64,000 nt of DNA from Treponema sp. Marseille-Q4130 (GTDB taxonomy: Bacteria > Spirochaetota > Spirochaetia > Treponematales > Treponemataceae): positions 17,536-81,535 of the forward strand of contig NZ_JACSET010000011.1 in assembly GCF_014334325.1 (NCBI RefSeq), given 5' to 3'. Made by a program: the position numbers and the translations under genes. Shown piece after piece: positions 1-64,000 of this stretch. Under the pieces are notes generated by a model. It ran no database searches, had not been told where the DNA came from, and saw only the letters and a list, made by a program, of their open reading frames with translations. How positions within the stretch are numbered: the stretch's first letter is position 1; the number at the start of each line of letters is the position of its first letter.

Positions 1-114
1 AGATATTTTAGTTTTGACCGCTTTACGGGTCGGCACGCACAGCGAATTATTTTAAAATCAAGTAAAAGAATCTCCAAAAACGCGCTTGATTTTTTCGCGG
101 ACTCTGTCGCGCGT

Positions 115-414
115 TTACGTTTCTTTTGCCGCTTCCGGCACGGCGAGTACGATCGTGCATCCCTTTCCCGCTTCGCTTTCGGTACGCACCGTTCCGCCGA
201 GCGCGCTCATAATGCTTTTGACGATCGCGAGTCCCAATCCCGCGCCTCCTCCGCTTCTTTCGTGCGCTTCGTTTCGGCGCATGACGGCTCTCATGCGCAT
301 ACCGCGGTACGGGCGCGCACCCTTGGGGTCTCGTGCATTTTGAGAAAGTGCGATCGTACAGCATATAAAAAATATAATCACCGCCGTGCCGGCGATTTTT
401 TTACCCGTGACCAT
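115..414 (-). pseudogene. internally deleted sensor histidine kinase remnant
   Basis: The 99-residue frame has two parts. Residues about 4-23 (GKKIAGTAVIIFFICCTIAL) look like the first membrane segment of a sensor kinase. From about residue 53 it reads as the end of a HATPase_c domain, with the G2 box GAGLGLAIVKSI followed by a typical ALGGTVRTESEAGKG turn. The periplasmic region, HAMP, DHp histidine and N box that should lie between are missing, so this is probably the product of an internal deletion of roughly 300 or more residues. No response regulator lies beside it in the window. It cannot be a working kinase. The open frame continues upstream of the chosen ATG, but nothing there is recognisable. 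Confidence 0.6.
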
Positions 415-560
415 AGTTTCATCATACGGTATTTTCGTGGTTTTGTATCGCCGTTTCAGATTAAAATTTTTTAATCTTTTTCCAATGCTCCGTTCATGAT
501 ACAAGGTGCGGAAAGCGCTATATTTTACGTCGGACGGTGCGATCACCGTACTACATTTTT
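415..560. other. intergenic stretch, no recognisable feature
   Basis: No gene, tRNA or clear hairpin was found between the kinase remnant and the R1 repeat that starts near 561. The first 114 bases of the window are equally featureless. Confidence 0.4.
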
Positions 561-905
561 TAGGAGGTACGATAAAAAGCGCCGTCTGAAATATCGCCGT
601 CGCTGGAGTCTAGAGCCGAAAAACGCTGAAGCGTTTTTCTTTTATCGGAGACACTCGCGATTTCTGTACATTGCTCGAAATCGCACCGTTCTTATCTCGA
701 GTTTGCTTGGATGTTTGCAGAAGGCGTGTATGCGTGTTGTTTCGATAACAATCGTATGAATATGATACACTGTATTTTGCAAACTCGATTATTAAACGTG
801 TGCGCTTCGCTCGAAACTGCGCGCTGACGCGCTTGTTGCGAGATACGCGCCCGGCTAAAAAATTTTTCGGAAGTTGCAACTTCCTACAAAACTTTTTATA
901 GGAGT
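561..905 (+). repeat. R1 interspersed repeat, copy a (long form)
   Basis: This non-coding unit matches 28796-29165 closely through its first 250 bases, starting at TAGGAGGTACGATAAAAAGC. It holds a CGAGTTTGC arm (688-696) and the matching GCAAACTCG (779-787) around a 80-base insert. It ends in a hairpin, GGAAGTT (869-875) / AACTTCC (878-884), flanked by the family's TTC and TAC (TGC in other copies) internal-loop bases. The last bases supply the AGGAG ribosome-binding site of the gene starting at 911. It is therefore probably the 5' leader of that gene. Confidence 0.8.
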
Positions 906-910
906 ATGAT

Positions 911-1456
911 ATGAAAACAAAAATTATTAAAAAGACGGTTGCGGCGGGTATCGCTGCGTTGCTTTTGGCAGGTTCGGTTTTTGCCGATTTGCACAAATCG
1001 AATTCGAAAAAACCGCCGCACGGAGGCGACTTTGCGCAGCGCGAAATGAATGCGGACGGCCGCTCTCCTATGCACGGGGAAAAACCCGTGAAGCGCGTCA
1101 GAGCGGCAGGTCCTATGCAAAATTCCGTCATGGGCGATTGGATCGTCCGTGATACCGATAAAATCGTCAAAGTGGAATTCGATCGCGACGGAACGATGGA
1201 AATCACGTGGAAACAGGGTTTTGCATCGGAAGTCGAATGGAAAGGCTATTGGACTGCGACCGATTCGGAAATCACGTTTACCGTGAAGAGCAAAGAAACG
1301 GAAACGTGGACGAACGGCAAAAAAAAGGAAACGCGTGAAAGCATGAACGAAGTGTGGAAGATTGCATACGTGAGAGACGGTGACACGCTTACGCTCACAT
1401 CAAGCGATTTACCGAAAGAGGTCGCGGGCGGTACCGTGTATACTTGGGAGTATTGA
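911..1456 (+). CDS. secreted lipocalin-like protein, function unknown
   Basis: This 181-residue protein starts with a clear Sec signal peptide (MKTKIIKKTVAAGIAALLLAG, cleaved near VFA-D). A basic, proline-rich linker follows to about residue 70. A compact C-terminal domain of about 110 residues begins MGDWIVRD and has alternating strand patterns and a G-W-x(4)-D-R-D-G-T-M motif. That layout resembles the small lipocalin-like domains common in treponeme exported proteins. No cysteine follows the signal, so it is likely periplasmic rather than a lipoprotein. The start is fixed by AGGAG at 899-903, inside the R1 repeat. No catalytic residues are apparent and the function is unknown. Confidence 0.7.
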   Translation: MKTKIIKKTVAAGIAALLLAGSVFADLHKSNSKKPPHGGDFAQREMNADGRSPMHGEKPVKRVRAAGPMQNSVMGDWIVRDTDKIVKVEFDRDGTMEITWKQGFASEVEWKGYWTATDSEITFTVKSKETETWTNGKKKETRESMNEVWKIAYVRDGDTLTLTSSDLPKEVAGGTVYTWEY

Positions 1457-1568
1457 AAAATCGCGCGCATGGCGCACTGCACTGCACATCGAACGGGATA
1501 CGCGATTTACGTGTTTCGTTCGTGTCGGCAAGGTGTGCGTCGTGCAAAAAAAGTTTCATCTATTTTAT

Positions 1569-2066
1569 CTATTCGATAAAAAGATAGTCTGAAAAATAGA
1601 TCGCTTGAATTTTGTTGAGCGAAAGGCGTTCGTTGAGCGCCGTAAGCAAGTCGGCTTTGATTTTTTCTTCACCCCGTGAGAGCAGTTCGTCTTCCGTGTA
1701 CTTTGAAAAATATTCCGTGATGACGGCTCTCATGATCGTGCTTTTTTGCGAAAGCTCTTCGTAAAAAGCCCTGTCGCCTGCGGGATAGGAAAACCACGGC
1801 GTGATGACGACGGGAGTTCCGCCGGCCGCTTTTTTCGGATCGGGCTTTGTCGCCGCGCGCAGTCTTCCGAGACCCGTAAAGGCGTCGAGCTTTGTGTTGT
1901 CGGGTGTGCTCATCGATGAAACGGCAAGCGGGGACGGATCGGGAGTGCGGATATTTTTTCCGGGCTGCGCTTTTTTCAACGCGAACGACACGAGCGTTCC
2001 GATGACGATCGCCGCCGCCAAAAAGGAAGCGATGAGGACGAGCACGCGATTTAAAATCGATTGCAT
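1569..2066 (-). CDS. fliL: FliL-family flagellar basal body-associated protein
   Basis: This 165-residue protein has a single N-terminal membrane segment (about residues 7-29) and a periplasmic domain. Its last 30 residues, IKADLLTALNERLSLNKIQ then a IYFSDYLFIE-type strand, match the conserved FliL C-terminus. FliL sits in the inner membrane around the flagellar stator and affects torque. A Ser/Pro-rich linker separates anchor and domain. It starts 3 bases after the hflX stop, so the two are probably co-transcribed. No other flagellar gene lies nearby, so it may be a FliL-like paralogue outside the main motility operon. Family assignment is fairly sure; the exact role is inferred. Confidence 0.65.
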   Translation of the reverse strand: MQSILNRVLVLIASFLAAAIVIGTLVSFALKKAQPGKNIRTPDPSPLAVSSMSTPDNTKLDAFTGLGRLRAATKPDPKKAAGGTPVVITPWFSYPAGDRAFYEELSQKSTIMRAVITEYFSKYTEDELLSRGEEKIKADLLTALNERLSLNKIQAIYFSDYLFIE

Positions 2067-2069
2067 ACG

Positions 2070-3317
2070 TTACTCTACCAGATACGGCGTGATGAGCGCA
2101 AGTGATTTTCCTCGCGCGTATACCGTTACGTGTACGCCGTCTTCGAGCCATTGTTCGCTTAGGATGCGGCCGCCTTTGCGTATGTCGGCGAGGAGCGGGC
2201 TTTTGTCCGGAGGCAGTACGCATTTACAGCGTTTTCCGAACAGTGCGCCCGCAATTTTATCGCCGAGTTCGTCGAAGCCCGTCTTTTCTTTTGCGCTTAC
2301 GGACAGAGAGTCGGGAAATTGTGCGCGCAGTTCGGCAAGTCTTCCGCCGTCTTTTTTGAGCGCGTCGATTTTATTTAATAATACGAGGCGTTCATTTTCG
2401 ACCGCTCCTATTTCGCCGAGTACGCGGCATACGGTTTCGTATTGCTTTTCCGCATTCGCATCCGAAGCGTCTATGACGATGAGCAAAAGATCGGCGCGCA
2501 CCGCTTCTTCGAGCGTCGATTTGAACGCATTGACGAGCGTGTGCGGAAGGTTTGAGATAAAGCCGACGGTGTCGGTAAGCAAAACCGCGCTTCCGTCTTT
2601 TATCCGCATGCGCCGTGTCGTCGGGTCGAGCGTTGCAAACAGTTTGTTTTCGACGAATACGTCCGCTCCCGTAAGCGCGTTCAAGAGGCTTGATTTTCCG
2701 GCATTCGTGTAGCCGACAAGCGCGCACGACGGAACGGAAACCTTGTTCCTCCGCTTGCGCTGCGTAACGCGCCCTGCGGCGACGCTTTTGAGTTCCTGTT
2801 TGACGCGAAAAATTTTTTCGCGCACTTGGCGCTGATCGAGTTCGAGCTGCGTTTCTCCCGAACCCTTTGCACCGTAATTGCCGCCTCTCTGCCTTGCCAA
2901 ATCGCCGTACATGTGCGCGAGACGCGGCAGCGAATATTCGAGGCGGGCGAGTTCGACTTGCAAAACCGCTTCATGCGTTTGCGCGCGCGACGCGAAGATG
3001 CGCAAAATCACTTCTTCCCTGTCGAAACAAGGCAAGCCCGAAAGCTTTTCCCAGTTGCGCTGCTTCGTCGGTTCGAGCGTAAAGTCGAAGACGATGCAGT
3101 CCGCTTCGCACTCTTTCGCACCCGCTGCGATTTCTTCGGCTTTGCCTTTGCCCATGCCGTATGCCGGCTGCACTTCAAGCCGCGAAAGCGTAATCGCCGA
3201 AACGGTTTCCATGCCGAGCGTGTCGATAAGGCTTTTGAGTTCTCGAAGATCGTTGCCCGGCTCTCCGACGAGCACGCAGCGGATTTTCCGCTCCGCTTCT
3301 TTTTGCAGTTCTTCCAT
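2070..3317 (-). CDS. hflX: HflX ribosome-associated GTPase
   Basis: The 415 residues have the usual HflX order. An N-terminal HflX domain carries the FDFTLEPTKQRNWEK signature at 78-92. A helical linker has GSGETQLELD at 152-161. The GTPase domain has G1 GYTNAGKSS (202-210), G3 DTVGF and G4 NKID. HflX binds the 50S E site and splits stalled 70S ribosomes in stress. I chose the ATG at 3317 because it opens the conserved domain; the frame runs on upstream for 108 codons into the promoter region of the divergent gene and looks non-coding there. The gene is followed after 3 bases by fliL. Confidence 0.93.
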   Translation of the reverse strand: MEELQKEAERKIRCVLVGEPGNDLRELKSLIDTLGMETVSAITLSRLEVQPAYGMGKGKAEEIAAGAKECEADCIVFDFTLEPTKQRNWEKLSGLPCFDREEVILRIFASRAQTHEAVLQVELARLEYSLPRLAHMYGDLARQRGGNYGAKGSGETQLELDQRQVREKIFRVKQELKSVAAGRVTQRKRRNKVSVPSCALVGYTNAGKSSLLNALTGADVFVENKLFATLDPTTRRMRIKDGSAVLLTDTVGFISNLPHTLVNAFKSTLEEAVRADLLLIVIDASDANAEKQYETVCRVLGEIGAVENERLVLLNKIDALKKDGGRLAELRAQFPDSLSVSAKEKTGFDELGDKIAGALFGKRCKCVLPPDKSPLLADIRKGGRILSEQWLEDGVHVTVYARGKSLALITPYLVE

Positions 3318-3546
3318 CGCGCCATTATACGGATAAACGCGCCGTTTTGAAAGTATTTTAAAAGCGTGCATATATCTGAGGAAAACGGGCGGTGTCTCAA
3401 AACACGATCGCTTGTTGCCGTCCTTGACTTCCGATCGAATCGTCGGTTTTGAAAGCGAATCGAAAAGCGATACTTTGCGTGCGAGGGGGGACGGCACTGT
3501 ATTTTTATCCGTTTTATGCCGATACTGTAAGAGGAGACAGGACGAA

Positions 3547-6105
3547 GTGACTTCAGGACAGAAAATTGCCGTAAGTATTTTAACGACAGCCGTCATATTT
3601 GCCTGCTTTGTCGTTGCGGCATTTGCGGGGCTTTTTTCCAAAATCGAAGCGCGGTTTTACGAACCGGCTAAGATAGCCGATATTCGAAAGCAGCTCGATT
3701 CGGTCGCGGAATACGGCGATACGTACATCAATACGCTCCTCGAACAAATCGATAGCGGAGAAAATGCATATCTCTCCGACAGATCCGTCTCTTCGTATGC
3801 ATTGACTTCTCCGTCGGACAGCGACGTGCAGCAGCGCGCACGCAGGACAGCCGCTCTTTTTTCCGAAGCGAGCGGACTGAACGGCATTCGCTTCATCGAC
3901 GCAAACGGTCGCAGCGTTCATTTCAGTACCTATTCGTCGGACTTACTCAAACAAACCGACAATATGCGCATATATAAAAATTACGATGAACTGCGCACGC
4001 CGCTCGGCAACGACGAATTCGCGTTTTTCAAAGTGTCGGTACCCGATAGCGAAGAAGGAGAGCGGTACCGCATCGTATTCGACGGGGAAGACAATCGAAT
4101 ATTGCTTGCGTTTCCCTTTTACGATCCCTACGACGTATACCGCGGTACGATGATCTTTTACGTAAACGCGCAGGATTTCAACCGTACGCTTATCGAACGG
4201 AATCTCACGACGGTCGCGAATACGAGCGATCTTATTTCCGATACCACCGGAGCGATCGGAGGATTCGTGTTCGGTATGCCGTCTGTCGGACACGACGATA
4301 TCGAGCGGGAGACGATTGCACGCTGGCGCGACAATTCCGCAGGTCCCGATAAGATAGCTTCGATACCCGCGAGCGGCGGCTCTGCAAAGGAATCGTATTG
4401 GATTTTGATTTCAAGCAACCGCAGCCGCTTTATGAAAGCTGCGGGCGTTTACCGAGATTCGATATTTCTCATGCCGCCAGCCGTACAGTTTCTTTTGCTC
4501 GCGTGCGTTTTTATTACGCTGTTTCTCACGATCTTTATGCTCTTCAATCTGCGCCGCGACGATATGGTCGTCATACGTGACAGAGTGAAGCGCTTTCAGC
4601 TTGCCCTCATCAACGAATATTTTGAAAATAAAGAAAATATAAATTGGGCGGACGTTTCCAAAAAAATCGCAGGGCGGAAAACCGAAGTTTCCGAAGCGAT
4701 CAAAGAGAGTCTCGGAAAGCGGGCAAGGCGGCATCGCAAAGAAACCAATGCGCTCATCGATAAAAGCTGGAACGAGATCATCGGCGCGCTGAACGTCAAA
4801 ACCAATGCGGACGCTGCGAGCGCATTGCAGGACTCAAAAGAGATCCGCAGAATGCTCGAAGAGATTTTGCGCAGCGGTACGATACATGTGCAAAGCGCCG
4901 TACCGCCTGCAACGGAAGCGGTGCCGAAAGAGATATCGCTTGCGCAGGAAAGCACGGAAAAAGGCATAACGTTTGAAACAAACACGGATGCGGTCAACGC
5001 GGCGACCGAAGCCGAAGAATCCTTTTTTAATAATATGATCGCGACCGAGTCCGCCGAAAAGGATGTGTCTTCCGTACATGCATCGCCTGCAAATACGCCT
5101 GCAGAAAATATGTCCGGTCATTCTGCAGAACCCTTTGAAGGCGGACAAATGTCTGCTGCGGAAGACGCCGACAGCGATACCGCGCAAAAGATCGATCTCT
5201 TCGGTGAAATACCCATGGCGAAAGAAAACGCGAACGGTTTGTCCGATGCGGATATAGAAATCGTCAACGCGGCGACGGAAGCTGAAGAAGTCTTTTTTGA
5301 AAATATGTCCGCTGCGGAAAAAGATACGGCTTCCGAAAATACGGCGCCTGAGATCGCTGCGGAAAGTGAAGCTTCGGCTGCTCCCGTCGAAAACGCGCGT
5401 GATATACATCGGGATGAAAGCGCCGAAATCGGTGCGGACAAAAAAGACCAAACGGAAGATGTCGACTTTTTTATGGGCGACGGCGCAGAAACGAAAACCG
5501 ACACTCCGGCAGAAAGTACAAATTCCGCCGTGATTGCAAAAGCCGATGCGAAGCCCTCATTTGAGATGGAAGAGGTCGATATCGATTCGTTTATGGAAAC
5601 GGCGGGCGATGTTCCTTCTCCGGATGCCGATATCTTTGCCGAACCGCTGCAGTTGGGCGAGCCGAAAACCGATACGGTCGCTCATGAAGAAATCAAACCG
5701 ATCGATTTTGATGTCGTTTCCGCGCCGAACTTTTTATTTCTCGATGAAAATCGAAGCGGAGAAAAGCAGGGATATAATTCCGCTGCGGCGAAAGCCGATA
5801 CCCCGCATGAGGTGTCGTTCGTCGACGGGGAAAACGCGGCAGATCGTACGGATGCGGCGGGCGACAGTGATGCTGCTGCCGATGCGGTGGATATTCTGCC
5901 GTTTGAAAACGAAAAAAGCGCCGTTCCCTTTTCGTTTACATCGTTTGCTTCGAACGAAGCGAAGATACAAAACCTCTCGCCCGTTTCCGATGACGTCATC
6001 ATCGAAGGAAAGGACGGCGTATTTTCGATCGCGCCCGATATCGCACTTGACGGCGTTTCCCAAGACGAATCGTTCAAACGCTTAGTCGATTCCGTTATTA
6101 ATTGA
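3547..6105 (+). CDS. two-pass membrane protein with extracytoplasmic sensor-like domain and long acidic tail
   Basis: Starting from GTG at 3547 (GAGGAG at 3531-3536), the product is 852 residues. It has a membrane helix at about 6-28, an extracytoplasmic region of about 280 residues, a second helix at about 310-338 (FLLLACVFITLFLTIFMLF) and a 510-residue cytoplasmic part. The outer region resembles a Cache-type sensor in size and placement, though I cannot confirm the fold. After a short basic helical stretch the tail becomes very rich in Glu, Asp and Ala and is probably disordered. It repeats short hydrophobic modules: NAATEAEESFFNNM (near 482), NAATEAEEVFFENM (near 573), and acidic segments ending in FM. 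No kinase, GGDEF or chemotaxis domain is present. It may be a scaffold. The function is unknown. Confidence 0.7.
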   Translation: MTSGQKIAVSILTTAVIFACFVVAAFAGLFSKIEARFYEPAKIADIRKQLDSVAEYGDTYINTLLEQIDSGENAYLSDRSVSSYALTSPSDSDVQQRARRTAALFSEASGLNGIRFIDANGRSVHFSTYSSDLLKQTDNMRIYKNYDELRTPLGNDEFAFFKVSVPDSEEGERYRIVFDGEDNRILLAFPFYDPYDVYRGTMIFYVNAQDFNRTLIERNLTTVANTSDLISDTTGAIGGFVFGMPSVGHDDIERETIARWRDNSAGPDKIASIPASGGSAKESYWILISSNRSRFMKAAGVYRDSIFLMPPAVQFLLLACVFITLFLTIFMLFNLRRDDMVVIRDRVKRFQLALINEYFENKENINWADVSKKIAGRKTEVSEAIKESLGKRARRHRKETNALIDKSWNEIIGALNVKTNADAASALQDSKEIRRMLEEILRSGTIHVQSAVPPATEAVPKEISLAQESTEKGITFETNTDAVNAATEAEESFFNNMIATESAEKDVSSVHASPANTPAENMSGHSAEPFEGGQMSAAEDADSDTAQKIDLFGEIPMAKENANGLSDADIEIVNAATEAEEVFFENMSAAEKDTASENTAPEIAAESEASAAPVENARDIHRDESAEIGADKKDQTEDVDFFMGDGAETKTDTPAESTNSAVIAKADAKPSFEMEEVDIDSFMETAGDVPSPDADIFAEPLQLGEPKTDTVAHEEIKPIDFDVVSAPNFLFLDENRSGEKQGYNSAAAKADTPHEVSFVDGENAADRTDAAGDSDAAADAVDILPFENEKSAVPFSFTSFASNEAKIQNLSPVSDDVIIEGKDGVFSIAPDIALDGVSQDESFKRLVDSVIN

Positions 6106-6213
6106 TAATGGGTAATTCTCCTGTGCCCGACTTAATTACCGATTACACATTACCAATTACCAATTGTATTGCTATGTGTTGTCGCGCGCGTCGTTTTTAT
6201 TTATACTGTCGGC

Positions 6214-6639
6214 ATGAAATATTCGGCACCCCTTGTCGTGCGCACCTATGAATGCGATGCGTACGGTCACGTAAACAATGCGGTTTATTTGAACTTTCTC
6301 GAATACGGAAGAATGGAATACCTGCATCAAATCGATTTCGATTATAAAAATCTCGTTGCGGACGGATACTATCTGTACATTACGCATATCGACATCTATT
6401 ATAAAGCGTCGGCCTTTCTCGACGATGAATTGTTTGTCGATGTCGAGCCGGTAAAGCTCGGCGTCATTCAGGGAACCTTTCATCAAATCGTGCGCAAAAA
6501 AGACGGGACCGTCTGCGTTGAAGCCGATGTCACGTGGGCGAGCGTCAAAAACGGTAAGCCTGCGAAGATCCCCGAAAAATACATGGTCGATGGCTTGTAC
6601 CCGGACGGAGACGCGCGAAAACAAAAGGCGGTGCGCTGA
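6214..6639 (+). CDS. acyl-CoA thioesterase, hotdog fold (4HBT/YbgC type)
   Basis: This 141-residue protein has the 4HBT opening motif CDAYGHVNNAVYLNFLEYGR near residues 13-32, with the family's catalytic Asp and the G-H-V-N turn. It should be a cytoplasmic homo-oligomer that hydrolyses acyl-CoA or acyl-ACP thioesters; the natural substrate is not predictable. The ATG at 6214 is preferred over the in-frame upstream ATG because it begins the conserved fold. Its stop overlaps the metN start (TGATG), so it is translationally coupled to metNI. No functional link between the thioesterase and methionine uptake is apparent. Confidence 0.85.
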   Translation: MKYSAPLVVRTYECDAYGHVNNAVYLNFLEYGRMEYLHQIDFDYKNLVADGYYLYITHIDIYYKASAFLDDELFVDVEPVKLGVIQGTFHQIVRKKDGTVCVEADVTWASVKNGKPAKIPEKYMVDGLYPDGDARKQKAVR

Positions 6640-7661
6640 TGGATATCCGTTTAAAAAATCTTGTTAAAACTTATGAAGGCGGTGTGCACGGATCCGAAAT
6701 CAATGCGGTGCGCGACATAAGCCTTTCGATTCCGTCGAATACGATTTTCGGCATTATCGGAAAAAGCGGTGCGGGAAAATCGACTCTCGTGCGCTTGATA
6801 AGCCTGCTCGAAAAGCCGGACTCGGGCGAAGTGTTTTACGACGGGGATCGTGTGGACGATCTTTCGACTTCGGATCTCATTGCACGGCGCCGGCGGATCG
6901 GCATGATATTTCAAAATTTCAATTTATTCAGCTCGCGCACTGCGGGGCAGAATATCGCCTATCCGCTTGAAATATGCGGCACGCCGAAAACGGAAATCGC
7001 TTCCCGAGTGGAGGAAATGCTTTCCATCGTCGATTTGGCCGACCGCCGAAACGCTCCGATCAGTACGCTTTCCGGCGGACAAAAGCAGCGCATTGCGATT
7101 GCACGCGCGCTTGCGGCAAAACCGGATATCCTCTTTTGCGATGAAGCGACGAGCGCGCTCGATCCGCAGACGACCGAATCGATTTTAAATTTAATAAGAA
7201 AAATACAAAATCAAATGAATCTCACCGTCGTGATGATCACGCATCAGATGGAAGTCGTGCGCGACGCGTGCAGTTATGTTGCGGTCATCGATAAGGGAAG
7301 CGTCGTCGAAGAGGGCAGGGTAAACGATATTTTTTTGCATCCGAAGAGCGATGTGACGAAGGATTTTTTGCTGAACTTGACTCCGACGAAAGAAGCGGGT
7401 GTCGACGGCGGCATTGTGCGCTGGTCGGAATGCGGAGGTAAATACGTTTTGCGTTTTATCGACACGCTTACCGATGAACCGGTGCTGAGCCGCATGGCGC
7501 AAAAATTCAACGTCGAATTCAATATACGCGCGGGCGGCATACAAAAACTTTCGGAGAGCCGCGTCGGGACTTTGATAACCGATATCGCAGGCGATGCCGA
7601 TGAGGTCGCAAAAGCGATCGCGTATTTGAAAAGCGAAGGCGTTTCGGTCGAAGGAGAATGA
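6639..7661 (+). CDS. metN: methionine ABC transporter ATP-binding protein MetN
   Basis: The 340 residues form an ABC ATPase with Walker A GKSGAGKST (41-49), Q-loop FQNFNLFSS, signature LSGGQKQR and Walker B ILFCDEATSALD, followed by a C-terminal NIL domain (about 265-338). The NIL domain is typical of MetN, where it binds methionine and inhibits transport. It pairs with the MetI permease encoded 3 bases downstream to import methionine and D-methionine across the inner membrane. No metQ lipoprotein gene is adjacent, so the binding protein must be encoded elsewhere or a different one is used. Confidence 0.92.
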   Translation: MDIRLKNLVKTYEGGVHGSEINAVRDISLSIPSNTIFGIIGKSGAGKSTLVRLISLLEKPDSGEVFYDGDRVDDLSTSDLIARRRRIGMIFQNFNLFSSRTAGQNIAYPLEICGTPKTEIASRVEEMLSIVDLADRRNAPISTLSGGQKQRIAIARALAAKPDILFCDEATSALDPQTTESILNLIRKIQNQMNLTVVMITHQMEVVRDACSYVAVIDKGSVVEEGRVNDIFLHPKSDVTKDFLLNLTPTKEAGVDGGIVRWSECGGKYVLRFIDTLTDEPVLSRMAQKFNVEFNIRAGGIQKLSESRVGTLITDIAGDADEVAKAIAYLKSEGVSVEGE

Positions 7662-7664
7662 CGG

Positions 7665-8327
7665 ATGAATATCGATAAAATAATAATTCTTGTGCGCGAT
7701 GCTGCGGCGCAGACCGTGGTCATGGTCGTCTTTTCGACGTTGTTCAGTCTTTTGCTCGGCCTTCCGCTCGGCATCCTTTTGTGCACGAGCGATCCGCAGT
7801 CGGGAATCCGGCCGCGTCCGGCGCTGTATCAGATTTTAACGAGGATCGTCAACGCGCTCCGATCCTTTCCGTTTATCATTTTGATGATCGTTCTCTTTCC
7901 GCTCTCGCGCGTCATCGTCGGGACGAGTATCGGAACAAAGGCGACGATCGTTCCCCTGTCGATCGCGGCCGCTCCCTTCGTCGCGCGCATCATCGAGTCG
8001 GCGCTCAAAGAAGTGGACAAGGGCGTCGTACAGGCCGCCCGTGCGATGGGTTCGACGACGATGCAGATCATCTTTAAAGTGCTCATCCCCGAAGCGCTGC
8101 CTTCTCTCATCGACGGCGTGACGCTGACGGTCATCAACGTGATCGGTTATTCGGCGATGGCGGGCGCTATCGGCGGCGGCGGACTCGGAGATTTGGCGAT
8201 CCGTTACGGCTACCAGCGCTTCCGTTCGGAAATCATGGCGATCGCCGTCATCGTGATTTTGCTGATGGTCGAATTGATTCAAATGCTCGGCACGGCGCTT
8301 TCACATAAAGTGGCTGCGACGCGATAA
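7665..8327 (+). CDS. metI: methionine ABC transporter permease MetI
   Basis: This 220-residue permease has about five membrane helices and the cytoplasmic EAA loop (EVDKGVVQAARAMGSTTMQ, then IPEALPSLIDG), which contacts the ATPase. It then has GYSAMAGAIGGGGLGDLA, characteristic of MetI. It is the membrane partner of the upstream metN and lies in the same transcript with thioesterase and metN. Length and motifs are normal. A terminator follows at 8341-8364. Confidence 0.92.
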   Translation: MNIDKIIILVRDAAAQTVVMVVFSTLFSLLLGLPLGILLCTSDPQSGIRPRPALYQILTRIVNALRSFPFIILMIVLFPLSRVIVGTSIGTKATIVPLSIAAAPFVARIIESALKEVDKGVVQAARAMGSTTMQIIFKVLIPEALPSLIDGVTLTVINVIGYSAMAGAIGGGGLGDLAIRYGYQRFRSEIMAIAVIVILLMVELIQMLGTALSHKVAATR

Positions 8328-8340
8328 AACGCTTTCGCAA

Positions 8341-8364
8341 AAAGCTGCCGTGCGGCAGTTTTTT
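8341..8364 (+). terminator. rho-independent terminator after metI
   Basis: A GC-rich hairpin (CTGCC/GGCAG with a GTGC loop) is followed by six T residues, 14 bases after the metI stop. Confidence 0.75.
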
Positions 8365-8418
8365 CAAGCGGCGGATGGTACGCGTTTGTGGGGTCGAATG
8401 AGTGCGTAACGACGATCC

Positions 8419-9963
8419 TTACTGCGCCGCACCTCCCATGCAGGTTTGCATGAGCGTCGCAAATACGTAGATTTTTTGATAGACGGCCGCTCCGATTTCA
8501 TACGGCGGCTTGTCGGAAGCGCGTTCGATTTCTCTCCAGTTCGTGATCACTTCCGGCGATTTTTTCTTTTCATCTTCGATGAGCCATTTTATCATTTTGC
8601 CGATTGCGATGAGATTGCGCGTCGACTTTATGATGTACGTCTTTGCCTCTTCGTTCGATTCGTTGACGAGCCGGTTGATAATCGCCGCCGAATCGGGGGC
8701 ATGCTGCGTGCGAGGCAGCAGCGTTTTGATTTTTATACCGATTTCTCCGTCTTCGGCGAGGCTGTCGTCGAAAGCCGTGATCGCTTCGGATGAGGAGAGC
8801 AGATCGTTGTATGCGTTCGACATGGGCATAGATACGGGAGTGGATACCCACGCGCCGCGGACGAGGACGAGATCGCAGTATTCGCGTACGTCTTTTTTAA
8901 CAAATTCGATGAGAAAGCCTTTGACGTAATTGAGCGGGTCGCAGTAGAGATAGCCGTTGAGTTTTTTCTTTTCGAGCGGAGCGCTGTTTTCGGCGATATA
9001 ATTTTTCAGGTAAGAGACGGATGTCGTATTGAAAAGCTTTACAAGCAATTCGTTTACTTTGCCGCTCGTCGCAGCCGATTCCAGTTTTTTGATAGCAGCC
9101 GTCGTTTCGAGTTTGAATTTATTGATAAAGGGTTCGACGATATTCGTTGTGACGTTATTTAAAACTGGAGCATAGTCCGGATCCTGAGTGATGAGTTGGA
9201 CAGTCATATCGAATACGCCGGTCGCCTGTATATGCTGCATCTTCGTTACGATCTTTTTCCATACGCCGATCGGAACGGGTTCGACTCCGCGTATGTCTTT
9301 GAGCATTTTTATCATGGGCGCCCAATCGATATTTCCCGTTATGTTCCACATGAGCGTCGTAAAATCTTTGATATCGTCGGCGATGTATTTGCCGTCCGTC
9401 TTTTCGAATTGCGGAGTCACGGAAAAATCGCGTTCGGCAAACGACGAATTGAATTTTTTTAAGGTAAAATAATAATCGTAGGAACAAAAATCTTTAAAGC
9501 ACAGCAACTCTTTGTACCGCTGTTCGATCATCGTCGTTCGCTCAAGGGTGAATTCGTCGATAAACGTTTGGAGCTGTTGCTGGACGTACTCGGTAAATTG
9601 CCGGAGCGGCATGGTTTTGCTTTTTTCCGCGATCGCTTCCTGCGTCAGCTCTTCTTCGATTTTGCGCTGATTGTCGGAAAGGAAATATTCGATGATCGCG
9701 ACTTTCATCGCATTTTGATTTTTTATGTTTTGAAATAAAAGCTGCGCGGGCGATACGGCTTTATAAATTTCGTACAAGAGCTTTGCAAAGCCGGGCAACA
9801 CTTCGCCGCTTCCCGCTTTATAAAAACGATAGTGCGATTTCGAAAGGCGTTTTGCGATCGCTTTCAACTGCCGTTTTTTTTCGTATTCAGGATCGTCGGA
9901 ACCTAAAATGGACGCGAGTATTTTTTGAATGAAATTTCCGCCTGATGATTTTGCTTTTGCCAT
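8419..9963 (-). CDS. DUF5312-like spirochaetal protein, function unknown
   Basis: The 514-residue product is mostly predicted alpha-helical and soluble, with no signal peptide. It looks like one of the large helical proteins found only in spirochaetes and often grouped as DUF5312. A second protein of similar style is at 14998-16416; both share an acidic-helix context ending in IDW near the middle, so they may be distant paralogues. The start at 9963 (MAKAKSSGGNFIQKIL) was chosen because the upstream in-frame residues are low in complexity; ATGs near 9975-9978 are possible. No enzymatic motif is visible. Immediately upstream begins an AT-rich segment. Confidence 0.65.
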   Translation of the reverse strand: MAKAKSSGGNFIQKILASILGSDDPEYEKKRQLKAIAKRLSKSHYRFYKAGSGEVLPGFAKLLYEIYKAVSPAQLLFQNIKNQNAMKVAIIEYFLSDNQRKIEEELTQEAIAEKSKTMPLRQFTEYVQQQLQTFIDEFTLERTTMIEQRYKELLCFKDFCSYDYYFTLKKFNSSFAERDFSVTPQFEKTDGKYIADDIKDFTTLMWNITGNIDWAPMIKMLKDIRGVEPVPIGVWKKIVTKMQHIQATGVFDMTVQLITQDPDYAPVLNNVTTNIVEPFINKFKLETTAAIKKLESAATSGKVNELLVKLFNTTSVSYLKNYIAENSAPLEKKKLNGYLYCDPLNYVKGFLIEFVKKDVREYCDLVLVRGAWVSTPVSMPMSNAYNDLLSSSEAITAFDDSLAEDGEIGIKIKTLLPRTQHAPDSAAIINRLVNESNEEAKTYIIKSTRNLIAIGKMIKWLIEDEKKKSPEVITNWREIERASDKPPYEIGAAVYQKIYVFATLMQTCMGGAAQ

Positions 9964-10370
9964 AACGTATGCGTACATCATAGCTTGAACGACGAGTTTT
10001 GTAAATGCGCTTGCAGAGCGTGTTGTAGGTGTCCCCGATATTGTAGGTGTCAAGCTATTGACATCTTTTATTTTTTTGGACTAAAGTAAAATCATGAATA
10101 AAAAAGCTGTTTTTGACGGACAATTTATTCTTTTTAATGTTCCATACTTGTATGACAGGAAGGGAATAAAAATGTCAGCTATAGCTTACCCCCCCCATTT
10201 TCTCTGTTAGTTATAATATCTCTAACAGATAGTTTTTTTAAAAATTATTTTTCTTATATCGGCATCATCTCAAATCCAAACCGCATAGTCGATTTATTCC
10301 GGCTGTACGGTTTTTTGTATACATTAAGCATTTTTTTGTATGTATTAAGCATTTACGGAGGAGGTTTAAT
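9964..10370. other. AT-rich intergenic region with inverted and tandem repeats
   Basis: This 400-base stretch marks the left edge of an AT-rich block. It holds an inverted repeat CTGTTAG / CTAACAG at 10203-10230 and a tandem near-20-bp repeat (TTTTTTGTATACATTAAGCA, then a copy with TGTATG) at about 10311-10350, directly before the GGAGG of the next gene. A 38-codon open frame starting at 10094 (MNKKAVFDGQ) has no supporting evidence. The tandem repeat may be a regulatory site or a slippage-prone spacer. Confidence 0.45.
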
Positions 10371-11063
10371 ATGAAATTAAACACAGATTACGGCGAAAAG
10401 TCGGATGAAAAGCCATTTGAACACTTTTCTAAGGACTTATTTGAAGAATTGCAAAAACATCCTTTCGGCAGTATGCCTAAAAGGGACTTGGACTGTTTGC
10501 TCTTTTTTCTTTTTGAAAAGCACGGCCTTTTAGAAGGAAAAAACAACAGAGAAAAGGCTCAAAATCTTCAAATAAACGAAACAAGGTTAAAATCCTACAT
10601 TCTTGATGCAAATGCAAAGTACGGTAAGGATGAAAAGGCGAAAAATCTTGTTAAATTATTGCAGAAGATGGGAGACGGCACTAAGGTCTCAATAGACGGC
10701 GATTATTTGGTATTCCTTGAAGAAGACCCTGTTATAAAAGCCGACTTTGTTCAAAGTTTAAAAGATGAGGGCTTTTACACCGATTCAAGTTTTAATAATG
10801 AGCTTATAAAGGTAAAACTTTCAAGCTTTTTGTGCTTTGCCAAAAATAAGGGGTTTTTAAACAATAAAAAACTTCTTGACATTGTAAAAAGCGATGAAAA
10901 AAGCACAAAACTGATCAAGCAATTTATTGATAAGAATAAGAATGTAAAAGAAATGGCTTTAGGTGTATTAAAAATCATACAAGCACAAAACGGCTTTGGC
11001 ATAGGTACATTTATAAGCCTTTTTGAATACGGAAAAGATATATTCACAGCTAAAATAAATTAA
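10371..11063 (+). CDS. hypothetical protein in AT-rich insert
   Basis: This 230-residue, lysine-rich, soluble protein has no recognisable domain. Codon use is clearly AT-rich compared with flanking genes, which suggests horizontal acquisition. The start has a strong GGAGG (10359-10363). Its stop codon overlaps an ATG of the next gene (TAATG), so the two are probably one transcript. The helical pattern and phrases such as KGFLNNKKLLDIVKS suggest an all-alpha fold. It may be a cytoplasmic partner or chaperone of the downstream lipoprotein, but that is only context. Confidence 0.6.
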   Translation: MKLNTDYGEKSDEKPFEHFSKDLFEELQKHPFGSMPKRDLDCLLFFLFEKHGLLEGKNNREKAQNLQINETRLKSYILDANAKYGKDEKAKNLVKLLQKMGDGTKVSIDGDYLVFLEEDPVIKADFVQSLKDEGFYTDSSFNNELIKVKLSSFLCFAKNKGFLNNKKLLDIVKSDEKSTKLIKQFIDKNKNVKEMALGVLKIIQAQNGFGIGTFISLFEYGKDIFTAKIN

Positions 11064-11074
11064 TGGGGGTTTTT

Positions 11075-12775
11075 ATGAAAACATCGAACTATGCAAGAAA
11101 AATTTTAACGGGAGCGGCACTCTTTATGCTGTTTACCGGTTTGTTTACAGGCTGTCCGCAAAACATTGAGGACAAAGCAGTTTCCGTAGAGAGTGTAAGG
11201 CTCGATAAAACGGAACTGGATCTCGGGGTAGAAGAAAGCTATAAGTTAAGTGCAGCAATTACCCCTGCGAATGCAAACAACAAAAAAATAACGTGGGCTT
11301 CGGACAACTCCGGAATTGCAAAAGTGGACCAAAACGGGAATGTAAGGGGTAAGGCCGATGGTACTGCCCTAATTACCGTAACCACAGAAGACGGAGGCAA
11401 AACCGCAACTTGCACCGTAAAGGTAAAGTTTATACACATAGATGGTATAAGTTTTGATAAAAATGAGCTCGACCTTGGGATAGGAGAAAGCTATAAGCTG
11501 ACTGCAACAATCGATCCTGCAAATGCAAGCAACAAAAAAATAACGTGGGTTTCGGACAAGCCTGCAATTGCGGAAGTAGACCAAGACGGGAATGTAAGGG
11601 GTAAGGCCGAAGGTACCGCTGTAATTACAGCAACTACGGAAGACGGAGGCAAAACCGCAACTTGCACCGTAAAGTTAGAAGAAGTAGTGATCCTTATTCC
11701 AAGCCCCGATAAAAAAGACATTTATATTAAAGCCGAAAGTTCAAGCGGTAATATAACTGTTATAGGCTGTACCCAAACGGAACTTACAAGCGGAACGGAA
11801 ACCACCTTAAATGCAACAAGCGATAGGGTTATCTTAAAAGGAAATATCAGAATCCTAGACTGCCACGGCAATCAGCTTACAAATCTCTATGTACAGGGTT
11901 TAAATGACTTGGAATCGCTGTACTGCTATGAAAATCAGCTTACAAGCCTGAATATGCATGGTTTGTATAACTTGGAGCGGCTGGAGTGCCACAAAAATAG
12001 GCTTACAAACCTTGATGCGCGGAGTTTGTATAAGTTGAAATGGCTGGACTGCCACGGCAATCAGCTTACAAGCCTTGATACGTGGGGTTTGAGGAAGTTG
12101 GAAGAGCTGGACTGCAACAGCAATCAGCTTACAAGCCTTGATACGTGGGGTTTGAGGAACTTGGAAAAGCTGAACTGCAACACCAATCAGCTTACAAGCC
12201 TTGATGTGCAGGATTTGAACAACTTGAGATGGTTGGAGTGCGGCAGAAATAGGCTTACAAGTCTTGATGTGCATAGTTTGAATAGATTGCAATATCTGTG
12301 GTGCTATGAAAATCAGCTTACAAGCCTTGATGTGCAGGGTTTGAATAACTTGAACTGGCTGGACTGCAGCGACAATCAGCTTACAAGCCTTGATGTGCAG
12401 GGCTTGAATAACTTGAACTGGCTGGGGTGCTCCGAAAATCAGCTTACAAGCCTGAATGTGCAGGGGTTAAATAACTTGAACTGGCTGGGGTGCTCCGAAA
12501 ATCAGCTTACAAGCCTGAATGTGCAGGGGTTAAATAACTTAAAAACGCTGTGGTGCAACGTCAATAAGCTTAACCGAGATGCTTTTACAAAACTCTTTAA
12601 CGATTTACCTACGAGGTATAGCAGCGATAACGCATATTGCGTTCTTTATACCGAAGGAAATGGTATTATCGAGGGAAACTATAGGGACTTTACCCCGGAC
12701 GAACTGCAAGTAATCAAAAATAAAAACTGGAAGCCATATAAACTAAACAAGAACAATTGTCAAGAGGCACTATAA
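11075..12775 (+). CDS. surface lipoprotein with two Big2 domains and leucine-rich repeats
   Basis: The 566-residue product has a lipoprotein signal ending LFTGC (Cys27). Two bacterial Ig-like (Big_2) domains follow (about 35-110 and 118-200), each with DLG-ESYKL and GTA-ITVTTEDGGKTATCTV. About 13-14 leucine-rich repeats of 21 residues come next (about 255-500; consensus LTSLDVQGLNNLNWLDCSDN), then a short cap. The domain order resembles treponeme LRR surface proteins such as LrrA/BspA-type adhesins, so a role in adhesion is plausible. I prefer ATG 11075, with GGGGG 5 bases upstream, over the overlapping ATG at 11063. The AT-rich composition matches its upstream neighbour. Repeats 12433-12495 and 12496-12558 are virtually identical DNA. 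Confidence 0.85.
   Translation: MKTSNYARKILTGAALFMLFTGLFTGCPQNIEDKAVSVESVRLDKTELDLGVEESYKLSAAITPANANNKKITWASDNSGIAKVDQNGNVRGKADGTALITVTTEDGGKTATCTVKVKFIHIDGISFDKNELDLGIGESYKLTATIDPANASNKKITWVSDKPAIAEVDQDGNVRGKAEGTAVITATTEDGGKTATCTVKLEEVVILIPSPDKKDIYIKAESSSGNITVIGCTQTELTSGTETTLNATSDRVILKGNIRILDCHGNQLTNLYVQGLNDLESLYCYENQLTSLNMHGLYNLERLECHKNRLTNLDARSLYKLKWLDCHGNQLTSLDTWGLRKLEELDCNSNQLTSLDTWGLRNLEKLNCNTNQLTSLDVQDLNNLRWLECGRNRLTSLDVHSLNRLQYLWCYENQLTSLDVQGLNNLNWLDCSDNQLTSLDVQGLNNLNWLGCSENQLTSLNVQGLNNLNWLGCSENQLTSLNVQGLNNLKTLWCNVNKLNRDAFTKLFNDLPTRYSSDNAYCVLYTEGNGIIEGNYRDFTPDELQVIKNKNWKPYKLNKNNCQEAL
12433..12558 (+). repeat. near-identical 63-bp tandem duplication within the LRR region
   Basis: Two adjacent 63-bp units, each one 21-residue LRR, match base for base over nearly all their length. 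Neighbouring units have diverged. This points to very recent duplication or gene conversion. Confidence 0.8.
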
Positions 12776-12792
12776 ATAATTTGTAACAGGTC

Positions 12793-12881
12793 ATAACGGA
12801 TAATTCGCATTTTCAAAGTTACCTCTAAAAATGGCAGTTTTTAGAGGTAACCGATTGGGTAAATCGGCAATTATCCGTTAT
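12793..12881. repeat. nested perfect inverted repeats
   Basis: An outer 13-bp inverted pair, ATAACGGATAATT (12793-12805) / AATTATCCGTTAT (12869-12881), encloses an inner 14-bp pair, GTTACCTCTAAAAA (12818-12831) / TTTTTAGAGGTAAC (12838-12851), with a 6-base loop. It marks the right edge of the AT-rich insert. It could be a bidirectional terminator without a T-run or a small palindromic mobile remnant. Confidence 0.7.
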
Positions 12882-12965
12882 CCTTATTCAGTGCCGTATA
12901 TTCGATGCACATATTGACTTTTTTTTACGCTTTCACTAGTATTATTTTTACGTTTGAAAAAACGT

Positions 12966-13038
12966 GCTCCCTTAGCTCAGTTGGTAGAGCAATGGACTGT
13001 TAATCCATGTGTCGCAGGTTCAAAACCTGCAGGGGGCG
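12966..13038 (+). tRNA. tRNA-Asn (GTT)
   Basis: The 73-base cloverleaf has acceptor GCTCCCT / AGGGGGC, D-arm GCTCAGTTGGTAGAGC, anticodon stem ATGGA/TCCAT with loop CTGTTAA (anticodon GTT), and T-arm GCAGG-TTCAAAA-CCTGC. The discriminator is G, as expected for Asn. CCA is not encoded. A terminator follows directly. Confidence 0.95.
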
Positions 13039-13039
13039 G

Positions 13040-13069
13040 ACAGCTGTCACAAACCGACAGCTGTTTTTT
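13040..13069 (+). terminator. terminator of tRNA-Asn
   Basis: ACAGCTGTC (13040-13048) pairs with GACAGCTGT (13056-13064) and runs into six T residues. Confidence 0.85.
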
Positions 13070-13331
13070 ATTTAACAAAAAACGGTACATCGCCGATACG
13101 TCAGGTTTTGAACCGGAGCTGTCGCGCGGAGCGAAAAGCGCACAGGATGTGCGAGCCTCAGGGAAAAAGCCTACGCCCGCGTGGAGCGGTGCCGAAGGCA
13201 GCCGCCGAAGCGAGAGCAGCGAGTGAGGCGGCCGCGCGTGAGCAAGCCGCGAAAGACGGGATTCTTCCGACCGTTTCGTCCGTACAAAGGATATTTTAAA
13301 ACCCGATGTGCGGAACGAAGCGAGCGGATTT
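13070..13331. other. intergenic stretch, nothing recognised
   Basis: This GC-rich sequence between the tRNA terminator and the convergent peptide-binding gene has open frames but no similarity I recognise. It may include decayed coding sequence. Confidence 0.4.
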
Positions 13332-15014
13332 TTACCGTGCGACGATGTTCGGGAGCGGAGCTGTCTTTCGCTTTTTATACAGATACTTAAACGGGTGGAT
13401 GTCGAACGCATTCGACGACCAGCCGCCCGTCGTTTCCAAATCGATGACGTTGAGGCTCACCGGATGCGATATGGGGAGAACTTCACCCGAATCGAGCAAA
13501 AGCTGTTCCGCCCGAGCAAGCAGTTTTGTACGCTCGTCACCCGTATAAAGCGCGGCTTCTCCGAGCAGTTTGTCGTATTCGGCGTTTTTCCACCGGGCGA
13601 CGTTGAGGGTCGATGCCGATCGGAAGAGTTCGAGGAATGCGAGCGGGTCTGCAAAATCGCCGATCCACGTATATGAAAAGAGGTCGGCGTTCCACGAGGG
13701 AATGCTTTCAAGATAGCGGTTTATCGGAGAAGTTTGTACTTCGACGTCGACACCGAGCGCTTTCCATGCGCCGGATAAAATCTTCGCCTGCTTTTTCATA
13801 TAATCGGTATCGGGGATCGCGATCACGAGCGGAAGTTTTTTATCCTGCGGAATGCCCGCCTTTTTTTTCGCATCGGCCATAAGCGATGCCGCTTCGTCGG
13901 GGTCGGTGTACGTAAAGCCCTCAACCTGCGGATAGCCGTTTATCGGATAGACGAGGGTCGGTGCTTTGACGAAGGCTTGCGAGCGCAGCTCATCCCACGG
14001 CACGGCTTCGAGGAGGGCGGCTCGCAGATCGGGATTGTTCCACACGCTTTTTTTCCGTGCCTTGAAAAATAAATATTCCGTTGCGAACTCCGCGTTGATC
14101 TGCACGCTGTCTTTGTCGAGCAGCTTTTGAACGGTGACGTTTCCCGCTATCCAGTCGGCACTTCCCGTGTTAAATAAAAATGCGTTTTCATCCGCATTGT
14201 CGCTTTGTACGATTGCAATCCGCTCAATGTGCGTATGGTCGGCGTCCCAATGATTATTATTTTTTATTAAAATCATCTCTTCGTTCGCGTTCCGCTGCAG
14301 GGAAAATGCGCCGCTTGAAACGCTTTTGTCTTTTTTGCAGACGACGAACGCGCTGTGGCACAAAACACGCGGCAAATATCCTGCAGGGGAGGCGAGTTCT
14401 ACGACGAGCGTCGTGTCCGAAAGCGCGCGTATGCCGACCGCATCCCGTTTACCTTTTCCGTTTCGATATGCGGCCGCTCCCTCGATGATGTCGAACATAG
14501 ACGAATAGGGTGCGCGCGGTTCCGCAAGTAAATCGAGCCATGCATCGCATACATCCTGCGCAGTGATCGGCGAGCCGTCGCTGAATTTCGCGTTTTTGCG
14601 GAGCGTAAAAGTCCAGCGCTTTTTGCTTCTCGAAATGCGGTAATGCACTGCAAGAGCGTTCTTCGGTTCGAGTGTTACGGGGTCGTAGGAAAAAAGCCCT
14701 TCGTAGAGCGATGAGAGTATCTGCGATTCGGAACTGTAGGAAGCCGTGTGCGGGTTCAAATCGTATTCGTGCACGGGAACGATGATCGTAAAATTATGCT
14801 GGAGCGCGGGGTCGATCGTTTCCGCTTCGAAAAAATCGCCGTCGATTTCGGGAAGGTTCGTGTCGGGGTCGTCGCGGGTTTGCGGAAAGAGAGCTGCGGT
14901 ACAGAGCATTGCGGCAAAAAGCGCAGCGATGCATTTCTTTGCAAAGCCGATTTTATTTTGATGATATTTTCGAGACGCGATATTCGGATTATTAAAATCA
15001 AAGCGCATCTTCAT
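13332..15014 (-). CDS. peptide/oligopeptide ABC transporter substrate-binding protein (SBP_bac_5, OppA-like)
   Basis: The 560 residues begin with a signal peptide (hydrophobic core about 27-42). The family-5 solute-binding fold follows: an early LNPHTASYSSESQILSSLYEGL segment, the WTFTLRKNAKFSDGSPITAQDV signature region near residue 130, and a late FSYTWIGDFADPLAFLELF segment. It should bind peptides in the periplasm for an Opp/Dpp-type importer, but no permease or ATPase genes are adjacent. No lipobox cysteine is seen. The start overlaps the stop of the upstream gene by 17 bases; an ATG two codons later has better ribosome-binding spacing. Translational coupling is likely. Confidence 0.85.
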   Translation of the reverse strand: MKMRFDFNNPNIASRKYHQNKIGFAKKCIAALFAAMLCTAALFPQTRDDPDTNLPEIDGDFFEAETIDPALQHNFTIIVPVHEYDLNPHTASYSSESQILSSLYEGLFSYDPVTLEPKNALAVHYRISRSKKRWTFTLRKNAKFSDGSPITAQDVCDAWLDLLAEPRAPYSSMFDIIEGAAAYRNGKGKRDAVGIRALSDTTLVVELASPAGYLPRVLCHSAFVVCKKDKSVSSGAFSLQRNANEEMILIKNNNHWDADHTHIERIAIVQSDNADENAFLFNTGSADWIAGNVTVQKLLDKDSVQINAEFATEYLFFKARKKSVWNNPDLRAALLEAVPWDELRSQAFVKAPTLVYPINGYPQVEGFTYTDPDEAASLMADAKKKAGIPQDKKLPLVIAIPDTDYMKKQAKILSGAWKALGVDVEVQTSPINRYLESIPSWNADLFSYTWIGDFADPLAFLELFRSASTLNVARWKNAEYDKLLGEAALYTGDERTKLLARAEQLLLDSGEVLPISHPVSLNVIDLETTGGWSSNAFDIHPFKYLYKKRKTAPLPNIVAR

Positions 15015-16416
15015 CGATTCCCAATTTTTCCATCTGCATCTTTTCTTCGGCGACGGCTACGTATTCGGCGCGTTTTTGGTTCGTTTTGACGAGCGTGTTT
15101 TTCATCGTGACGAGTTCTATCTTCATCCCTTTGATTTTGTCTTTATTCGCAGAGGACGTTTGCGATTTGAAATATTCGTCGAGCGCGTTCAGCTGCAAAA
15201 GAATTTCCCTGTTGTCGGTGAGCTGCCGATTGACGAAACCGAGCACGGTTTCTTCCGGCGCCGCCGCGATTTTTCGGAACTCGTCGCTTTGCGTATCGGC
15301 GAAGGATTGCAAAAACTGCTGCTTCCGTACGAGAAGCGCAAAAAAAGTATGGTATTCGATTTTTTTCGTCGTGCGCGCTTCATTTTTTTGATTTACGATA
15401 ACGAGTTCGTATTCTTCCGGAGGGGCTTTGAGATTGAACGCCTGCCTGAGTGCGCGTTTTAATTTGTCGAAAAAGCCGTTGTGTTCGGAGCTGAGAACGG
15501 CGTGATTCGCATCGACCTTTGCGGCGACCTGTTCGTACTGGGGCGCAAGCGCCGAAAGGGAAAGCACAGTGTCGAGCAGCATGGCTCTCGTGTCGACTTT
15601 TTGCTTTACTTCGCGGACGGCGGTTTCCGCTACACGCAGACGGGCGAGAGCCTGCATCTTCAGCTGTTCGCGTTCCTGTGCGCAATCTTCCTTGACGATT
15701 TCTTGAATGAGTTCGCTGTAGTATTGTTTTTTGGGAAGCAGCTTCGGAAAGAGTCGCTTGATTTCCGCAATCTCCGCACTGAACGAAGAGAGCGTCGTTT
15801 TATCGAAGGCGGGATTTTCGAGTACCTTTTTGCGGACTTCAAACTTATACGCTTCGCGCTGGAAATTTACCAAATCGGTCAAGCCCGAATAAATCGCCGA
15901 AACGGCCGTACTGCTTTTGTTGAGCGAATCGCTTATGAGGCTTAGCACCATTTGCGGGGCGTGGACGTGCGCTTCGTTTACGAGAGTCGCCAACCCGCGC
16001 GTGTTCACCTTCGAACTGTTGACCGAAAATGCTCTCCAATCGATGCAGGTCGCCAAATCGAGCAGGCGTTTCGTTTGCGCCAAATCGAGCCGGTCGGTCG
16101 AAAATTTATAATACGTGCACACGAATTCGAGCATGCTTTCGTAGTCGGAAAAGCGCGTTCCCATGACGATGGAGCGCTCGTTTTCCATATAAGCCGATTC
16201 ATCGGGCAGTGTGATCTCCGTGATTTTTTTTTCAAGCTTGTACGGATCCGGCTTGATAAGCGCGCGCTGGACGAGCATGGTATACATGTTTTTGACGCAG
16301 GTGTGGAGCAGCTGAAAATTCGAAAGTACGCCGGGCAGCACTTTTGTATTTAAGTTTTCCGTTTTTTCCGCGATCGCCGTTTCGAGCGCGCCGAAAAAAG
16401 TTTGATTATCGCTCAT
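14998..16416 (-). CDS. second DUF5312-like spirochaetal helical protein, function unknown
   Basis: This 472-residue, mostly helical protein has no signal peptide or membrane segment and many Lys/Glu/Gln heptads that suggest coiled coils in the C-terminal 100 residues. Like the protein at 8419-9963, it resembles the large spirochaete-specific DUF5312-type proteins. The ATG at 16416 was chosen because the 12 upstream in-frame residues overlap the brn promoter area. It is read into the peptide-binding gene with overlapping stop and start codons. No function can be assigned. Confidence 0.6.
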   Translation of the reverse strand: MSDNQTFFGALETAIAEKTENLNTKVLPGVLSNFQLLHTCVKNMYTMLVQRALIKPDPYKLEKKITEITLPDESAYMENERSIVMGTRFSDYESMLEFVCTYYKFSTDRLDLAQTKRLLDLATCIDWRAFSVNSSKVNTRGLATLVNEAHVHAPQMVLSLISDSLNKSSTAVSAIYSGLTDLVNFQREAYKFEVRKKVLENPAFDKTTLSSFSAEIAEIKRLFPKLLPKKQYYSELIQEIVKEDCAQEREQLKMQALARLRVAETAVREVKQKVDTRAMLLDTVLSLSALAPQYEQVAAKVDANHAVLSSEHNGFFDKLKRALRQAFNLKAPPEEYELVIVNQKNEARTTKKIEYHTFFALLVRKQQFLQSFADTQSDEFRKIAAAPEETVLGFVNRQLTDNREILLQLNALDEYFKSQTSSANKDKIKGMKIELVTMKNTLVKTNQKRAEYVAVAEEKMQMEKLGIDEDAL

Positions 16417-16512
16417 ACTTCTATTATCGTAACTTTTTTGCGAAAAATCCACCGAAAAAAAGCGAGGTCAACGTACAGCAAATTTGCGAACATATAAACA
16501 TATAAGTATTGC

Positions 16513-16541
16513 TTGCTTTACCTTGCGGCGTGATGTATAAT
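16513..16541 (+). promoter_or_regulatory. sigma-70-type promoter of brnTA
   Basis: TTGCTT (16513-16518), a 17-base spacer and a perfect TATAAT (16536-16541) lie 18 bases before the brnT start. Confidence 0.7.
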
Positions 16542-16559
16542 TTTACCAAGGTTCGGATA

Positions 16560-16829
16560 ATGCTGTTTGAATGGGATGAACATAAAAACAGAGAAAATAA
16601 ACGCAAGCACGGAATTGCATTTGAAGAGGCTGTCCGTGTTTTCGCCGATCCGAATTTGAAGATAGTACCGGATTCGGAAGAATCGGAGATCCGCTGGAAT
16701 GCCGTCGGCTTTGCCGACAAAATGCTGTTTGTGGTTTTTACGGAACGCGGAAAAAACGCTTTGCGTATTATCTCTGCGCGCAAAGCAACCAAAAGAGAAA
16801 TATATGGCTATAAAAACGATGACCTTTGA
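16560..16829 (+). CDS. brnT: BrnT family toxin
   Basis: The 89-residue protein opens with the BrnT signature FEWDEHKNRENKRKHGIAFE and ends with the RIISARKATKREIYGY region typical of this RelE-fold ribonuclease family. BrnT cleaves RNA and is neutralised by BrnA, which also represses the operon. The ATG at 16560 gives the standard length. The overlapping brnA start 26 bases before its stop shows the usual toxin-first order. Both genes look intact. Confidence 0.9.
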   Translation: MLFEWDEHKNRENKRKHGIAFEEAVRVFADPNLKIVPDSEESEIRWNAVGFADKMLFVVFTERGKNALRIISARKATKREIYGYKNDDL

Positions 16830-17100
16830 AGAAATTAAGAAGCTTCCGCCGCTTATGAAAGAACGCATCAAAGAAATTGATAGTTTTAAAAACACCGATT
16901 TTTCCGATTGTCCGGAACTTACCGATGTGCAGCTTAAACGTTTAAAATCCGCATACGATGTTCATCCCGAATGGTTCGACGATACAAAGACTACTGTACA
17001 GATTACCCTGGATAACGATATTTTGGCTGCACTCAAAGCGGAAAGTACGGAATATCAGTCCCGCATCAATGCAATTTTACGCAAAGCCGTTTTAGGATAA
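16804..17100 (+). CDS. brnA: BrnA family antitoxin
   Basis: The 98-residue product has a DNA-binding ribbon-helix-helix region at its C-terminus (TTVQITLDNDILAALKAE, then YQSRINAILRKAV). An N-terminal segment (MTFEEIKKLPPLMKERIKEID) should contact the toxin. BrnA dimers bind BrnT and autorepress the promoter at 16513-16541. The ATG at 16804 lies inside brnT in another frame. The pair appears complete and functional. Confidence 0.88.
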   Translation: MAIKTMTFEEIKKLPPLMKERIKEIDSFKNTDFSDCPELTDVQLKRLKSAYDVHPEWFDDTKTTVQITLDNDILAALKAESTEYQSRINAILRKAVLG

Positions 17101-17148
17101 ATACGATAAGCTGCTATATAATTCGAGATGTATACGCTGCACAATTTC

Positions 17149-18324
17149 TTACCGCGCCGCGTCGGAAACGCTTCCGTAGAGGATCGTTCCCAAATCGACG
17201 GAGAGAAAACCGCTTTTGCCCGTTTTGTAAAAGGAGCTTTCTTCCCACGCGGCGTACATTGTCGCCCCTGAAACGGCGAAGGTCGTGTATGCATAGCCTT
17301 CGGGCAGTTTCGGCAGCCTGAATGCGACGGGTTTTCCGCCGTTTACGATATGTCTTCCGTAAAGCGCGCCGCTTGCGTACGTCGTACCGTCGCGGAACAT
17401 GAGACACGCGTAAGTGTCGGCGATGAGCGCGTTCGCCGAAAGCGGTGAGGCATCGTCGTTTTGCTTTTGATTCGTGTAGCGCCTCGGCGAGTGTCCGCCT
17501 GCCGTCCGGCATTCTACGAAAAATGCCGTATTTTCATCGACGAGCGATGCGAGCTCTTGCAAACGTTTCGGTGCGAATGCGATATCTACCGGAGTCGCCT
17601 GCGATCGGTATGCATCGGCGTCCGTTTGGGAGATGAGGAGATCGTTTTTTGCCGAAGCAGGCGAAATCGAAAGGAGCGGGATTTTCGGCTGTACGGACAG
17701 ATATGAAAAATCGTTTTTTTCGTCTTCCGATTTTTTTACCGAACATACAAAAACGTTTCCGTCCCACACGAAATCAGTTATCTCAGACTCGGCGGGAAGG
17801 GCGAGAGCCGTGCACGTGATGAGCGGGTAAAAGACGCTCGACGCCGTATCGAAGAGAACAAGAAAGTGGTGTACGCCGTCTGTAGCGTTATTTGCAAGCG
17901 ATGCATTGAAAAAGGTGCTTTTATACAGAGAAAAAATCGGCGTATCGTTTTGGAATACGAGATTGCCGGCCGTTCTGTCGGCAAAGACTGCGGCGTCCGT
18001 ATACAAGCGGAAGGTGCTGCCGGTAAAGACGATCATGCCGAGCCTGTTGACGACGGCGTATGCACAGGGCATTTCGTTTCCGTTTCCGAGCGCGCTCGAT
18101 GCCGATGAAATGCGTACGGCTTCCGTCCACGGTTTTTCCGCCTGCATCGGCGCGCGCCTTACGTCGTCGATTTCTTTTATTGCTCCGCCGTCAAAACAAT
18201 ACCACGTGTGAGCTTTTTTCTCCGGAGCGGCATCCGAAAAAGAGAGCGGGGCTTGCCGATCTTTTCCGCTGCACGAAGCGAGCGAGAGGAGGGCGCACAG
18301 TACGGCTATGTATCTGCATTTCAT
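17149..18324 (-). CDS. predicted lipoprotein, function unknown
   Basis: The 391-residue product begins MKCRYIAVLCALLSLASC, with a lipobox cysteine at residue 18. The rest is beta-rich and lacks a recognised family motif; repeated Tyr/Ala-containing strands suggest a beta-propeller-like or beta-sandwich fold, unproved. The ATG at 18324 overlaps the stop of the upstream lipoprotein gene by 4 bases (ATGA), so the two are translationally coupled and likely form one envelope module. Open frame upstream of this ATG belongs to the shadow of the preceding gene. Confidence 0.7.
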   Translation of the reverse strand: MKCRYIAVLCALLSLASCSGKDRQAPLSFSDAAPEKKAHTWYCFDGGAIKEIDDVRRAPMQAEKPWTEAVRISSASSALGNGNEMPCAYAVVNRLGMIVFTGSTFRLYTDAAVFADRTAGNLVFQNDTPIFSLYKSTFFNASLANNATDGVHHFLVLFDTASSVFYPLITCTALALPAESEITDFVWDGNVFVCSVKKSEDEKNDFSYLSVQPKIPLLSISPASAKNDLLISQTDADAYRSQATPVDIAFAPKRLQELASLVDENTAFFVECRTAGGHSPRRYTNQKQNDDASPLSANALIADTYACLMFRDGTTYASGALYGRHIVNGGKPVAFRLPKLPEGYAYTTFAVSGATMYAAWEESSFYKTGKSGFLSVDLGTILYGSVSDAAR

Positions 18325-19235
18325 TGTTCCCCAGTGTATAGCGGTACGGCCGATATTGCAAGTGCCGGAACGCCGTCCGCGCGGTACTGCACTGCGGCGA
18401 TACTTTGGATCGTGTACAAGTAGCTCGTAACGCCGGTTTTTTTGAGAAGCGTTTTTCCCGTTTTGCGCTGCGTGCGGTAAAGCGGGATATACTGCGGAAT
18501 AAAAAGCGCATGAGATGTTTCCGTACCGTCTGATTGCGGCGCGCCGATTTCTTTCGCTTTTTGTTCGAGTTCGGCTACCGGGATAAGCGCCGTTTTTTTC
18601 ATCGAAAGGAGCGATACGCCGAACGAATGTTCCGCAATCGCCGTGCAGACGGCTTCCGTATCCGCTTTCCACGGATCGTAAGGGCGTTCCGTGTCGGCAG
18701 ATTTTTCGGCAAGGGCGTCACACAATTTTTTCCAATTGAATGTTGCAAGGTATGCGCCGTTCCCCGTTTCGTTTGCACGGCTCTTTACCGATGTATTTCC
18801 GTTATTCGCCGATTCCGTGCCGCCGCTTGTTCGGCCTCTCGGCGAGTAGAGCCGCATACACACAAAAGCTGCAAAACCGCTTTCCCAGCTGAGTTTTCTT
18901 TCATGCGGCCAGATGCAGCCCGCGGGCTTAAAAAATAAGGCGTTCGTTTCTCCGTGACGGCTTACGGGCTGAGCGATCACTGCGAGCGGACGGTCGGCTG
19001 CGGCTTCGAGCATTACGGTTTTCGCTCCCGTTTCAAGGCGAATGACGCGCCCGGCTTGTGTGCCGCCCGCGTACCGTATTTCCCAATAGGCGAGCGGCGG
19101 AAATTCGGCGCACTCGTCCGGCGGCCATGAAGGAAGCGAAAACGTAATTTCTTCCGTTTTGTCGAGCGGATTTTTGCACGACGCCATCCCCGCTCCGAGC
19201 AGGATAAGGGCGAATAATATCGATATCTTTTTCAC
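18321..19235 (-). CDS. predicted lipoprotein, function unknown
   Basis: This 304-residue product has a lipoprotein signal peptide ending GMASC (Cys20). The mature part has no family I recognise. It includes an acidic YWEIRYAGGTQAGRVIRLETG strand region and a helical section near SADTERPYDPWKADTEAV. It is first in a two-gene lipoprotein unit with the gene at 17149-18324, divergent from groEL. The two proteins may act together at the membrane. Confidence 0.7.
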   Translation of the reverse strand: MKKISILFALILLGAGMASCKNPLDKTEEITFSLPSWPPDECAEFPPLAYWEIRYAGGTQAGRVIRLETGAKTVMLEAAADRPLAVIAQPVSRHGETNALFFKPAGCIWPHERKLSWESGFAAFVCMRLYSPRGRTSGGTESANNGNTSVKSRANETGNGAYLATFNWKKLCDALAEKSADTERPYDPWKADTEAVCTAIAEHSFGVSLLSMKKTALIPVAELEQKAKEIGAPQSDGTETSHALFIPQYIPLYRTQRKTGKTLLKKTGVTSYLYTIQSIAAVQYRADGVPALAISAVPLYTGEQ

Positions 19236-19300
19236 GCTATATAAATCGCCTGAATCTTATCGTTTTACGCGGTTTTTTTATCGATTTTTCGTAAAACCTG

Positions 19301-19329
19301 TTGCCATATTGAGAAATTTTTTATATCTT
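19301..19329 (+). promoter_or_regulatory. possible groEL promoter; no CIRCE operator seen
   Basis: TTGCCA (19301-19306) and TATCTT (19324-19329), spaced 17 bases, could serve groEL. I see no TTAGCACTC/GAGTGCTAA inverted repeat here, so HrcA control through CIRCE is unlikely. Confidence 0.35.
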
Positions 19330-19348
19330 TAACTATAAGTCAGCATAA

Positions 19349-21034
<1,686 letters not shown>

Positions 21035-21040
21035 TAACAT

Positions 21041-21078
21041 GAAAGTGCCGCGAACGATGCGGTGCTTTCAAATTTTTT
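21041..21078 (+). terminator. groEL terminator
   Basis: GAAAGTGCCGC and GCGGTGCTTTC pair with one wobble across a GAACGAT loop, followed by AAATTTTTT. Confidence 0.8.
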
Positions 21079-21085
21079 CGAATGG

Positions 21086-21180
21086 GCTGTCCAAAAACTT
21101 CAGTTTTTTGGACAGTTTCTTTAATGTACTATGCGATGTTTAAAATTAAGTCATTACAACATAAAGACTTAATTTTAAAC
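21086..21180. repeat. two further strong hairpins after groEL
   Basis: A hairpin CTGTCCAAAAA / TTTTTGGACAG with a following T-rich run lies near 21087-21122. A perfect 15-bp inverted repeat GTTTAAAATTAAGTC (21138-21152) / GACTTAATTTTAAAC (21166-21180) comes next. They stack extra transcription barriers, or palindromic remnants, between groEL and the next gene. Confidence 0.6.
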
Positions 21181-21243
21181 TCGACAGGCTGTCGAAAAAG
21201 TAACCGACTTTTGCGACAACCCCTTTTTTTGTATAGTAGCCTT

Positions 21244-22830
21244 ATGGCATCAAAACCCGCTCCGTCCGCCCGACGCGGTACAAAATCGAAAAACGGAAAA
21301 CTCAACAAAGCGATCCCCGTGATTTTTATGATCGCGGCTTTCGTCATTGCGCTGATTTTCGTCGCCCGCGTCTTTATCGGAGAATCGTCCGAGCGTCTTC
21401 CGCGTGCGCGCATCGTAACGCCTGTCGCTCCGGGTGAAGCCGAAAATCAATCGTCGACCGATGCCGTTTCGTCCAACAACGAAGCTATGACTTCGTTCGT
21501 ACCGCTTTCGCTCAATGAAACGCTCACCAGCACCTTGTCCATCGATTTGAATAACGATATGAAAGAAGATCAGGTCGTCGCCGTCCGCAAAGAAGGCGTA
21601 CCCGGTCTCGTGCTCATTGTCGGCATCTACGATACCGAACGGAACGCATACCTTCGCACGGCGGAAATCGCGACGGAGATTTCCCGCACGCGTACCTTTT
21701 CCTATACCGGTATCGACATGCTCGGCGAACATCAAAACGCTCTCGTGTATCAAGGCGTCAAAGACGACGGTACGAGCGTTTTGGCGATCTATATGATGCG
21801 CAAAGAGCGCAATAAAATCGAACTCGTACAGATCGGTGATTTCGAATCCGACGGCACGATTTTTATTCAGCAGGACGACCGTTCGATGTCGTACGAGCTT
21901 TCGCAATCGCGCGGAGAGAGCTTTCCGGTGTGGGTATACAGTTCCGCAAAGGATTCCGGCGATGGTGAAAATGCGAATTTGAGCCAAATCCAAACCGAAT
22001 ATCGCTGGAACGAAAGGGAACAAAAGTACGTCGAAACGCGGCAAGTACGCGTCACGGGAAGCAGGGTCGCCGCACGCGAACTCGCGCGCATTCAGGACGG
22101 TACCGTTGAAACCTTTGCCGATTTTCTCGACGGACTGTGGTACAAGACGTCGTCTTCGCAGGACGGCATACGCTATCTCTTTTTCGATCACGCGCAAAAA
22201 GAAGTGATTTTCCTCTACGACGATACCGAAGAAGTGTACGCGTGGGAAGACAGCAACCTGCGCAGAAGCGGTATTTACATTACGACGACGAACAAATCGA
22301 TTACGAATATGCAGCGCCGCTGCGATATTTCGCTTGCGGGCATCGATGAAGTGCGTATTCACATTATCGACGACGTGCGCATGATTATTAAAGAAAATAA
22401 TTTGTGGGACGGCAGTTACCGCAAAATGACGGCGTTCGCGTCCTTTGCGTCCGAAAGCCGGCAGCAAGACGAATACGAAACAATCTTCGCAAAATGGCCC
22501 GAATGGAAAACCGACAACGGTCTCGTTATCAAATTCGGAAAAACGACGTATACCGTTTCCGGCGACAATGCATACGATGAAGGCATCTATGTGACCGGCG
22601 CCGTCGCGGGCAAACACGTCGTACAATTTCGATCGTCTCTGAACTCTCCGCTGCTTTCAAGCGCGTATGAAATGCGTTTTAAAAGCGTAACGATCCCCGC
22701 TGCTTCCCGCCGTGCCGCCGAAGTTCAAACCGACTACCATACGCTAGAACTCGCGCCCGTGCGGATTGCACCCGACGCGTGCTATTCGGCCGAAGGCCGC
22801 ACGTTTACGCTGACGCGCGAAGCTGACTGA
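21244..22830 (+). CDS. membrane-anchored treponemal protein, possibly pallilysin-related adhesin family
   Basis: The 528-residue product has a basic N-terminus, one membrane helix (about 24-45) and a large extracytoplasmic part. A segment with SIDLNNDMKEDQVVAVRKEG resembles an FG-GAP-like calcium-binding strand-loop. The C-terminal half is beta-rich. Its size and position after groEL recall proteins annotated in treponemes as pallilysin-related adhesins, but I cannot confirm homology and no HEXXH protease motif is visible. The ATG at 21244 precedes the membrane helix; earlier in-frame codons run through the hairpin region. Confidence 0.55.
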   Translation: MASKPAPSARRGTKSKNGKLNKAIPVIFMIAAFVIALIFVARVFIGESSERLPRARIVTPVAPGEAENQSSTDAVSSNNEAMTSFVPLSLNETLTSTLSIDLNNDMKEDQVVAVRKEGVPGLVLIVGIYDTERNAYLRTAEIATEISRTRTFSYTGIDMLGEHQNALVYQGVKDDGTSVLAIYMMRKERNKIELVQIGDFESDGTIFIQQDDRSMSYELSQSRGESFPVWVYSSAKDSGDGENANLSQIQTEYRWNEREQKYVETRQVRVTGSRVAARELARIQDGTVETFADFLDGLWYKTSSSQDGIRYLFFDHAQKEVIFLYDDTEEVYAWEDSNLRRSGIYITTTNKSITNMQRRCDISLAGIDEVRIHIIDDVRMIIKENNLWDGSYRKMTAFASFASESRQQDEYETIFAKWPEWKTDNGLVIKFGKTTYTVSGDNAYDEGIYVTGAVAGKHVVQFRSSLNSPLLSSAYEMRFKSVTIPAASRRAAEVQTDYHTLELAPVRIAPDACYSAEGRTFTLTREAD

Positions 22831-22885
22831 GGTTTCGCCGACAGCGTTTCCTTGTCCTTCGCCTTTATATGAAATAGGATATTTT

Positions 22886-23614
22886 ATGGATTTACGGAAA
22901 ATATGTATCGTTCTTGTGCGTCCCGAAGAAAGCCGCAATATCGGGAGCGCGTGCAGAGCGTTGGCAAACAACGATATCGCCGATCTCCGCATCGTCGGCA
23001 AAAAAAGCGATTATGATGATGCGGCGGTACGCACGCTTGCGCTCCATGCGGCGGATATTTGGGATGGCGCACGCTTTTTTCATTCGATCACCGAGGCGAC
23101 ATCTGATTGTACGCTTTCGGCAGGTACGACGCGACGGCGCGGCAAAAACAGAAAAGGTAAACTTTTACTGCCGGAAGAATTCGCCGTAAAAGCGGCCGAT
23201 ATCTCAGACGCACAGGGCACCGTTGCGGCGGTGTTCGGAAACGAGCGCACGGGACTTACCGATGAAGAACTTTCCGAATGCACGCTCGGTGTTGCTATAC
23301 CGTCAAGCGAACACTTCGCTTCTCTCAATCTTTCCCACGCCGTTCAGATGATCTGCTATGCCCTGTTTCGGGAAAAGAGAAGCGGCATAACGGGCTATAC
23401 GCCGCTACCGCTTTCACGCATCGATGAAACCGTTTCGGTCATCGCGGACAATTTGCAAAAAATCGGATTTTTCAGCGTGACGGGCAGGCGCGATATGGAA
23501 AAGTTCTGGCGGGCGCTACTGTCGCGCGCAGCGCTTTCGGAAGGCGAAGCGCAATACATGGAAAAAATATTTACGAAAGCCGCAGGTCTCGCCGCTCGAA
23601 ATCAACAATCCTGA
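22886..23614 (+). CDS. trmJ: tRNA (cytidine/uridine-2'-O-)-methyltransferase TrmJ-like (SPOUT)
   Basis: This 242-residue SpoU-family enzyme has all three SPOUT motifs: VLVRPEESRNIGSACRAL near the start, VFGNERTGLTDEE in the middle and IPSSEHFASLNLSHAVQ with the trefoil-knot Asn. A C-terminal helical extension matches TrmJ, which methylates the ribose at position 32 of tRNA using S-adenosylmethionine. The last codons run into an R3 repeat, so the C-terminal NQQS may be repeat-derived. TrmJ is more likely than another TrmH-family member because of length and the EESRNIG motif. Confidence 0.85.
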   Translation: MDLRKICIVLVRPEESRNIGSACRALANNDIADLRIVGKKSDYDDAAVRTLALHAADIWDGARFFHSITEATSDCTLSAGTTRRRGKNRKGKLLLPEEFAVKAADISDAQGTVAAVFGNERTGLTDEELSECTLGVAIPSSEHFASLNLSHAVQMICYALFREKRSGITGYTPLPLSRIDETVSVIADNLQKIGFFSVTGRRDMEKFWRALLSRAALSEGEAQYMEKIFTKAAGLAARNQQS

Positions 23615-23737
23615 CGCAAGCGTCGGGGCACAGTGCTCAATGTTTCGCACTGTGTGTTCTCATAAGGTGGTTGCAATCGCCTTTAATACCCTTTGTTACG
23701 ACGCCAGCGTCGGGGTATTAAACCCTCCGCACGAATA
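23602..23737 (+). repeat. R3 repeat, copy A (full length)
   Basis: It reads from ATCAACAATCCTGACGCAAG to CCTCCGCACGAATAA and contains two GACGCAAGCGTCGGGG-like direct repeats (23612-23627, and 23700-23715 with one change). The reverse complement of 35881-36018 matches about nine bases in ten. It begins over the last codons of trmJ. Confidence 0.85.
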
Positions 23738-23786
23738 AAATTAATAATTAGGTCAAACTCGGCTTTCGACCGATTAATAATTTTTG

Positions 23787-24323
23787 CTACTGTTTGAAGA
23801 CAGGGTGCATTGTGCGGAAAAGGATGGAGCTTGACAAGAAAAATGAAGATGCAATTATACGATATTGAACGAGTTCACCGGCATACTTTTTTCTCTCTCG
23901 ATACAGATGTTCGCATATTTTTGCCGGTTTCCGGAGTTTTGGAGAGGTATAACCGATGGCACGTAAAAGTTTACCTACCCATCCTTTACTGCAAGCGATG
24001 TTATAGATTTCATGCAAGAGACGGGTAAACAGCGGATAGGTTATATTTTCAAACGGGTTTTCACCGTCGATCCGCGTGTTCAAAAAAATATCGGTAACGA
24101 TCTTTTTCCGCTGTTCGATGTTCTCATCGTGATGAATTTTTCCGGTGTTGCCGTGTATGAAGATTTTATCTCCGAGAGCTTTATACCGATTGATGTTTAG
24201 TTGTACTGTCCGTTGAGTAACACCGAGCATGATAGCCGCTTGGAGTGTTTTCATATTTTTTGCGATACACTTTGCATAAATTTGTTTTTTTAGCTTTTGT
24301 CCTTAGGTTAATGCTATTTTCAT
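23787..24323 (-). pseudogene. truncated transposase with nonsense codon (ISNCY/IS1202-like)
   Basis: The frame encodes an N-terminal helix-turn-helix (LQAAIMLGVTQRTVQLNINRY), the family phrase HGNTGK, and a region ending YAGELVQ where intact relatives continue into a catalytic IDAS motif. Here a short insertion or change gives YRIIASS and the Asp is lost; the protein then ends. The natural ATG at 24323 is followed after six codons by an in-frame TAA, so translation would have to restart at 24254. Both ends are therefore broken. No terminal inverted repeats are visible. Confidence 0.65.
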
Positions 24324-24433
24324 ACTGTTTCCTCACAATACTCTTATTATTACATATCGGATAAAACAGCGAAAACGAACAGATTGCAGGGGATTATTAT
24401 TTATATATTTTTATATATTTTTGCAATATTTTA

Positions 24434-24462
24434 TTGATTTATCTATAAATTAGGTGTATACT
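24434..24462 (+). promoter_or_regulatory. promoter of the RHH gene, near-leaderless
   Basis: TTGATT (24434-24439), 17 bases, TATACT (24457-24462). The ATG at 24470 lies only 8 bases downstream, so the transcript would have almost no leader. Confidence 0.55.
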
Positions 24463-24469
24463 GTAAAAT

Positions 24470-24637
24470 ATGAAAAAGGCAAACGATAAAAGAGTTAACA
24501 ACGATGAACAGAGAGCCATATTCAGCGTGTCGTGCAGTGTCGCGGAACGGGAAAAAATTAAAAAGCTTGCGAAGAAAAACGGCATGACGATCTCGGGCTA
24601 TATCCTTTGGTGCTGCTTGAAAATCGGTATCAAATGA
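24470..24637 (+). CDS. small ribbon-helix-helix DNA-binding protein
   Basis: The 55-residue product has an Arc/CopG-like pattern: a beta strand AIFSVSCSV, helix EREKIKKLAKKNGM, turn, and helix TISGYILWCCLK. Such proteins are dimeric repressors, often antitoxins. No Shine-Dalgarno is visible, in keeping with the near-leaderless promoter. A perfect palindrome overlaps the stop codon and a twin lies 54 bases on, which could be its operators. No cognate toxin is directly adjacent, so it is either an orphan antitoxin or a regulator of the damaged module downstream. Confidence 0.65.
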   Translation: MKKANDKRVNNDEQRAIFSVSCSVAEREKIKKLAKKNGMTISGYILWCCLKIGIK

Positions 24638-24695
24638 TACCATTTTTTATTGATTACACTTTTGTATTCACTCTATTTTGGTATCATTTGATACC
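24626..24695. promoter_or_regulatory. paired palindromes GGTATCA-TGATACC
   Basis: GGTATCAAATGATACC (24626-24641) and GGTATCATTTGATACC (24680-24695) are reverse complements of one another. The first is followed by ATTTTTT and could also act as a terminator; the second sits in a longer imperfect palindrome ending CTATT/AATAG. They are candidate operators for the RHH protein. Confidence 0.6.
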
Positions 24696-24767
24696 GGAAT
24701 AGAGTTGCCGATATTGCTTGAAAAAGACGAAGAAACGGGATAGATTTAATACGTAGGAGACAGTGCT

Positions 24768-24962
24768 ATGCCGTTAACAAAGCTGGAAGAAAAATTAAAG
24801 ACATTGCCGGAAACGTGTTTTCAGGAATTATACGACTTTATGGAATTTCTGGAATACAAATCACAAAAGAACGGGCTTGATACGGCCATTGCGGAACTTG
24901 AGCAGGGAGAGTATGAAACGTATGATTCGTTTGAAGCGTTTAAGGCGGCAATGACGGAATGA
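24768..24962 (+). CDS. DUF2281/RelB-type antitoxin
   Basis: This 64-residue acidic protein (TKLEEKLKTLPETCFQELYD, then FMEFLEYKSQKN) matches the DUF2281-like antitoxins that precede YafQ/RelE toxins. The C-terminal part is acidic and probably wraps the toxin. Its stop overlaps the start of the next frame (AATGA), the standard antitoxin-toxin coupling. The toxin is truncated, so the antitoxin may be a free remnant. Confidence 0.7.
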   Translation: MPLTKLEEKLKTLPETCFQELYDFMEFLEYKSQKNGLDTAIAELEQGEYETYDSFEAFKAAMTE

Positions 24963-25117
24963 CATACGAATTACGGATCACGAAGAGTTTTAAGTCCGAT
25001 TATAAAAAATTGAATAAACAAGAGATTGAAGCAACTGACGGCATCATTAAGCGACTTTTAGCTGATGAAGCACTGGAAGCGAAATACTGTGATCATTCGC
25101 TGAAGGAACACCGATAA
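24959..25117 (+). pseudogene. truncated YafQ/RelE-type toxin
   Basis: The 52-residue frame starts MTYELRITKSFKSDYKKLNK and reaches KYCDHSLKEHR, where intact YafQ-type toxins continue through G-W-x-x-CR-D-x-HI and the catalytic C-terminal half. The C-terminal 35-40 residues, including the active-site His, are absent. The DNA from about 25108 onward belongs to a different reading frame and protein, so a deletion or recombination joined two genes here. The toxin should be inactive. Confidence 0.7.
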
Positions 25118-25263
25118 CGCTCACCGGTTCAGAAGATTTTATTTCCGTTGTTATACCGAATATAACCGTTTCCTTCGGCGGTACGATGACTGCGGACATA
25201 AGCATAGACAGCGGCGCGGCTCAATCTTACACATTGAAGTTTGAAGGCAGCAATCTGAATTAA
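25108..25263 (+). pseudogene. 3' fragment of an unknown beta-rich protein
   Basis: An open frame without a start codon encodes about 51 residues beginning TPITLTGSEDFISVVIPNIT and ending FEGSNLN before TAA. The alternating hydrophobic pattern and neat stop, followed by a terminator, mark it as the genuine end of a lost gene fused to the broken toxin. Confidence 0.5.
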
Positions 25264-25302
25264 ACGCAAGCTTAAAAAGCATCGCTCGGACAATATTCTG
25301 TA

Positions 25303-25337
25303 AAGCGGGGGCGGCATTCTGTACGCTCCCGCTTTTT
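25303..25337 (+). terminator. terminator after the gene fragment
   Basis: AGCGGGGGC pairs with GCTCCCGCT and runs into TTTTTT. Confidence 0.75.
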
Positions 25338-25584
25338 TGTTTTCATACATCATATCCGCTATCCTTTTTTGCCTTTTACACCGTCACATATTTTGTCGTT
25401 TCCGAAACGCCTTCCTTTACCTCTACCGCGCTCACCTTTACTTTTTTCTTAATTACTGTTAAAAATTTCACAGTAAATGCGGATTTTCCGATTTTTTTCG
25501 ATTTTTCGGCTTCGAATCGATGGAAAATGCCGAATTTTCCGTTGACCGGAAAACCGTACATCCGCTACTATCGGGAGGATTGCG
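25338..25584. other. rex upstream region
   Basis: No gene is visible. The region contains TTTTTCGATTTTTCGG-like runs and ends with a strong GGGAGG ribosome-binding site at 25570-25575. No clear Rex operator (TTGTGAA-N4-TTCACAA type) was recognised. Confidence 0.4.
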
Positions 25585-26277
25585 ATGAACGAAATGCTGT
25601 CCGCGCCGCAAAAGCGCGTTTCCGAACCGTCGAAGCGGCGGCTCGTGCTCTTGGCCGAACTGCTTTCGCGCACGGATACCGCGCGCATCACGTCGGTCGA
25701 GCTCGCTTATCTCACGCATTGGAGCACGGCGCTCATCAGGCACGACATAGCGTCGATCGGTTTTTGCGGCGGCGTTTCAAACGGCTACGACGTGCGCCGC
25801 CTCTGCGATGCGATTTTGCGTTTTTTCGAAATCGCTCCCGCATCGAGCGAAAAGAAGTGCTGCATTGTCGGTTTGGGCAGGCTCGGCGCCGCCCTCCTCG
25901 ACGAAGCGATATTCGACGGCACGGGTTATAAAATCGTCGCGGGCTTCGATCCGAACGTAAACCGGACGGAAATCCTCCGATCGGCGTTTCCGCTCTATCC
26001 GGCATCGCGGATCGAAACGGTCGTCGCTTCGGAACGCATCGAATATGCGATTCTCGCGGCGAAAAACGAAGACGCCGCCCCTTTGGCTGGGCGTCTTGTA
26101 GCGTGCGGCATACGCGGCATCGTCAATTACACCGATGCCGTGCTGAGATCGACCGTATCGGCTGCGGTGGAAAATGCATCGCCCGTGACGTTGCTCCGAA
26201 CGCTTTCCGCCCGGGGTTCGGGAATCGCGCTGGAAGCGGAGGAAGTAAAAAGAAACGCGACGTTCGATGCTTGTTAA
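25585..26277 (+). CDS. rex: redox-sensing transcriptional repressor Rex
   Basis: The 230 residues show an N-terminal winged helix (ITSVELAYLTHWSTALIRHDIA, with the recognition helix near 46-58). The IGFCGGVSNGYDV linker typical of Rex follows. A Rossmann domain has GLGRLGA at 96-102, and NADH/NAD ratio controls DNA binding through it. Rex dimers derepress fermentation and respiration genes when NADH is high. Length and motifs are normal, with Arg replacing the more common Asn/Asn-like residue in the glycine loop. No target operon is adjacent. Confidence 0.9.
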   Translation: MNEMLSAPQKRVSEPSKRRLVLLAELLSRTDTARITSVELAYLTHWSTALIRHDIASIGFCGGVSNGYDVRRLCDAILRFFEIAPASSEKKCCIVGLGRLGAALLDEAIFDGTGYKIVAGFDPNVNRTEILRSAFPLYPASRIETVVASERIEYAILAAKNEDAAPLAGRLVACGIRGIVNYTDAVLRSTVSAAVENASPVTLLRTLSARGSGIALEAEEVKRNATFDAC

Positions 26278-26308
26278 TACGGTTAAATAGATTTTGTGTG
26301 GTTAAGAA

Positions 26309-26782
26309 ATGAATGATTTTTTTAATGACGTAATAATAATAAGTGCGCTTACAATTATAGCGATTTTCTTTTATTTGATTATTTTTGGACAAATTATGAA
26401 AGCTAAAAAACGAAGCGGAAAATCCAAACCGAGACAACAAGCCTTAGATAAAGCTGCCGAATTAATGGTTGAGTTTATGCAAACCGGTGAAGAGTGGAGA
26501 TTAGGCACGCTAAATTCTATCACAACACTTGACGATTATATTGAGAAAAAAAGGGGTATATATAGAACCGAAGATATACTTGCTGATAATGATTTACTTA
26601 TGAAACTGGGAAGTTTTTATGGTGAAATTTTATGTAACAAAAAGCACTATAAATGGAATTTCACAAAAGATTTAATTCCGCAACTCGTAAAAAACGGCAA
26701 ATTAATTTATCCTTTCGAACTGATAAAACAAAAAATTACCGGCGATATTGGAAATCTTTATGATTACACAAAAAGTTTGTAG
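26309..26782 (+). CDS. small membrane-anchored hypothetical protein on AT-rich DNA
   Basis: The 157-residue product has one N-terminal membrane helix (about 8-29, VIIISALTIIAIFFYLIIF), a basic stop-transfer KAKKRSGKSKPRQQ, and a soluble domain of about 110 residues. That domain includes LMKLGSFYGEILCNKKHYKW, reminiscent of immunity-type proteins; this is only a resemblance. The gene is much more AT-rich than rex upstream. It is followed at 26830-26884 by a hairpin ending GGTTTAAAATAATG, repeated after the next gene, so the two genes may be successive inserted cassettes. Confidence 0.55.
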   Translation: MNDFFNDVIIISALTIIAIFFYLIIFGQIMKAKKRSGKSKPRQQALDKAAELMVEFMQTGEEWRLGTLNSITTLDDYIEKKRGIYRTEDILADNDLLMKLGSFYGEILCNKKHYKWNFTKDLIPQLVKNGKLIYPFELIKQKITGDIGNLYDYTKSL

Positions 26783-26829
26783 GTTTGTGTATTTACAAAA
26801 TTATGAAAAAAAATTTGCAAAAGAATGTA

Positions 26830-26884
26830 TAACGCAGTTTTCAAGGCCGACAGGCAGTCAAACTGCTTGAGGTTTAAAATAATG
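26830..26884 (+). repeat. boundary hairpin with GGTTTAAAATAATG, copy 1
   Basis: AAC (26831-26833) and GTT (26872-26874) bracket nested pairings TCAAG/CTTGA, GCC/GGC and GCAGT/ACTGC. The 14 bases at 26871-26884 recur exactly at 28717-28730 after another hairpin. The layout recalls integron attC sites or att-like duplications. Confidence 0.5.
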
Positions 26885-26927
26885 ATAGGCGGACAGCCCC
26901 TAGACTGAAAAAAGGAGGAAATAAAAA

Positions 26928-28664
26928 ATGGCTGGATTTCAATCTCCCATAACAATTTATCAGGCAATAACTAATATTGAAAATAAAGATTACTTACTGC
27001 CAGCCTTTCAACGAGAATTTGTTTGGACAACAGAACAAATTGAGAGATTTTTTGATTCTTTAATGCAAGGTTATCCAATTAATTCCATGCTTTTTTGGAA
27101 AGTAAAAGGAAATACTGTCACAGATTTTAATTTCTATAATTTTTTAAATAGATATATAGAAGTTTACAATACACATAATGAATTGAAGAAACAAATTTCT
27201 AAAGATTTTTATGCTATTCTTGATGGGCAACAAAGACTTACATCATTATACCTAGGATTGTGTGGTAGTTATGCTTATCATGAATATCATAAATCATGGG
27301 AAAATAATCCAAATTCATTTCCTGAAAGAAAACTTTATCTGTGTATTACAAAAACAAATACAGATGAAGAAGCTGACAGGAAATATTTGTTTTGTTTTGA
27401 AAAAGTTGCTATCACTGAAAGTAAAGATTTATATGTTGACATAAATAACAATATATGGTTCAGAGTAGGAAAGATTCTTGATTTACACCTTGGGCAATAT
27501 GATTTAGATGATTTCTGTGAAGATAATAACATTTCAAAAGACAGCAAAAAAATGTTACGCGTATTAGAAAAATCAATATTTAATGAGTTTAATATAAATT
27601 ACTATGAAGAAGATGAACAGAATCCCGATAAAGCGGTAAATATCTTTACCAGAATTAACTCTGGAGGAACTTATCTTTCATTTTCTGATATTATGTTCTC
27701 TTTAATGGTTGCAAATTGGAAAACTGATGCAAGAACTGAAATTATAGAACTTGTTGATAGAGTTAATAACAAAGGCTTTTCTATTAATATTGATTATGTA
27801 TTAAAAGCTTTCTTATTTCTTTATCATAAAATGATAAAATCTTCAATAAATAGTTTTTCAAAAAGTTTCTGTAAATTATTGGAAGACAATTGGAAAGGAA
27901 TAAGAGATTCTGTGGATTCTTTGTTTGATTTACTACGTAGCTATGGGTTGGATAGCTATACATTAACTTCTAACAATGCTACATTACCAATTTTATATTA
28001 TACATATCATAAAAATATTTATGGCAACTTTACGACCGCAAAAATGTATGAAGATAATCGAAAAATAATAAAAAAATGGTTGTTTTCAGTTTTACTTAGA
28101 CAAGGGTTTGGTAGTCATTCAGATTCAACTTTATCTTCTGCAAGAAAAGCATTTACAGAAAATATAGAGGAGAATTTCATTGAAGATACAATTACATTAT
28201 TCCCTGCAGATGAAATATTGGAGAAAATTAAACGTCATCTTACAACACTAGATGATGATTTTATTGATGAGCTTCTGTCTACCCAAAAGGATAACAAATA
28301 TTGTTTTTCAATTCTTGCAATGTTATATCCTAACTTGGATTACAAAAATAATAATTTCCATAAAGACCATATGCACCCTGATGACCGATATGACGAATTA
28401 TCACAAGAATTACAAGAAAAATATCCTTATCGGATGTATAATTCAATAGTTAATCTGCAAATGCTTGATGCAAATGAAAATGAATCTAAAGGAAAAAAAG
28501 CATTAGATAAATGGGTCGAGGAAGAATTAAAACAAACAAATAATAGAAAACAATTCTATGAGGCTCATTTAATACCTGATGTTGATTTAACGCAAAAAAA
28601 TTTTGATGAGTTCTATATTAAGCGTAAGGAATTATTATCAAATAAATTAAAATCTATTTTATAG
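26928..28664 (+). CDS. DUF262 domain protein, GmrSD-like restriction factor
   Basis: The 578 residues start with a DUF262 (ParB-like nucleotide-binding) domain: LPAFQREFVW at 24-33, ILDGQQRLTSLY at 98-109 and FTRINSGGTYLSFSD near 240. A helical middle follows. A DUF1524-like HNH region has DHMHP near 478 and an N-x(4)-LQMLDANENESKGKK stretch near 505. GmrSD-type enzymes use NTP to cleave phage DNA with modified bases, so a type IV restriction role is likely. A strong AAAGGAGG sets the start. Very AT-rich composition and matching flanking repeats indicate horizontal gain. Confidence 0.75.
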   Translation: MAGFQSPITIYQAITNIENKDYLLPAFQREFVWTTEQIERFFDSLMQGYPINSMLFWKVKGNTVTDFNFYNFLNRYIEVYNTHNELKKQISKDFYAILDGQQRLTSLYLGLCGSYAYHEYHKSWENNPNSFPERKLYLCITKTNTDEEADRKYLFCFEKVAITESKDLYVDINNNIWFRVGKILDLHLGQYDLDDFCEDNNISKDSKKMLRVLEKSIFNEFNINYYEEDEQNPDKAVNIFTRINSGGTYLSFSDIMFSLMVANWKTDARTEIIELVDRVNNKGFSINIDYVLKAFLFLYHKMIKSSINSFSKSFCKLLEDNWKGIRDSVDSLFDLLRSYGLDSYTLTSNNATLPILYYTYHKNIYGNFTTAKMYEDNRKIIKKWLFSVLLRQGFGSHSDSTLSSARKAFTENIEENFIEDTITLFPADEILEKIKRHLTTLDDDFIDELLSTQKDNKYCFSILAMLYPNLDYKNNNFHKDHMHPDDRYDELSQELQEKYPYRMYNSIVNLQMLDANENESKGKKALDKWVEEELKQTNNRKQFYEAHLIPDVDLTQKNFDEFYIKRKELLSNKLKSIL

Positions 28665-28679
28665 AATCGTATAATATGC

Positions 28680-28730
28680 ATTTCAGATTACCGACAAACC
28701 GGTCGAGCCGGTTTGCGGTTTAAAATAATG
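28680..28730 (+). repeat. boundary hairpin with GGTTTAAAATAATG, copy 2
   Basis: ACCG and CAAACCGG (28690-28702, with one bulged A) pair with CCGGTTTG and CGGT (28707-28718), followed by the same 14 bases as copy 1. A long stem with a single extrahelical base is a known feature of folded attC sites. Confidence 0.55.
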
Positions 28731-28795
28731 TTGGCAACCGGCTCTCAGAGCTGCTTACAATGTTCGCGGATCAATAACGCGAATTATCGAAAATA

Positions 28796-29165
28796 TAGGA
28801 GGTACGATAAAAAGCGCCGTCTGAAATGTCGCCGTCGCTAAGGTCTGAAGCCGAAAAACGCAAAGCGTTTTTCTTTTATGTGAGACACTCGCGATTTCTG
28901 CGCATTGCTCGAAATCGCAGCGTTCTTATCTCGAGTTTGATTGGATGTTTGCAAAAGACGTGTATGCGTATTGTTTCGATAACAATCATATGAATATTGA
29001 TATACCTATTTTGCAAACTCGACTATCTAGCGTGTGCGCTTGTGCGCACGGCTAAGAACTTTTTCGGAAGTTGATTCGAAGTCCGTGAAAGCGGACATAT
29101 AGAATCGGTTCTTTGCAGAACGAGCCGCAGGCTCTAACTTCCTGCAAAAGTTTTTATAGGGAGCC
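28796..29165 (+). repeat. R1 interspersed repeat, copy b (long form, serC leader)
   Basis: It repeats 561-905 closely for its first 245 bases, including CGAGTTTG / CAAACTCG arms around a similar insert. The terminal hairpin is long: AACTTTT-TTC-like loop-GGAAGTT pairs with AACTTCC-TGC-AAAAGTT. Its apex carries about 65 extra bases forming three small hairpins (GTCCG/CGGAC, GTTCT/AGAAC, GAGCC/GGCTC). The unit ends in the AGGGAG ribosome-binding site of serC. The 130 bases before it (28665-28795) hold only the boundary hairpin. Confidence 0.8.
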
Positions 29166-29169
29166 AACT

Positions 29170-30267
29170 ATGGGACGTGTGTACAATTTTTCGGCGGGAC
29201 CCTCGTGTTTGCCGGAAGAAGTGTTGAAAGACTGTGCCGATGAAATGCTCGATTACAAAGGCACGGGGCAGTCGGTTATGGAGATGAGCCATCGTTCGTC
29301 GGCATTTAAGCCGATCATTGAGGACGCGGAAGCTATGGTGCGAAAACTCATGCGCGTGCCCGACAACTACAAAATCGTGTTTTTGCAGGGCGGCGGTTCG
29401 ACTCAGTTTGCAATGGTGCCGCAGAACCTCGGCATACGTTCGGGCAAAGCGGTCTACGTCGATACCGGCGTGTGGTCGGGTAAAGCGATCAAAGAAGCGA
29501 AAAAATACGTTTCAGTCGATGTCGCCGCGTCGTCGAAAGACCGCAATTTTTGCTATATCCCGAAAATCGATAAAATCACGGGCGATTACGATTACGCGTA
29601 TATCTGCCTCAACAATACGATCAAGGGCACGCACTGGAATTATATTCCCGATACGGGCAGCATTCCGCTCGTCGCCGATATCTCTTCGTGCATCCTGTCC
29701 GAGCCGCTCGACGTGAGCGCTTTCGGTCTCGTTTTTGCAGGCGCGCAAAAAAATCTCGGGCCTGCGGGCGTTACGCTCGTCATCATCAGGGACGACCTCA
29801 TCACCGATTCTCCGCAAAAAGGTACGCCGACGATGCTCACGTATAAAACGCACACCGACGAAGATTCGCTGTACAATACGCCGCCGTGCTATGCGATCTA
29901 CGTCGTCGGTAAAGTGCTTCATTGGATAGAAAAAAACGGCGGAGCGGAAGGCATGAAAGCGCGCAATTATGCAAAGGCCGAGCGCCTATACGACTACCTC
30001 GATTCGAACACCGTCTACCGTGCAACCGCCGACAAAGACAGCCGCTCGATCATGAACGTGCCGTTTTTGACAAAAGAGGAAGACGAAGCGAAGGCCGACG
30101 CGATCAACAAAAAATTCACAGCCGAAGCGGCGAAAGCGGGGCTCGTAAACCTTGCGGGGCACCGTACCGTCGGCGGTATGCGCGCGTCCATATACAACGC
30201 CATGCCGCTCGAAGGCGTCGAACGTCTTATCGAATTTATGGATAAGTTTGCCGCTGAAAATTTTTAA
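29170..30267 (+). CDS. serC: phosphoserine aminotransferase SerC
   Basis: This 365-residue class V aminotransferase begins NFSAGPSCLPEEVL, has LQGGGSTQF at 72-80, and the PLP-binding lysine in FAGAQKNLGPAGV (Lys194). It converts 3-phosphohydroxypyruvate and glutamate to phosphoserine, the second step of serine synthesis, in the cytoplasm. The start at 29170 is set by GGGAG at the end of an R1 repeat. serA follows 91 bases on, giving steps 1 and 2 together; serB is not in the window. Confidence 0.95.
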   Translation: MGRVYNFSAGPSCLPEEVLKDCADEMLDYKGTGQSVMEMSHRSSAFKPIIEDAEAMVRKLMRVPDNYKIVFLQGGGSTQFAMVPQNLGIRSGKAVYVDTGVWSGKAIKEAKKYVSVDVAASSKDRNFCYIPKIDKITGDYDYAYICLNNTIKGTHWNYIPDTGSIPLVADISSCILSEPLDVSAFGLVFAGAQKNLGPAGVTLVIIRDDLITDSPQKGTPTMLTYKTHTDEDSLYNTPPCYAIYVVGKVLHWIEKNGGAEGMKARNYAKAERLYDYLDSNTVYRATADKDSRSIMNVPFLTKEEDEAKADAINKKFTAEAAKAGLVNLAGHRTVGGMRASIYNAMPLEGVERLIEFMDKFAAENF

Positions 30268-30358
30268 GCGGACGAATGCCCGCCGAAAGCATATCGTTTT
30301 GATACGGCTTTCGAAACACGGCATCCATATTAATAATTAATAATTTACGGGAGCCAAT

Positions 30359-31537
30359 ATGTTTAAAATTCAAACGCTCAACAAAATATCCTCTGCGGGG
30401 CTTGAACGATTTCCCCGCGACGATTACGAAATCGCATCTTCGATCAACGATCCCGACGCCATCCTCGTGCGCTCTCAAGACATGCACGGTATGACGATTC
30501 CCGATACGGTAAAAGCCGTCGCACGAGCGGGAGCGGGCGTCAACAATATTCCCGTGCAGGAGTTGACCGAGCGCGGCATCGTCGTGTTCAATACGCCCGG
30601 TGCGAACGCGAACGCGGTAAAAGAACTCGTCATACTCGGTATGCTCATCGCAAACCGCCCCGCGATCGCCGCCGCCGAGTGGGTAAAAAGTCTTGCAGGC
30701 AAAGGCGATGCGATCCCCGACCTTGCGGAAAAAGGCAAATCCCAATTCGTCGGGCCCGAACTGCAGGGCAAAACGCTCGGCGTCATCGGTCTCGGCGCCG
30801 TCGGAGCCATCGTTGCAAACGCGGCCGTCGGTTTGGGGATGACCGTTATCGGGTACGATCCGTTTATCTCCGTCAAACACGCGTGGCAGCTCGACACGCA
30901 CATCAGACAGGCGGAAACCCTCGACGCGCTGCTTTCAAAATCGGACTACATCACGATCCACATGCCGCAGACAAACGATACGAAAGGCTTTATCAACGCC
31001 GACAGATTGAACGCGATGAAAACCGGCGTGCGCATCGTAAACTTTGCACGCGGAGGACTTGTCAACAATGCCGATATGCTTCAGGCGATTGCAAACGGAA
31101 AGGTTTCCATGTTCGTCACCGATTTTGCCGCGGAAGAACTGCTTGCCGATCCGAGAGTCATCTGTTTTCCGCACCTCGGCGCATCGACGCCCGAAGCCGA
31201 AGAAAACTGCGCCGTCATGGCAGTCGCGGAACTCCGCGAATTTCTCGAGCGGGGCACCATCTCCAATTCGGTAAACTTTCCGAAAATCGTCACCGAAAAC
31301 GAAATTCCCTCAGGCGGTACGCGACTTTGTATTTCGAACAAAAACATTCCCGGCATGGTATCGAAGTTTTCGACGATTTTGGGTGAAGCCGAACTCAACA
31401 TCGCGGGTATGATAAACCAAAACAGCGGCAACATCGCCTACAATATCATCGACGTCGAAGGCAATGTGAGCGACGATACGCTTGCAAAACTTTCCGCAAT
31501 GGAAAACGTCACGCACGTGCGCGCGATTGCAGGGTGA
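30359..31537 (+). CDS. serA: D-3-phosphoglycerate dehydrogenase SerA-like
   Basis: The 392 residues form a D-2-hydroxyacid dehydrogenase with the GVIGLGAVGA nucleotide-binding loop (141-150), substrate-loop ARAGAGVNNI, catalytic NFARGGLVNN and HLGASTPEAEENC, and a C-terminal ACT domain (about 318-392). It oxidises 3-phosphoglycerate with NAD. The ACT domain may bind serine for feedback. The short form without an intervening domain is common in bacteria. It uses the same GGGAGCCAA ribosome-binding context as serC and is likely co-transcribed, although a hairpin at about 30283-30312 lies between them. Confidence 0.92.
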   Translation: MFKIQTLNKISSAGLERFPRDDYEIASSINDPDAILVRSQDMHGMTIPDTVKAVARAGAGVNNIPVQELTERGIVVFNTPGANANAVKELVILGMLIANRPAIAAAEWVKSLAGKGDAIPDLAEKGKSQFVGPELQGKTLGVIGLGAVGAIVANAAVGLGMTVIGYDPFISVKHAWQLDTHIRQAETLDALLSKSDYITIHMPQTNDTKGFINADRLNAMKTGVRIVNFARGGLVNNADMLQAIANGKVSMFVTDFAAEELLADPRVICFPHLGASTPEAEENCAVMAVAELREFLERGTISNSVNFPKIVTENEIPSGGTRLCISNKNIPGMVSKFSTILGEAELNIAGMINQNSGNIAYNIIDVEGNVSDDTLAKLSAMENVTHVRAIAG

Positions 31538-31807
31538 GAGGGCTCTTTGCGGAGAAATTATCCGGAGTAAATTTTTATTAAGAGGGGGGGAAGTCTCCCC
31601 CTCGCTCCCGCCCGTATCTCTCCGCAAACGTAAAACCCGCCGTTTTCCGTTTGCTCCGTTCATACGGTCGTTCGCTGCCCCCTCTGCGGGGACACCCCGC
31701 AACGCCCCGTACGCTTTGATGCCTATAGAAAATATCATCTGCTATGGAAAGACGAGGTCATCCTGTTGTCACGTGAGCGCTTTTGATTTAGACTGCATAC
31801 CGACAGT

Positions 31808-33952
31808 ATGGAATCGATTCTTTTATCGCTCAACGACGAACAGAAGGCATCCGTCATGCAGACGGAAGGGCGCGTGCGCGTCATCGCGGGAGCGGGTACG
31901 GGCAAAACGAGAGCGCTGACGTCGCGCTACTGCTACCTCGTCGACGAAGCGGGCATCGCTCCGGGCAATATTTTGTGCGCGACTTTTACGAACCGCGCCG
32001 CGAACGAAATGAAACAGCGCGTGCGTAAGCGGCTCGGCGACATCGATTTGGGATATATCTGCACGTTCCACGCGTTTTGCGTTCAGCTGCTCAAAGAGGA
32101 TATCAGCGTTTTAAACTACCCGAAAAATTTCGTCATCATGGATACGGAAGACGAGCGCGATATTCTGCTGCGCATCTTTTCCGATATGCACATTACGATG
32201 CGGGAGATGACGGTGCAAAGTGCGATCGACGAAGTGCTCGAAGCGAAAAAAATGCGCGCCGATACGTATATCGACGATATCTACCGCATGAACAACGAAC
32301 AGCTCCGCGAACGTTTCAATTTTATCAAAGACCGCCGCGATGAAATTTTTGCACGCTATATCTACGAGCAGAAAAAAATCTTCGGTCTCGACTTCAACGA
32401 TTTAATAAATTTTACGACGTATATCCTCGAACATTTTTCCGCCGTGCGTGAAAAATGGCAGACACGCATGCAGTACGTCATGGTCGACGAATTTCAGGAC
32501 GTGAGCAAAAAGCAGTACAAAATCGCACAGATACTTTCCGCAAAGCACGGAAACCTCTACATCGTCGGCGATCCCGATCAAACGATTTATTCGTGGCGCG
32601 GCTCGCACGTAAAACTCTTTTTCGATTTCGATAAAACTTATCCCGATGCGAAAACGTTTTTGCTTTCGAAAAATTACCGCTCGACGCCGGAAATCATCAA
32701 GACGGCCGATACGCTGATCGCAAAAAATACCGTGCGTTATCAAAAGACGCTTAGGGCGGAAAAGGCGGCGGGCACCAAACCGATTTTTTGCCATTGCAAG
32801 AGCGAAGGCGAAGAAGCGCTTTGGATTTTTAATAAAATCGATGAGCTTGCAAAACGCGGCGCAGCCTACGGCGACATCGCGGTCTTATATCGCGCGCACT
32901 ATCTTTCCCGTGCGATCGAAGAAACGTTTATCGATAAGCGCGTACCCTATAAATTTTACAGCGGTATAGAATTTTACAGCCGCAGGGAAATCAAAGATAT
33001 CGTGTGCTACCTTCGCATGATCACGTCCGGTGACGACGTCGCGTTTTTGCGCACGGTCAATATGCCGTCGAGGAAAATCGGCAAAGCGAAAATAGATGCG
33101 CTGCGGACTCTTGCCGAACAAAACGGTACGGCGTTCTACGACGAACTTAAAAAAAATATCGATACGCCGCTTTTTGCAGGCACCGGAGCGCGCGCATACG
33201 TCGAAGCGATAGAAACGCTTCGCGCATCGTATACCGCCCTTCCGCTCGGTACGCTGCTGCAGGCGGTTATGGACAGGTCGGGCTACGAAGCGTACTTGCG
33301 TCTGCAAAACGATCAGGACAGGCTCGACAACGTTGCCGAATTTCGCCGTGCGGTGGAAAAAGCGGGACAGGACGACGACGCGAACCTGGAAGACTTTCTC
33401 GCGCACATTGCGCTCTTTACCGATTTGGACAGAGAAGAAAATCGAAGCAACGTCAAACTCATGACGATCCACGCGGCAAAGGGCATGGAGTTCCCGTATG
33501 TGTTTGTCTGCGGTCTGAATGAAGGCGTGTTCCCGTCGCGTAAAACGCTCTCGCTCGACGATATGGAAGAGGAACGGAGGATCGCGTATGTTGCGATGAC
33601 ACGTGCGAAAGATACGCTCTTTTTGTCGGATGCGGAAGGGACGGCGAACGACAACCTTTTTAAACAGCCGTCGCGTTTTATTTTCGATGCGGGACTTGAA
33701 AACCTCACGCTTGAAAAAGAACTCGACGAATCGCTTGTCGTGCAGACGAAAACGCTCATCGATTACAGTGAAGCGCAGCTCAAACGGATCGGCACTCCGT
33801 ACGAAGAAGGCACACGCGTACGCCATCCGATCTTCGGTGACGGCACCGTCATTTCGGTAAACAAAAAAGCCGGCTGTTACGGCATCGCGTTCGATTCGAT
33901 GCAAACCGAGCGGAGCATCCGCTTCGGTGCGGAATTGAGCGAAGTGGAGTAA
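31808..33952 (+). CDS. pcrA: UvrD/PcrA-type superfamily 1 DNA helicase
   Basis: The 714 residues carry the SF1A motifs: GAGTGKT (28-34), DEFQD near 222, GDPDQTIYSWRGS, the TIHAAKGMEFPYVFVCGLNEG box and VAMTRAKDTL. The C-terminal GTRVRHPIFGDGTVISV segment is the RNA-polymerase- or DNA-contacting Tudor-like tail typical of PcrA/UvrD. It is a 3'-5' helicase for repair and replication fork maintenance. The 270 bases before it hold only a G-rich hairpin (about 31582-31604) and no gene. Confidence 0.93.
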   Translation: MESILLSLNDEQKASVMQTEGRVRVIAGAGTGKTRALTSRYCYLVDEAGIAPGNILCATFTNRAANEMKQRVRKRLGDIDLGYICTFHAFCVQLLKEDISVLNYPKNFVIMDTEDERDILLRIFSDMHITMREMTVQSAIDEVLEAKKMRADTYIDDIYRMNNEQLRERFNFIKDRRDEIFARYIYEQKKIFGLDFNDLINFTTYILEHFSAVREKWQTRMQYVMVDEFQDVSKKQYKIAQILSAKHGNLYIVGDPDQTIYSWRGSHVKLFFDFDKTYPDAKTFLLSKNYRSTPEIIKTADTLIAKNTVRYQKTLRAEKAAGTKPIFCHCKSEGEEALWIFNKIDELAKRGAAYGDIAVLYRAHYLSRAIEETFIDKRVPYKFYSGIEFYSRREIKDIVCYLRMITSGDDVAFLRTVNMPSRKIGKAKIDALRTLAEQNGTAFYDELKKNIDTPLFAGTGARAYVEAIETLRASYTALPLGTLLQAVMDRSGYEAYLRLQNDQDRLDNVAEFRRAVEKAGQDDDANLEDFLAHIALFTDLDREENRSNVKLMTIHAAKGMEFPYVFVCGLNEGVFPSRKTLSLDDMEEERRIAYVAMTRAKDTLFLSDAEGTANDNLFKQPSRFIFDAGLENLTLEKELDESLVVQTKTLIDYSEAQLKRIGTPYEEGTRVRHPIFGDGTVISVNKKAGCYGIAFDSMQTERSIRFGAELSEVE

Positions 33953-34094
33953 AGGACGCGCGTTGCTTGTCCGCTCTTCGATGCGGGATTGTACGGGGAA
34001 TTTATCACTTTTAATTATTTGCTATTAGACGATATTATTTTTTGAAAATCCGATATCGGTCTTTTGGATAAAAATCGATTTTCGTGTGAGGTTC

Positions 34095-35540
34095 TCACAC
34101 GGTGATGACGGCGGCGCCGGTTTTTTCGTCTTTCGAAAGTCGTGCCGGATCGCCGATCTTGCCGGCTGCAATACGATCGCCCGAAAAAAGGGTGATACCG
34201 GATGCGGGAACTGCGAGCGTCAATCCGAGCGGACTGCACGCGTAGTGTCCCGAAGCGCGGCCGGGAAGAGTGATGGTGTCGCTTACGATGCGGATCGGAA
34301 ATTCGGCGCTTGCCGCTTTTGCATTTCCTTTTTCGAAAGCGTTTCGGGCAAAGAGAAAACTTACGACGGCTCTCGTTTTCGGAAGCTTTGCGTCTTTCGA
34401 AAGTTTCAAAAGCGAGGGAGGCGCGTCCTCCGTCGAAAAGGCGAAGTTGCACCACTTCGACGCGCTTCCCGTATGCGCGCGGTATCCGTTCATCGGGCAT
34501 GCGCCCGCGTGCGGACAGGGCGAAACGATCGTCATATTTTTTTTAAGCAGCGTATCGCGCATCAAGCTGATAATGCGTGCGGCGGACGGCACTCCCGGTT
34601 CGATGACGAGCAGGGCGCATTTTTTTGCCGCATAGGAGAGGAGCGATGAGGCGTACTGTTTTGCGCGTATTTCGTCGCTCCGCGCATCGGTTTCGCGCAG
34701 TTCGTTCAGCATGTCGGCACAGACGATGAGAGAGGCTTTTTGCCGTAGCGGTTCTCCGAGTTCTCCTTTTACGCGCACGATATTCCAATGAGGGGCCGCG
34801 TTTTTATCGGAAGGAGGGACGCGGGCTGCGATCGAAAGGTAGAGGTTTTCTCCGAGCGCGAGGGATGCCTGCGATATGTCCATGCAGTACCACGTAAGTT
34901 TTTTGTTCCGCAGTTTGGGGCGGGAAAGCCACAGCGAGATGACGGCGGTGAGCGGGCCGCTTCCGACATCGAGGCAGGCGTCCCCGTCAGAAAGCGCGAA
35001 CGCGTCTTTTTCAAAGTTTGCAAAGAGGCGCGTAAAGCGGACTATGTTCCACCACGAAAAATAGCGAACGTATGCGGAAAGCGTTTCGGGCGCATTCATA
35101 TAGCCTTTTCTCCGTTCGCCCCGTTCGTCGGTGAGCGCGTGCGAAAGCGCGTTTATATGTTTCGGAAGAGAGGCGAGCTGCCTGCCGTTTGCGGGAAATA
35201 CGCTTTGCAATATCTTGTCGAATTCGTCGATGACATTTCGTGCGTCGGGCGGGATCGCATCGGCGGAAAACATGCTGCGCCGTTTCAAAATTGCCGCGCC
35301 GGCCGTGCGGTACGCCGCTTTGGTTTTCGGCGATGTGCGTTGTATCGATTGCGAAATACCGGAGTTTTGCCACGCGGGAGTAGACTTCGGTTTCGCTTGG
35401 GCAGGCGCATCATATATCCGCGGAACTTTCCGTTTTACCGCGGAAGCGCCGTCGATCATCGCGCGCGTTTCGGCATTTTTTGCCGCGGTATTTTTTTTAA
35501 TAAATTTTCCGTAGCGCTTTGTGCCGTCAGTTCGATTCAT
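34095..35540 (-). CDS. Rsm22-like ribosomal small-subunit methyltransferase-family protein
   Basis: The 481-residue protein has a basic N-terminus, a SAM-binding fold with DACLDVGSGPLTAVISLWL near 190, and IVCADMLNEL, LLVIEPGVPSAARII. It has the Rsm22 cysteine cluster CPHAGACPM followed by KWCNF, which in the family ligates an iron-sulfur cluster. Rsm22 proteins assist small-subunit assembly, and methyltransferase activity is unproven for many members. The start overlaps the stop of the upstream MerR-like gene by 14 bases. A CGTGTGAG/CTCACACG hairpin spans the stop codon. Confidence 0.8.
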   Translation of the reverse strand: MNRTDGTKRYGKFIKKNTAAKNAETRAMIDGASAVKRKVPRIYDAPAQAKPKSTPAWQNSGISQSIQRTSPKTKAAYRTAGAAILKRRSMFSADAIPPDARNVIDEFDKILQSVFPANGRQLASLPKHINALSHALTDERGERRKGYMNAPETLSAYVRYFSWWNIVRFTRLFANFEKDAFALSDGDACLDVGSGPLTAVISLWLSRPKLRNKKLTWYCMDISQASLALGENLYLSIAARVPPSDKNAAPHWNIVRVKGELGEPLRQKASLIVCADMLNELRETDARSDEIRAKQYASSLLSYAAKKCALLVIEPGVPSAARIISLMRDTLLKKNMTIVSPCPHAGACPMNGYRAHTGSASKWCNFAFSTEDAPPSLLKLSKDAKLPKTRAVVSFLFARNAFEKGNAKAASAEFPIRIVSDTITLPGRASGHYACSPLGLTLAVPASGITLFSGDRIAAGKIGDPARLSKDEKTGAAVITV

Positions 35541-35862
35541 GCTTTCGGTATTTCCTCATCGTAAGGTAGATGTCGGTCAAATCGGTGCGCAAGTCGTGGA
35601 TCGCGTGCAGCGTATCCGCGTCGTCTTCGAGGCGATTCGCATCTTCGATGATTTGACTCCGCGCACCTTCGATCGTAAATTTTTTAATATTGATAAGGTA
35701 TTTCAGCCGAAGGATGATATCGATTTCGCGCTGCGAATACACGCGGTGTCCCGCCATATTTTTTTGCGGGGCGAATCCGGGTATCACGCTTTCCCAATAG
35801 CGAAGCACGTGGGCTTTTACGCCCGTGATCTCTTCTACGTCGCCGATCGAATACGATGCCAC
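35527..35862 (-). CDS. MerR-family transcriptional regulator
   Basis: The 111 residues start with a MerR winged helix (YSIGDVEEITGVKAHVLRYW, then RVYSQREIDIILRLKYL) and end in a helical dimerisation segment of about 40 residues. No effector-binding cysteine motif is present, so the signal is unknown; the size is like the short HspR/GlnR-type MerR proteins. It is followed by the Rsm22-like gene with a 14-base overlap. Targets cannot be inferred. Confidence 0.85.
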   Translation of the reverse strand: MASYSIGDVEEITGVKAHVLRYWESVIPGFAPQKNMAGHRVYSQREIDIILRLKYLINIKKFTIEGARSQIIEDANRLEDDADTLHAIHDLRTDLTDIYLTMRKYRKHESN

Positions 35863-35880
35863 TTGTCTCTCCGTCAGTTT

Positions 35881-36018
35881 TTATTCGTGCGGAGGATTTA
35901 ATACCCCGACGCTTGCGTCGTAATAAAGGGTATTAAATCCGACTGCAACCACCTTATGAGAACACACAGTGCGAAACACTGAGCACTGTGCCCCGACGCT
36001 TGGGGCGGGGTTGTTGAT
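35881..36018 (-). repeat. R3 repeat, copy B (full length)
   Basis: The reverse complement matches 23602-23737 over about 135 bases, including both GACGCAAGCGTCGGGG direct repeats (one altered to GCCCCAAGCGTCGGGG). It covers the 3' end of der and supplies its last dozen codons and stop. Confidence 0.88.
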
Positions 36019-37468
36019 TGACGCGGTCTTCCCATTTTTGCCGGCTCGCTTTCAGTTCGAGCTGCACGGGAATTTTATTAAATCCCAAATCTTCGCGGAT
36101 TCTGTTTTTGAGATAGGCGATATACGTCTGCGGTACCGATTCGGGCTTTGTCGCAAAGATCAAAAACGACACGGGATTGACGCCGGTCTGCGTCATATAA
36201 CGTACTTTAAAATGCGCGGTTTTCGCTGCGGGCGGCGGGTATTGAAAGAGCCAATCTTTGAGCGCCGCGTTCAGCACCGACGTTTCGACTTTTCGCGTAA
36301 GCTGAGCGTAGAGTTCAAGCACCGTATTCAGCAAATCCTTGATGCCCTTGCCTTCGAGGGCGGAAAGCGCGACGGTCGGCGCGTATTCCATGTGACCGAA
36401 CATGATGCGGATGTTTTCCGCCGCTTTGCGAAAAGCCGTGCGCCCCTTTTCCTGCGTGTCCCATTTATTGAGCGCGAAGACGATGCCGCGTCCGCGTTCG
36501 TGTGCGAGCGCGCACAATTTTTTTACCTGCTCGTCCAATCCGTCCTGCGCATCGATCATCAATATGACGACGTCGCATTCGTCGAGCGTTTTGATCGCGC
36601 GGTTTACGGAATAGTATTCGACGTTTTCTTTTACCTTCGTCTTTCTTCGGATGCCGGCGGTATCGAGCACTTGAAAATCGGCTCCTCCGTACGAAAAAGC
36701 TCCTTCGACGACATCGCGCGTCGTGCCGGCGTAATCGCTGACGATCGACGCGTCGGAATGCGTCAAGCGGTTTGCGAGCGTCGATTTTCCGGTGTTCGGT
36801 TTTCCCATGATCGCGATGCGTATGACCGGTGTTTTGTCGGTTTCGACGACGGACGAAAAATCGAGGCGCGAAACGATTGCATCCGAAAGTTCGGGAATGT
36901 GATCGCCGTGTTCGGCCGAAATGAAAATCAAATCGCCGAAGCCGAATCTTGCGTAATCGTAAGCCTGTTCTCTGTTGCGTCCGCCTTCCGTTTTATTGAC
37001 GACAGCGATGACTTTGTCCCGATACGGACGCATTTCTCCGATGAGCTCTTCGTCTTCGGCGGTAAGTTCTTCGGCATCGAAGACGAGCAAAATCAAATCG
37101 GCCTTCCGTATCGCATCGAGCGAACGGTTTACGACGAGTTCGTCGAGGGCGGCTTCCTGCGTACCCGTTTTTCGTTCGAGCTTATAACCGCCCGTGTCGA
37201 TGAGGCGAACGGGTTTTCCGGCGATGAGCGCCGTACCTTCGACGGGATCGCGAGTAACGCCCGGAGTCGGATCGGTGATCGCGATATTTTTTTTCATAAA
37301 GCGGTTGAAGAGCGTAGACTTGCCGACGTTCGGACGTCCTGCGATGACAACGACGGGGCAGTTTGCAAACAGCTTGTCGCGCTTTTCATCCGTTGCTTTT
37401 TGCGCGAGCGATTCCGAGCGCTTTTTTTCGAGCGGTTTTGAAAAATCAGGTTTGCGTTTTTTCTGCAT
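35954..37468 (-). CDS. der: ribosome assembly GTPase Der (EngA)
   Basis: The 504-residue product has a basic N-terminal extension, two tandem GTPase domains (first G1 GRPNVGKS at 44-51, second GKPNTGKS near 221) and a C-terminal KH-like domain ending near FNKIPVQLELKASRQKWEDR. Der is an essential GTPase acting in 50S maturation. Its tail after NQQPRPKRRGT is encoded by the R3 repeat and reads VLSVSHCVFS, which is not family sequence. The KH domain itself seems complete, so function is probably kept. Confidence 0.93.
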   Translation of the reverse strand: MQKKRKPDFSKPLEKKRSESLAQKATDEKRDKLFANCPVVVIAGRPNVGKSTLFNRFMKKNIAITDPTPGVTRDPVEGTALIAGKPVRLIDTGGYKLERKTGTQEAALDELVVNRSLDAIRKADLILLVFDAEELTAEDEELIGEMRPYRDKVIAVVNKTEGGRNREQAYDYARFGFGDLIFISAEHGDHIPELSDAIVSRLDFSSVVETDKTPVIRIAIMGKPNTGKSTLANRLTHSDASIVSDYAGTTRDVVEGAFSYGGADFQVLDTAGIRRKTKVKENVEYYSVNRAIKTLDECDVVILMIDAQDGLDEQVKKLCALAHERGRGIVFALNKWDTQEKGRTAFRKAAENIRIMFGHMEYAPTVALSALEGKGIKDLLNTVLELYAQLTRKVETSVLNAALKDWLFQYPPPAAKTAHFKVRYMTQTGVNPVSFLIFATKPESVPQTYIAYLKNRIREDLGFNKIPVQLELKASRQKWEDRVNQQPRPKRRGTVLSVSHCVFS

Positions 37469-37499
37469 AATCGATAATCCCGTTCGCCGTAATTATTAA

Positions 37500-39215
37500 T
37501 TAATATAAATTATTGAGATGCTTTGCCGAAATCGCATTCAATTCATCGATCGTAAAGCGCGATAAAAGCTCTTTGATGCCGGAAATCGATTTTGCGCTCA
37601 TACTCAAACTGCGAAGTCCCATGCCTGCAAGCACGAGAACGCTGTCGTTTTTTCCCGCCATTTCGCCGCACACGGAAACGGGTATGCCCGCTTTTCCGGC
37701 GGCATCGACCGTCATCGCGATAAGGCGCAGGACGGCCAAATTGAATTCGTCGTAGAGTCCCGACACGGCGGGATTTTCCCTGTCGATGCCGAGCGTGTAC
37801 TGCGTTAAATCGTTCGTGCCGATCGAAAAAAAATCGCTGTGCTTTGCAAGCGAATCGGAAAGTAGGGCGGCGGCGGCCGTTTCCACCATGATGCCGATCG
37901 GGACCTTATCGTTGAACGGAATATTTTCGGCGCGCAGTTCGCTCTGCACCGTTTTCGCGATCGATTTGCACTGCTTGACCTGATCGACGGTCGTGATGAG
38001 CGGCAGCATGATGCGCAGGTTTCCGTAGATGCTTGCGCGGTATAAAGCGCGCAGCTGTGTTTTTAAAAGCTGCGGATAGGCGAGAGAAAGGCGTACGGCG
38101 CGCAGTCCCATGAGCGGATTTTTTTCTTCCGCAGCCGGAATGTCCGCCGAATGAATGAGCTTGTCGCCGCCCGCGTCGAGTGTGCGGATCGTTACGGGCT
38201 TTCCGTTCATAGCGCCGAGCGCGTGCTTATACGCGTTGAACTGCACTTCTTCGTCGAAGGGACGGTACGCGTAGTTTGCCGTTTCGCGCATACAGCTCAT
38301 GTATAAAAATTCCGTACGGAAGAGACCGATGCCGTCAGCCCCCTCTTTTACCGCGAAGTCCGCTTCTTCCGGCGTACCGATGTTTGCGTACAATTGAAAT
38401 TTCGTGCCGTCCTTCGTTTCGGCGGATTTTGTTAAAAATATTTTAAGCTTTTCTTCGTGCGCTTTTTCCTCTTCGATTTTTTTTTGATATTCGGAGAGAG
38501 TTGCGTCGTCGGGACAGGCGATGACTTCCGCCGTTTTGCCGTTTACGACGACGGTTTCTCCCGTTTGAATTTGATGTGTGATATTGTTGATGCCGACGAC
38601 GGCGGGAATGCCGTAGTTACGCGCCAATATGACGACATGGCTCGAAAGACCGCCTTCGGTGAGCGCGAGAGCTGTGATATTTCGTTTTGCAAGGGCGATC
38701 GTATTCGTCGGTGAAAGAGATGACGCGACGATGACCGCTCCTTCAGGTACATCGTTTGCATCGAATTCGCGGACGCACAGCATATCGTCGAGCACGAGGG
38801 CGAATACGTCGGTGATGTCTCTTGCCCGCTCCGCCAAATAGTCGTCGCCCGCGTTGCGCAGTTTTTCGGCATATTCGGACGCTTTTACATCGACGACGTG
38901 TTCGATATTTACGTTCGATTTTTCATAAGAATCTTTGAGTTCGGCGGCGAAAATCGGATCGCCGAGCATGAGCGTATAGGCTTCGAGCAAATCGCGCTGC
39001 GTTTTGTTCGCCGTGTTTTTCGGCAAGTGTTCAAGTTCGGCATCGAGCCTTTCGGTGACGGCGCGTACCGACGATAAAAAATGCTTCCAGCCTGCATCCT
39101 TTTCTTCTTCTCGGACGGTTTTTTGAGGGATGTTTTTTTTTGTCGCTTCGGGAATGACGAACGCTTTTCCGAGTCCGATTCCGTCAGCTGCCGGAATGCC
39201 GAGAAATATTTTCAT
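37500..39215 (-). CDS. ptsI: PTS enzyme I, phosphoenolpyruvate-protein phosphotransferase
   Basis: The 571 residues are full length. The N-terminal HPr-binding domain leads to the phosphohistidine motif GGLSSHVVILARN (His193). The TIM-barrel PEP-binding half includes GIGLFRTEFLYM, IGTNDLTQYTLGIDR and VSVCGEMAG with the catalytic Cys. Enzyme I passes phosphate from PEP to HPr. Treponemes often keep enzyme I and HPr for regulation without sugar permeases; none is in this window. Start and length agree with the family. Confidence 0.95.
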   Translation of the reverse strand: MKIFLGIPAADGIGLGKAFVIPEATKKNIPQKTVREEEKDAGWKHFLSSVRAVTERLDAELEHLPKNTANKTQRDLLEAYTLMLGDPIFAAELKDSYEKSNVNIEHVVDVKASEYAEKLRNAGDDYLAERARDITDVFALVLDDMLCVREFDANDVPEGAVIVASSLSPTNTIALAKRNITALALTEGGLSSHVVILARNYGIPAVVGINNITHQIQTGETVVVNGKTAEVIACPDDATLSEYQKKIEEEKAHEEKLKIFLTKSAETKDGTKFQLYANIGTPEEADFAVKEGADGIGLFRTEFLYMSCMRETANYAYRPFDEEVQFNAYKHALGAMNGKPVTIRTLDAGGDKLIHSADIPAAEEKNPLMGLRAVRLSLAYPQLLKTQLRALYRASIYGNLRIMLPLITTVDQVKQCKSIAKTVQSELRAENIPFNDKVPIGIMVETAAAALLSDSLAKHSDFFSIGTNDLTQYTLGIDRENPAVSGLYDEFNLAVLRLIAMTVDAAGKAGIPVSVCGEMAGKNDSVLVLAGMGLRSLSMSAKSISGIKELLSRFTIDELNAISAKHLNNLY

Positions 39216-39282
39216 TTGTATTTTATTATAACGGCGGCTCGGAGGAGTGTCAAACAGAACAGCGGTGCTTTTGTGATTATTT

Positions 39283-39355
39283 TGGAGATAGCCGGGATCG
39301 AACCGGTGACCTATAGATTGCGAACCTATCGCTCTACCAACTGAGCTATATCCCC
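39283..39355 (-). tRNA. tRNA-Ala (CGC)
   Basis: On the minus strand the acceptor is GGGGATA / TATCTCC, giving the G3-U70 wobble pair that identifies alanine tRNAs. The anticodon stem ATAGG/TCTAT has loop TTCGCAA (anticodon CGC). The T-arm is ACCGG-TTCGATC-CCGGC-like, with discriminator A. CCA is not encoded. Confidence 0.93.
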
Positions 39356-39371
39356 GTATTTCACTATTATA

Positions 39372-40070
39372 CTATAAATCGACGATTTGTTTCAAGAGGG
39401 CAGGCAGTGCATACATATCGGCCATGCGGAGCACACGTCCGGGGTGCAAAGGAGGCGCGGAAACGGCGCTCAGCGCGGGAGATGCTCCCGCCCCCAGAGG
39501 CGTGCCGTTGTGAGTACCGACGAGGACGGCGACTCCTCCGAGTGCCGCATATCCGTCGACGTATTTGAATTGGTCGTCGAAAAAGAGCGTGTCGTCCGTC
39601 GTACCGCCGCATTTTTTAAGGGCGGCGCGGTAAGCGGCTTCATAGGGTTTGCCTTTGAAATTGCAATCGCGTATGTCGCAAATCGATTCGAACTCGTCGG
39701 CGACGTTTAATTTTTTGAGGACGCGCTCGGCGTGTTCGAGCGGCGAATTTGTTAAAATCGATTTCGGTATGCCGATCGATTCGAGAAGCGGGCGCAGGTT
39801 TGCATCGGCTTCCAGTTCGTCCGCTTCGCTTTCGGGATGCATATACGCCAAATAACCTTCGACATCGGTGAGACCTTCGCTTTGCAGCCATTCGAGTGTC
39901 GTGGAAAAATTCGGCAGATTGCGAAGGCGTTTTTCGCGCGCTTCTTCGCGGCTTATGTTAAAAAAATCCGAAACGAACGCAGTCGTACGATTTAGAAATC
40001 CCGCCGTGATGTCCGCAGTTGGAGCATACAGCGTACTGTCGAGGTCGAATATAAGGCGTGTGATTTTCAT
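39372..40070 (-). CDS. HAD-superfamily hydrolase, pyrimidine 5'-nucleotidase-like
   Basis: This 232-residue HAD phosphatase has the nucleophile motif FDLDSTLY (Asp9, Asp11), a helical cap, a ILTNSPLEHAERVL motif II, lysine in FKGKPYEAAY and motif IV LFFDDQFKYVDG. The STL variant after the DxD and the cap arrangement are like the yeast SDT1-type pyrimidine nucleotidases, so nucleoside monophosphates or related small phosphates are likely substrates. The C-terminal 40 residues include a low-complexity Pro/Ala stretch. The ATG at 40070 is preceded by GGGAG at the end of an R1 hairpin. Confidence 0.85.
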   Translation of the reverse strand: MKITRLIFDLDSTLYAPTADITAGFLNRTTAFVSDFFNISREEAREKRLRNLPNFSTTLEWLQSEGLTDVEGYLAYMHPESEADELEADANLRPLLESIGIPKSILTNSPLEHAERVLKKLNVADEFESICDIRDCNFKGKPYEAAYRAALKKCGGTTDDTLFFDDQFKYVDGYAALGGVAVLVGTHNGTPLGAGASPALSAVSAPPLHPGRVLRMADMYALPALLKQIVDL

Positions 40071-40078
40071 GCTGTCGC

Positions 40079-40220
40079 TGCTCCCATAAAATTTTTGCAG
40101 GATGTTTCGACATCCGAAAAAGTTTTTAGTCGCGTGCGCATCTTTCAACGAGGAACTTGGCTCCGACGTTTAAGGCGAGCGCACACGTCGAATAGTCGAG
40201 TTTTCCAAGACTTGACATTC
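40079..40220 (-). repeat. R1 interspersed repeat, copy c (HAD gene leader)
   Basis: On the minus strand it reads from an AAAACTCGAC arm through CGTGTGCGC to the hairpin GGATGT-CGAA-ACATCC, flanked by TTC and TGC internal-loop bases and a AACTTTT / AAAATT lower stem. It ends with the GGGAG site of the HAD gene. Relative to other copies the upper stem has a compensated A-T to T-A change. Confidence 0.78.
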
Positions 40221-40226
40221 GACCCG

Positions 40227-41276
40227 TTATTTTAAAAAGCGTTCGGCGGCTTTTTTTACTTCCTGTACGTACTGCATATCGGCGATGAGCAGTCCGTCTT
40301 TCGATTCGATGACGGCGCAATTTTTTATGCCGAGCAGCGCGACCGCTTTTCCGTTTTCGGTGTGAATGAGATTGCCGGAGGCATCTTTGAAAAACGCGAT
40401 GCCGTTTGCCGCGTTGCCGCTTTCATCTTTTTCGGAAAGTTCCCACACCATGTTCCACGAGCCGACATCGCTCCAGCCCGCATCAAGCGGAATGACTACG
40501 GCGTTTTTCGTGTGTTCCATGACGGTGTAATCGATCGAATTGCCTTCTATCGCTTCGAAATCGATTTTGTTAAGTTGAAGCGCCGTATCCGTCCGTTCGG
40601 CATTTTTGTACGCATCTTTTACGTGAGAAAGCATTTCGGGCGCGAACGCTTTCATCTCCGCGAGGTAGAGTTCGGCGGGGATCGCAAACATACCGCTGTT
40701 CCAAAAATAATTTCCTTCCGCAACGTATCGCAGGGCCGTCGCTTCGTCCGGCTTTTCTTTGAACGCTTTGACCGGACGTGCATCTTCGAGCGTACCTTCT
40801 TCGGTTTCGATATAGCCGTATCCCGTTTCCGCCCTTGTAGGCACGATGCCGAACAGCGCGTATTTATTTTTCAATGAGGCTTTATGCGCTTTTGCGACCG
40901 CCTTTTGAAATACGGGTACATTTAAAATCGTTGCGTCGGAAGGGAGAACGAGCATAAGACCGTCTCCTTCGTGCTCTCGGCAGTACAGTGCCGCCGCCGC
41001 GATTGCCGGTGCGGTATTGCGCCCGACCGGTTCGAGCATGACGGGACGCTGCAGTTTGCCGATATCCGAAAGCTGCGAGCGGACGAGAGCGATGTGGTGC
41101 TCATTGCATATCACGAGCGGAGACGACATAAAATCGAGACCGTCGAGCCGCATGATCGTCTGTTGGATCATCGTCCGCTTCGCGTCCATGAGCGGAAGAA
41201 ATTGCTTGGGTACGTCGGGTGTCGAAAGCGGCCACAGGCGCGAGCCCGAACCGCCCGAAAGGATTACGGGCAACAT
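40227..41276 (-). CDS. manC: mannose-1-phosphate guanylyltransferase ManC
   Basis: The 349-residue nucleotidyltransferase opens with VILSGGSGSRLWPLS and PKQFLPL, the GDP-mannose pyrophosphorylase signature. The VGRNTAPAIAAAAL and YGYIETEEG motifs follow, then the EGNSIDYTVMEH and PLDAGWSDVGSW substrate loops. It makes GDP-mannose from GTP and mannose-1-phosphate for envelope glycans. It lacks the C-terminal cupin isomerase domain of bifunctional ManC/AlgA enzymes, so it is monofunctional. No manB or manA is adjacent. HAD follows after an R1 repeat. Confidence 0.92.
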   Translation of the reverse strand: MLPVILSGGSGSRLWPLSTPDVPKQFLPLMDAKRTMIQQTIMRLDGLDFMSSPLVICNEHHIALVRSQLSDIGKLQRPVMLEPVGRNTAPAIAAAALYCREHEGDGLMLVLPSDATILNVPVFQKAVAKAHKASLKNKYALFGIVPTRAETGYGYIETEEGTLEDARPVKAFKEKPDEATALRYVAEGNYFWNSGMFAIPAELYLAEMKAFAPEMLSHVKDAYKNAERTDTALQLNKIDFEAIEGNSIDYTVMEHTKNAVVIPLDAGWSDVGSWNMVWELSEKDESGNAANGIAFFKDASGNLIHTENGKAVALLGIKNCAVIESKDGLLIADMQYVQEVKKAAERFLK

Positions 41277-41406
41277 AGGGCTACTGTATCACGCTTGGCG
41301 CCGAAGGGCAAGGTGTGCATTTGTGCGAATCTGTATTCTCGCGTGTCGTATTTGTGCGATATGTACTTCGCGCACAGCGAGTACAGTTACAGTACATGTC
41401 CTTTTT

Positions 41407-41877
41407 TTAAGTTTTTCGAGATGTGTGCTTTTGTGCACTTTCGATATGTACTGCGTTTTCGAGCACCGAATCGAATGTGAGCAGCGGAAGTTGCAGCCGC
41501 CCGGAAAGTTCAAGATATGCTGCGTCGTAAAACGAAAGCGAGTATGCATCGGCGAATTCTTGGATCCGCATCATGAGAGCCGTATCACAGTTTTCATCGA
41601 ACACGATCGGGAGTTCGAACAAGTCGTATTCGATTTCATGCTGCTCCGTTTTTGTGATGCGCTTGTGTGCAGCGGTATGCAGGATATTGCCCATTTCGTA
41701 AAAGAATATGTTCGGTACGAAAAGTTGCCCGTTTTGCGAAACGATTGCAGAGATCGCATCGCGCGCTTTCGAAAATCCCTGTTCGTGCGAAGTTTCTTTT
41801 CCCGCAAAAAGTCCGAGAAAATACGCCGCCATAAACGACGCGTCGACGACGGCCGCCGGAATTTTACGCTCTTCCAT
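41407..41877 (-). CDS. vapC: PIN-domain toxin VapC
   Basis: The 156 residues carry a PIN nuclease domain: VVDASFMAAYFLG with the first acidic residue, VPNIFFYEMGNILHTA with the glutamate, and SFYDAAYLELSGRLQLPLLTFD with the final aspartates. VapC toxins cleave RNA, often initiator tRNA. It overlaps the upstream antitoxin gene by 14 bases. All four acidic positions appear present, so it should be active. Confidence 0.88.
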   Translation of the reverse strand: MEERKIPAAVVDASFMAAYFLGLFAGKETSHEQGFSKARDAISAIVSQNGQLFVPNIFFYEMGNILHTAAHKRITKTEQHEIEYDLFELPIVFDENCDTALMMRIQEFADAYSLSFYDAAYLELSGRLQLPLLTFDSVLENAVHIESAQKHTSRKT

Positions 41878-42124
41878 CGGTTTTCCATTTGCCGATTTCT
41901 TTTAGCGTAACGGGCTTGCCGCGCGAAGCGATGAGTTTTGCCCGCGCTTCGATACGGCGGCACGCATCGCATGCGCGTGTAGTATCGTCGGTCGCTTTTG
42001 TAAGCGTCGCGATGGGCCTGCCGTTTTTCGTTACGGTAACTCTAATGCCTTTTTCGATTTTACGGAGCAGTTCGGAAAAATGCGTTTTCGCATCGAACGC
42101 ACCGACTTCAATTGTACCCTGCAT
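41864..42124 (-). CDS. vapB: Phd/YefM-type antitoxin (VapB)
   Basis: The 86-residue product has the Phd/YefM N-terminus (VGAFDAKTHFSELLRKIEKG, then VTVTKNGRPIATL), which binds DNA as a dimer. The C-terminal half should neutralise VapC. I chose the ATG at 42124 over 42130 because GGAGGT (42131-42136) is then 6 bases upstream. A triple R1 array lies about 95 bases upstream in the same orientation. Confidence 0.85.
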   Translation of the reverse strand: MQGTIEVGAFDAKTHFSELLRKIEKGIRVTVTKNGRPIATLTKATDDTTRACDACRRIEARAKLIASRGKPVTLKEIGKWKTDGRA

Positions 42125-42220
42125 ACACATACCTCCGCTGCATATAAAATAACATAACTGTTTTAAAAAATCAACCGGTTAAACAGACCGGTTTGTCAGG
42201 GCGATTGACGTCTAAAATAT

Positions 42221-42600
42221 GTTCCTTAAAATGCGGCATTGCAGGAAGTGTCAACTTCCGAAAATGACGCATTAGTGCGCGGAAGCGCACACGTACATCC
42301 GCGAGTTTTCGAAAGAAAACTCGAAGTTAAAAGTGCCGCGCTATTTCAGCGGCGCTTTTAAACGTTCCTTAAAATGCGGCATTGCAGGAAGTGTCAACTT
42401 CCGAAAATGACGCACTAGTGCGCGGAAGCGCACACGTACATCCGCGAGTTTTCGGAAGAAAACTCGAAGTTAAAAGTGCCGCGCTATTTCAGCCGCGCTT
42501 TTAAACGTTCCTTAAAAATGCGGCATTGCAGGAAGTGTCAATTTCCGAAAATGACGCAGTCGTGTGCGTGCGCGCACATGTACATCCGCGAGTTTTACTG
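42221..42600 (-). repeat. R1 tandem array, copies d, e and partial f
   Basis: Two complete 143-bp units (42221-42363 and 42364-42506) and a 94-bp partial unit (42507-42600) lie head to tail. Each contains TGCGGCATT-GCA-GGAAGT ... ACTTCC-GAA-AATGACGCA (plus strand), a GCGCACACGTACATCC block and a CGAGTTTTC / GAAAACTCG hairpin. They are nearly identical to one another and similar to 62366-62507. This fills most of the gap between vapB and glyS. The array is in the minus orientation, pointing at vapB. Confidence 0.9.
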
Positions 42601-42649
42601 CAGCGGAGAATGTAAAATTTTGTCTTGATTTTTTTCGGGGAGGGGTACA

Positions 42650-42769
42650 ATGAAAAAAAAGTTTTTCTATGCTATTGTCAGCAGCGTTAAAGTTAAAACG
42701 GCGATTCCGGTGCTGTTTTTATATTCTTCGTTTATCATTCGTACGTTTACGAAGAGGAGACAAAAATGA
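42650..42769 (+). CDS. possible small membrane peptide (weak)
   Basis: A 39-residue frame (MKKKFFYAIVSSVKVKTAIP, then LFLYSSFIIRTFTKRRQK) with a strong GGGGAGGGG site at 42637-42645. Its stop overlaps the ATG of a second tiny frame (ATGA), suggesting coupling. The hydrophobic centre could be a membrane segment or signal peptide remnant. There is no family evidence. Confidence 0.3.
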   Translation: MKKKFFYAIVSSVKVKTAIPVLFLYSSFIIRTFTKRRQK

Positions 42770-42840
42770 AAGTCAAAAAAATATTCGCGCTTTTATTTTA
42801 TTGCTACAAACGTTTTTTTTTGGTAAAATCGCCGTCATAG
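42766..42840 (+). pseudogene. possible frameshifted signal-peptide remnant
   Basis: A 24-codon frame starts MKVKKIFALLF after GAGGAG (42754-42759). A one-base shift in the T-rich run would continue as ILLLQTFFFGKIAVIANERF before a stop near 42869, which looks like the signal peptide of an exported protein. It is probably the stub of a lost gene. Confidence 0.3.
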
Positions 42841-42940
42841 CGAACGAACGTTTTGAACGTAACGCTTAATAATTTTTTGTGACGGGAGCTTGCGGAAACT
42901 GCGGTTTTCGGAAGCAGCCCGGTACGTACGGGAGACGGCT

Positions 42941-44377
42941 ATGGCGGAAACGAATCACGAATGCACGCTTGATAAAATCATCAGTTTGTGCAAGCGGCGC
43001 GGTTTTGTATATCAATCGAGTGAAATTTACGGCGGACAGGCGGGTGCGTGGGATTACGGGCCGCTCGGCATCGAACTCAAGCGCAATATCCAAAACGCGT
43101 GGTGGAAAGAGATGACGCAGCTCCACGACGATGTCGTCGGCCTCGACTCTTCGATCTTTATGCATCATACGACGTGGGAAGCGAGCGGACACGTCGCGCA
43201 TTTTTCCGATCCTATGATCGACTGCACCGAATGCAAAGCTCGTTTTCGTGCGGATCAGCTCATCGAAGATTTTTGCGCTTCTCACGACATAAAGCCCGAA
43301 AAAGCGGTAGACGCGATGTCGCACGAAGAGATGAAAGCGTTTATCGACGAGCACGGCGTCAACTGCCCTGTGTGCGGCAAGCACAGCTATACTGCCGTGC
43401 GCGAATTCAATTTGATGTTCAAAACGTATCTCGGTCCCGTCCAAAGCGACACGTCCGTCGTATACCTGCGCCCGGAAACCTGCCAGGGCATCTTCGTCGA
43501 TTTTAAAAATATCGTTCAATCGAACCGGATGAAGATCCCGTTCGGCGTCGCACAGGTCGGAAAATCGTTCCGCAATGAAATCATTTTTAAGAATTTTATC
43601 TTCCGCACCTGCGAATTCGAACAGATGGAAATGGAATACTTTTGCAAACCCGGTGCCGACGACGATGCGTTCGCGTATTGGCGGGAACAGCGCTGGAACT
43701 TTTACAAGCGCTACGGCATTGCAGAAAAAAATCTTCACTGGAAGCACCACGACAAACTCGCGCACTACGCGAAAGATGCGTACGATATCCAATACCGCTT
43801 TCCGATCGGCTTCGAAGAGATCGAGGGTATCCACAACCGTACGGATTTCGATCTGTCGCAGCACACGAAGTACAGCGGCAAAGATATGAGCTATATCGAT
43901 CAGGACGACGGCAACAAACGCTACACTCCGTACGTCATCGAAACGTCAGCCGGATTGAACCGCAACTTTCTCATGTTTTTGTGCGAAGCGTACGAAGAGC
44001 AAAACGTCGCATCCGACGGCGGAGAAGATTACCGTACGGTGCTGCACCTCCATCCGCGTCTCGCGCCGGTTACGGTCGCCGTACTCCCGATGATGAAAAA
44101 AGACGGGCTCGCGGAGATAGCGGCGGACATCCGCAAAGCGCTCAAAGAAGATTTCGTCACCGATTACGATACGAGCGGTACGATCGGCAAACGCTACCGC
44201 CGGCAGGATGAAATCGGCACGCCGTTTTGCGTTACGGTCGATTATCAAACAAAAGACGACGACACCGTGACGATCCGCTTTCGCGATTCGATGGAACAAA
44301 CGCGCGTCAAGCGAAGCGATTTGGTTTCCGAAATTCATAAAGCGATCGCGTCGTACACGCCCGTCATTAGAAATTAA
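42941..44377 (+). CDS. glyS: glycyl-tRNA synthetase, single-chain (alpha2) type
   Basis: This 478-residue class II synthetase has motif 1 around GAWDYGPLGIELKRN, zinc-like Cys pairs CTECKA and CPVCGK, motif 2 GKSFRNEIIFKNFIFRTCEF, motif 3 near the end of the core, and a C-terminal anticodon-binding domain (about 375-478). It charges tRNA-Gly as a homodimer and belongs to the eukaryote-like family, not the alpha2beta2 GlyQ/GlyS type. GGGAGA at 42930-42935 supports the ATG at 42941. Confidence 0.95.
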   Translation: MAETNHECTLDKIISLCKRRGFVYQSSEIYGGQAGAWDYGPLGIELKRNIQNAWWKEMTQLHDDVVGLDSSIFMHHTTWEASGHVAHFSDPMIDCTECKARFRADQLIEDFCASHDIKPEKAVDAMSHEEMKAFIDEHGVNCPVCGKHSYTAVREFNLMFKTYLGPVQSDTSVVYLRPETCQGIFVDFKNIVQSNRMKIPFGVAQVGKSFRNEIIFKNFIFRTCEFEQMEMEYFCKPGADDDAFAYWREQRWNFYKRYGIAEKNLHWKHHDKLAHYAKDAYDIQYRFPIGFEEIEGIHNRTDFDLSQHTKYSGKDMSYIDQDDGNKRYTPYVIETSAGLNRNFLMFLCEAYEEQNVASDGGEDYRTVLHLHPRLAPVTVAVLPMMKKDGLAEIAADIRKALKEDFVTDYDTSGTIGKRYRRQDEIGTPFCVTVDYQTKDDDTVTIRFRDSMEQTRVKRSDLVSEIHKAIASYTPVIRN

Positions 44378-44389
44378 TAGATCAAATGT

Positions 44390-44613
44390 CGAGTTTGGAA
44401 AGTATCAGCTGATAAAGCTGTGCTTACGGTGAGAACCCGTCCGCTTAGCCGCGGTCGAGCTTTTAGGGCAGGCTTCCGTAAGCCTAACGCTCGAAGCGGC
44501 ACGCAGCCGGAACCTCGCCGTGAGCATAATTTTATTTATTTTTCCAAACTCGCCATTTAGTGGTGAACGAAACGGATGGAAAATTTCGAGTTTTAAAAAA
44601 CTCGAAATTGAAC
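44390..44613 (+). repeat. R2 structured repeat, copy 1
   Basis: Outer 12-bp arms CGAGTTTGGAAA (44390-44401) and TTTCCAAACTCG (44541-44552) enclose a multi-stem insert. Its stems are CAGCT/AGCTG; a 13-pair stem TGCTTACGGTGAG (44421-44433) / CTCGCCGTGAGCA (44514-44526); CCGCTT/AAGCGG; CGAGC/GCTCG; and AGGCTT-CCGT-AAGCCT (44470-44485). A tail with hairpin TTTCGAGTTTT / AAAACTCGAAA (about 44584-44607) follows. Start, end and tail match the reverse complement of 56274-56600; the middle does not. The rest of 44378-44687 holds nothing else. Confidence 0.75.
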
Positions 44614-44687
44614 CAAATAATCATGTATCGTATCCGCGCGGGCATTTTGCCGGTGCGTTTACGGCGTCTCCGTTATTCGGATAAAGT

Positions 44688-45449
44688 ATGGAATACGTTC
44701 GGCTCGGTAAAACGAATCTCCTCGCAAGCAGGACGGCCTTCGGCGCCATGTCGCTGAAGCATACGGGCGATGCCGAAACGGCTTCGACGCTCATCCGAAA
44801 AGCATACGAAGCAGGAATCAATTTTTTCGATACGTCGCGCAGCAACGGTGCAAGCGAAAAGCTGCTCGGAGACGCGTTGTATGAAGTGCGGGAAAACGTC
44901 ATCATCGCGACGAAATCGAAAGCCGCTTCGGGGCAGGAACTCCTTCGCGACTTGGACGAAAGCCTGGGCGCGCTGCACTGCGATGCGATCGATCTGTATC
45001 AATACGAAACCGAAAATTTTGTTCCGACGGTCGACGGTAAAGACGGCATCTATCAAACCCTCCTTACGATGAAAGCGTCGGGAAAAATCAAACACATAGG
45101 AGCCGTAACCGAAGACTTCGATACCGCTTCGGAAATTATTAAAACGGAACTTTACGAAACGATTCAATTTCCGTTCAGCATGATAAGCCCCCTCGTCACA
45201 GCATCCCTCGTCGGTCTGTGTGCGGAACGCGATATGGGTTTCATCGCGATGCAGCCCTTGTGCGGGGGCGTGCTTTCGAATATCCCGCTTGCGTTCGGTT
45301 TCCTTCATCAATACGAAAACGTTTTTCCGCTGTGGGGTGCTGAAACGCCCGAAGAGCTTTCGCAGATTTTGTATTTCAACGACCGACCTCCGGTCATCGA
45401 TGAAGCGTTTCAAAGAGATGTCGAAAAGCTGCGCACGTTTTTTAATTAG
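44688..45449 (+). CDS. aldo/keto reductase-family protein with altered active site
   Basis: The 253-residue TIM-barrel protein begins YVRLGKTNLLASRTAFG and keeps GINFFDTS (catalytic Asp), EKLLGDAL, IIATKSK (catalytic Lys) and the IDLYQ strand. The tyrosine expected in D-T-x-x-x-Y-G-x-S-E is replaced by Asn (DTSRSNGASE), and the His after LYQ is absent (QYETE). The C-terminal region is shorter than usual. It may bind NADPH without classical reductase activity. It is flanked by an R2 and an R3 repeat. Confidence 0.75.
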   Translation: MEYVRLGKTNLLASRTAFGAMSLKHTGDAETASTLIRKAYEAGINFFDTSRSNGASEKLLGDALYEVRENVIIATKSKAASGQELLRDLDESLGALHCDAIDLYQYETENFVPTVDGKDGIYQTLLTMKASGKIKHIGAVTEDFDTASEIIKTELYETIQFPFSMISPLVTASLVGLCAERDMGFIAMQPLCGGVLSNIPLAFGFLHQYENVFPLWGAETPEELSQILYFNDRPPVIDEAFQRDVEKLRTFFN

Positions 45450-45497
45450 CGGGAAAGGCGGTTTGCGGGGCGGTTTTCTTTTTTGGCAATTTTTTTA

Positions 45498-45551
45498 TTC
45501 GTGCGGAGGGTTTAATACCCCGTCGCTTGCGTCGGGGTTGTTGATTATTTC
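45498..45551 (-). repeat. R3 repeat, copy C (short, internally deleted)
   Basis: Its reverse complement joins ATCAACAACCCCGACGCAAG directly to GCGACGGGGTATTAAACC and CCTCCGCACGAATAA. It keeps both ends of the full element but only one GACGCAAGCG-type direct repeat. It abuts the 3' end of the XRE gene. Confidence 0.8.
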
Positions 45552-45841
45552 GATAAATACGATTCTATCATCGCTTTGATTTCCGTAAGCAGTTTGCGCT
45601 CGTTTTGAATTTCAGCGTAATCTACCGCAGGATTTTCGGAAAACAGCAGCGCCGGATGGATTTGAAAAATTTCCGCCATTTTTATAATTAAATCAAACGA
45701 AGGTTTTGCGATACCGCATTCGATGTTGCCGATCGTACCCGTTGCGACGCCGCACAGTTCCGCAAAATACGCTTGTGAAAATCCGTTTTTTGTTCTGTTC
45801 TTTTTTACATTTTCGATAAACTCTTGCTGATATCGATACAT
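45545..45841 (-). CDS. XRE-family transcriptional regulator
   Basis: The 98-residue protein holds a Cro/C1-type helix-turn-helix (FIENVKKNRTKNGFSQAYFAE, then GVATGTIGNIECGIAKPSFDLIIKMAEIF), followed by a short helical tail. The ATG at 45841 lies 8 bases after a TATACT box, so the mRNA may be leaderless; no Shine-Dalgarno is visible. It is divergent from the lipoprotein gene at 45950 and likely controls it and itself through an inverted repeat. The last codons abut an R3 repeat. Confidence 0.8.
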   Translation of the reverse strand: MYRYQQEFIENVKKNRTKNGFSQAYFAELCGVATGTIGNIECGIAKPSFDLIIKMAEIFQIHPALLFSENPAVDYAEIQNERKLLTEIKAMIESYLSK

Positions 45842-45848
45842 TTTTACC

Positions 45849-45916
45849 AGTATAAAATGATTTTTGGTATTGACAATAATATTTAATTGGTAGTACAGTG
45901 GATTTATCAATTAAAT
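45849..45916. promoter_or_regulatory. divergent promoters and inverted-repeat operator
   Basis: Plus strand: TTGACA (45870-45875), 18 bases, TACAGT (45894-45899). Minus strand: TTGTCA (45876-45871), 16 bases, TATACT (45854-45849). An inverted repeat ATTTAATTG (45881-45889) / CAATTAAAT (45908-45916) straddles the plus -10 box, as expected for a repressor site. Confidence 0.65.
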
Positions 45917-45949
45917 TGAGTGAAACTCGGTTTAATTAAGGAGTCAAAC

Positions 45950-46363
45950 ATGAATATGTACAAGAAATTCTTTTCCTTGTTCGGCGCAGCGCTCGTCATA
46001 GCCGCTGCAGTATGCACGTTTACAAGCTGCAAAAGCGGTGACGATTCGGATCCGGCGCCCGTTGCGACGATCAAATCCGATGACGGAGACGCGACGCTTA
46101 CGGTTTTAACCCTTGACAAAACGACGCGCAGCGGAAAATACAAAGTTACCGGCAAGGTCGGTCCCGCTGATTTTACCGCTAAAGGAGACTTTGTGCTCGA
46201 TGCTTCGGAAACAAAGATCACGTTGAAAAATACTAAAGTTACTCCGGATACATTTGCAGCGATGGCAATGGCTATTAACGGCGACCATCTTATTAATGCT
46301 TCTAAAAAAGTAACGATTGTAGGTTTTACCTTTAATCTTACAGACTTGTTCGCGAAGATGTAA
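45950..46363 (+). CDS. small predicted lipoprotein
   Basis: The 137-residue product has a lipoprotein signal ending TFTSC (Cys27) and a 110-residue beta-rich mature domain (ATLTVLTLDKTTRSGKYKVTG, then DFVLDASETKITLKN). The family is unknown. AAGGAG at 45938-45943 supports the start. It is divergent from and probably controlled by the XRE regulator. A weak hairpin GAGCCGA/TCGGCTC near 46389-46419 separates it from the convergent HD-GYP gene. Confidence 0.7.
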   Translation: MNMYKKFFSLFGAALVIAAAVCTFTSCKSGDDSDPAPVATIKSDDGDATLTVLTLDKTTRSGKYKVTGKVGPADFTAKGDFVLDASETKITLKNTKVTPDTFAAMAMAINGDHLINASKKVTIVGFTFNLTDLFAKM

Positions 46364-46458
46364 CCGAGTCGATTCAAAATAAACGATCCGAGCCGAGAAC
46401 GCGCAAAGCTTTTTCGGCTCGCTCGCGAAAACCTTTCCGTCTTTTACTTCAATCGATT

Positions 46459-47715
46459 TTATTTACCGGTTTGCGCCGTCTGCGCTTCACCGCTTTCCCG
46501 CTGCGTGAGAGCTTTCATCACGTCTTCGAGTTCCTGTTTGTCGATCGGCCGTATGATTTTTATATCGTTGTCGTCGGTTTGAAGCGTTTTCGGAGAGCCG
46601 TCCGCATCTTTTTCTCCGAGCAGCTGTACGATCGGATTTTTCGGGTTGTCGGGATTGACGTCGACAACCTGCGCCGTCTCCCCGTTTGAAAGGTACACAT
46701 AGGTGCCGATAGGGAACAGCGATATGCTGTACAAAAGCGCTTTGATGACGGTTTCGTCGTATTGCCGGTTTTCATTTTTGAGCATTTCGACCATTGCGGC
46801 GAAAGTGCTGCGTTCGCTTTTATATTGCCGCGGCGCGATGATCGATTCAAACGAGCACACGACGGCGATTATCTTCGCGTAGAGCGAAATCTTATCGCCT
46901 GTGAGACCGCGCGGATAGCCCGTGCCGTTTTCACGTTCGTGGTGTTCGAAAATGGCGAACTGCACCGCTACGGGAAACTGCAGCGTTTTTGCAATCTCGA
47001 ATCCGATGAGCGGGTGTTTCGAGATTTCATCCCGTTCTGCGGGCGACAGCTGTTTGTTTGAAAGGTAGAGCTGCGGCGGCAGGCGCAGCATACCGATTTC
47101 GTGGAGTATGCACGAAGCGCCGAGTTCAACGAGCTTCGACAGGCTCATGTGCAGCTGAAGACCGATCGCGATCGCGAGTACCGTCGAACGCATCGAATGC
47201 GTGACGATAAAATTTTTTTTGATCGTGTCGTCGGATGGGGTGATCCTCAGTACGTACGTGCGGTTTTCTCGGATAAAGACGCACAGGCTCCGTACCGTTT
47301 CTTCCAAACTTGCGTAATCGATTTGTTTATGCGTTGCATAGTGCGTATATATGTGATCGATATAATCCATATATTCGTCGTATACGTTTTGTACGGCGGC
47401 GAGGCGCGCTTGATCGCTGTTTTCGAGCGTGCGCATTCGTTCCGCATCTTCAAGCGTACGTTTTATGCCGCTGCTGAGCGCAGGACTGTCCTGTGTCGGC
47501 GCAACCGGTTCCGCTTTTATACGTCCGGACATCAGAGCATTGACGTTTACATTGCCTTCGCTGATGACTTCACTGAACTCCCATTCGGCAAGAGCTGCAA
47601 TCACCGTTTTAGGGAGCGGGACTCCTGCCGGTTCGATGATGAACAGCATATCGAGGAGCACGTCTTTATTAAAAGAGATACCGTCTTTTATAACGCTCAA
47701 TTCAAATGTATTCAT
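46459..47715 (-). CDS. HD-GYP domain protein with modified HD motif
   Basis: The 418 residues have an N-terminal domain of about 150 residues with no name, then an HD-GYP domain: VTHSMRSTVLAIAIG, ILHEIGMLRLP, HPLIGFEIA, HHERENGTGYPRGLTG. A short beta-rich C-terminus follows. HD-GYP enzymes hydrolyse cyclic di-GMP. Here the core HD is HE and the following K is M, while the other histidines and the GYP motif remain, so activity may be reduced or metal use changed. The ATG at 47715 is chosen from the protein's natural N-terminus (MNTFELSVI). Confidence 0.82.
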   Translation of the reverse strand: MNTFELSVIKDGISFNKDVLLDMLFIIEPAGVPLPKTVIAALAEWEFSEVISEGNVNVNALMSGRIKAEPVAPTQDSPALSSGIKRTLEDAERMRTLENSDQARLAAVQNVYDEYMDYIDHIYTHYATHKQIDYASLEETVRSLCVFIRENRTYVLRITPSDDTIKKNFIVTHSMRSTVLAIAIGLQLHMSLSKLVELGASCILHEIGMLRLPPQLYLSNKQLSPAERDEISKHPLIGFEIAKTLQFPVAVQFAIFEHHERENGTGYPRGLTGDKISLYAKIIAVVCSFESIIAPRQYKSERSTFAAMVEMLKNENRQYDETVIKALLYSISLFPIGTYVYLSNGETAQVVDVNPDNPKNPIVQLLGEKDADGSPKTLQTDDNDIKIIRPIDKQELEDVMKALTQRESGEAQTAQTGK

Positions 47716-47785
47716 ATTACAATCTACGGTATATTGTAACGCGTTCCGACCGTTTTGCAAGCCGAAAATGCGAAAAGAGCAAAAA

Positions 47786-47818
47786 AAAGTTGAAAAACCT
47801 CACACGTTTTTCAACTTT
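47786..47818 (-). terminator. terminator downstream of maf
   Basis: AAAGTTGAAAAAC (47786-47798) pairs with GTTTTTCAACTTT (47806-47818); on the minus strand it is followed by eight T residues. It ends the lepB-ftsI-maf transcript. Confidence 0.8.
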
Positions 47819-47937
47819 TATAAACACGGAATCGGCATTGTGCAGGCGTCCGGATGTCGATGCGCCCGCGCCGTCCGACACTTCTATTATCGGGGGAAAA
47901 AAACGGAAACTTTAATATGTAGACCGAAACTCGCCGT

Positions 47938-49947
47938 TCAGTCGGCGCGTGAAATTATCGGAATTGAACCATGGACATATTTTTCGCATTCCGAAGTCGC
48001 TCGGGAGAGTTCTTTGTACATACGGCGTGCGCGCGAAAGGGTTTCCCGAAACGCATTGTCGGTTTTATCGCCCTTTTCGGCAAAATCGATAAAGAAGCGC
48101 CCGTTCGGCAAGGCAAGCGATACGGCGTCTTTTACGCTGCTTTTGAGGATCGCAGTATCGATGTCGGCGAGGGATCGGAGCGCCGTTTGACTTACCGTAC
48201 TGCCGGCCGCCGTATCGCGTTTATCAGTGATCGCATACAGGTCGACCGCGATGTCCGTGCCGCACTTGCCCGCAGCTGCGATATCGGCTGCTGACATATT
48301 CATATCGTTCGCAAGTGCGTTTTCGCATATCCTCTTTCCGTCTTCCGCGGTTTTTCGGAGAGAAGCGATTTCGCGCAAAAAATCGGCGAGGGCGGATTCG
48401 AATCGCGCTTTATCCGGGACTGCGCCTTTTTCGGACACTTCGCTTTTTTTAATAAATTCTTTTTTCTGCGCCGCGATATCGGGTTTTTCTAAAAATGAGC
48501 GCATATCCGCCGGCTCGATGCCGGGAATTGCAAGCCCGCTTCGGGCGAACGTATACGTTTTTGCATCGGGACAGGATGCGAGCCTGCTTTCAAACCACCA
48601 CGCGAACATCTTCATACGCGAATCGGTCGGCACGGGATTTCCGTCGTAATCATGCGCGTCTTCCGCACCTGCCGAAAAAAGGAGCGGGAGATTTTGCGTC
48701 TCCGCAGGAAACGTGCGCATCGAAGTCTCATGCGTTCCCTCTTCGAACATGCTGCCTTTGATATGTGTTTTTTTTTCGGGAAAAGCAAAGTCAAGTCCGC
48801 AGCAGTAGATTTCTTTAGCTCCCGCCGCATAGGCGAAATTCCACGCAGCCGATGCGACCGAACCTCCCGCACCCAAATCGCCTTTTTCTCCGATACGCCG
48901 CTCGAACCATTTGCCGATCGGAAAGAGGGATGACGAAAGTACAAAACCTCTGCATGAAAACGAAAATACGGCGGGGTACACTGCGACTTCCGCGATGAGT
49001 ACGCTTGACTTTGACGTTAAGCCTGCTATGTGGCGGTACGCGTAGTACTGCGGATCTCCGACGACGATAAAATCCGGCTCGACGCCCAGCCTGAGGCACG
49101 CACGGAGGGCCGTGTCCACGCACACGACGATACTCCGCTTTTTGATTTCCGAAAGATGGGGAAGCACGCTTTCAAGTGAGGGGCCTGCCGCAACGATCGT
49201 AAACGGAATACCGCGCGCGTTTCCGGCGTAGGCTGATACTCCGCGCATCCGTGCATAATTGTTAAGATTTTTGCAGCTGTTTTTAAGCCAGCGTTTTGCA
49301 AAGCGTTCGAGGGTTGCGGCATTGATATCGTCTTTGCGTCTGTTCCGTTCGACCAGCGTTCGAAGCGTGTCGAAGTAGTGCGATGCGTGAGAAGTTTGCG
49401 AGGGTACCGAAAAAAACGCGCAGCGCGAGACACCGTAGTTTTCGATAAACGAAACGACGGTGTGCGGCGGACAGGCAAGGGCTGCGATGCAGTCTTTACA
49501 CGCGAAAGCCGCAGTCCAATCGATAAGTGCGAGGGATGCGAAAAAGCGATCGGCATCCGGCTCGACGACGATGATCGCTCTGCCGGGAAAGCGGAGGGCA
49601 TAGGCTTCGACCGCATAGCCGAGTCCGAAACCGAAAAAGACTGCGGCGCGGCATCCTTCAAAATCGGAATTTGCAACCGCCTGTTCCGCTTCCCGTTTCG
49701 GATTGTATGCCGAGTGGAGCAGCGCGCCGTCTTCGTATGCGCTTACGCTTCCGTCTTTTGCCGAAACGATATTCCAAAACGGAAAGGGCTGTTCGATTGC
49801 CGGAAGGTTGTCATTCGAAGTATCGTGCGGGATTGAGCTGCCGCTGCAAATCGCGTCGACTGCGGCGATTTCGGACGCGAACATTTTTACGAGCGAAGGA
49901 AAGCGGGAAACGAATGCGGATCGATTTTTATTCCAGATTGAGTTCAA
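47938..49947 (-). CDS. maf: motility accessory factor, DUF115/MptE-like glycosyltransferase-type protein
   Basis: The roughly 669-residue protein has a Maf_N-like region (AAVFFGFGLGYAVEAYALRFPG), the DUF115 core (FTIVAAGPSLESVLPHLSEI, then VCVDTALRACLRLGVEPDFIVVGDPQ) and a long helical C-terminus. Maf proteins transfer nonulosonic acids to flagellins in other bacteria. I favour TTG at 49947 (GGAG 10 bases upstream), giving the natural NSIWNKNRSAF N-terminus and a 20-base overlap with the penicillin-binding protein gene; the ATG at 49884 is an alternative. No sugar-biosynthesis genes are adjacent. Confidence 0.8.
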   Translation of the reverse strand: MNSIWNKNRSAFVSRFPSLVKMFASEIAAVDAICSGSSIPHDTSNDNLPAIEQPFPFWNIVSAKDGSVSAYEDGALLHSAYNPKREAEQAVANSDFEGCRAAVFFGFGLGYAVEAYALRFPGRAIIVVEPDADRFFASLALIDWTAAFACKDCIAALACPPHTVVSFIENYGVSRCAFFSVPSQTSHASHYFDTLRTLVERNRRKDDINAATLERFAKRWLKNSCKNLNNYARMRGVSAYAGNARGIPFTIVAAGPSLESVLPHLSEIKKRSIVVCVDTALRACLRLGVEPDFIVVGDPQYYAYRHIAGLTSKSSVLIAEVAVYPAVFSFSCRGFVLSSSLFPIGKWFERRIGEKGDLGAGGSVASAAWNFAYAAGAKEIYCCGLDFAFPEKKTHIKGSMFEEGTHETSMRTFPAETQNLPLLFSAGAEDAHDYDGNPVPTDSRMKMFAWWFESRLASCPDAKTYTFARSGLAIPGIEPADMRSFLEKPDIAAQKKEFIKKSEVSEKGAVPDKARFESALADFLREIASLRKTAEDGKRICENALANDMNMSAADIAAAGKCGTDIAVDLYAITDKRDTAAGSTVSQTALRSLADIDTAILKSSVKDAVSLALPNGRFFIDFAEKGDKTDNAFRETLSRARRMYKELSRATSECEKYVHGSIPIISRAD

Positions 49948-51796
49948 TGACCATATTCTCCGTGACGGGCGTTCCCGCAGGCGGCGTTTGGCTCGTAACC
50001 CAGCCGTTTCCGTGTATCGTGACACGAAATTTTCCGTCGTCGAACAGCGGCAAAAGATCGCGCTTGGACATATTCGTAAAGTCGGGAAGGAGGCTTCCGA
50101 CGGCGAGCGTTTTACCTGCGGGAATCACGATGCGTCCCGAATGCAAAAGCGATTCCGCGCCGCCTCGGCTCATACCGAGGTGATTGATGATCGCGTCGGC
50201 GGCTTCGGCGATAACCGGAGCGACGATGCGCCCCGCATAGGTTTCGCCTTTCGCCTTTTCGATGACGATGTAGAGAATGATTTCGGGATCTTCGATCGGA
50301 AAAATCGCGATACAGTTCGATAAAAAATCGGTGCTGCTGTATCCGCCGGATTTATCCGCCATCTGTGCGGTTCCGGTTTTTACACCGATCGATATATCGC
50401 CGAGCCTTGCGCGCGATCCGGTTCCCGTCGTCGCCGTCGTCTCCATGCAGCTCAAAAGATAATGCGCCGTCGCTTCGTTCAAAGTTCTCTCGCCCCGTTC
50501 GGCTTTGTGTTCGTAGTACGTCGATCCGTCTTTGTTCGTGATCCGCTTGATCGTCGTGAGCTTTACGGGAATGCCGCCCGAAGCGAGGGATGTCGCCGCA
50601 TACATCATCTGCAGCGCGGATACGCTTATCTCCTGCCCGATTGCGATCGTCGGCTTCGAGCGCGCAGACCACAAACGGGAGTTCGGATCTTTTACCGAGC
50701 CGGCAGTTTCTCCCGGAAGCTCTATGCCGGTGCGTCTTCCGAATCCGAGCGCGCGAATCTTTTCGATAAACTCGTCTTCATCGATGCGGTCGCTCATCTG
50801 TCCGAGCGCTGCGTTGCACGAAAGGCGGAGCGCATCGCGCGGCGTTACCCATCCGTGCGTGCCGAGACATTTGATACGGAGCGTTTCTCCGCTGCGCGTT
50901 TTCTTTTCATACATACCGTTGCAAAAAAAACTGTCGCCGCTGTGTATGAGTCCCGCGTCGTATAGAATAGCGACCGTAAATATTTTAAAAACGGATCCCG
51001 GCTCGTACGCCGTCATCGCAGGTCTGTCTATCGTTTCGTCGACGGTCGCTTTCCCGTATTCGTTTAAATTGACCGACGGCAGACTGATGTACGACAGGAT
51101 TTCCCCTGTCTTCGCTTCGGCCGCAACGAGCATCATGCTTTCCGCCTGCGTATTTTTCATCGCGTTTGAAGCGATCTGTTCGAGCTTGTATTGGAGATTC
51201 GCGTCGATCGTCAGATACACGTTTTTGCCCGGCTCCATCTGCGCGGAACCCGAACTCACGGAAGGTGCGAGCGTCGACTGCATCGAATATTCGGTGCCGG
51301 AGAGCCCGTTTCCGTCGTCTCCCATATAGCCGACGAGCTGGGAAGCGAGGGAATTTTCGGGATAGACGCGGCCCGGAATCCTGTCGCATCGCACGAAAGT
51401 ATAGCCCTTCGTATCGATGATCTGTTTGAGTTCATCGTATGCGGTCTGTCCTATCTTTTTTTTGAGGTAGACGAAGTGCGCCCCCTTTGCGTTTTCGATG
51501 ACGGATGCGACTTCTCCTTCTTTCATGTCAAGGATCGATGCGACGTCTTTTGCAAAAGACGCGACATCCGCGACCATTTTCGGCGTTACGCCTACGTGAT
51601 AAAAATTCGTCTGCACGGCAAGCGGTTTTCCCGAACGGTCTACGATCGCGCCGCGCTCCATGACGGGCGTGCGCGGTGTGATTTCGGCGACGGGCGTGAG
51701 CGCGAGGCGGACGTAGCGGAGCGTGATATAGGCGGCTGCGATAAAAACGAAAACGACAAGGACGATGATCCGCTTCGTGTGAAAAAAATCGTTCAT
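49928..51796 (-). CDS. ftsI: penicillin-binding protein (FtsI/PBP2 type) with PASTA domain
   Basis: The 622-residue class B penicillin-binding protein has an N-terminal membrane helix (about 9-29), a pedestal domain and a transpeptidase domain with the active serine in S268-V-F-K271, S326-C-N328 and KTGTA near 460. A C-terminal PASTA domain (about 552-622) follows. It cross-links septal peptidoglycan in the periplasm. It begins 4 bases inside the lepB stop (ATGA), so the two are coupled. Other cell-wall genes are not directly beside it. Confidence 0.9.
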   Translation of the reverse strand: MNDFFHTKRIIVLVVFVFIAAAYITLRYVRLALTPVAEITPRTPVMERGAIVDRSGKPLAVQTNFYHVGVTPKMVADVASFAKDVASILDMKEGEVASVIENAKGAHFVYLKKKIGQTAYDELKQIIDTKGYTFVRCDRIPGRVYPENSLASQLVGYMGDDGNGLSGTEYSMQSTLAPSVSSGSAQMEPGKNVYLTIDANLQYKLEQIASNAMKNTQAESMMLVAAEAKTGEILSYISLPSVNLNEYGKATVDETIDRPAMTAYEPGSVFKIFTVAILYDAGLIHSGDSFFCNGMYEKKTRSGETLRIKCLGTHGWVTPRDALRLSCNAALGQMSDRIDEDEFIEKIRALGFGRRTGIELPGETAGSVKDPNSRLWSARSKPTIAIGQEISVSALQMMYAATSLASGGIPVKLTTIKRITNKDGSTYYEHKAERGERTLNEATAHYLLSCMETTATTGTGSRARLGDISIGVKTGTAQMADKSGGYSSTDFLSNCIAIFPIEDPEIILYIVIEKAKGETYAGRIVAPVIAEAADAIINHLGMSRGGAESLLHSGRIVIPAGKTLAVGSLLPDFTNMSKRDLLPLFDDGKFRVTIHGNGWVTSQTPPAGTPVTENMVIELNLE

Positions 51797-52305
51797 TTAT
51801 TCATAATCCTGCCGACGACATTTTTGACGGAAACGAAGCCGTAGTTCCTCGAATCGATCGATTCGGCATAGTTGTCGCCGAGAGCGAGAATGTATCCGTC
51901 GGGTACGCGGGAAGAAGCGCGCATCAATTCATACTGTTCTTTCGTCAGCTCGATTTTCAAATCTCCCACAAAAAGACTATATCCCGAATTCGCCGAATAT
52001 TCCAGATGCGTTCCCGCGGCGGCGGCGCAGCGCTTGACGACGATGCGGTTCGCGTGCAGGTAGATCACGATGTCGCCCGCTTTCGGCTCCGCCCATGAAA
52101 CGAAAAAGCTCGCGCTTCCGGGCTTTACGAGACCGTAGGCGAGTTTGTTGACGAGCACCGTTTCCCCGTCTTTGATCGCCGGTTCCATCGAGCGGCCGGA
52201 AATATGCAAAAAATCGATGACGAAGAGTTTGACGACGATGCCGATGCACAAGCCGATGACTGCCGGAACGATGAAGTGCTGCGCTTTTTTTTCATCTTTT
52301 TGCAT
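51793..52305 (-). CDS. lepB: signal peptidase I
   Basis: This 170-residue protein has one membrane helix (about 13-33), the catalytic serine in SGRSMEPAI (Ser39), the lysine in IVVKRCAA (Lys91), and the GDNYAESIDSRNYGFV box. It cleaves signal peptides at the periplasmic face of the inner membrane. It is short, with a minimal periplasmic domain, like Gram-positive SipS-type enzymes. It heads the lepB-ftsI-maf minus-strand unit. Confidence 0.92.
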   Translation of the reverse strand: MQKDEKKAQHFIVPAVIGLCIGIVVKLFVIDFLHISGRSMEPAIKDGETVLVNKLAYGLVKPGSASFFVSWAEPKAGDIVIYLHANRIVVKRCAAAAGTHLEYSANSGYSLFVGDLKIELTKEQYELMRASSRVPDGYILALGDNYAESIDSRNYGFVSVKNVVGRIMNK

Positions 52306-52350
52306 AGCTTTATTCTAATATGAGTGCGTTTTTATGTCGATAGAAATGAT

Positions 52351-53541
52351 ATGGAAATTATCAGCTACGTCGGTTTCGAGGGGAATCGGCCTTTTTCATC
52401 TATAAAACTACCGTTCCGTTTCAGAGAACGAAAAACACATATTTCGTGCGCTTTTACTCATTCTCCGCTTGCGCATTCGTTTGCCGCCGCTTCCGTGCGT
52501 TCCGATTTTTCGCTGCGCTCGTTTTTGATTTTGCTCGGACGCTCGGCGGAAAACATAGCGGCGCATTGGAAAGCGGCTCTTGCAGCGCTCGCCGTATTCG
52601 CTTTTCTTTCGGGTGCCAAAGCGGCTCTTTCGTATGCGCTGAGCCACACCGGCCCGCTTGCGCTTAAAGACAGCGGAAAAGCGGAGCTTGAAACGCTCGA
52701 TAAAGTGATGGCGGCCTTTGTCGCCGATGCGTCGATAAGCTATACCGACAGCGGCGATATAGTCGGAAGCGGAAAGTCCGAAGCGGAACTCGCAGCTTTG
52801 TTTAAAAAGCCCGTTTCGTATCAAACCTATACCGTCAGATCCGGCGATACGCTCGGCGGTATCACGAAGCGCTTCGGCTTGACAAATCTTTCTACGCTCA
52901 TCGATGTGAACGGTATTACAAACGCGCGCTCTCTGCACGAAGGGCAAAAGCTCCGCATCCCGTCGGTCGACGGCCTTATGTACACGGTGGCTAAAGGCAA
53001 TTCTCTCGCAGGTCTTTCCGCAAAATTCAATGTGCCGCTTGAAGATCTTCTCGACGTAAACGATCTTGCAAGCCAAACTCTCACCGTCGGACAAGAGCTG
53101 TTTATACCGGGTGCGAAAATGGATGCGGCGAAACTGCATGAAGTGCTCGGCGATCTGTTTAAAATCCCGATTACCGCGGCGTACCGCATTTCATCGAAAT
53201 TCGGTTGGCGTCCCGATCCCTTTACCGGAGTGCGCTCGTATCACACGGGAATCGATTTGGCCTGTCCCGACGGCACTCCGATCCGCGCAGCGATGAACGG
53301 GACCGTCGCCTTTGTCGGCTGGTCGAACGTGTTCGGCAACTACGTCATCGTAAATCACCCGAACGGATATCAGACGCTCTACGGTCACATGGCTTCTTCG
53401 CGCGTAAAAAAAGGACAGAGCGTAACGCAGGCGACGGTCATAGGGCTCGTCGGTTCGACCGGTTATTCGACGGGTTCGCATTTGCATTTTACCGTCTATA
53501 AAAACGGCCGGCTCATCAATCCGTCTTCCGTGCTGAAATAA
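52351..53541 (+). CDS. LysM and M23-family peptidoglycan endopeptidase
   Basis: The 396-residue protein has a cytoplasmic N-terminus, one membrane helix (about 73-92), two LysM domains (about 158-203 and 210-252) and a M23 peptidase domain (about 270-396). The zinc ligands lie in YHTGID and GSHLHFTV. It should bind and cleave peptidoglycan cross-links in the periplasm. The ATG at 52351 is preferred; an in-frame ATG at 52324 exists. It is divergent from lepB. Confidence 0.88.
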   Translation: MEIISYVGFEGNRPFSSIKLPFRFRERKTHISCAFTHSPLAHSFAAASVRSDFSLRSFLILLGRSAENIAAHWKAALAALAVFAFLSGAKAALSYALSHTGPLALKDSGKAELETLDKVMAAFVADASISYTDSGDIVGSGKSEAELAALFKKPVSYQTYTVRSGDTLGGITKRFGLTNLSTLIDVNGITNARSLHEGQKLRIPSVDGLMYTVAKGNSLAGLSAKFNVPLEDLLDVNDLASQTLTVGQELFIPGAKMDAAKLHEVLGDLFKIPITAAYRISSKFGWRPDPFTGVRSYHTGIDLACPDGTPIRAAMNGTVAFVGWSNVFGNYVIVNHPNGYQTLYGHMASSRVKKGQSVTQATVIGLVGSTGYSTGSHLHFTVYKNGRLINPSSVLK

Positions 53542-53698
53542 TCCGTTCTGCGGCATGGCTGCTGCCGAGAATGCGGCAGTTCGTTTACGATAACGGTTTT
53601 TTTAATATGGTTTTCGGTGCCTTACCATGTGAATTGCCCGAAACGCTTTTGCAAAATATTACGATATGGTTTATACTTACAATGACGGAGGTCACCGT

Positions 53699-53944
53699 AT
53701 GAAGCCGGTAACTGTGTGCCGCGGATGCGGACGCACGATCGACAACGATTTTATCTATTGCCCGTGGTGCGGCTATTCGCGTGTCGCTTCCGATGACAGC
53801 GCCTCTCTCGAAGCGGTGTTCAATCAGCTCGAACAGCTGCAAAACGATTCGCGCAACCGGCAGATAAGCGAAATGGAAAAGCAGCTCGACGATCTCGTGC
53901 ACGAACTCGATGCGATCGTTTTGAGTGCGGAGCTGCATAAATGA
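53699..53944 (+). CDS. small zinc-ribbon protein
   Basis: The 81-residue product has a four-cysteine zinc ribbon (CRGCGRTIDNDFIYCPWCG) and a C-terminal coiled-coil-like helix of about 50 residues. GGAGG at 53687-53691 sets the start. Its stop overlaps the ATG of the next gene (ATGA), suggesting coupling with the propeller/deacetylase-like gene. The function is unknown. Confidence 0.75.
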   Translation: MKPVTVCRGCGRTIDNDFIYCPWCGYSRVASDDSASLEAVFNQLEQLQNDSRNRQISEMEKQLDDLVHELDAIVLSAELHK

Positions 53945-56175
53945 AGAAGTTCCGCATCCTGTGCTGTATCTTCATGGCTCTTGCCGCGCTGCCGCTTGCA
54001 GCCGGCGTTTCTTTCGGCAGCGCCGATCTCAACGATGAGGATGAAATCCTCTTTACGGTGCGACGTGATTTTCCCGGCACCCCGTCCTACCGTACGCTCT
54101 TTTACGCAAAGCTTGTAAACGGTTTTCCCGCAGAAAGTCCTCGAGCGCTTACCTGCTATCCTGAGCGGATGGAACTGCTTTCGGCCGGAAAAATCTTGCA
54201 GATACGGAACCGATACGGCACGGCGCGCTATTCTTTCGAAACGGGTACGCTCGAATGGACAGAACAGGCCGATACGATACCCCTCGATTCGATGCCTCTT
54301 TTTCCCCGTGCGGTGAGTCCCGACGGAGTATGGAGCTGCTTTGTCGTCAAAACGGGATTCGCCGAAGGCACTTTGACGTTCGAAAATTTTGCGACGGGCA
54401 GGCGTATGTCGCTCGATCCGCACGCAGCCGTCAGCTACGATTCTCTTCCGGTCAAGTGGGCGCCCGACAGCTCGCTCGTCCTCTATGCGAAAGAGGGTAC
54501 GGTGCGCTTTTGCAGCCCGGACGCGCTTTTCCGCGGCATCGAAATCGATGAAGCGTACCGAGAAATCGGACCGGGTTCTATCGATTCGGTATGCTGGGCG
54601 GGCGGCAGCGTCTTTTACATCGATGGAGACATGCTCTATAAAATCAACGTAAAGGAATTGTATACGACGGGTTTGTATTCCCCCGTCATCGGCAGGGGAA
54701 CGCCGGTCGGCCGCCTGCCCGAGCCCTTCAACCCTTCGCGCGATATGTTCAGTGTCGACAAAAACGGAACTTCACTTCTTTTAATAAAATCGGGGAAAAT
54801 TTTTTCGCGCTATCGCCTGAGCGGCAATTCGGCCGACTATCTGCCCGTCGTGTTTTCCCGCCCCTACGTGAGCGATTTCGGTCCCCTCGTCGATGCGGTC
54901 GTTCTGTGGGATTCCGACGGAACGCCTTATGTTTGGATGCGCCTCATGCCTTATTCGGGCGGCAAACCGATGGCTGCCGTATATCGCGCATCCGATTTCC
55001 TTTCGCCCCTCCTCTCCGCCGAAAATTCATGCCGTCCGATCATTTCGCCCGACGGAAGCCGCGCGGCTTTTTTTTCCGGCAGCACCGTCTACGTATATGA
55101 TGTTTCGTCGTGGAAGCGAATCGGCGAGCTTTCCGGAGAAAATACGGCGAGCGCGGTTTGGGAAGGAGACGATACGCTCTATGTCGGCGGTGACCGGTCG
55201 GTTCGCAGATGGAACGTCGCTTCGGGTGAGAGTACCGCCCTCTTTCTTTCATCCGCTTCATCCTGTTCATGGGATCGCGAAACGGGGCGCGCAACGGTGA
55301 CGGCCGGAAGAAAAAGTTTTTCGCTCGACGCATCGTTCAAAAAGTGGACGGAACTATCCTCCCCTCGAGAAAATACCGTTTCGATTCAAAACGGTCGCTA
55401 CCGCGTATTTTTCGGAACGACACCGTCTTCGCGCTTTGAAAACGCGTTGTACGTGCGCACCCTTTCAGGGAACGCGGTTACCAAAGCGGTATTTCCTGAA
55501 AGCGTACAAAAAACTCCCGCCCGGAAAAAGGCCGCACTCGCTTTCGACGCATACGACAGCGCGGACGGGCTTCCGCTCATACTCGCGGCGCTCGATACGT
55601 ACAATATACGCGGAACCTTTTTTTTCAACGGCGAATTTATCAGACGCTATCCGAAAGAAACGAAACAGATTTCGCTTACCGGCAATACGTGTGCGTCTCT
55701 GTTTTTTTCGGAACTCGATTTTACGAAAAGCCCCTTCGTCATCGATGAAGATTTTATCCGGCGCGGTCTTGCGCGAAATGAAGACGAATTTTTCCGATGT
55801 ACGGGAAAAGAGCTTTCGCTTTTGTGGCACGCGCCGTTTTATCGTGCGACTTCCGCCGCACGGAAAGCGGGCAAAAAAGCGGGGTACGCTTACGCCGAAT
55901 CCGTAAACGGCGATGGAGAACGAAGCACGAATGCAGGGCAAGCGGCGCCCTCAGCGCGCGATTCAAGCGCTTACGCCGAATACCCGAGTACCGCCGCCTT
56001 TATCGAAGCATGCATCACAGCTTTGACTGAAAACGGCGGCGGCATCGTGCCCGTGAGTGTCGGCTCTTCGCGAAAGCCTGCAAGCGAACGCGTGTATCAA
56101 AAACTCGATCTGCTTATAAGTGCGATTTTCGATGCCGGTTTCGACATCGTCGGTGCGGACGAACTCGCCCAATAG
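53941..56175 (+). CDS. exported beta-propeller protein with degenerate polysaccharide deacetylase domain
   Basis: The 744-residue product has a signal peptide (cleaved near AAG). A large region of about 470 residues contains WD40/TolB-like repeats (DGVWSCFV, APDSSLVLYAKEG, SPDGSRAAFFSG). The C-terminal NodB-like domain (about 520-744) starts AALAFDAYDSADGLPLILAAL. The deacetylase metal site appears lost: TFDDG is AFDAYD, the H-x(3)-H motif reads GNTCASLFF, and the RxP motif reads HAPFY. It is probably a binding protein or an altered enzyme at the cell envelope. Confidence 0.75.
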   Translation: MKKFRILCCIFMALAALPLAAGVSFGSADLNDEDEILFTVRRDFPGTPSYRTLFYAKLVNGFPAESPRALTCYPERMELLSAGKILQIRNRYGTARYSFETGTLEWTEQADTIPLDSMPLFPRAVSPDGVWSCFVVKTGFAEGTLTFENFATGRRMSLDPHAAVSYDSLPVKWAPDSSLVLYAKEGTVRFCSPDALFRGIEIDEAYREIGPGSIDSVCWAGGSVFYIDGDMLYKINVKELYTTGLYSPVIGRGTPVGRLPEPFNPSRDMFSVDKNGTSLLLIKSGKIFSRYRLSGNSADYLPVVFSRPYVSDFGPLVDAVVLWDSDGTPYVWMRLMPYSGGKPMAAVYRASDFLSPLLSAENSCRPIISPDGSRAAFFSGSTVYVYDVSSWKRIGELSGENTASAVWEGDDTLYVGGDRSVRRWNVASGESTALFLSSASSCSWDRETGRATVTAGRKSFSLDASFKKWTELSSPRENTVSIQNGRYRVFFGTTPSSRFENALYVRTLSGNAVTKAVFPESVQKTPARKKAALAFDAYDSADGLPLILAALDTYNIRGTFFFNGEFIRRYPKETKQISLTGNTCASLFFSELDFTKSPFVIDEDFIRRGLARNEDEFFRCTGKELSLLWHAPFYRATSAARKAGKKAGYAYAESVNGDGERSTNAGQAAPSARDSSAYAEYPSTAAFIEACITALTENGGGIVPVSVGSSRKPASERVYQKLDLLISAIFDAGFDIVGADELAQ

Positions 56176-56245
56176 CGCCGACCGCCGCGCCTTATTGCCG
56201 AATAACACCGCTCAAACCGAACGCCGCGTTTTATGCAAGCCGGCG

Positions 56246-56270
56246 TTTCGAAACCCGCATTCATCCTAAT
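56246..56270. repeat. 25-bp direct repeat, left copy
   Basis: TTTCGAAACCCGCATTCATC and CTAAT recur exactly at 56590-56614, so the R2 copy between them is flanked by direct repeats. Confidence 0.85.
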
Positions 56271-56273
56271 CAG

Positions 56274-56600
56274 CATGGATTTCGAGTTTTCAAAACTCGA
56301 AATCTTCCGACCGTATTTATGCATCAATGAACGGCGAGTTTCGAAAACAGATACAAGTGCACGGCGGCGAAGTTCCCGCTGCGTGCTGAACCCTCTGAAC
56401 GCGTACGCGATGCGGCGCAGCAGCGGGAGACACGCGTGCGACTTTGTGCGTTCAGCTTGCAGAAGTTTTGCTTTAAAAGCACAACCGGAGCGTAAGCGGG
56501 GATTCCGCTGTGAGAGCCGCGTACGCATACGTCTACAGAGATTGTACGACGGTCATTTTCGCCGAAAGGGCAGCTTTATTAGTTGATACTTTCGAAACCC
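56274..56600 (-). repeat. R2 structured repeat, copy 2
   Basis: On the minus strand it opens GTTTCGAAAGTATCAACT (cf. GTTTGGAAAGTATCAGCT in copy 1) and closes with GAAACTCGCC and the hairpin TTTCGAGTTTT / AAAACTCGAAA (plus-strand 56280-56302). Its inner 240 bases differ from copy 1 but also form stems, including CTGAACGC/GCGTTCAG. It fills the gap between the propeller protein and the 5'-nucleotidase. Confidence 0.75.
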
Positions 56601-56609
56601 GCATTCATC

Positions 56610-58385
56610 CTAATTGATAATGCCTTGTGCTTTCAGTTCGTCTACGTTCAAACTTTTCGCGTACGGCACATCGAGTTTTCCGTCATTGACCATTTTAATA
56701 ATTTCATCGCGGTACGGAGAAGAGAGATCGACTCCCGTAATCGACCAGTTGTCGTCGACTTCGGGAGATATCGTGCCGTGCTCTTTGATGTACGCGACGA
56801 GCATATCGCGGATCGATTGCGACGATTCCCAGCTTCGCTTTCCTTCGACGAGCTTTTGCGTTTTGAGCGCCGACGAATAGCGGTAATTGTTTACGGCGAG
56901 TTTGAACCTTTGATCGCCGACGACCGGCTTGCCTTTAAACGTAAGATTCACGATGCGATCGCCCGCGGGCTTTGAAAGATCTATTTGATAGTCGACGCCC
57001 GCAAACATATCGTAGAGATAGCCGGGTTTTTCGGGATTGAACGAAATCGAAATATCGCCCGGCTTCCATTGATTGTAACACGCTGCCGACCATTCCATAT
57101 AGCGCTTCAGTTCCGCGCCCGTCACTTCGACGAGGTAAAGCGTATTGTCGAATTTATAGATATCGAAGATATTGCCGTAATTGATCGGACCGGCTTTGAT
57201 ATCGCTCGTATCTTTAAATAACGCCGCTGCGGAAACGTCGGCACCGCTGTTCAAAAGCTGCACTTTGTTGATTAAATCGAGAACCGCCGTGTCGCGCAAT
57301 TTTCCTTCGGGGATGCCGCGGATTTCGTTTTTCGGCTGAAAGTCGGCAGACGCCGTTCCGAAGACGCCGCCCGATACCGTGCCGTCGTTGTTTACGGTGC
57401 CGCCGGTTACGAATGCGATCGTTTTTTCGTGCGCTTCTTTTACGTGGGGCAGACTGCGGATCGCTTCGCTCGGCGCATAATCTTTCATGTCGACGATCGT
57501 ACCGGTAACGTTCGTTATTCTTTTATGTGCGTCGAGCGTGATGTCGAAGCGTGCGACTTCGCGTGCGCCGTTTCTGCACGCCAATACCTGCGCGCCGCCG
57601 ACCTTTTCATTTACCGTTACGTGCGCGTGTCCGAGCATGAGCACTTTGATTTCGGGGCAGGCTTTCAAAATCGTTTCGCCCGCATCGGTTCCGTGGTCTT
57701 CGTCGTATTCGGGGTGGAAGCCGACGTGGGCGACGGCGATGACGAAATCGCATTTGTTTTTGATCGCATCGTACGCTTCTTTTGCACCCTGCGCGACGCT
57801 TTCGAATTTGAGCGAGGCGACTTTTTCGCCGTCCCAGCGCGGAACGTCGGGATTCGTCAGTCCGATGATGCCGATCCGCACGCCGCCTCGTTTAATAATC
57901 GTATACGCTTTGGCAAATTCTTTGCCGTTGGCATAGCGGACGTTTGCGCCGAGGATCGGAAAGTTCGCCTGAGACTGAATCCGTTTTATTAAACCGAGAC
58001 CGAAATTGTATTCGTGATTGCCGAGCGCCATGGCATCGTATTTCATAAAATTCAATACGCTTACCATCGGGTGCTTTCCTTCCTGTTTGTTGTAGATGTC
58101 GTCGGTTAAAATCGTTCCCTGAAACGTGTCCCCGTTATCGACGAGGACGACGTTGCCGGGATTTTCTTTGCGCACCGATTCGATATACGAATACACGCGT
58201 GCAATGCCGTTGTTTGTCGTCTCTTTGTTGTCTTCATAGCTGTAGCCCCAGATATTACCGTGCATATCCGTCGTGCCGAGCACCGTGATCGTTTTCGAAG
58301 CTTGAGCCGCGCTTTTGGCCGCCCCCTGTGTCAAGCTTGCCGTAAAAATCGCCAAAACAGCGAGTAGTATTCTTAATCGCTTCAT
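56610..58385 (-). CDS. periplasmic 5'-nucleotidase/2',3'-cyclic phosphodiesterase (UshA family)
   Basis: The 591 residues have a signal peptide (cleaved near AKS/AAQ). A metallophosphatase domain carries TTDMHGN (Asp40, His42), DNGDTFQGT, GNHEYNFG and LGHAHVT. A C-terminal 5'-nucleotidase domain has GADVSAAALF and the substrate-binding NNYRYSSAL region. It should release nucleosides and phosphate from nucleotides outside the cell. Its stop codon lies inside the 25-bp repeat at 56590-56614. Upstream bases 58386-58677 carry no gene. Confidence 0.92.
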   Translation of the reverse strand: MKRLRILLAVLAIFTASLTQGAAKSAAQASKTITVLGTTDMHGNIWGYSYEDNKETTNNGIARVYSYIESVRKENPGNVVLVDNGDTFQGTILTDDIYNKQEGKHPMVSVLNFMKYDAMALGNHEYNFGLGLIKRIQSQANFPILGANVRYANGKEFAKAYTIIKRGGVRIGIIGLTNPDVPRWDGEKVASLKFESVAQGAKEAYDAIKNKCDFVIAVAHVGFHPEYDEDHGTDAGETILKACPEIKVLMLGHAHVTVNEKVGGAQVLACRNGAREVARFDITLDAHKRITNVTGTIVDMKDYAPSEAIRSLPHVKEAHEKTIAFVTGGTVNNDGTVSGGVFGTASADFQPKNEIRGIPEGKLRDTAVLDLINKVQLLNSGADVSAAALFKDTSDIKAGPINYGNIFDIYKFDNTLYLVEVTGAELKRYMEWSAACYNQWKPGDISISFNPEKPGYLYDMFAGVDYQIDLSKPAGDRIVNLTFKGKPVVGDQRFKLAVNNYRYSSALKTQKLVEGKRSWESSQSIRDMLVAYIKEHGTISPEVDDNWSITGVDLSSPYRDEIIKMVNDGKLDVPYAKSLNVDELKAQGIIN

Positions 58386-58609
58386 AATGCCTCCGTAAAA
58401 TTATTAATTATCGTATACAAGGGGCGGCGTTCTGTCAACGATGCGAGGGAGAGGCGGTCTTCGGAAAGGTTTATTATGAGAGCGCAGAAAATTTAGGATG
58501 AAGGTTGATAAACCGGTACCAAATCGTATAATAAAAGTATCGCATAATATGATGAAAATTTTGATTTTTGTTTTATACGGGTCCAGATAAAGATTTATTG
58601 TTTTCATGA

Positions 58610-58615
58610 TATAAT
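58610..58615 (+). promoter_or_regulatory. -10 box upstream of the DUF262/HNH gene
   Basis: A perfect TATAAT lies 63 bases before the start, in AT-rich DNA; no convincing -35 box was found. Confidence 0.4.
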
Positions 58616-58677
58616 GAAGAAAAGTAAAAAGAATCTCAGCTAAATGTCATACAGCGACACCTAAGGAGAACTGAAAA

Positions 58678-60765
58678 ATGAAAGCGAGTGAAACAAGTGT
58701 TCTCAGTTTTATCGGCGGATTGGATAAAGTTTTTATTATTCCGCCATTTCAGAGAAATTATGAATGGTCAAATAAACAGTGTGAAGAATTATTCTACGAT
58801 ATAGAAAATGCTTTTAAAAAACAGAAAACACATTATTTAGGAAATGTGGTATATTATTTCGGTGAAAAAAACGGTGCCGAATTCCAAGAATTAATTTTAG
58901 TAGACGGACAACAAAGAATAAGTACTATTGTGTTACTTTTGTGTGCACTCCGTGATTGCGAAAAAGACGCAGACCTTCAAAGTAAAATAACTGCAAGATA
59001 TTTAAAAAATGATACAAATATCGATAAGTTTAGAATTAGATTAAAACAAACATCTTATGATTATCAAAGTTTTCTTTCTGTTGTAGAAAAAACTCCCATT
59101 AAAGATGAAGACAATAATATTATAAAGAATTACAAACGTTTTTTAGAATTATTAAAAAAAACAGAGATTTCATTAACCGATATTTATAATACAATTCAAA
59201 AATTAGAAATTGTAGGTGTAAATCTTCAAATTGAAAATGATTTGGAAACTGTTCAAACAATTTTTGAAAAAATTAATTCAACCGGCAAACCGTTAAGCGC
59301 AGCAGATTTAATTAGGAATTATCTTCTAATCTCAAAATCGCCGGATGAGCAACAGCGCTTATATGATAATTATTGGATAAATATTGAGAGAACTGTAGGT
59401 AATGAATTTATTTCCCGTTTGACAAAAAATTATTTGATTATCAAAACGTATGAGGATGTTGCAAATGAAGAAATTTATTCGATTTTTAAAGAATATTTTT
59501 CAAATGTAAATATATCACATGAAAAAATATTACAGGAGTTAGAAAATTATTCAAAATATTTTAATTGGATGAGAAATTTCAATAGTCCGAATAAAGAATT
59601 GAATAAACATATTCAAGAATTAAATGCATTAAAAACTGAAGACGTATATCCGTTATATTTGTATTTAATGCATACACTTTATGATAAAAATATAAACGAG
59701 CTGGTAAAGATATTCAAACTTTTGTCTGATTTTTTGATTCGTTACCGTATTGTTGCTCCTTCCGGCGGTGGAGGGGCTCTGCGTTCGGTTATTCAAAAAT
59801 TGATAGAAAGAATGGATAATGGTGAAATAGAAGCTTCATACGATGCAATTTATTTTGAGCTATCAAACAGTAACACAAAGTCAGGGCGATATCCGAATGA
59901 TGAAGATTTTTATTCCGCTTTAACTCAGTCTAGAAAATATAATCATTCGTATGGCAAGGTGCTGTTAAGAAAAATAGAAGAGTTTGAAACAAAAAATATA
60001 GGTGTTTCTTTAGAAGATATAACGGTTGAACATTTTATGCCTCAAACTCCAAATCAATGGTGGTACGACAATTTCGGAGGTAAAGAAAATACATATCTTA
60101 TTTATGAAAAATATCTAAACTGTATTGGAAATCTCGGCATTATGTCTCAAAGTTATAATTCTTCGAATTCCAATAAGTCATGGCCGGATAAGTTACAGTT
60201 TATAAATCAAGTTCAATTTAATCTTACAAAAGAAGTTGCAAAAAATACCGAATGGAAAGAAGAACAAATTACTTCCAGAAATAACGAGTTGGCAATAAGA
60301 GCTTGTCGAGCAATTCTTAAACCTCTCGAAAGAACCAAACCGTTAATGGCTGTCGAATTTGAAAGCGGTTCATACCCGGCATCGGATATTACAACAAATA
60401 TGAGCGGTTCTTATGTAAAAGATGTATTGTATAAAAATGAATCTCTGAGAGTCAGCTCTTGGAGATATTACTTTAATGCGGTTTGTAAAATTGCAAGTGA
60501 ATTGGATTTTGCAAAATTTAAAGACGTTGTTTCGGATAATATAATCCATAAATCACATAATAAGTATCGAAAGGATGAAAAAGATCCTGTAATTTCGATG
60601 GATAAATCTTTACTCGTTGAACCTAAAAAAATCGGCAACACGGATATTTATTCGGAAGGTTCTTTGAGCTCGGAAAGAGCAAGAGTTTATGCAAAACAAC
60701 TTTTGGATATCTTTAAAATAACAAATGATATTCAAATTCTTGTAGAAAAGAAAGAAGACGAATGA
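58678..60765 (+). CDS. DUF262-DUF1524 (GmrSD-like) nuclease with extra C-terminal domain
   Basis: The 695 residues have a DUF262 domain with IPPFQRNYEW (21-30), VDGQQRIST (75-83) and FEKINSTGKPLSAADL. A helical middle follows, then an HNH-like DUF1524 with VEHFMPQTPNQWW near 450 and LNCIGNLGIMSQSYN near 480. An additional domain of about 130 residues (about 560-695) contains SGSYVKDVLYKNESLRVSSW. It should act alone as a type IV restriction factor against modified phage DNA. The composition is strikingly AT-rich between GC-richer housekeeping genes. AAGGAG lies just upstream. Confidence 0.82.
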   Translation: MKASETSVLSFIGGLDKVFIIPPFQRNYEWSNKQCEELFYDIENAFKKQKTHYLGNVVYYFGEKNGAEFQELILVDGQQRISTIVLLLCALRDCEKDADLQSKITARYLKNDTNIDKFRIRLKQTSYDYQSFLSVVEKTPIKDEDNNIIKNYKRFLELLKKTEISLTDIYNTIQKLEIVGVNLQIENDLETVQTIFEKINSTGKPLSAADLIRNYLLISKSPDEQQRLYDNYWINIERTVGNEFISRLTKNYLIIKTYEDVANEEIYSIFKEYFSNVNISHEKILQELENYSKYFNWMRNFNSPNKELNKHIQELNALKTEDVYPLYLYLMHTLYDKNINELVKIFKLLSDFLIRYRIVAPSGGGGALRSVIQKLIERMDNGEIEASYDAIYFELSNSNTKSGRYPNDEDFYSALTQSRKYNHSYGKVLLRKIEEFETKNIGVSLEDITVEHFMPQTPNQWWYDNFGGKENTYLIYEKYLNCIGNLGIMSQSYNSSNSNKSWPDKLQFINQVQFNLTKEVAKNTEWKEEQITSRNNELAIRACRAILKPLERTKPLMAVEFESGSYPASDITTNMSGSYVKDVLYKNESLRVSSWRYYFNAVCKIASELDFAKFKDVVSDNIIHKSHNKYRKDEKDPVISMDKSLLVEPKKIGNTDIYSEGSLSSERARVYAKQLLDIFKITNDIQILVEKKEDE

Positions 60766-60834
60766 CATTGCAGGTACTCCCGCAGGATGTCGTTTTGTAT
60801 GCACTCTTGGATCGCGTTCTTAAAACCGTTTTCA

Positions 60835-62352
60835 CTATCGTCTGTGCGCGAGCACTACCCGTGCGATGACGTCGCTTGCCGAAACGAAGGGATTGGCTTT
60901 TCCGATCGAGCGGTCTGCGACGAGGGGGATCGCTTCGAGCGTTTTGCCGTCAAGCACGTATTCGATGCTGCCGTATTCACTTCCGGCACGAACTCCGCCG
61001 TCGATCGAACGCGGCAAGTTTACGAGCACGCGCACGGAGGAAGCGGCGTCTTCGGGCGAGGCGCCAAGTATAAACGGAACGGTGAGCGCGGTAAAATCGT
61101 AGGCGGGCGTGAGGTATGTCCACTGCGCTTTTGCGCCGGTGACGGGGATAAAATAGCGGTGCACGGCGTCGGTTTTTTTGCAGTCGGCAAAGCGCGCAAA
61201 TGCCCATTCCATAAGCGTCGTTCCGTCCTGTATGCGGTACGCATCTCCCTCTCTTCTGTTTCGTCCCGGCCCGTTCATCGTTACCGATAAAAAACGCGTC
61301 GCGCCTCGGTGCACGGTGAGCGCGAGATTGTAGCCGCTTTCATCGATGTAGCCCGTCTTTAAGCCGTCGCATCCGGCGAGCTTTCCGAGGAGGGCGTTCG
61401 TGTTCTGCTGAGTAATGCCCATCGTGATCTTTTCGGGCAAGCCGTTTGAAAAATCCTGTGCGGTCGGTTTGCTTCGATCTTCGATCGGGAGATTGTGGAT
61501 TTGGGGATAGGTAAACGAAAGGCGCGAATGGAATTTGACAAGGGTGTCCGGAAACTTTGTGATATACACGCATGCGAGCATCGCCATTTCCCTCGCCGTC
61601 GTTTCGTTGTCGGCGCTGTAGCCGGACGCTTCGGAAAAATGCGTTTTCGTCAATCCCAAAAGCCGCATTTCGCGGTTCATGCGCTCGACAAAAGCTTCCA
61701 TACTCCCTGCGATATAATAGGCGAGCGCGTATGCCGCGTCGTTTCCCGAACACACGTCGAGACCGGTTAATAATTCTTCGACGGTGACGATTTGATCTTT
61801 GCCTAAAAACATGAGCGATGAATGGGGCAGCATATTACACGCCCACGTTTCGGGAGGCAGCGGTACGATATCGCCGTAGGAAATATTTCCGCGTTCGATT
61901 TCCTGCATGACGACGTACATGACCGCGATCTTCGTCATCGATGCCGGCGGGATGATTCTGTCCGCTTTTTTTTCGTAGAGGATGCTGCCGCTTGCGACGT
62001 CGATGAGGATGGCCGAGCCCGCTTCGACGGAAAGCTTTGCCGGAACGACGGGGTAGGGGAGCGGTTTTAAAATATCGTTCCGCGAGGGGTAAGCTTTATC
62101 GAGCGCATCGTCGAGCAGCTTTCGCTCGTTTTCGGTGAGCTCTCTCGGAGGAGCCGCCTGTTTGAATCGATAGAGACGGATCCCCGCAGTTCCGATAAAC
62201 GAAACGCAGAACACCGCAGTGAAAATAATAATTATTAATCGTATACGCCGGACGATGCTTCCGCTCTGCGCGGAGGATTCCCGCCGTGCCGCATTTCGTC
62301 CGCTGCCTTTTTGCCGTTCGCCTTTTGTCTTGCCGTCTTTTCGTTCGCTCAT
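60835..62352 (-). CDS. dacA: D-alanyl-D-alanine carboxypeptidase (PBP5/DacA type)
   Basis: The 505-residue protein has a basic cytoplasmic N-terminus, a membrane helix (about 36-58) and a serine peptidase S11 domain with S138-M-T-K141, SGN (202-204) and LKTGY near 325. A C-terminal beta-rich domain follows. It trims the terminal D-Ala of peptidoglycan stem peptides. Unlike PBP5 it is anchored by its N-terminus, with no obvious C-terminal amphipathic helix. An R1 repeat lies directly upstream. Confidence 0.9.
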   Translation of the reverse strand: MSERKDGKTKGERQKGSGRNAARRESSAQSGSIVRRIRLIIIIFTAVFCVSFIGTAGIRLYRFKQAAPPRELTENERKLLDDALDKAYPSRNDILKPLPYPVVPAKLSVEAGSAILIDVASGSILYEKKADRIIPPASMTKIAVMYVVMQEIERGNISYGDIVPLPPETWACNMLPHSSLMFLGKDQIVTVEELLTGLDVCSGNDAAYALAYYIAGSMEAFVERMNREMRLLGLTKTHFSEASGYSADNETTAREMAMLACVYITKFPDTLVKFHSRLSFTYPQIHNLPIEDRSKPTAQDFSNGLPEKITMGITQQNTNALLGKLAGCDGLKTGYIDESGYNLALTVHRGATRFLSVTMNGPGRNRREGDAYRIQDGTTLMEWAFARFADCKKTDAVHRYFIPVTGAKAQWTYLTPAYDFTALTVPFILGASPEDAASSVRVLVNLPRSIDGGVRAGSEYGSIEYVLDGKTLEAIPLVADRSIGKANPFVSASDVIARVVLAHRR

Positions 62353-62365
62353 CTTTTTACTGTCG

Positions 62366-62507
62366 TTCCTTTAAATGCGGCATTGCAGAAAATGTCGATT
62401 TTCGAAAATGCCGCATACGTGCGCGGGAGCGCACACGTATATCCGTGAGTTTTCGAAAGAAAACTCGAAGTTAAAAGTGCCGCGCCATTTCAGCGTCGCT
62501 TTTAAAC
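62366..62507 (-). repeat. R1 interspersed repeat, copy g (dacA leader)
   Basis: The plus strand reads TGCGGCATT-GCA-GAAAAT-GTCG-ATTTTC-GAA-AATGCCGCA (62376-62415), then the GCGCACACGTATATCC block and a GAGTTTTC / GAAAACTC hairpin. Both stems are perfectly paired, and the upper stem differs from the GGAAGT/ACTTCC of other copies by compensated changes. It lies between aroC and dacA, hairpin end toward dacA. Confidence 0.85.
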
Positions 62508-62516
62508 CTTCGGTAT

Positions 62517-63608
62517 TCAAATCCGTGCGCTCCGGTTTCGAAGGAGCATATCGGCGAGGACAATGGCCGTCATCGCTTCGATGACGGGGACGATCCTCGG
62601 ACACAGGCATGCGTCGTGCCGCCCTTCGACGGATATGTCGCTGTCGAAATAGGCGCCGCCTTCTTCGCGCACCGTCTCCTGTGTAAGTGAAATGCTCGGC
62701 ACGGGTTTTATCGCCGCGCGGAAAACGATATCGTTTCCGTTCGATATGCCGCCGAGTATGCCGCCTGCGTTATTTGAAAGAAATGTAACGTCTCCACCTT
62801 CGGCGCGCATCGCGTCGTTGTTTTCGCTTCCCGTAAGGAGTGCCGCGCCGAATCCCGCACCGAATTCGATGCCTTTTACTCCGCCGATCGACAAAACGGC
62901 TTTGGCAATTTCCGCGTCGAGTTTGTCGAAGACGGTTTCACCGAGTCCTGCGGGAACGCCGCTCGCCGTACATTCGACGATGCCGCCCGCGCTTTCGCCT
63001 TTTATACGCAGTTCTGCTACGCGCGCCTCCATCGATTTTGCGGCCTCCTCATCGCATGCGCGAAAGGAAGTGTGTTCGACCGCGCCCATGTCGCGCGCTT
63101 TGCACGAAATGCCGGCTGCGGAAATCGTATACGCTTTGACTTTTATGCCCGCCGTTTGCAGTACCGCGTTTGCGACGGCACCTGCGGCGACGCGAGAAGC
63201 TGTTTCGCGCCCTGACGAGCGTCCGCCGCCTCTCCAGTCGCGTGTGCCGTATTTTTTGAAATACGTCCAATCGGCGTGTCCGGGACGGAATAGGTGCGCG
63301 AGGTCGGAATAGTCTTCGGATTTTTGGGAATTGTTTCGTATTGCGATCGCGATCGGCGTTCCTTCCGATACGCCTTCGAAGACGCCCGAAAGGATTTCCG
63401 CTTTATCGCTTTCATTTCTCGATGTAACGGCGGGATTTTGTTTTCCGTCGGCCGCTCCCGGTTTCCGTCTGTCGAGCGCTCTCTGTATGTCGTCCGCATC
63501 GATGCGTATGCCTGCGGGACAGCCGTCTATGACGACTCCGATAGCGCTTCCGTGGCTTTCGCCGAATGTCGTAACGCGGAAGATTGTCCCGAACGTATTG
63601 CCTGCCAT
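62517..63608 (-). CDS. aroC: chorismate synthase
   Basis: The 363-residue protein has signature 1 ([19 protein letters not shown], 15-33), signature 2 in [20 protein letters not shown] and the [17 protein letters not shown] segment, plus the C-terminal [18 protein letters not shown] stretch. It forms chorismate from EPSP with reduced FMN, the last shikimate step. The ATG at 63608 opens the conserved fold. It is divergent from dapA and upstream of dacA with an R1 repeat between. Confidence 0.95.
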
Positions 63609-63865
63609 GGCTCGAGTATAGCATAAAAGCCCGATGCGGGGAACACGGCTTACGCCGGATTGTAAGGGCGGCGAAGCCGTTCCCCGCGAGGATCGCGGGG
63701 AATGGAGCGGATGCGGAACCCTGAAAAGCCGGTTCTTCCGATACGCTTCGTCCGAATATCCGTTTGTTCGAATACACGCTGATCGCTGCACCGTTTTCCG
63801 GGCGCATTGCTCAAAACGCATAAACGTGCGATAATGCGTTCATCATTCGAAAACGCGAGGCGATT
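63609..63865. other. aroC-dapA divergent intergenic region
   Basis: A CCCCGCGA / TCGCGGGG hairpin lies at about 63684-63701. Nothing else was recognised. Confidence 0.4.
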
Positions 63866-64000
63866 ATGATACGGTTACGCGGTGCATTTACGGCGATGAT
63901 TACGCCGATGAAGGAAGACGGTTCGATCGATTATGACGGATATCGAAAGCTGCTCCGTTTTCAAATGGAAGAGGGCATCGACGGACTCGTGCCGCTCGGT
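63866..64000 (+). CDS. dapA: 4-hydroxy-tetrahydrodipicolinate synthase, 5' part
   Basis: Only the first 45 residues are in the window (MIRLRGAFTAMITPMKEDGS to GIDGLVPLG). They match the DapA N-terminus: the conserved TAMITP strand, the D-x-x-G-Y-x-x-L-x-x-F helix and the start of the second barrel strand. The enzyme condenses pyruvate and aspartate semialdehyde towards lysine and diaminopimelate or related cell-wall diamino acids. An N-acetylneuraminate lyase relative is possible but less likely. Confidence 0.85.
   Translation, partial: MIRLRGAFTAMITPMKEDGSIDYDGYRKLLRFQMEEGIDGLVPLG

Follow-up and report, generated by a model that had tools for sequence, protein, structure and literature searches.

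Along the DNA analysed here, a stretch of 64,000 nt from Treponema sp. Marseille-Q4130 (the window), a hairpin with two changing stems recurs. The questions were to which element this hairpin belongs, why its fold is kept, and how its copies came to their positions.

Identity and extent of the repeated element

All seven copies described in a sequence-only reading were found in place with their stems. A search with a 26-nt probe (up to three mismatches) gave four matches in the window versus none in each of 100 shuffles. The upper stem of the window copies is GGAAGT/ACTTCC, GGATGT/ACATCC or GAAAAT/ATTTTC, and the lower stem is of the AAAACTTTT or the TGCGGCATT type. The TTC/TGC internal loop, reported as fixed, is constant in the window but replaced by TCC/CTC or TC/TTC elsewhere in the genome. 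The hairpin is real but constitutes only S4, one of four stems; each window copy is the 3' end of a longer element, and all seven are members of a genome-wide family. This family, for which no named element had been recognized, is the TD-1/TD-2 motif, one short DNA element seen whole. TD-1 (RF03155, Rfam type Cis-reg) and TD-2 (RF03162, Rfam type sRNA) cover the same loci on opposite strands, TD-2 lying over S1 and S2.

Two complete A-type elements were located on the forward strand. The element at 561..904 (344 nt) has its left GGAG at 563-566, stems S1 to S4 with an 80-nt side module in S1, and its terminal GGAG at 901-904, and the next gene starts with an ATG at 911; TD-1 matched at 791-903 (33.9 bits, E 0.097). 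The element at 28796..29163 (368 nt) has its left GGAG at 28798-28801 and its terminal GGAG at 29160-29163, carries an additional module inside the S4 loop, and precedes an ATG at 29170, which belongs to a gene that we take to be serC from its reading; TD-1 matched at 28935-29162 (32.9 bits, E 0.15). A 5'-truncated A-type copy at 40081..40208 on the reverse strand ends in GGAG (reverse of 40081-40084) before the next gene, whose ATG is at 40070-40068 (TD-1 25.8 bits, E 4.9).

Full B-type units measure 143-144 nt, and those of the window lie on the reverse strand. In a tandem array at 42221-42596, a 5'-truncated unit is followed by two full ones. The truncated unit, first in the array (42508..42596), gave no separate match to TD-1 in the Rfam covariance-model search of the window. 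The second (42364..42506) matched TD-1 with 52.2 bits (E 1.3e-5) and TD-2 on the forward strand at 42418-42510 (41.7 bits). The third (42221..42363), with GGAAC at its end, reached 55.8 bits (E 2.3e-6) for TD-1 and 47.4 bits for TD-2 on the forward strand at 42275-42367. A further unit at 62365..62508 is flanked by two reverse-strand genes, the next open reading frame starting at 62352; it matched TD-1 (53.1 bits, E 8.6e-6) and, on the forward strand at 62419-62511, TD-2 (38.0 bits).

The TD-1 scores in the window (25.8-55.8 bits) compare with a gathering threshold of 64.5, and three of six matches had E-values of 2e-6 to 1e-5. The threshold was reached by three of the seven loci given from the same genome (L022, L032, L034). 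TD-2 scored 38.0-47.4 in the window against a gathering threshold of 48.7, which was attained by none of these seven loci and by 10 of 13 loci in relatives, always opposite TD-1. The Rfam model of TD-1 shares with the window elements S2, S3, S4, a TTC/TGC-like loop, the final AUAGGA and the occurrence in Treponema relatives. It differs from the full element in having no S1, and the best window copy reaches 55.8 of the required 64.5 bits. The TD-1 label carries no view of a DNA element, and TD-2 is typed as a separate sRNA although it shares its loci with TD-1. TD-1 presumably stems from the 224-RNA survey. No paper on TD-1 or IS110 at Shine-Dalgarno sequences (SDs) was found in titles and abstract openings among the matches listed.

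Covarying stems and position at Shine-Dalgarno sequences

The whole element contains stems S1 to S4, all covarying, and no protein gene; at 143-368 nt, TD-1 itself encodes no recombinase. In 39 full copies, which are not independent of each other, both partners vary in 25 of 44 stem pairs, and the covariation score was 0.378 versus 0.125 in shuffles. Since covariation of the stems far exceeds that in shuffled and slid controls, the fold has been kept by selection, as the sequence-only reading had proposed. Its competing possibility, IS or MITE remnants under random drift, applies in so far as the copies look MITE-like, but the stems do not drift randomly. Among copies, the stems occur in swapped combinations. 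The folded strand was assessed by counting G-U versus A-C cells in the 39 copies, which represent few independent events: the ratio was 39 to 55 overall, 27:12 in S4 and 12:43 in S1-S3. By eye, only some types have a UUCCU that might pair with AGGAG and let S4 hide the SD.

A/C-type elements begin after a GGAG-like word and end in GGAG, and they occupy ribosome-binding sites in such a way that the gene keeps an SD. In the genome of strain Marseille-Q4130, a start codon lies 3-12 nt beyond the terminal SD in 35 of 39 A/C-type copies; as a control, this spacing was seen for 290 of the 1652 GGAG words that these loci contain. The downstream genes look unrelated by eye. B-type elements have the ends GTTTAAA..TTTTAAGGAA and the structure of A/C-type elements, but mostly occupy different sites; they are mostly found without an SD position upstream of genes, and their arrays lie away from start codons. 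Predicted openness of the SD was 0.53 for native versus 0.34 for shuffled elements in one set (n=20) and 0.49 versus 0.30 in another (n=30).

Four sites were compared among six related species, and empty sites were located by searching 20-kb stretches; equal gene order counted from the chromosome start was unsuited for this purpose. Across T. denticola-like genomes, corresponding SD sites were filled, partly filled or empty. Site E0 shows GGAGA at both sides when filled and a single GGAGA when empty in one relative (G070); in the most distant relative it is also filled. For sites E0 and E1, loss and gain of the element are equally likely.

An IS110-family insertion sequence at the same signals

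An insertion sequence (IS) was found at such sites in relatives. Its recombinase belongs to the IS110 family (PF01548, 2.1e-16, and PF02371, 5.4e-6, in the copy at L188), and all 17 copies whose ends were read had GGAG|G..GATAAAA and TGACTTTTTATGGGAG. Of 27 loci, five of them cut off by a contig end, 16 have a start codon 3-12 nt past the right end, as do 10 of 11 further copies. The bridge-RNA guide of the IS spells the SD variant that adjoins it. For 38 guide/target pairs, matches summed to 231 versus a shuffle mean of 188 and maximum of 213, none of 10,000 shuffles being as good; for the 19 distinct guides the sum was 116 versus a mean of 97.4 and a maximum of 113. Seven of the 38 pairs match in four letters or fewer. 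The ends of IS and TD-1 closely resemble each other, a partial likeness judged over about 20 nt; the IS has no S1. One SD site is occupied by TD-1 in strain Marseille-Q4130 (L033) and by the IS in relative G103 (L221).

PF01548 was detected in 11 of 45 genomes searched, five of which were seen with an IS of the SD type. The profile search gave no PF01548 match in strain Marseille-Q4130, the genome of which contains a decayed IS copy. Most TD-1-rich genomes searched are currently without an SD-programmed IS, and none was found in TD-1-rich G053, G087 and G093 among the 45 genomes. In G080, none of seven TD-1 left flanks read by eye has at its end ATGGGAG, which is spelled by the G080 IS guide; thus, the present IS did not place these copies. 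G015 carries the IS and gave no TD-1 match at E 1e-3.

TD-1 and TD-2 are probably non-autonomous elements that owe their spread to an SD-programmed IS110 lineage. We infer that an IS110-lineage recombinase moved TD-1; recombinases of this lineage would have inserted it in trans at SDs via matching donor ends. The hairpins would have been retained because they leave the new SD unpaired regardless of the upstream sequence, and selection for an open SD presumably acts on the TD-1 stems. The IS110 route leaves the agreement of left and right SD letters of TD-1 unexplained.

These letters bear on a classical DDE MITE whose short target-site duplication would include the SD. Left and right letters mostly differ and agree slightly above chance (41 versus 33.8 at the position 2 nt before the SD, p 0.006), and a simple target-site duplication was rejected on this ground. 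With the GGAGA pattern of site E0 and some private left-right agreement in its favour, but with no DDE element with TD-1 ends met in passing, such a MITE is very improbable. Mobilization through the hairpins by an HUH/Y1 transposase of the IS200/IS605 or REP kind, with GGAG as target word, would account for the hairpins at either end, for the occurrence of a short word both in the left flank and at the right end, and for the sharing of this word by tandem arrays. PF01797 was, however, present in only 7 of 34 genomes, with one partial match in strain Marseille-Q4130, and in none of six genomes of genus g28 and five of genus g33, both TD-1-rich; this model was dropped on account of the Y1 transposase content and is scarcely credible.

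TD-1 might instead be a cis-regulatory RNA kept for translation control and spread by gene duplication and recombination, its SDs and repeats simply serving the IS as convenient targets, in the way that REP sequences serve other IS110 elements. The covarying stems adjoining the SD, the Rfam type and the filled E0 site of even the most distant relative are consistent with this, as are 4 of 17 IS copies that by eye adjoin TD-1 or what is left of it (L188, L226, L210, L211). The other 13 copies lie at SDs without TD-1 seen alongside, the IS resembles TD-1 in its own ends beyond its targets, stems are combined in swapped fashion, and B-type arrays are distant from start codons; this alternative is rather unlikely.

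Relation to known systems and significance

In the passages available on IS621 (PMC11208160), a 22-bp donor and bridge RNA in trans sufficed. IS621 and the SD-site IS share a DEDD recombinase, an RNA in the left end and a left-target guide identical to the left flank of the target; the guides of the SD-site IS differ in ending in GGAG, and its sites are SDs. No SD-type target for IS110 appeared in the literature passages or among the matches listed. The seekRNA-guided IS1111/IS110 elements, in the part of their description available (PMC11187229), likewise have an RNA-chosen target, guide and target changing together naturally, but attC and REP sites as well as short linear ones are given as their targets. 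In Coxiella, according to the available part of PMC5896051, the small repeat QMITE2 is also tied to an IS110-class element (IS1111) and to small RNAs; in that case the IS lands in the repeat, whereas here IS and repeat are alike at their ends and both lie at SDs.

There is an about even chance that spirochaete and clostridial bridge-RNA recombinases are naturally SD-programmed and insert at translation starts together with a substitute SD, and that TD-1/TD-2, travelling as their passengers, have supplied dozens of genes in each Treponema genome with new leaders whose SD is portable and insulates itself. The stems would then be kept because insertion has to leave the gene active. With 19 distinct guides, the natural guide/target pairs can be used directly to study bridge-RNA targeting beyond IS621. 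If the reading as passengers of an SD-programmed IS110 lineage is true, two unexplained Rfam families would be joined under one explanation, there would be a testable reason for a mobile element to keep covarying hairpins beside a ribosome-binding site, and a natural lineage of RNA-guided recombinases would be aimed at a working signal before many genes, with the sparing of these genes built in.

The hairpin family and its identity

The seven hairpins described in the sequence-only reading were confirmed at window positions 561-905, 28796-29165, 40079-40220, 42221-42600 (three) and 62366-62507, and a probe for them gave 0 matches in the window shuffled 100 times. The TTC/TGC internal loop, reported there as fixed, was not universal across the genome. 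The hairpin is the last of four stems. Full copies, read on the strand ending GGAG or GGAA, carry S1 (inner CTGAAAT), S2 (CGAGTTT..), S3 (GTGCGC..GCGCAC) and S4 in this order. Searches of the genome (2.79 Mb, 18 contigs) gave 45 matches with a B-type query (ending GGAAC) and 72 pieces with an A-type query (ending in the Shine-Dalgarno (SD) word GGAG). These merged into 84 stretches, fetched loci and window together.

At Rfam gathering thresholds, two tRNAs and nothing else were returned from the window. With E-values shown, TD-1 (RF03155) matched six places, all under its gathering score of 64.5: three stronger matches scored 52.2-55.8 bits, with E of 2e-6 to 1e-5, and the three weak ones 25.8-33.9 bits, with E of 0.1 to 4.9. 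TD-2 (RF03162) matched three places on the opposite strand at 38.0-47.4 bits (gathering 48.7). The shape, for which the sequence-only reading knew no name, has Rfam entries on both strands. TD-1 reached gathering at 3 of 7 own-genome loci and 13 of 13 loci of relatives, TD-2 at 0 of 7 and at 10 of 13, in the latter spanning S1 and S2 on the strand opposite TD-1. Since TD-2 passes opposite TD-1 over S1 and S2, the two motifs are the two strands of a single element. Within the taxonomic family, 52 of 118 genomes had a TD-1 match at E 1e-3, 30 of them above gathering; of 14 control genomes, 0 had one. Copy numbers per genome are lower bounds, because at most 27 candidates were scored in each.

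An A-type side module (GAAAAACGC..GCGTTTTTC plus a second hairpin) lies at window 629-763 and 28863-28997. It also occurs solitary and in tandem in the genome, and was matched alone, by eye, in 5 of the 84 stretches (L042 1536, L045 1487, L062 twice, L064); it is a separate repeat family in its own right. The S4 loop can also hold an additional module of two hairpins (window ~29075-29140; L169, L170, L171, L176, L184, L190), which occupies the same place in the own genus as in a T. denticola-like genus, here labelled g28. Mini-elements (L138-L152) consist of S1 alone, S1+S2 or S3+S4, the majority between SD and start codon; by eye, apparently the same gene is preceded by S3+S4 in one species and by S1+S2 in another (L147 in G093, L151 in G053). 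One TD-1 subtype precedes related genes (ATGTTAATTGCCGA.., ATGGCAAARCATAATCG..) at L013, L027, L046, L065 and L066, and was probably duplicated together with them.

Other repeats in the window were a second family (TTTTTATTCGTGCGGAGG.., inverted and direct; 35878-35920, 45492-45534, 23600-23740), ten repeats with 63-nt spacing (11795-12661) inside ORF 11063-12775, which is predicted to encode a repeat protein, and a near-palindrome (24625-24696) whose 34-nt arms are separated by 4 nt, in a region poor in long ORFs.

Covariation and position before genes

Thirty-nine full copies, none longer than 165 nt, were scored for covariation, using a structure hand-written from the sequences. Paired cells made up 91.9% (77.8% shuffled), both-sided change was seen in 25 of 44 pairs (17.7 shuffled), and the covariation score reached 0.378, compared with 0.125 over 500 shuffles; sliding by 1-3 columns gave 0.042-0.095. 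Further pair types showed no excess in these copies (52 against 51.1 shuffled). The proposed stem covariation was borne out against both controls, with cells that are not independent events because the copies are related and the stems come in blocks.

The A/C-type is defined by an S4 of the AAAACTTTT kind. Among its 39 own-genome copies, 35 had, 3-12 nt past the terminal SD, the start codon of an ORF of 50 or more codons; at the same loci this applied to 290 of 1652 GGAG words, the elements' own included. Two of the four remaining copies continue into a second copy. In the B bin, 51 copies including the misfiled L039, 18 continue into the copy that follows, and some start codon lies near 10. 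SD openness was predicted by folding, with element letters shuffled 12 times per copy and dinucleotides kept. The SD was predicted to be more open with the native than with the shuffled element, both in 20 own copies (0.53 vs 0.34, p 0.003) and in 30 copies of relatives (0.49 vs 0.30, p 0.0003); these p-values are optimistic because near-duplicate copies are present.

Occupancy of sites among relatives

Four SD sites (E0-E3) were compared in six species of g28. At E0, the element was full in G053 and G087, consisted of S1+S2 alone in G080 and was diverged in G100; G070 had a clean empty site (ATAAGGAGAAACAAAATG) and G093 a few extra letters. E1 was filled in G053 and G093, and G087, G080 and G070 had no element (sequence lacking in G100); the letters remaining in these three could be scars. 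At E2, G053 and G080 were filled, G087 had S1 alone, G093 S1+S2, G070 was empty and G100 unreadable. E3 was filled in G053, G087 and G093 and empty in G070 (sequence lacking in G100); in G080, a 1.4-kb insertion sequence (IS) lies immediately after TD-1. Either gain or loss may have produced this pattern. Private letters are common to the left and right SD contexts at L089, L090, L174 and L082, with both sides altered together in the orthologous L089 and L090; this sharing suggests some local homogenising or array contraction.

The IS110-family insertion sequence and its proposed link to TD-1

The IS gene encodes an IS110-family recombinase (PF01548 2.1e-16, PF02371 5.4e-6). PF01548 was present in 11 of 45 genomes, with no match in the own genome. 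All 17 copies with ends read (from G080, G146, G015, G103 and G079, further G080, G103 and G114 copies being left out) show GGAG, then G, then a GATAAAA on the left and TGACTTTTTATGGGAG on the right. Such ends were absent on reading from L201 (G103), L207 (G140) and L197-L200, and G042 and G114 copies had different ends. A genome-collection scan gave 46 IS loci in Treponema (T. parvum, T. porcinum, T. bryantii, others), other spirochaetes and clostridia (40-48% protein identity), together with a few loci more distant still. The right end was found in 27 of 32 scan loci read; a start codon followed it by 3-12 nt in 16 of these 27, and a contig end cuts off five. In G080 and G103 a start codon followed in 10 of 11 copies, one via TTG. 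Clostridial relatives L246-L260 (~40-46% protein identity) retain a right end TGACTTTTTATRGGAG.

The left non-coding end has a conserved fold (17 sequences; both-sided change in 7 of 46 pairs), in which a compensated hairpin directly precedes the letters NNNNGGAG. Guide rules were taken from PMC11208160. The guide letters correspond to each copy's left flank: ATGGGAG ends 6 of 7 flanks for the G080 guide AATGGGAG, AAAGGAG 3 of 3 for T. parvum (GAAAGGAG) and TTAGGAG 3 of 3 for three G103 copies (GTTAGGAG); the G079 guide GATGGGAG has the flank ATGGGAG. In 38 pairs, a set omitting 17 of the 46 scan loci (guide or left end unreadable) and L242 and L251 (flank under 8 nt), the contiguous matches summed to 231; 10,000 shuffles averaged 188 and never exceeded 213. 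When each of the 19 distinct guides was given a single target, the sum was 116 (shuffle mean 97.4, maximum 113). Matches were 7 or 8 letters long in 22 of 38 pairs and at most 4 in seven; because SDs resemble one another, the information sits only in the letters before GGAG. A second, nearly constant word, GAATGGGAG, fits the nearly constant right end, as would be expected of a donor guide; this fit and the right-hand guides were judged by eye.

Own-genus TD-1 starts with GGAGGTACGATAAAAAGCG and ends with AAGTTTTTATGGGAG; 26 parsed A/C copies held exact GATAAAAAG in 21, TTTTTATGGGAG in 11 and TTTTTATAGGAG in five. The own-genus IS starts with GGAGGTATGATAAAAAGG (G103) or GGAGGTAAGATAAAAAGG (G146). 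In g28 the IS start is GGAGGTATGATAAAATAG and the TD-1 start GATAAACAG, and the TD-1 copies L093 and L128 share the IS-like end TTGACTTTTTATAGGAG. In the own genome, TD-1 occupies the SD in AAAATTTATTATTAGGAG before one gene; in G103 the IS occupies it. A broken IS copy lies in the own genome (contig 16, 11823-12206; three pieces, 77-82% identity). Given the like ends, the SD site common to both and the broken copy, the preferred reading is that TD-1 descended from, or was captured by, this IS110 lineage.
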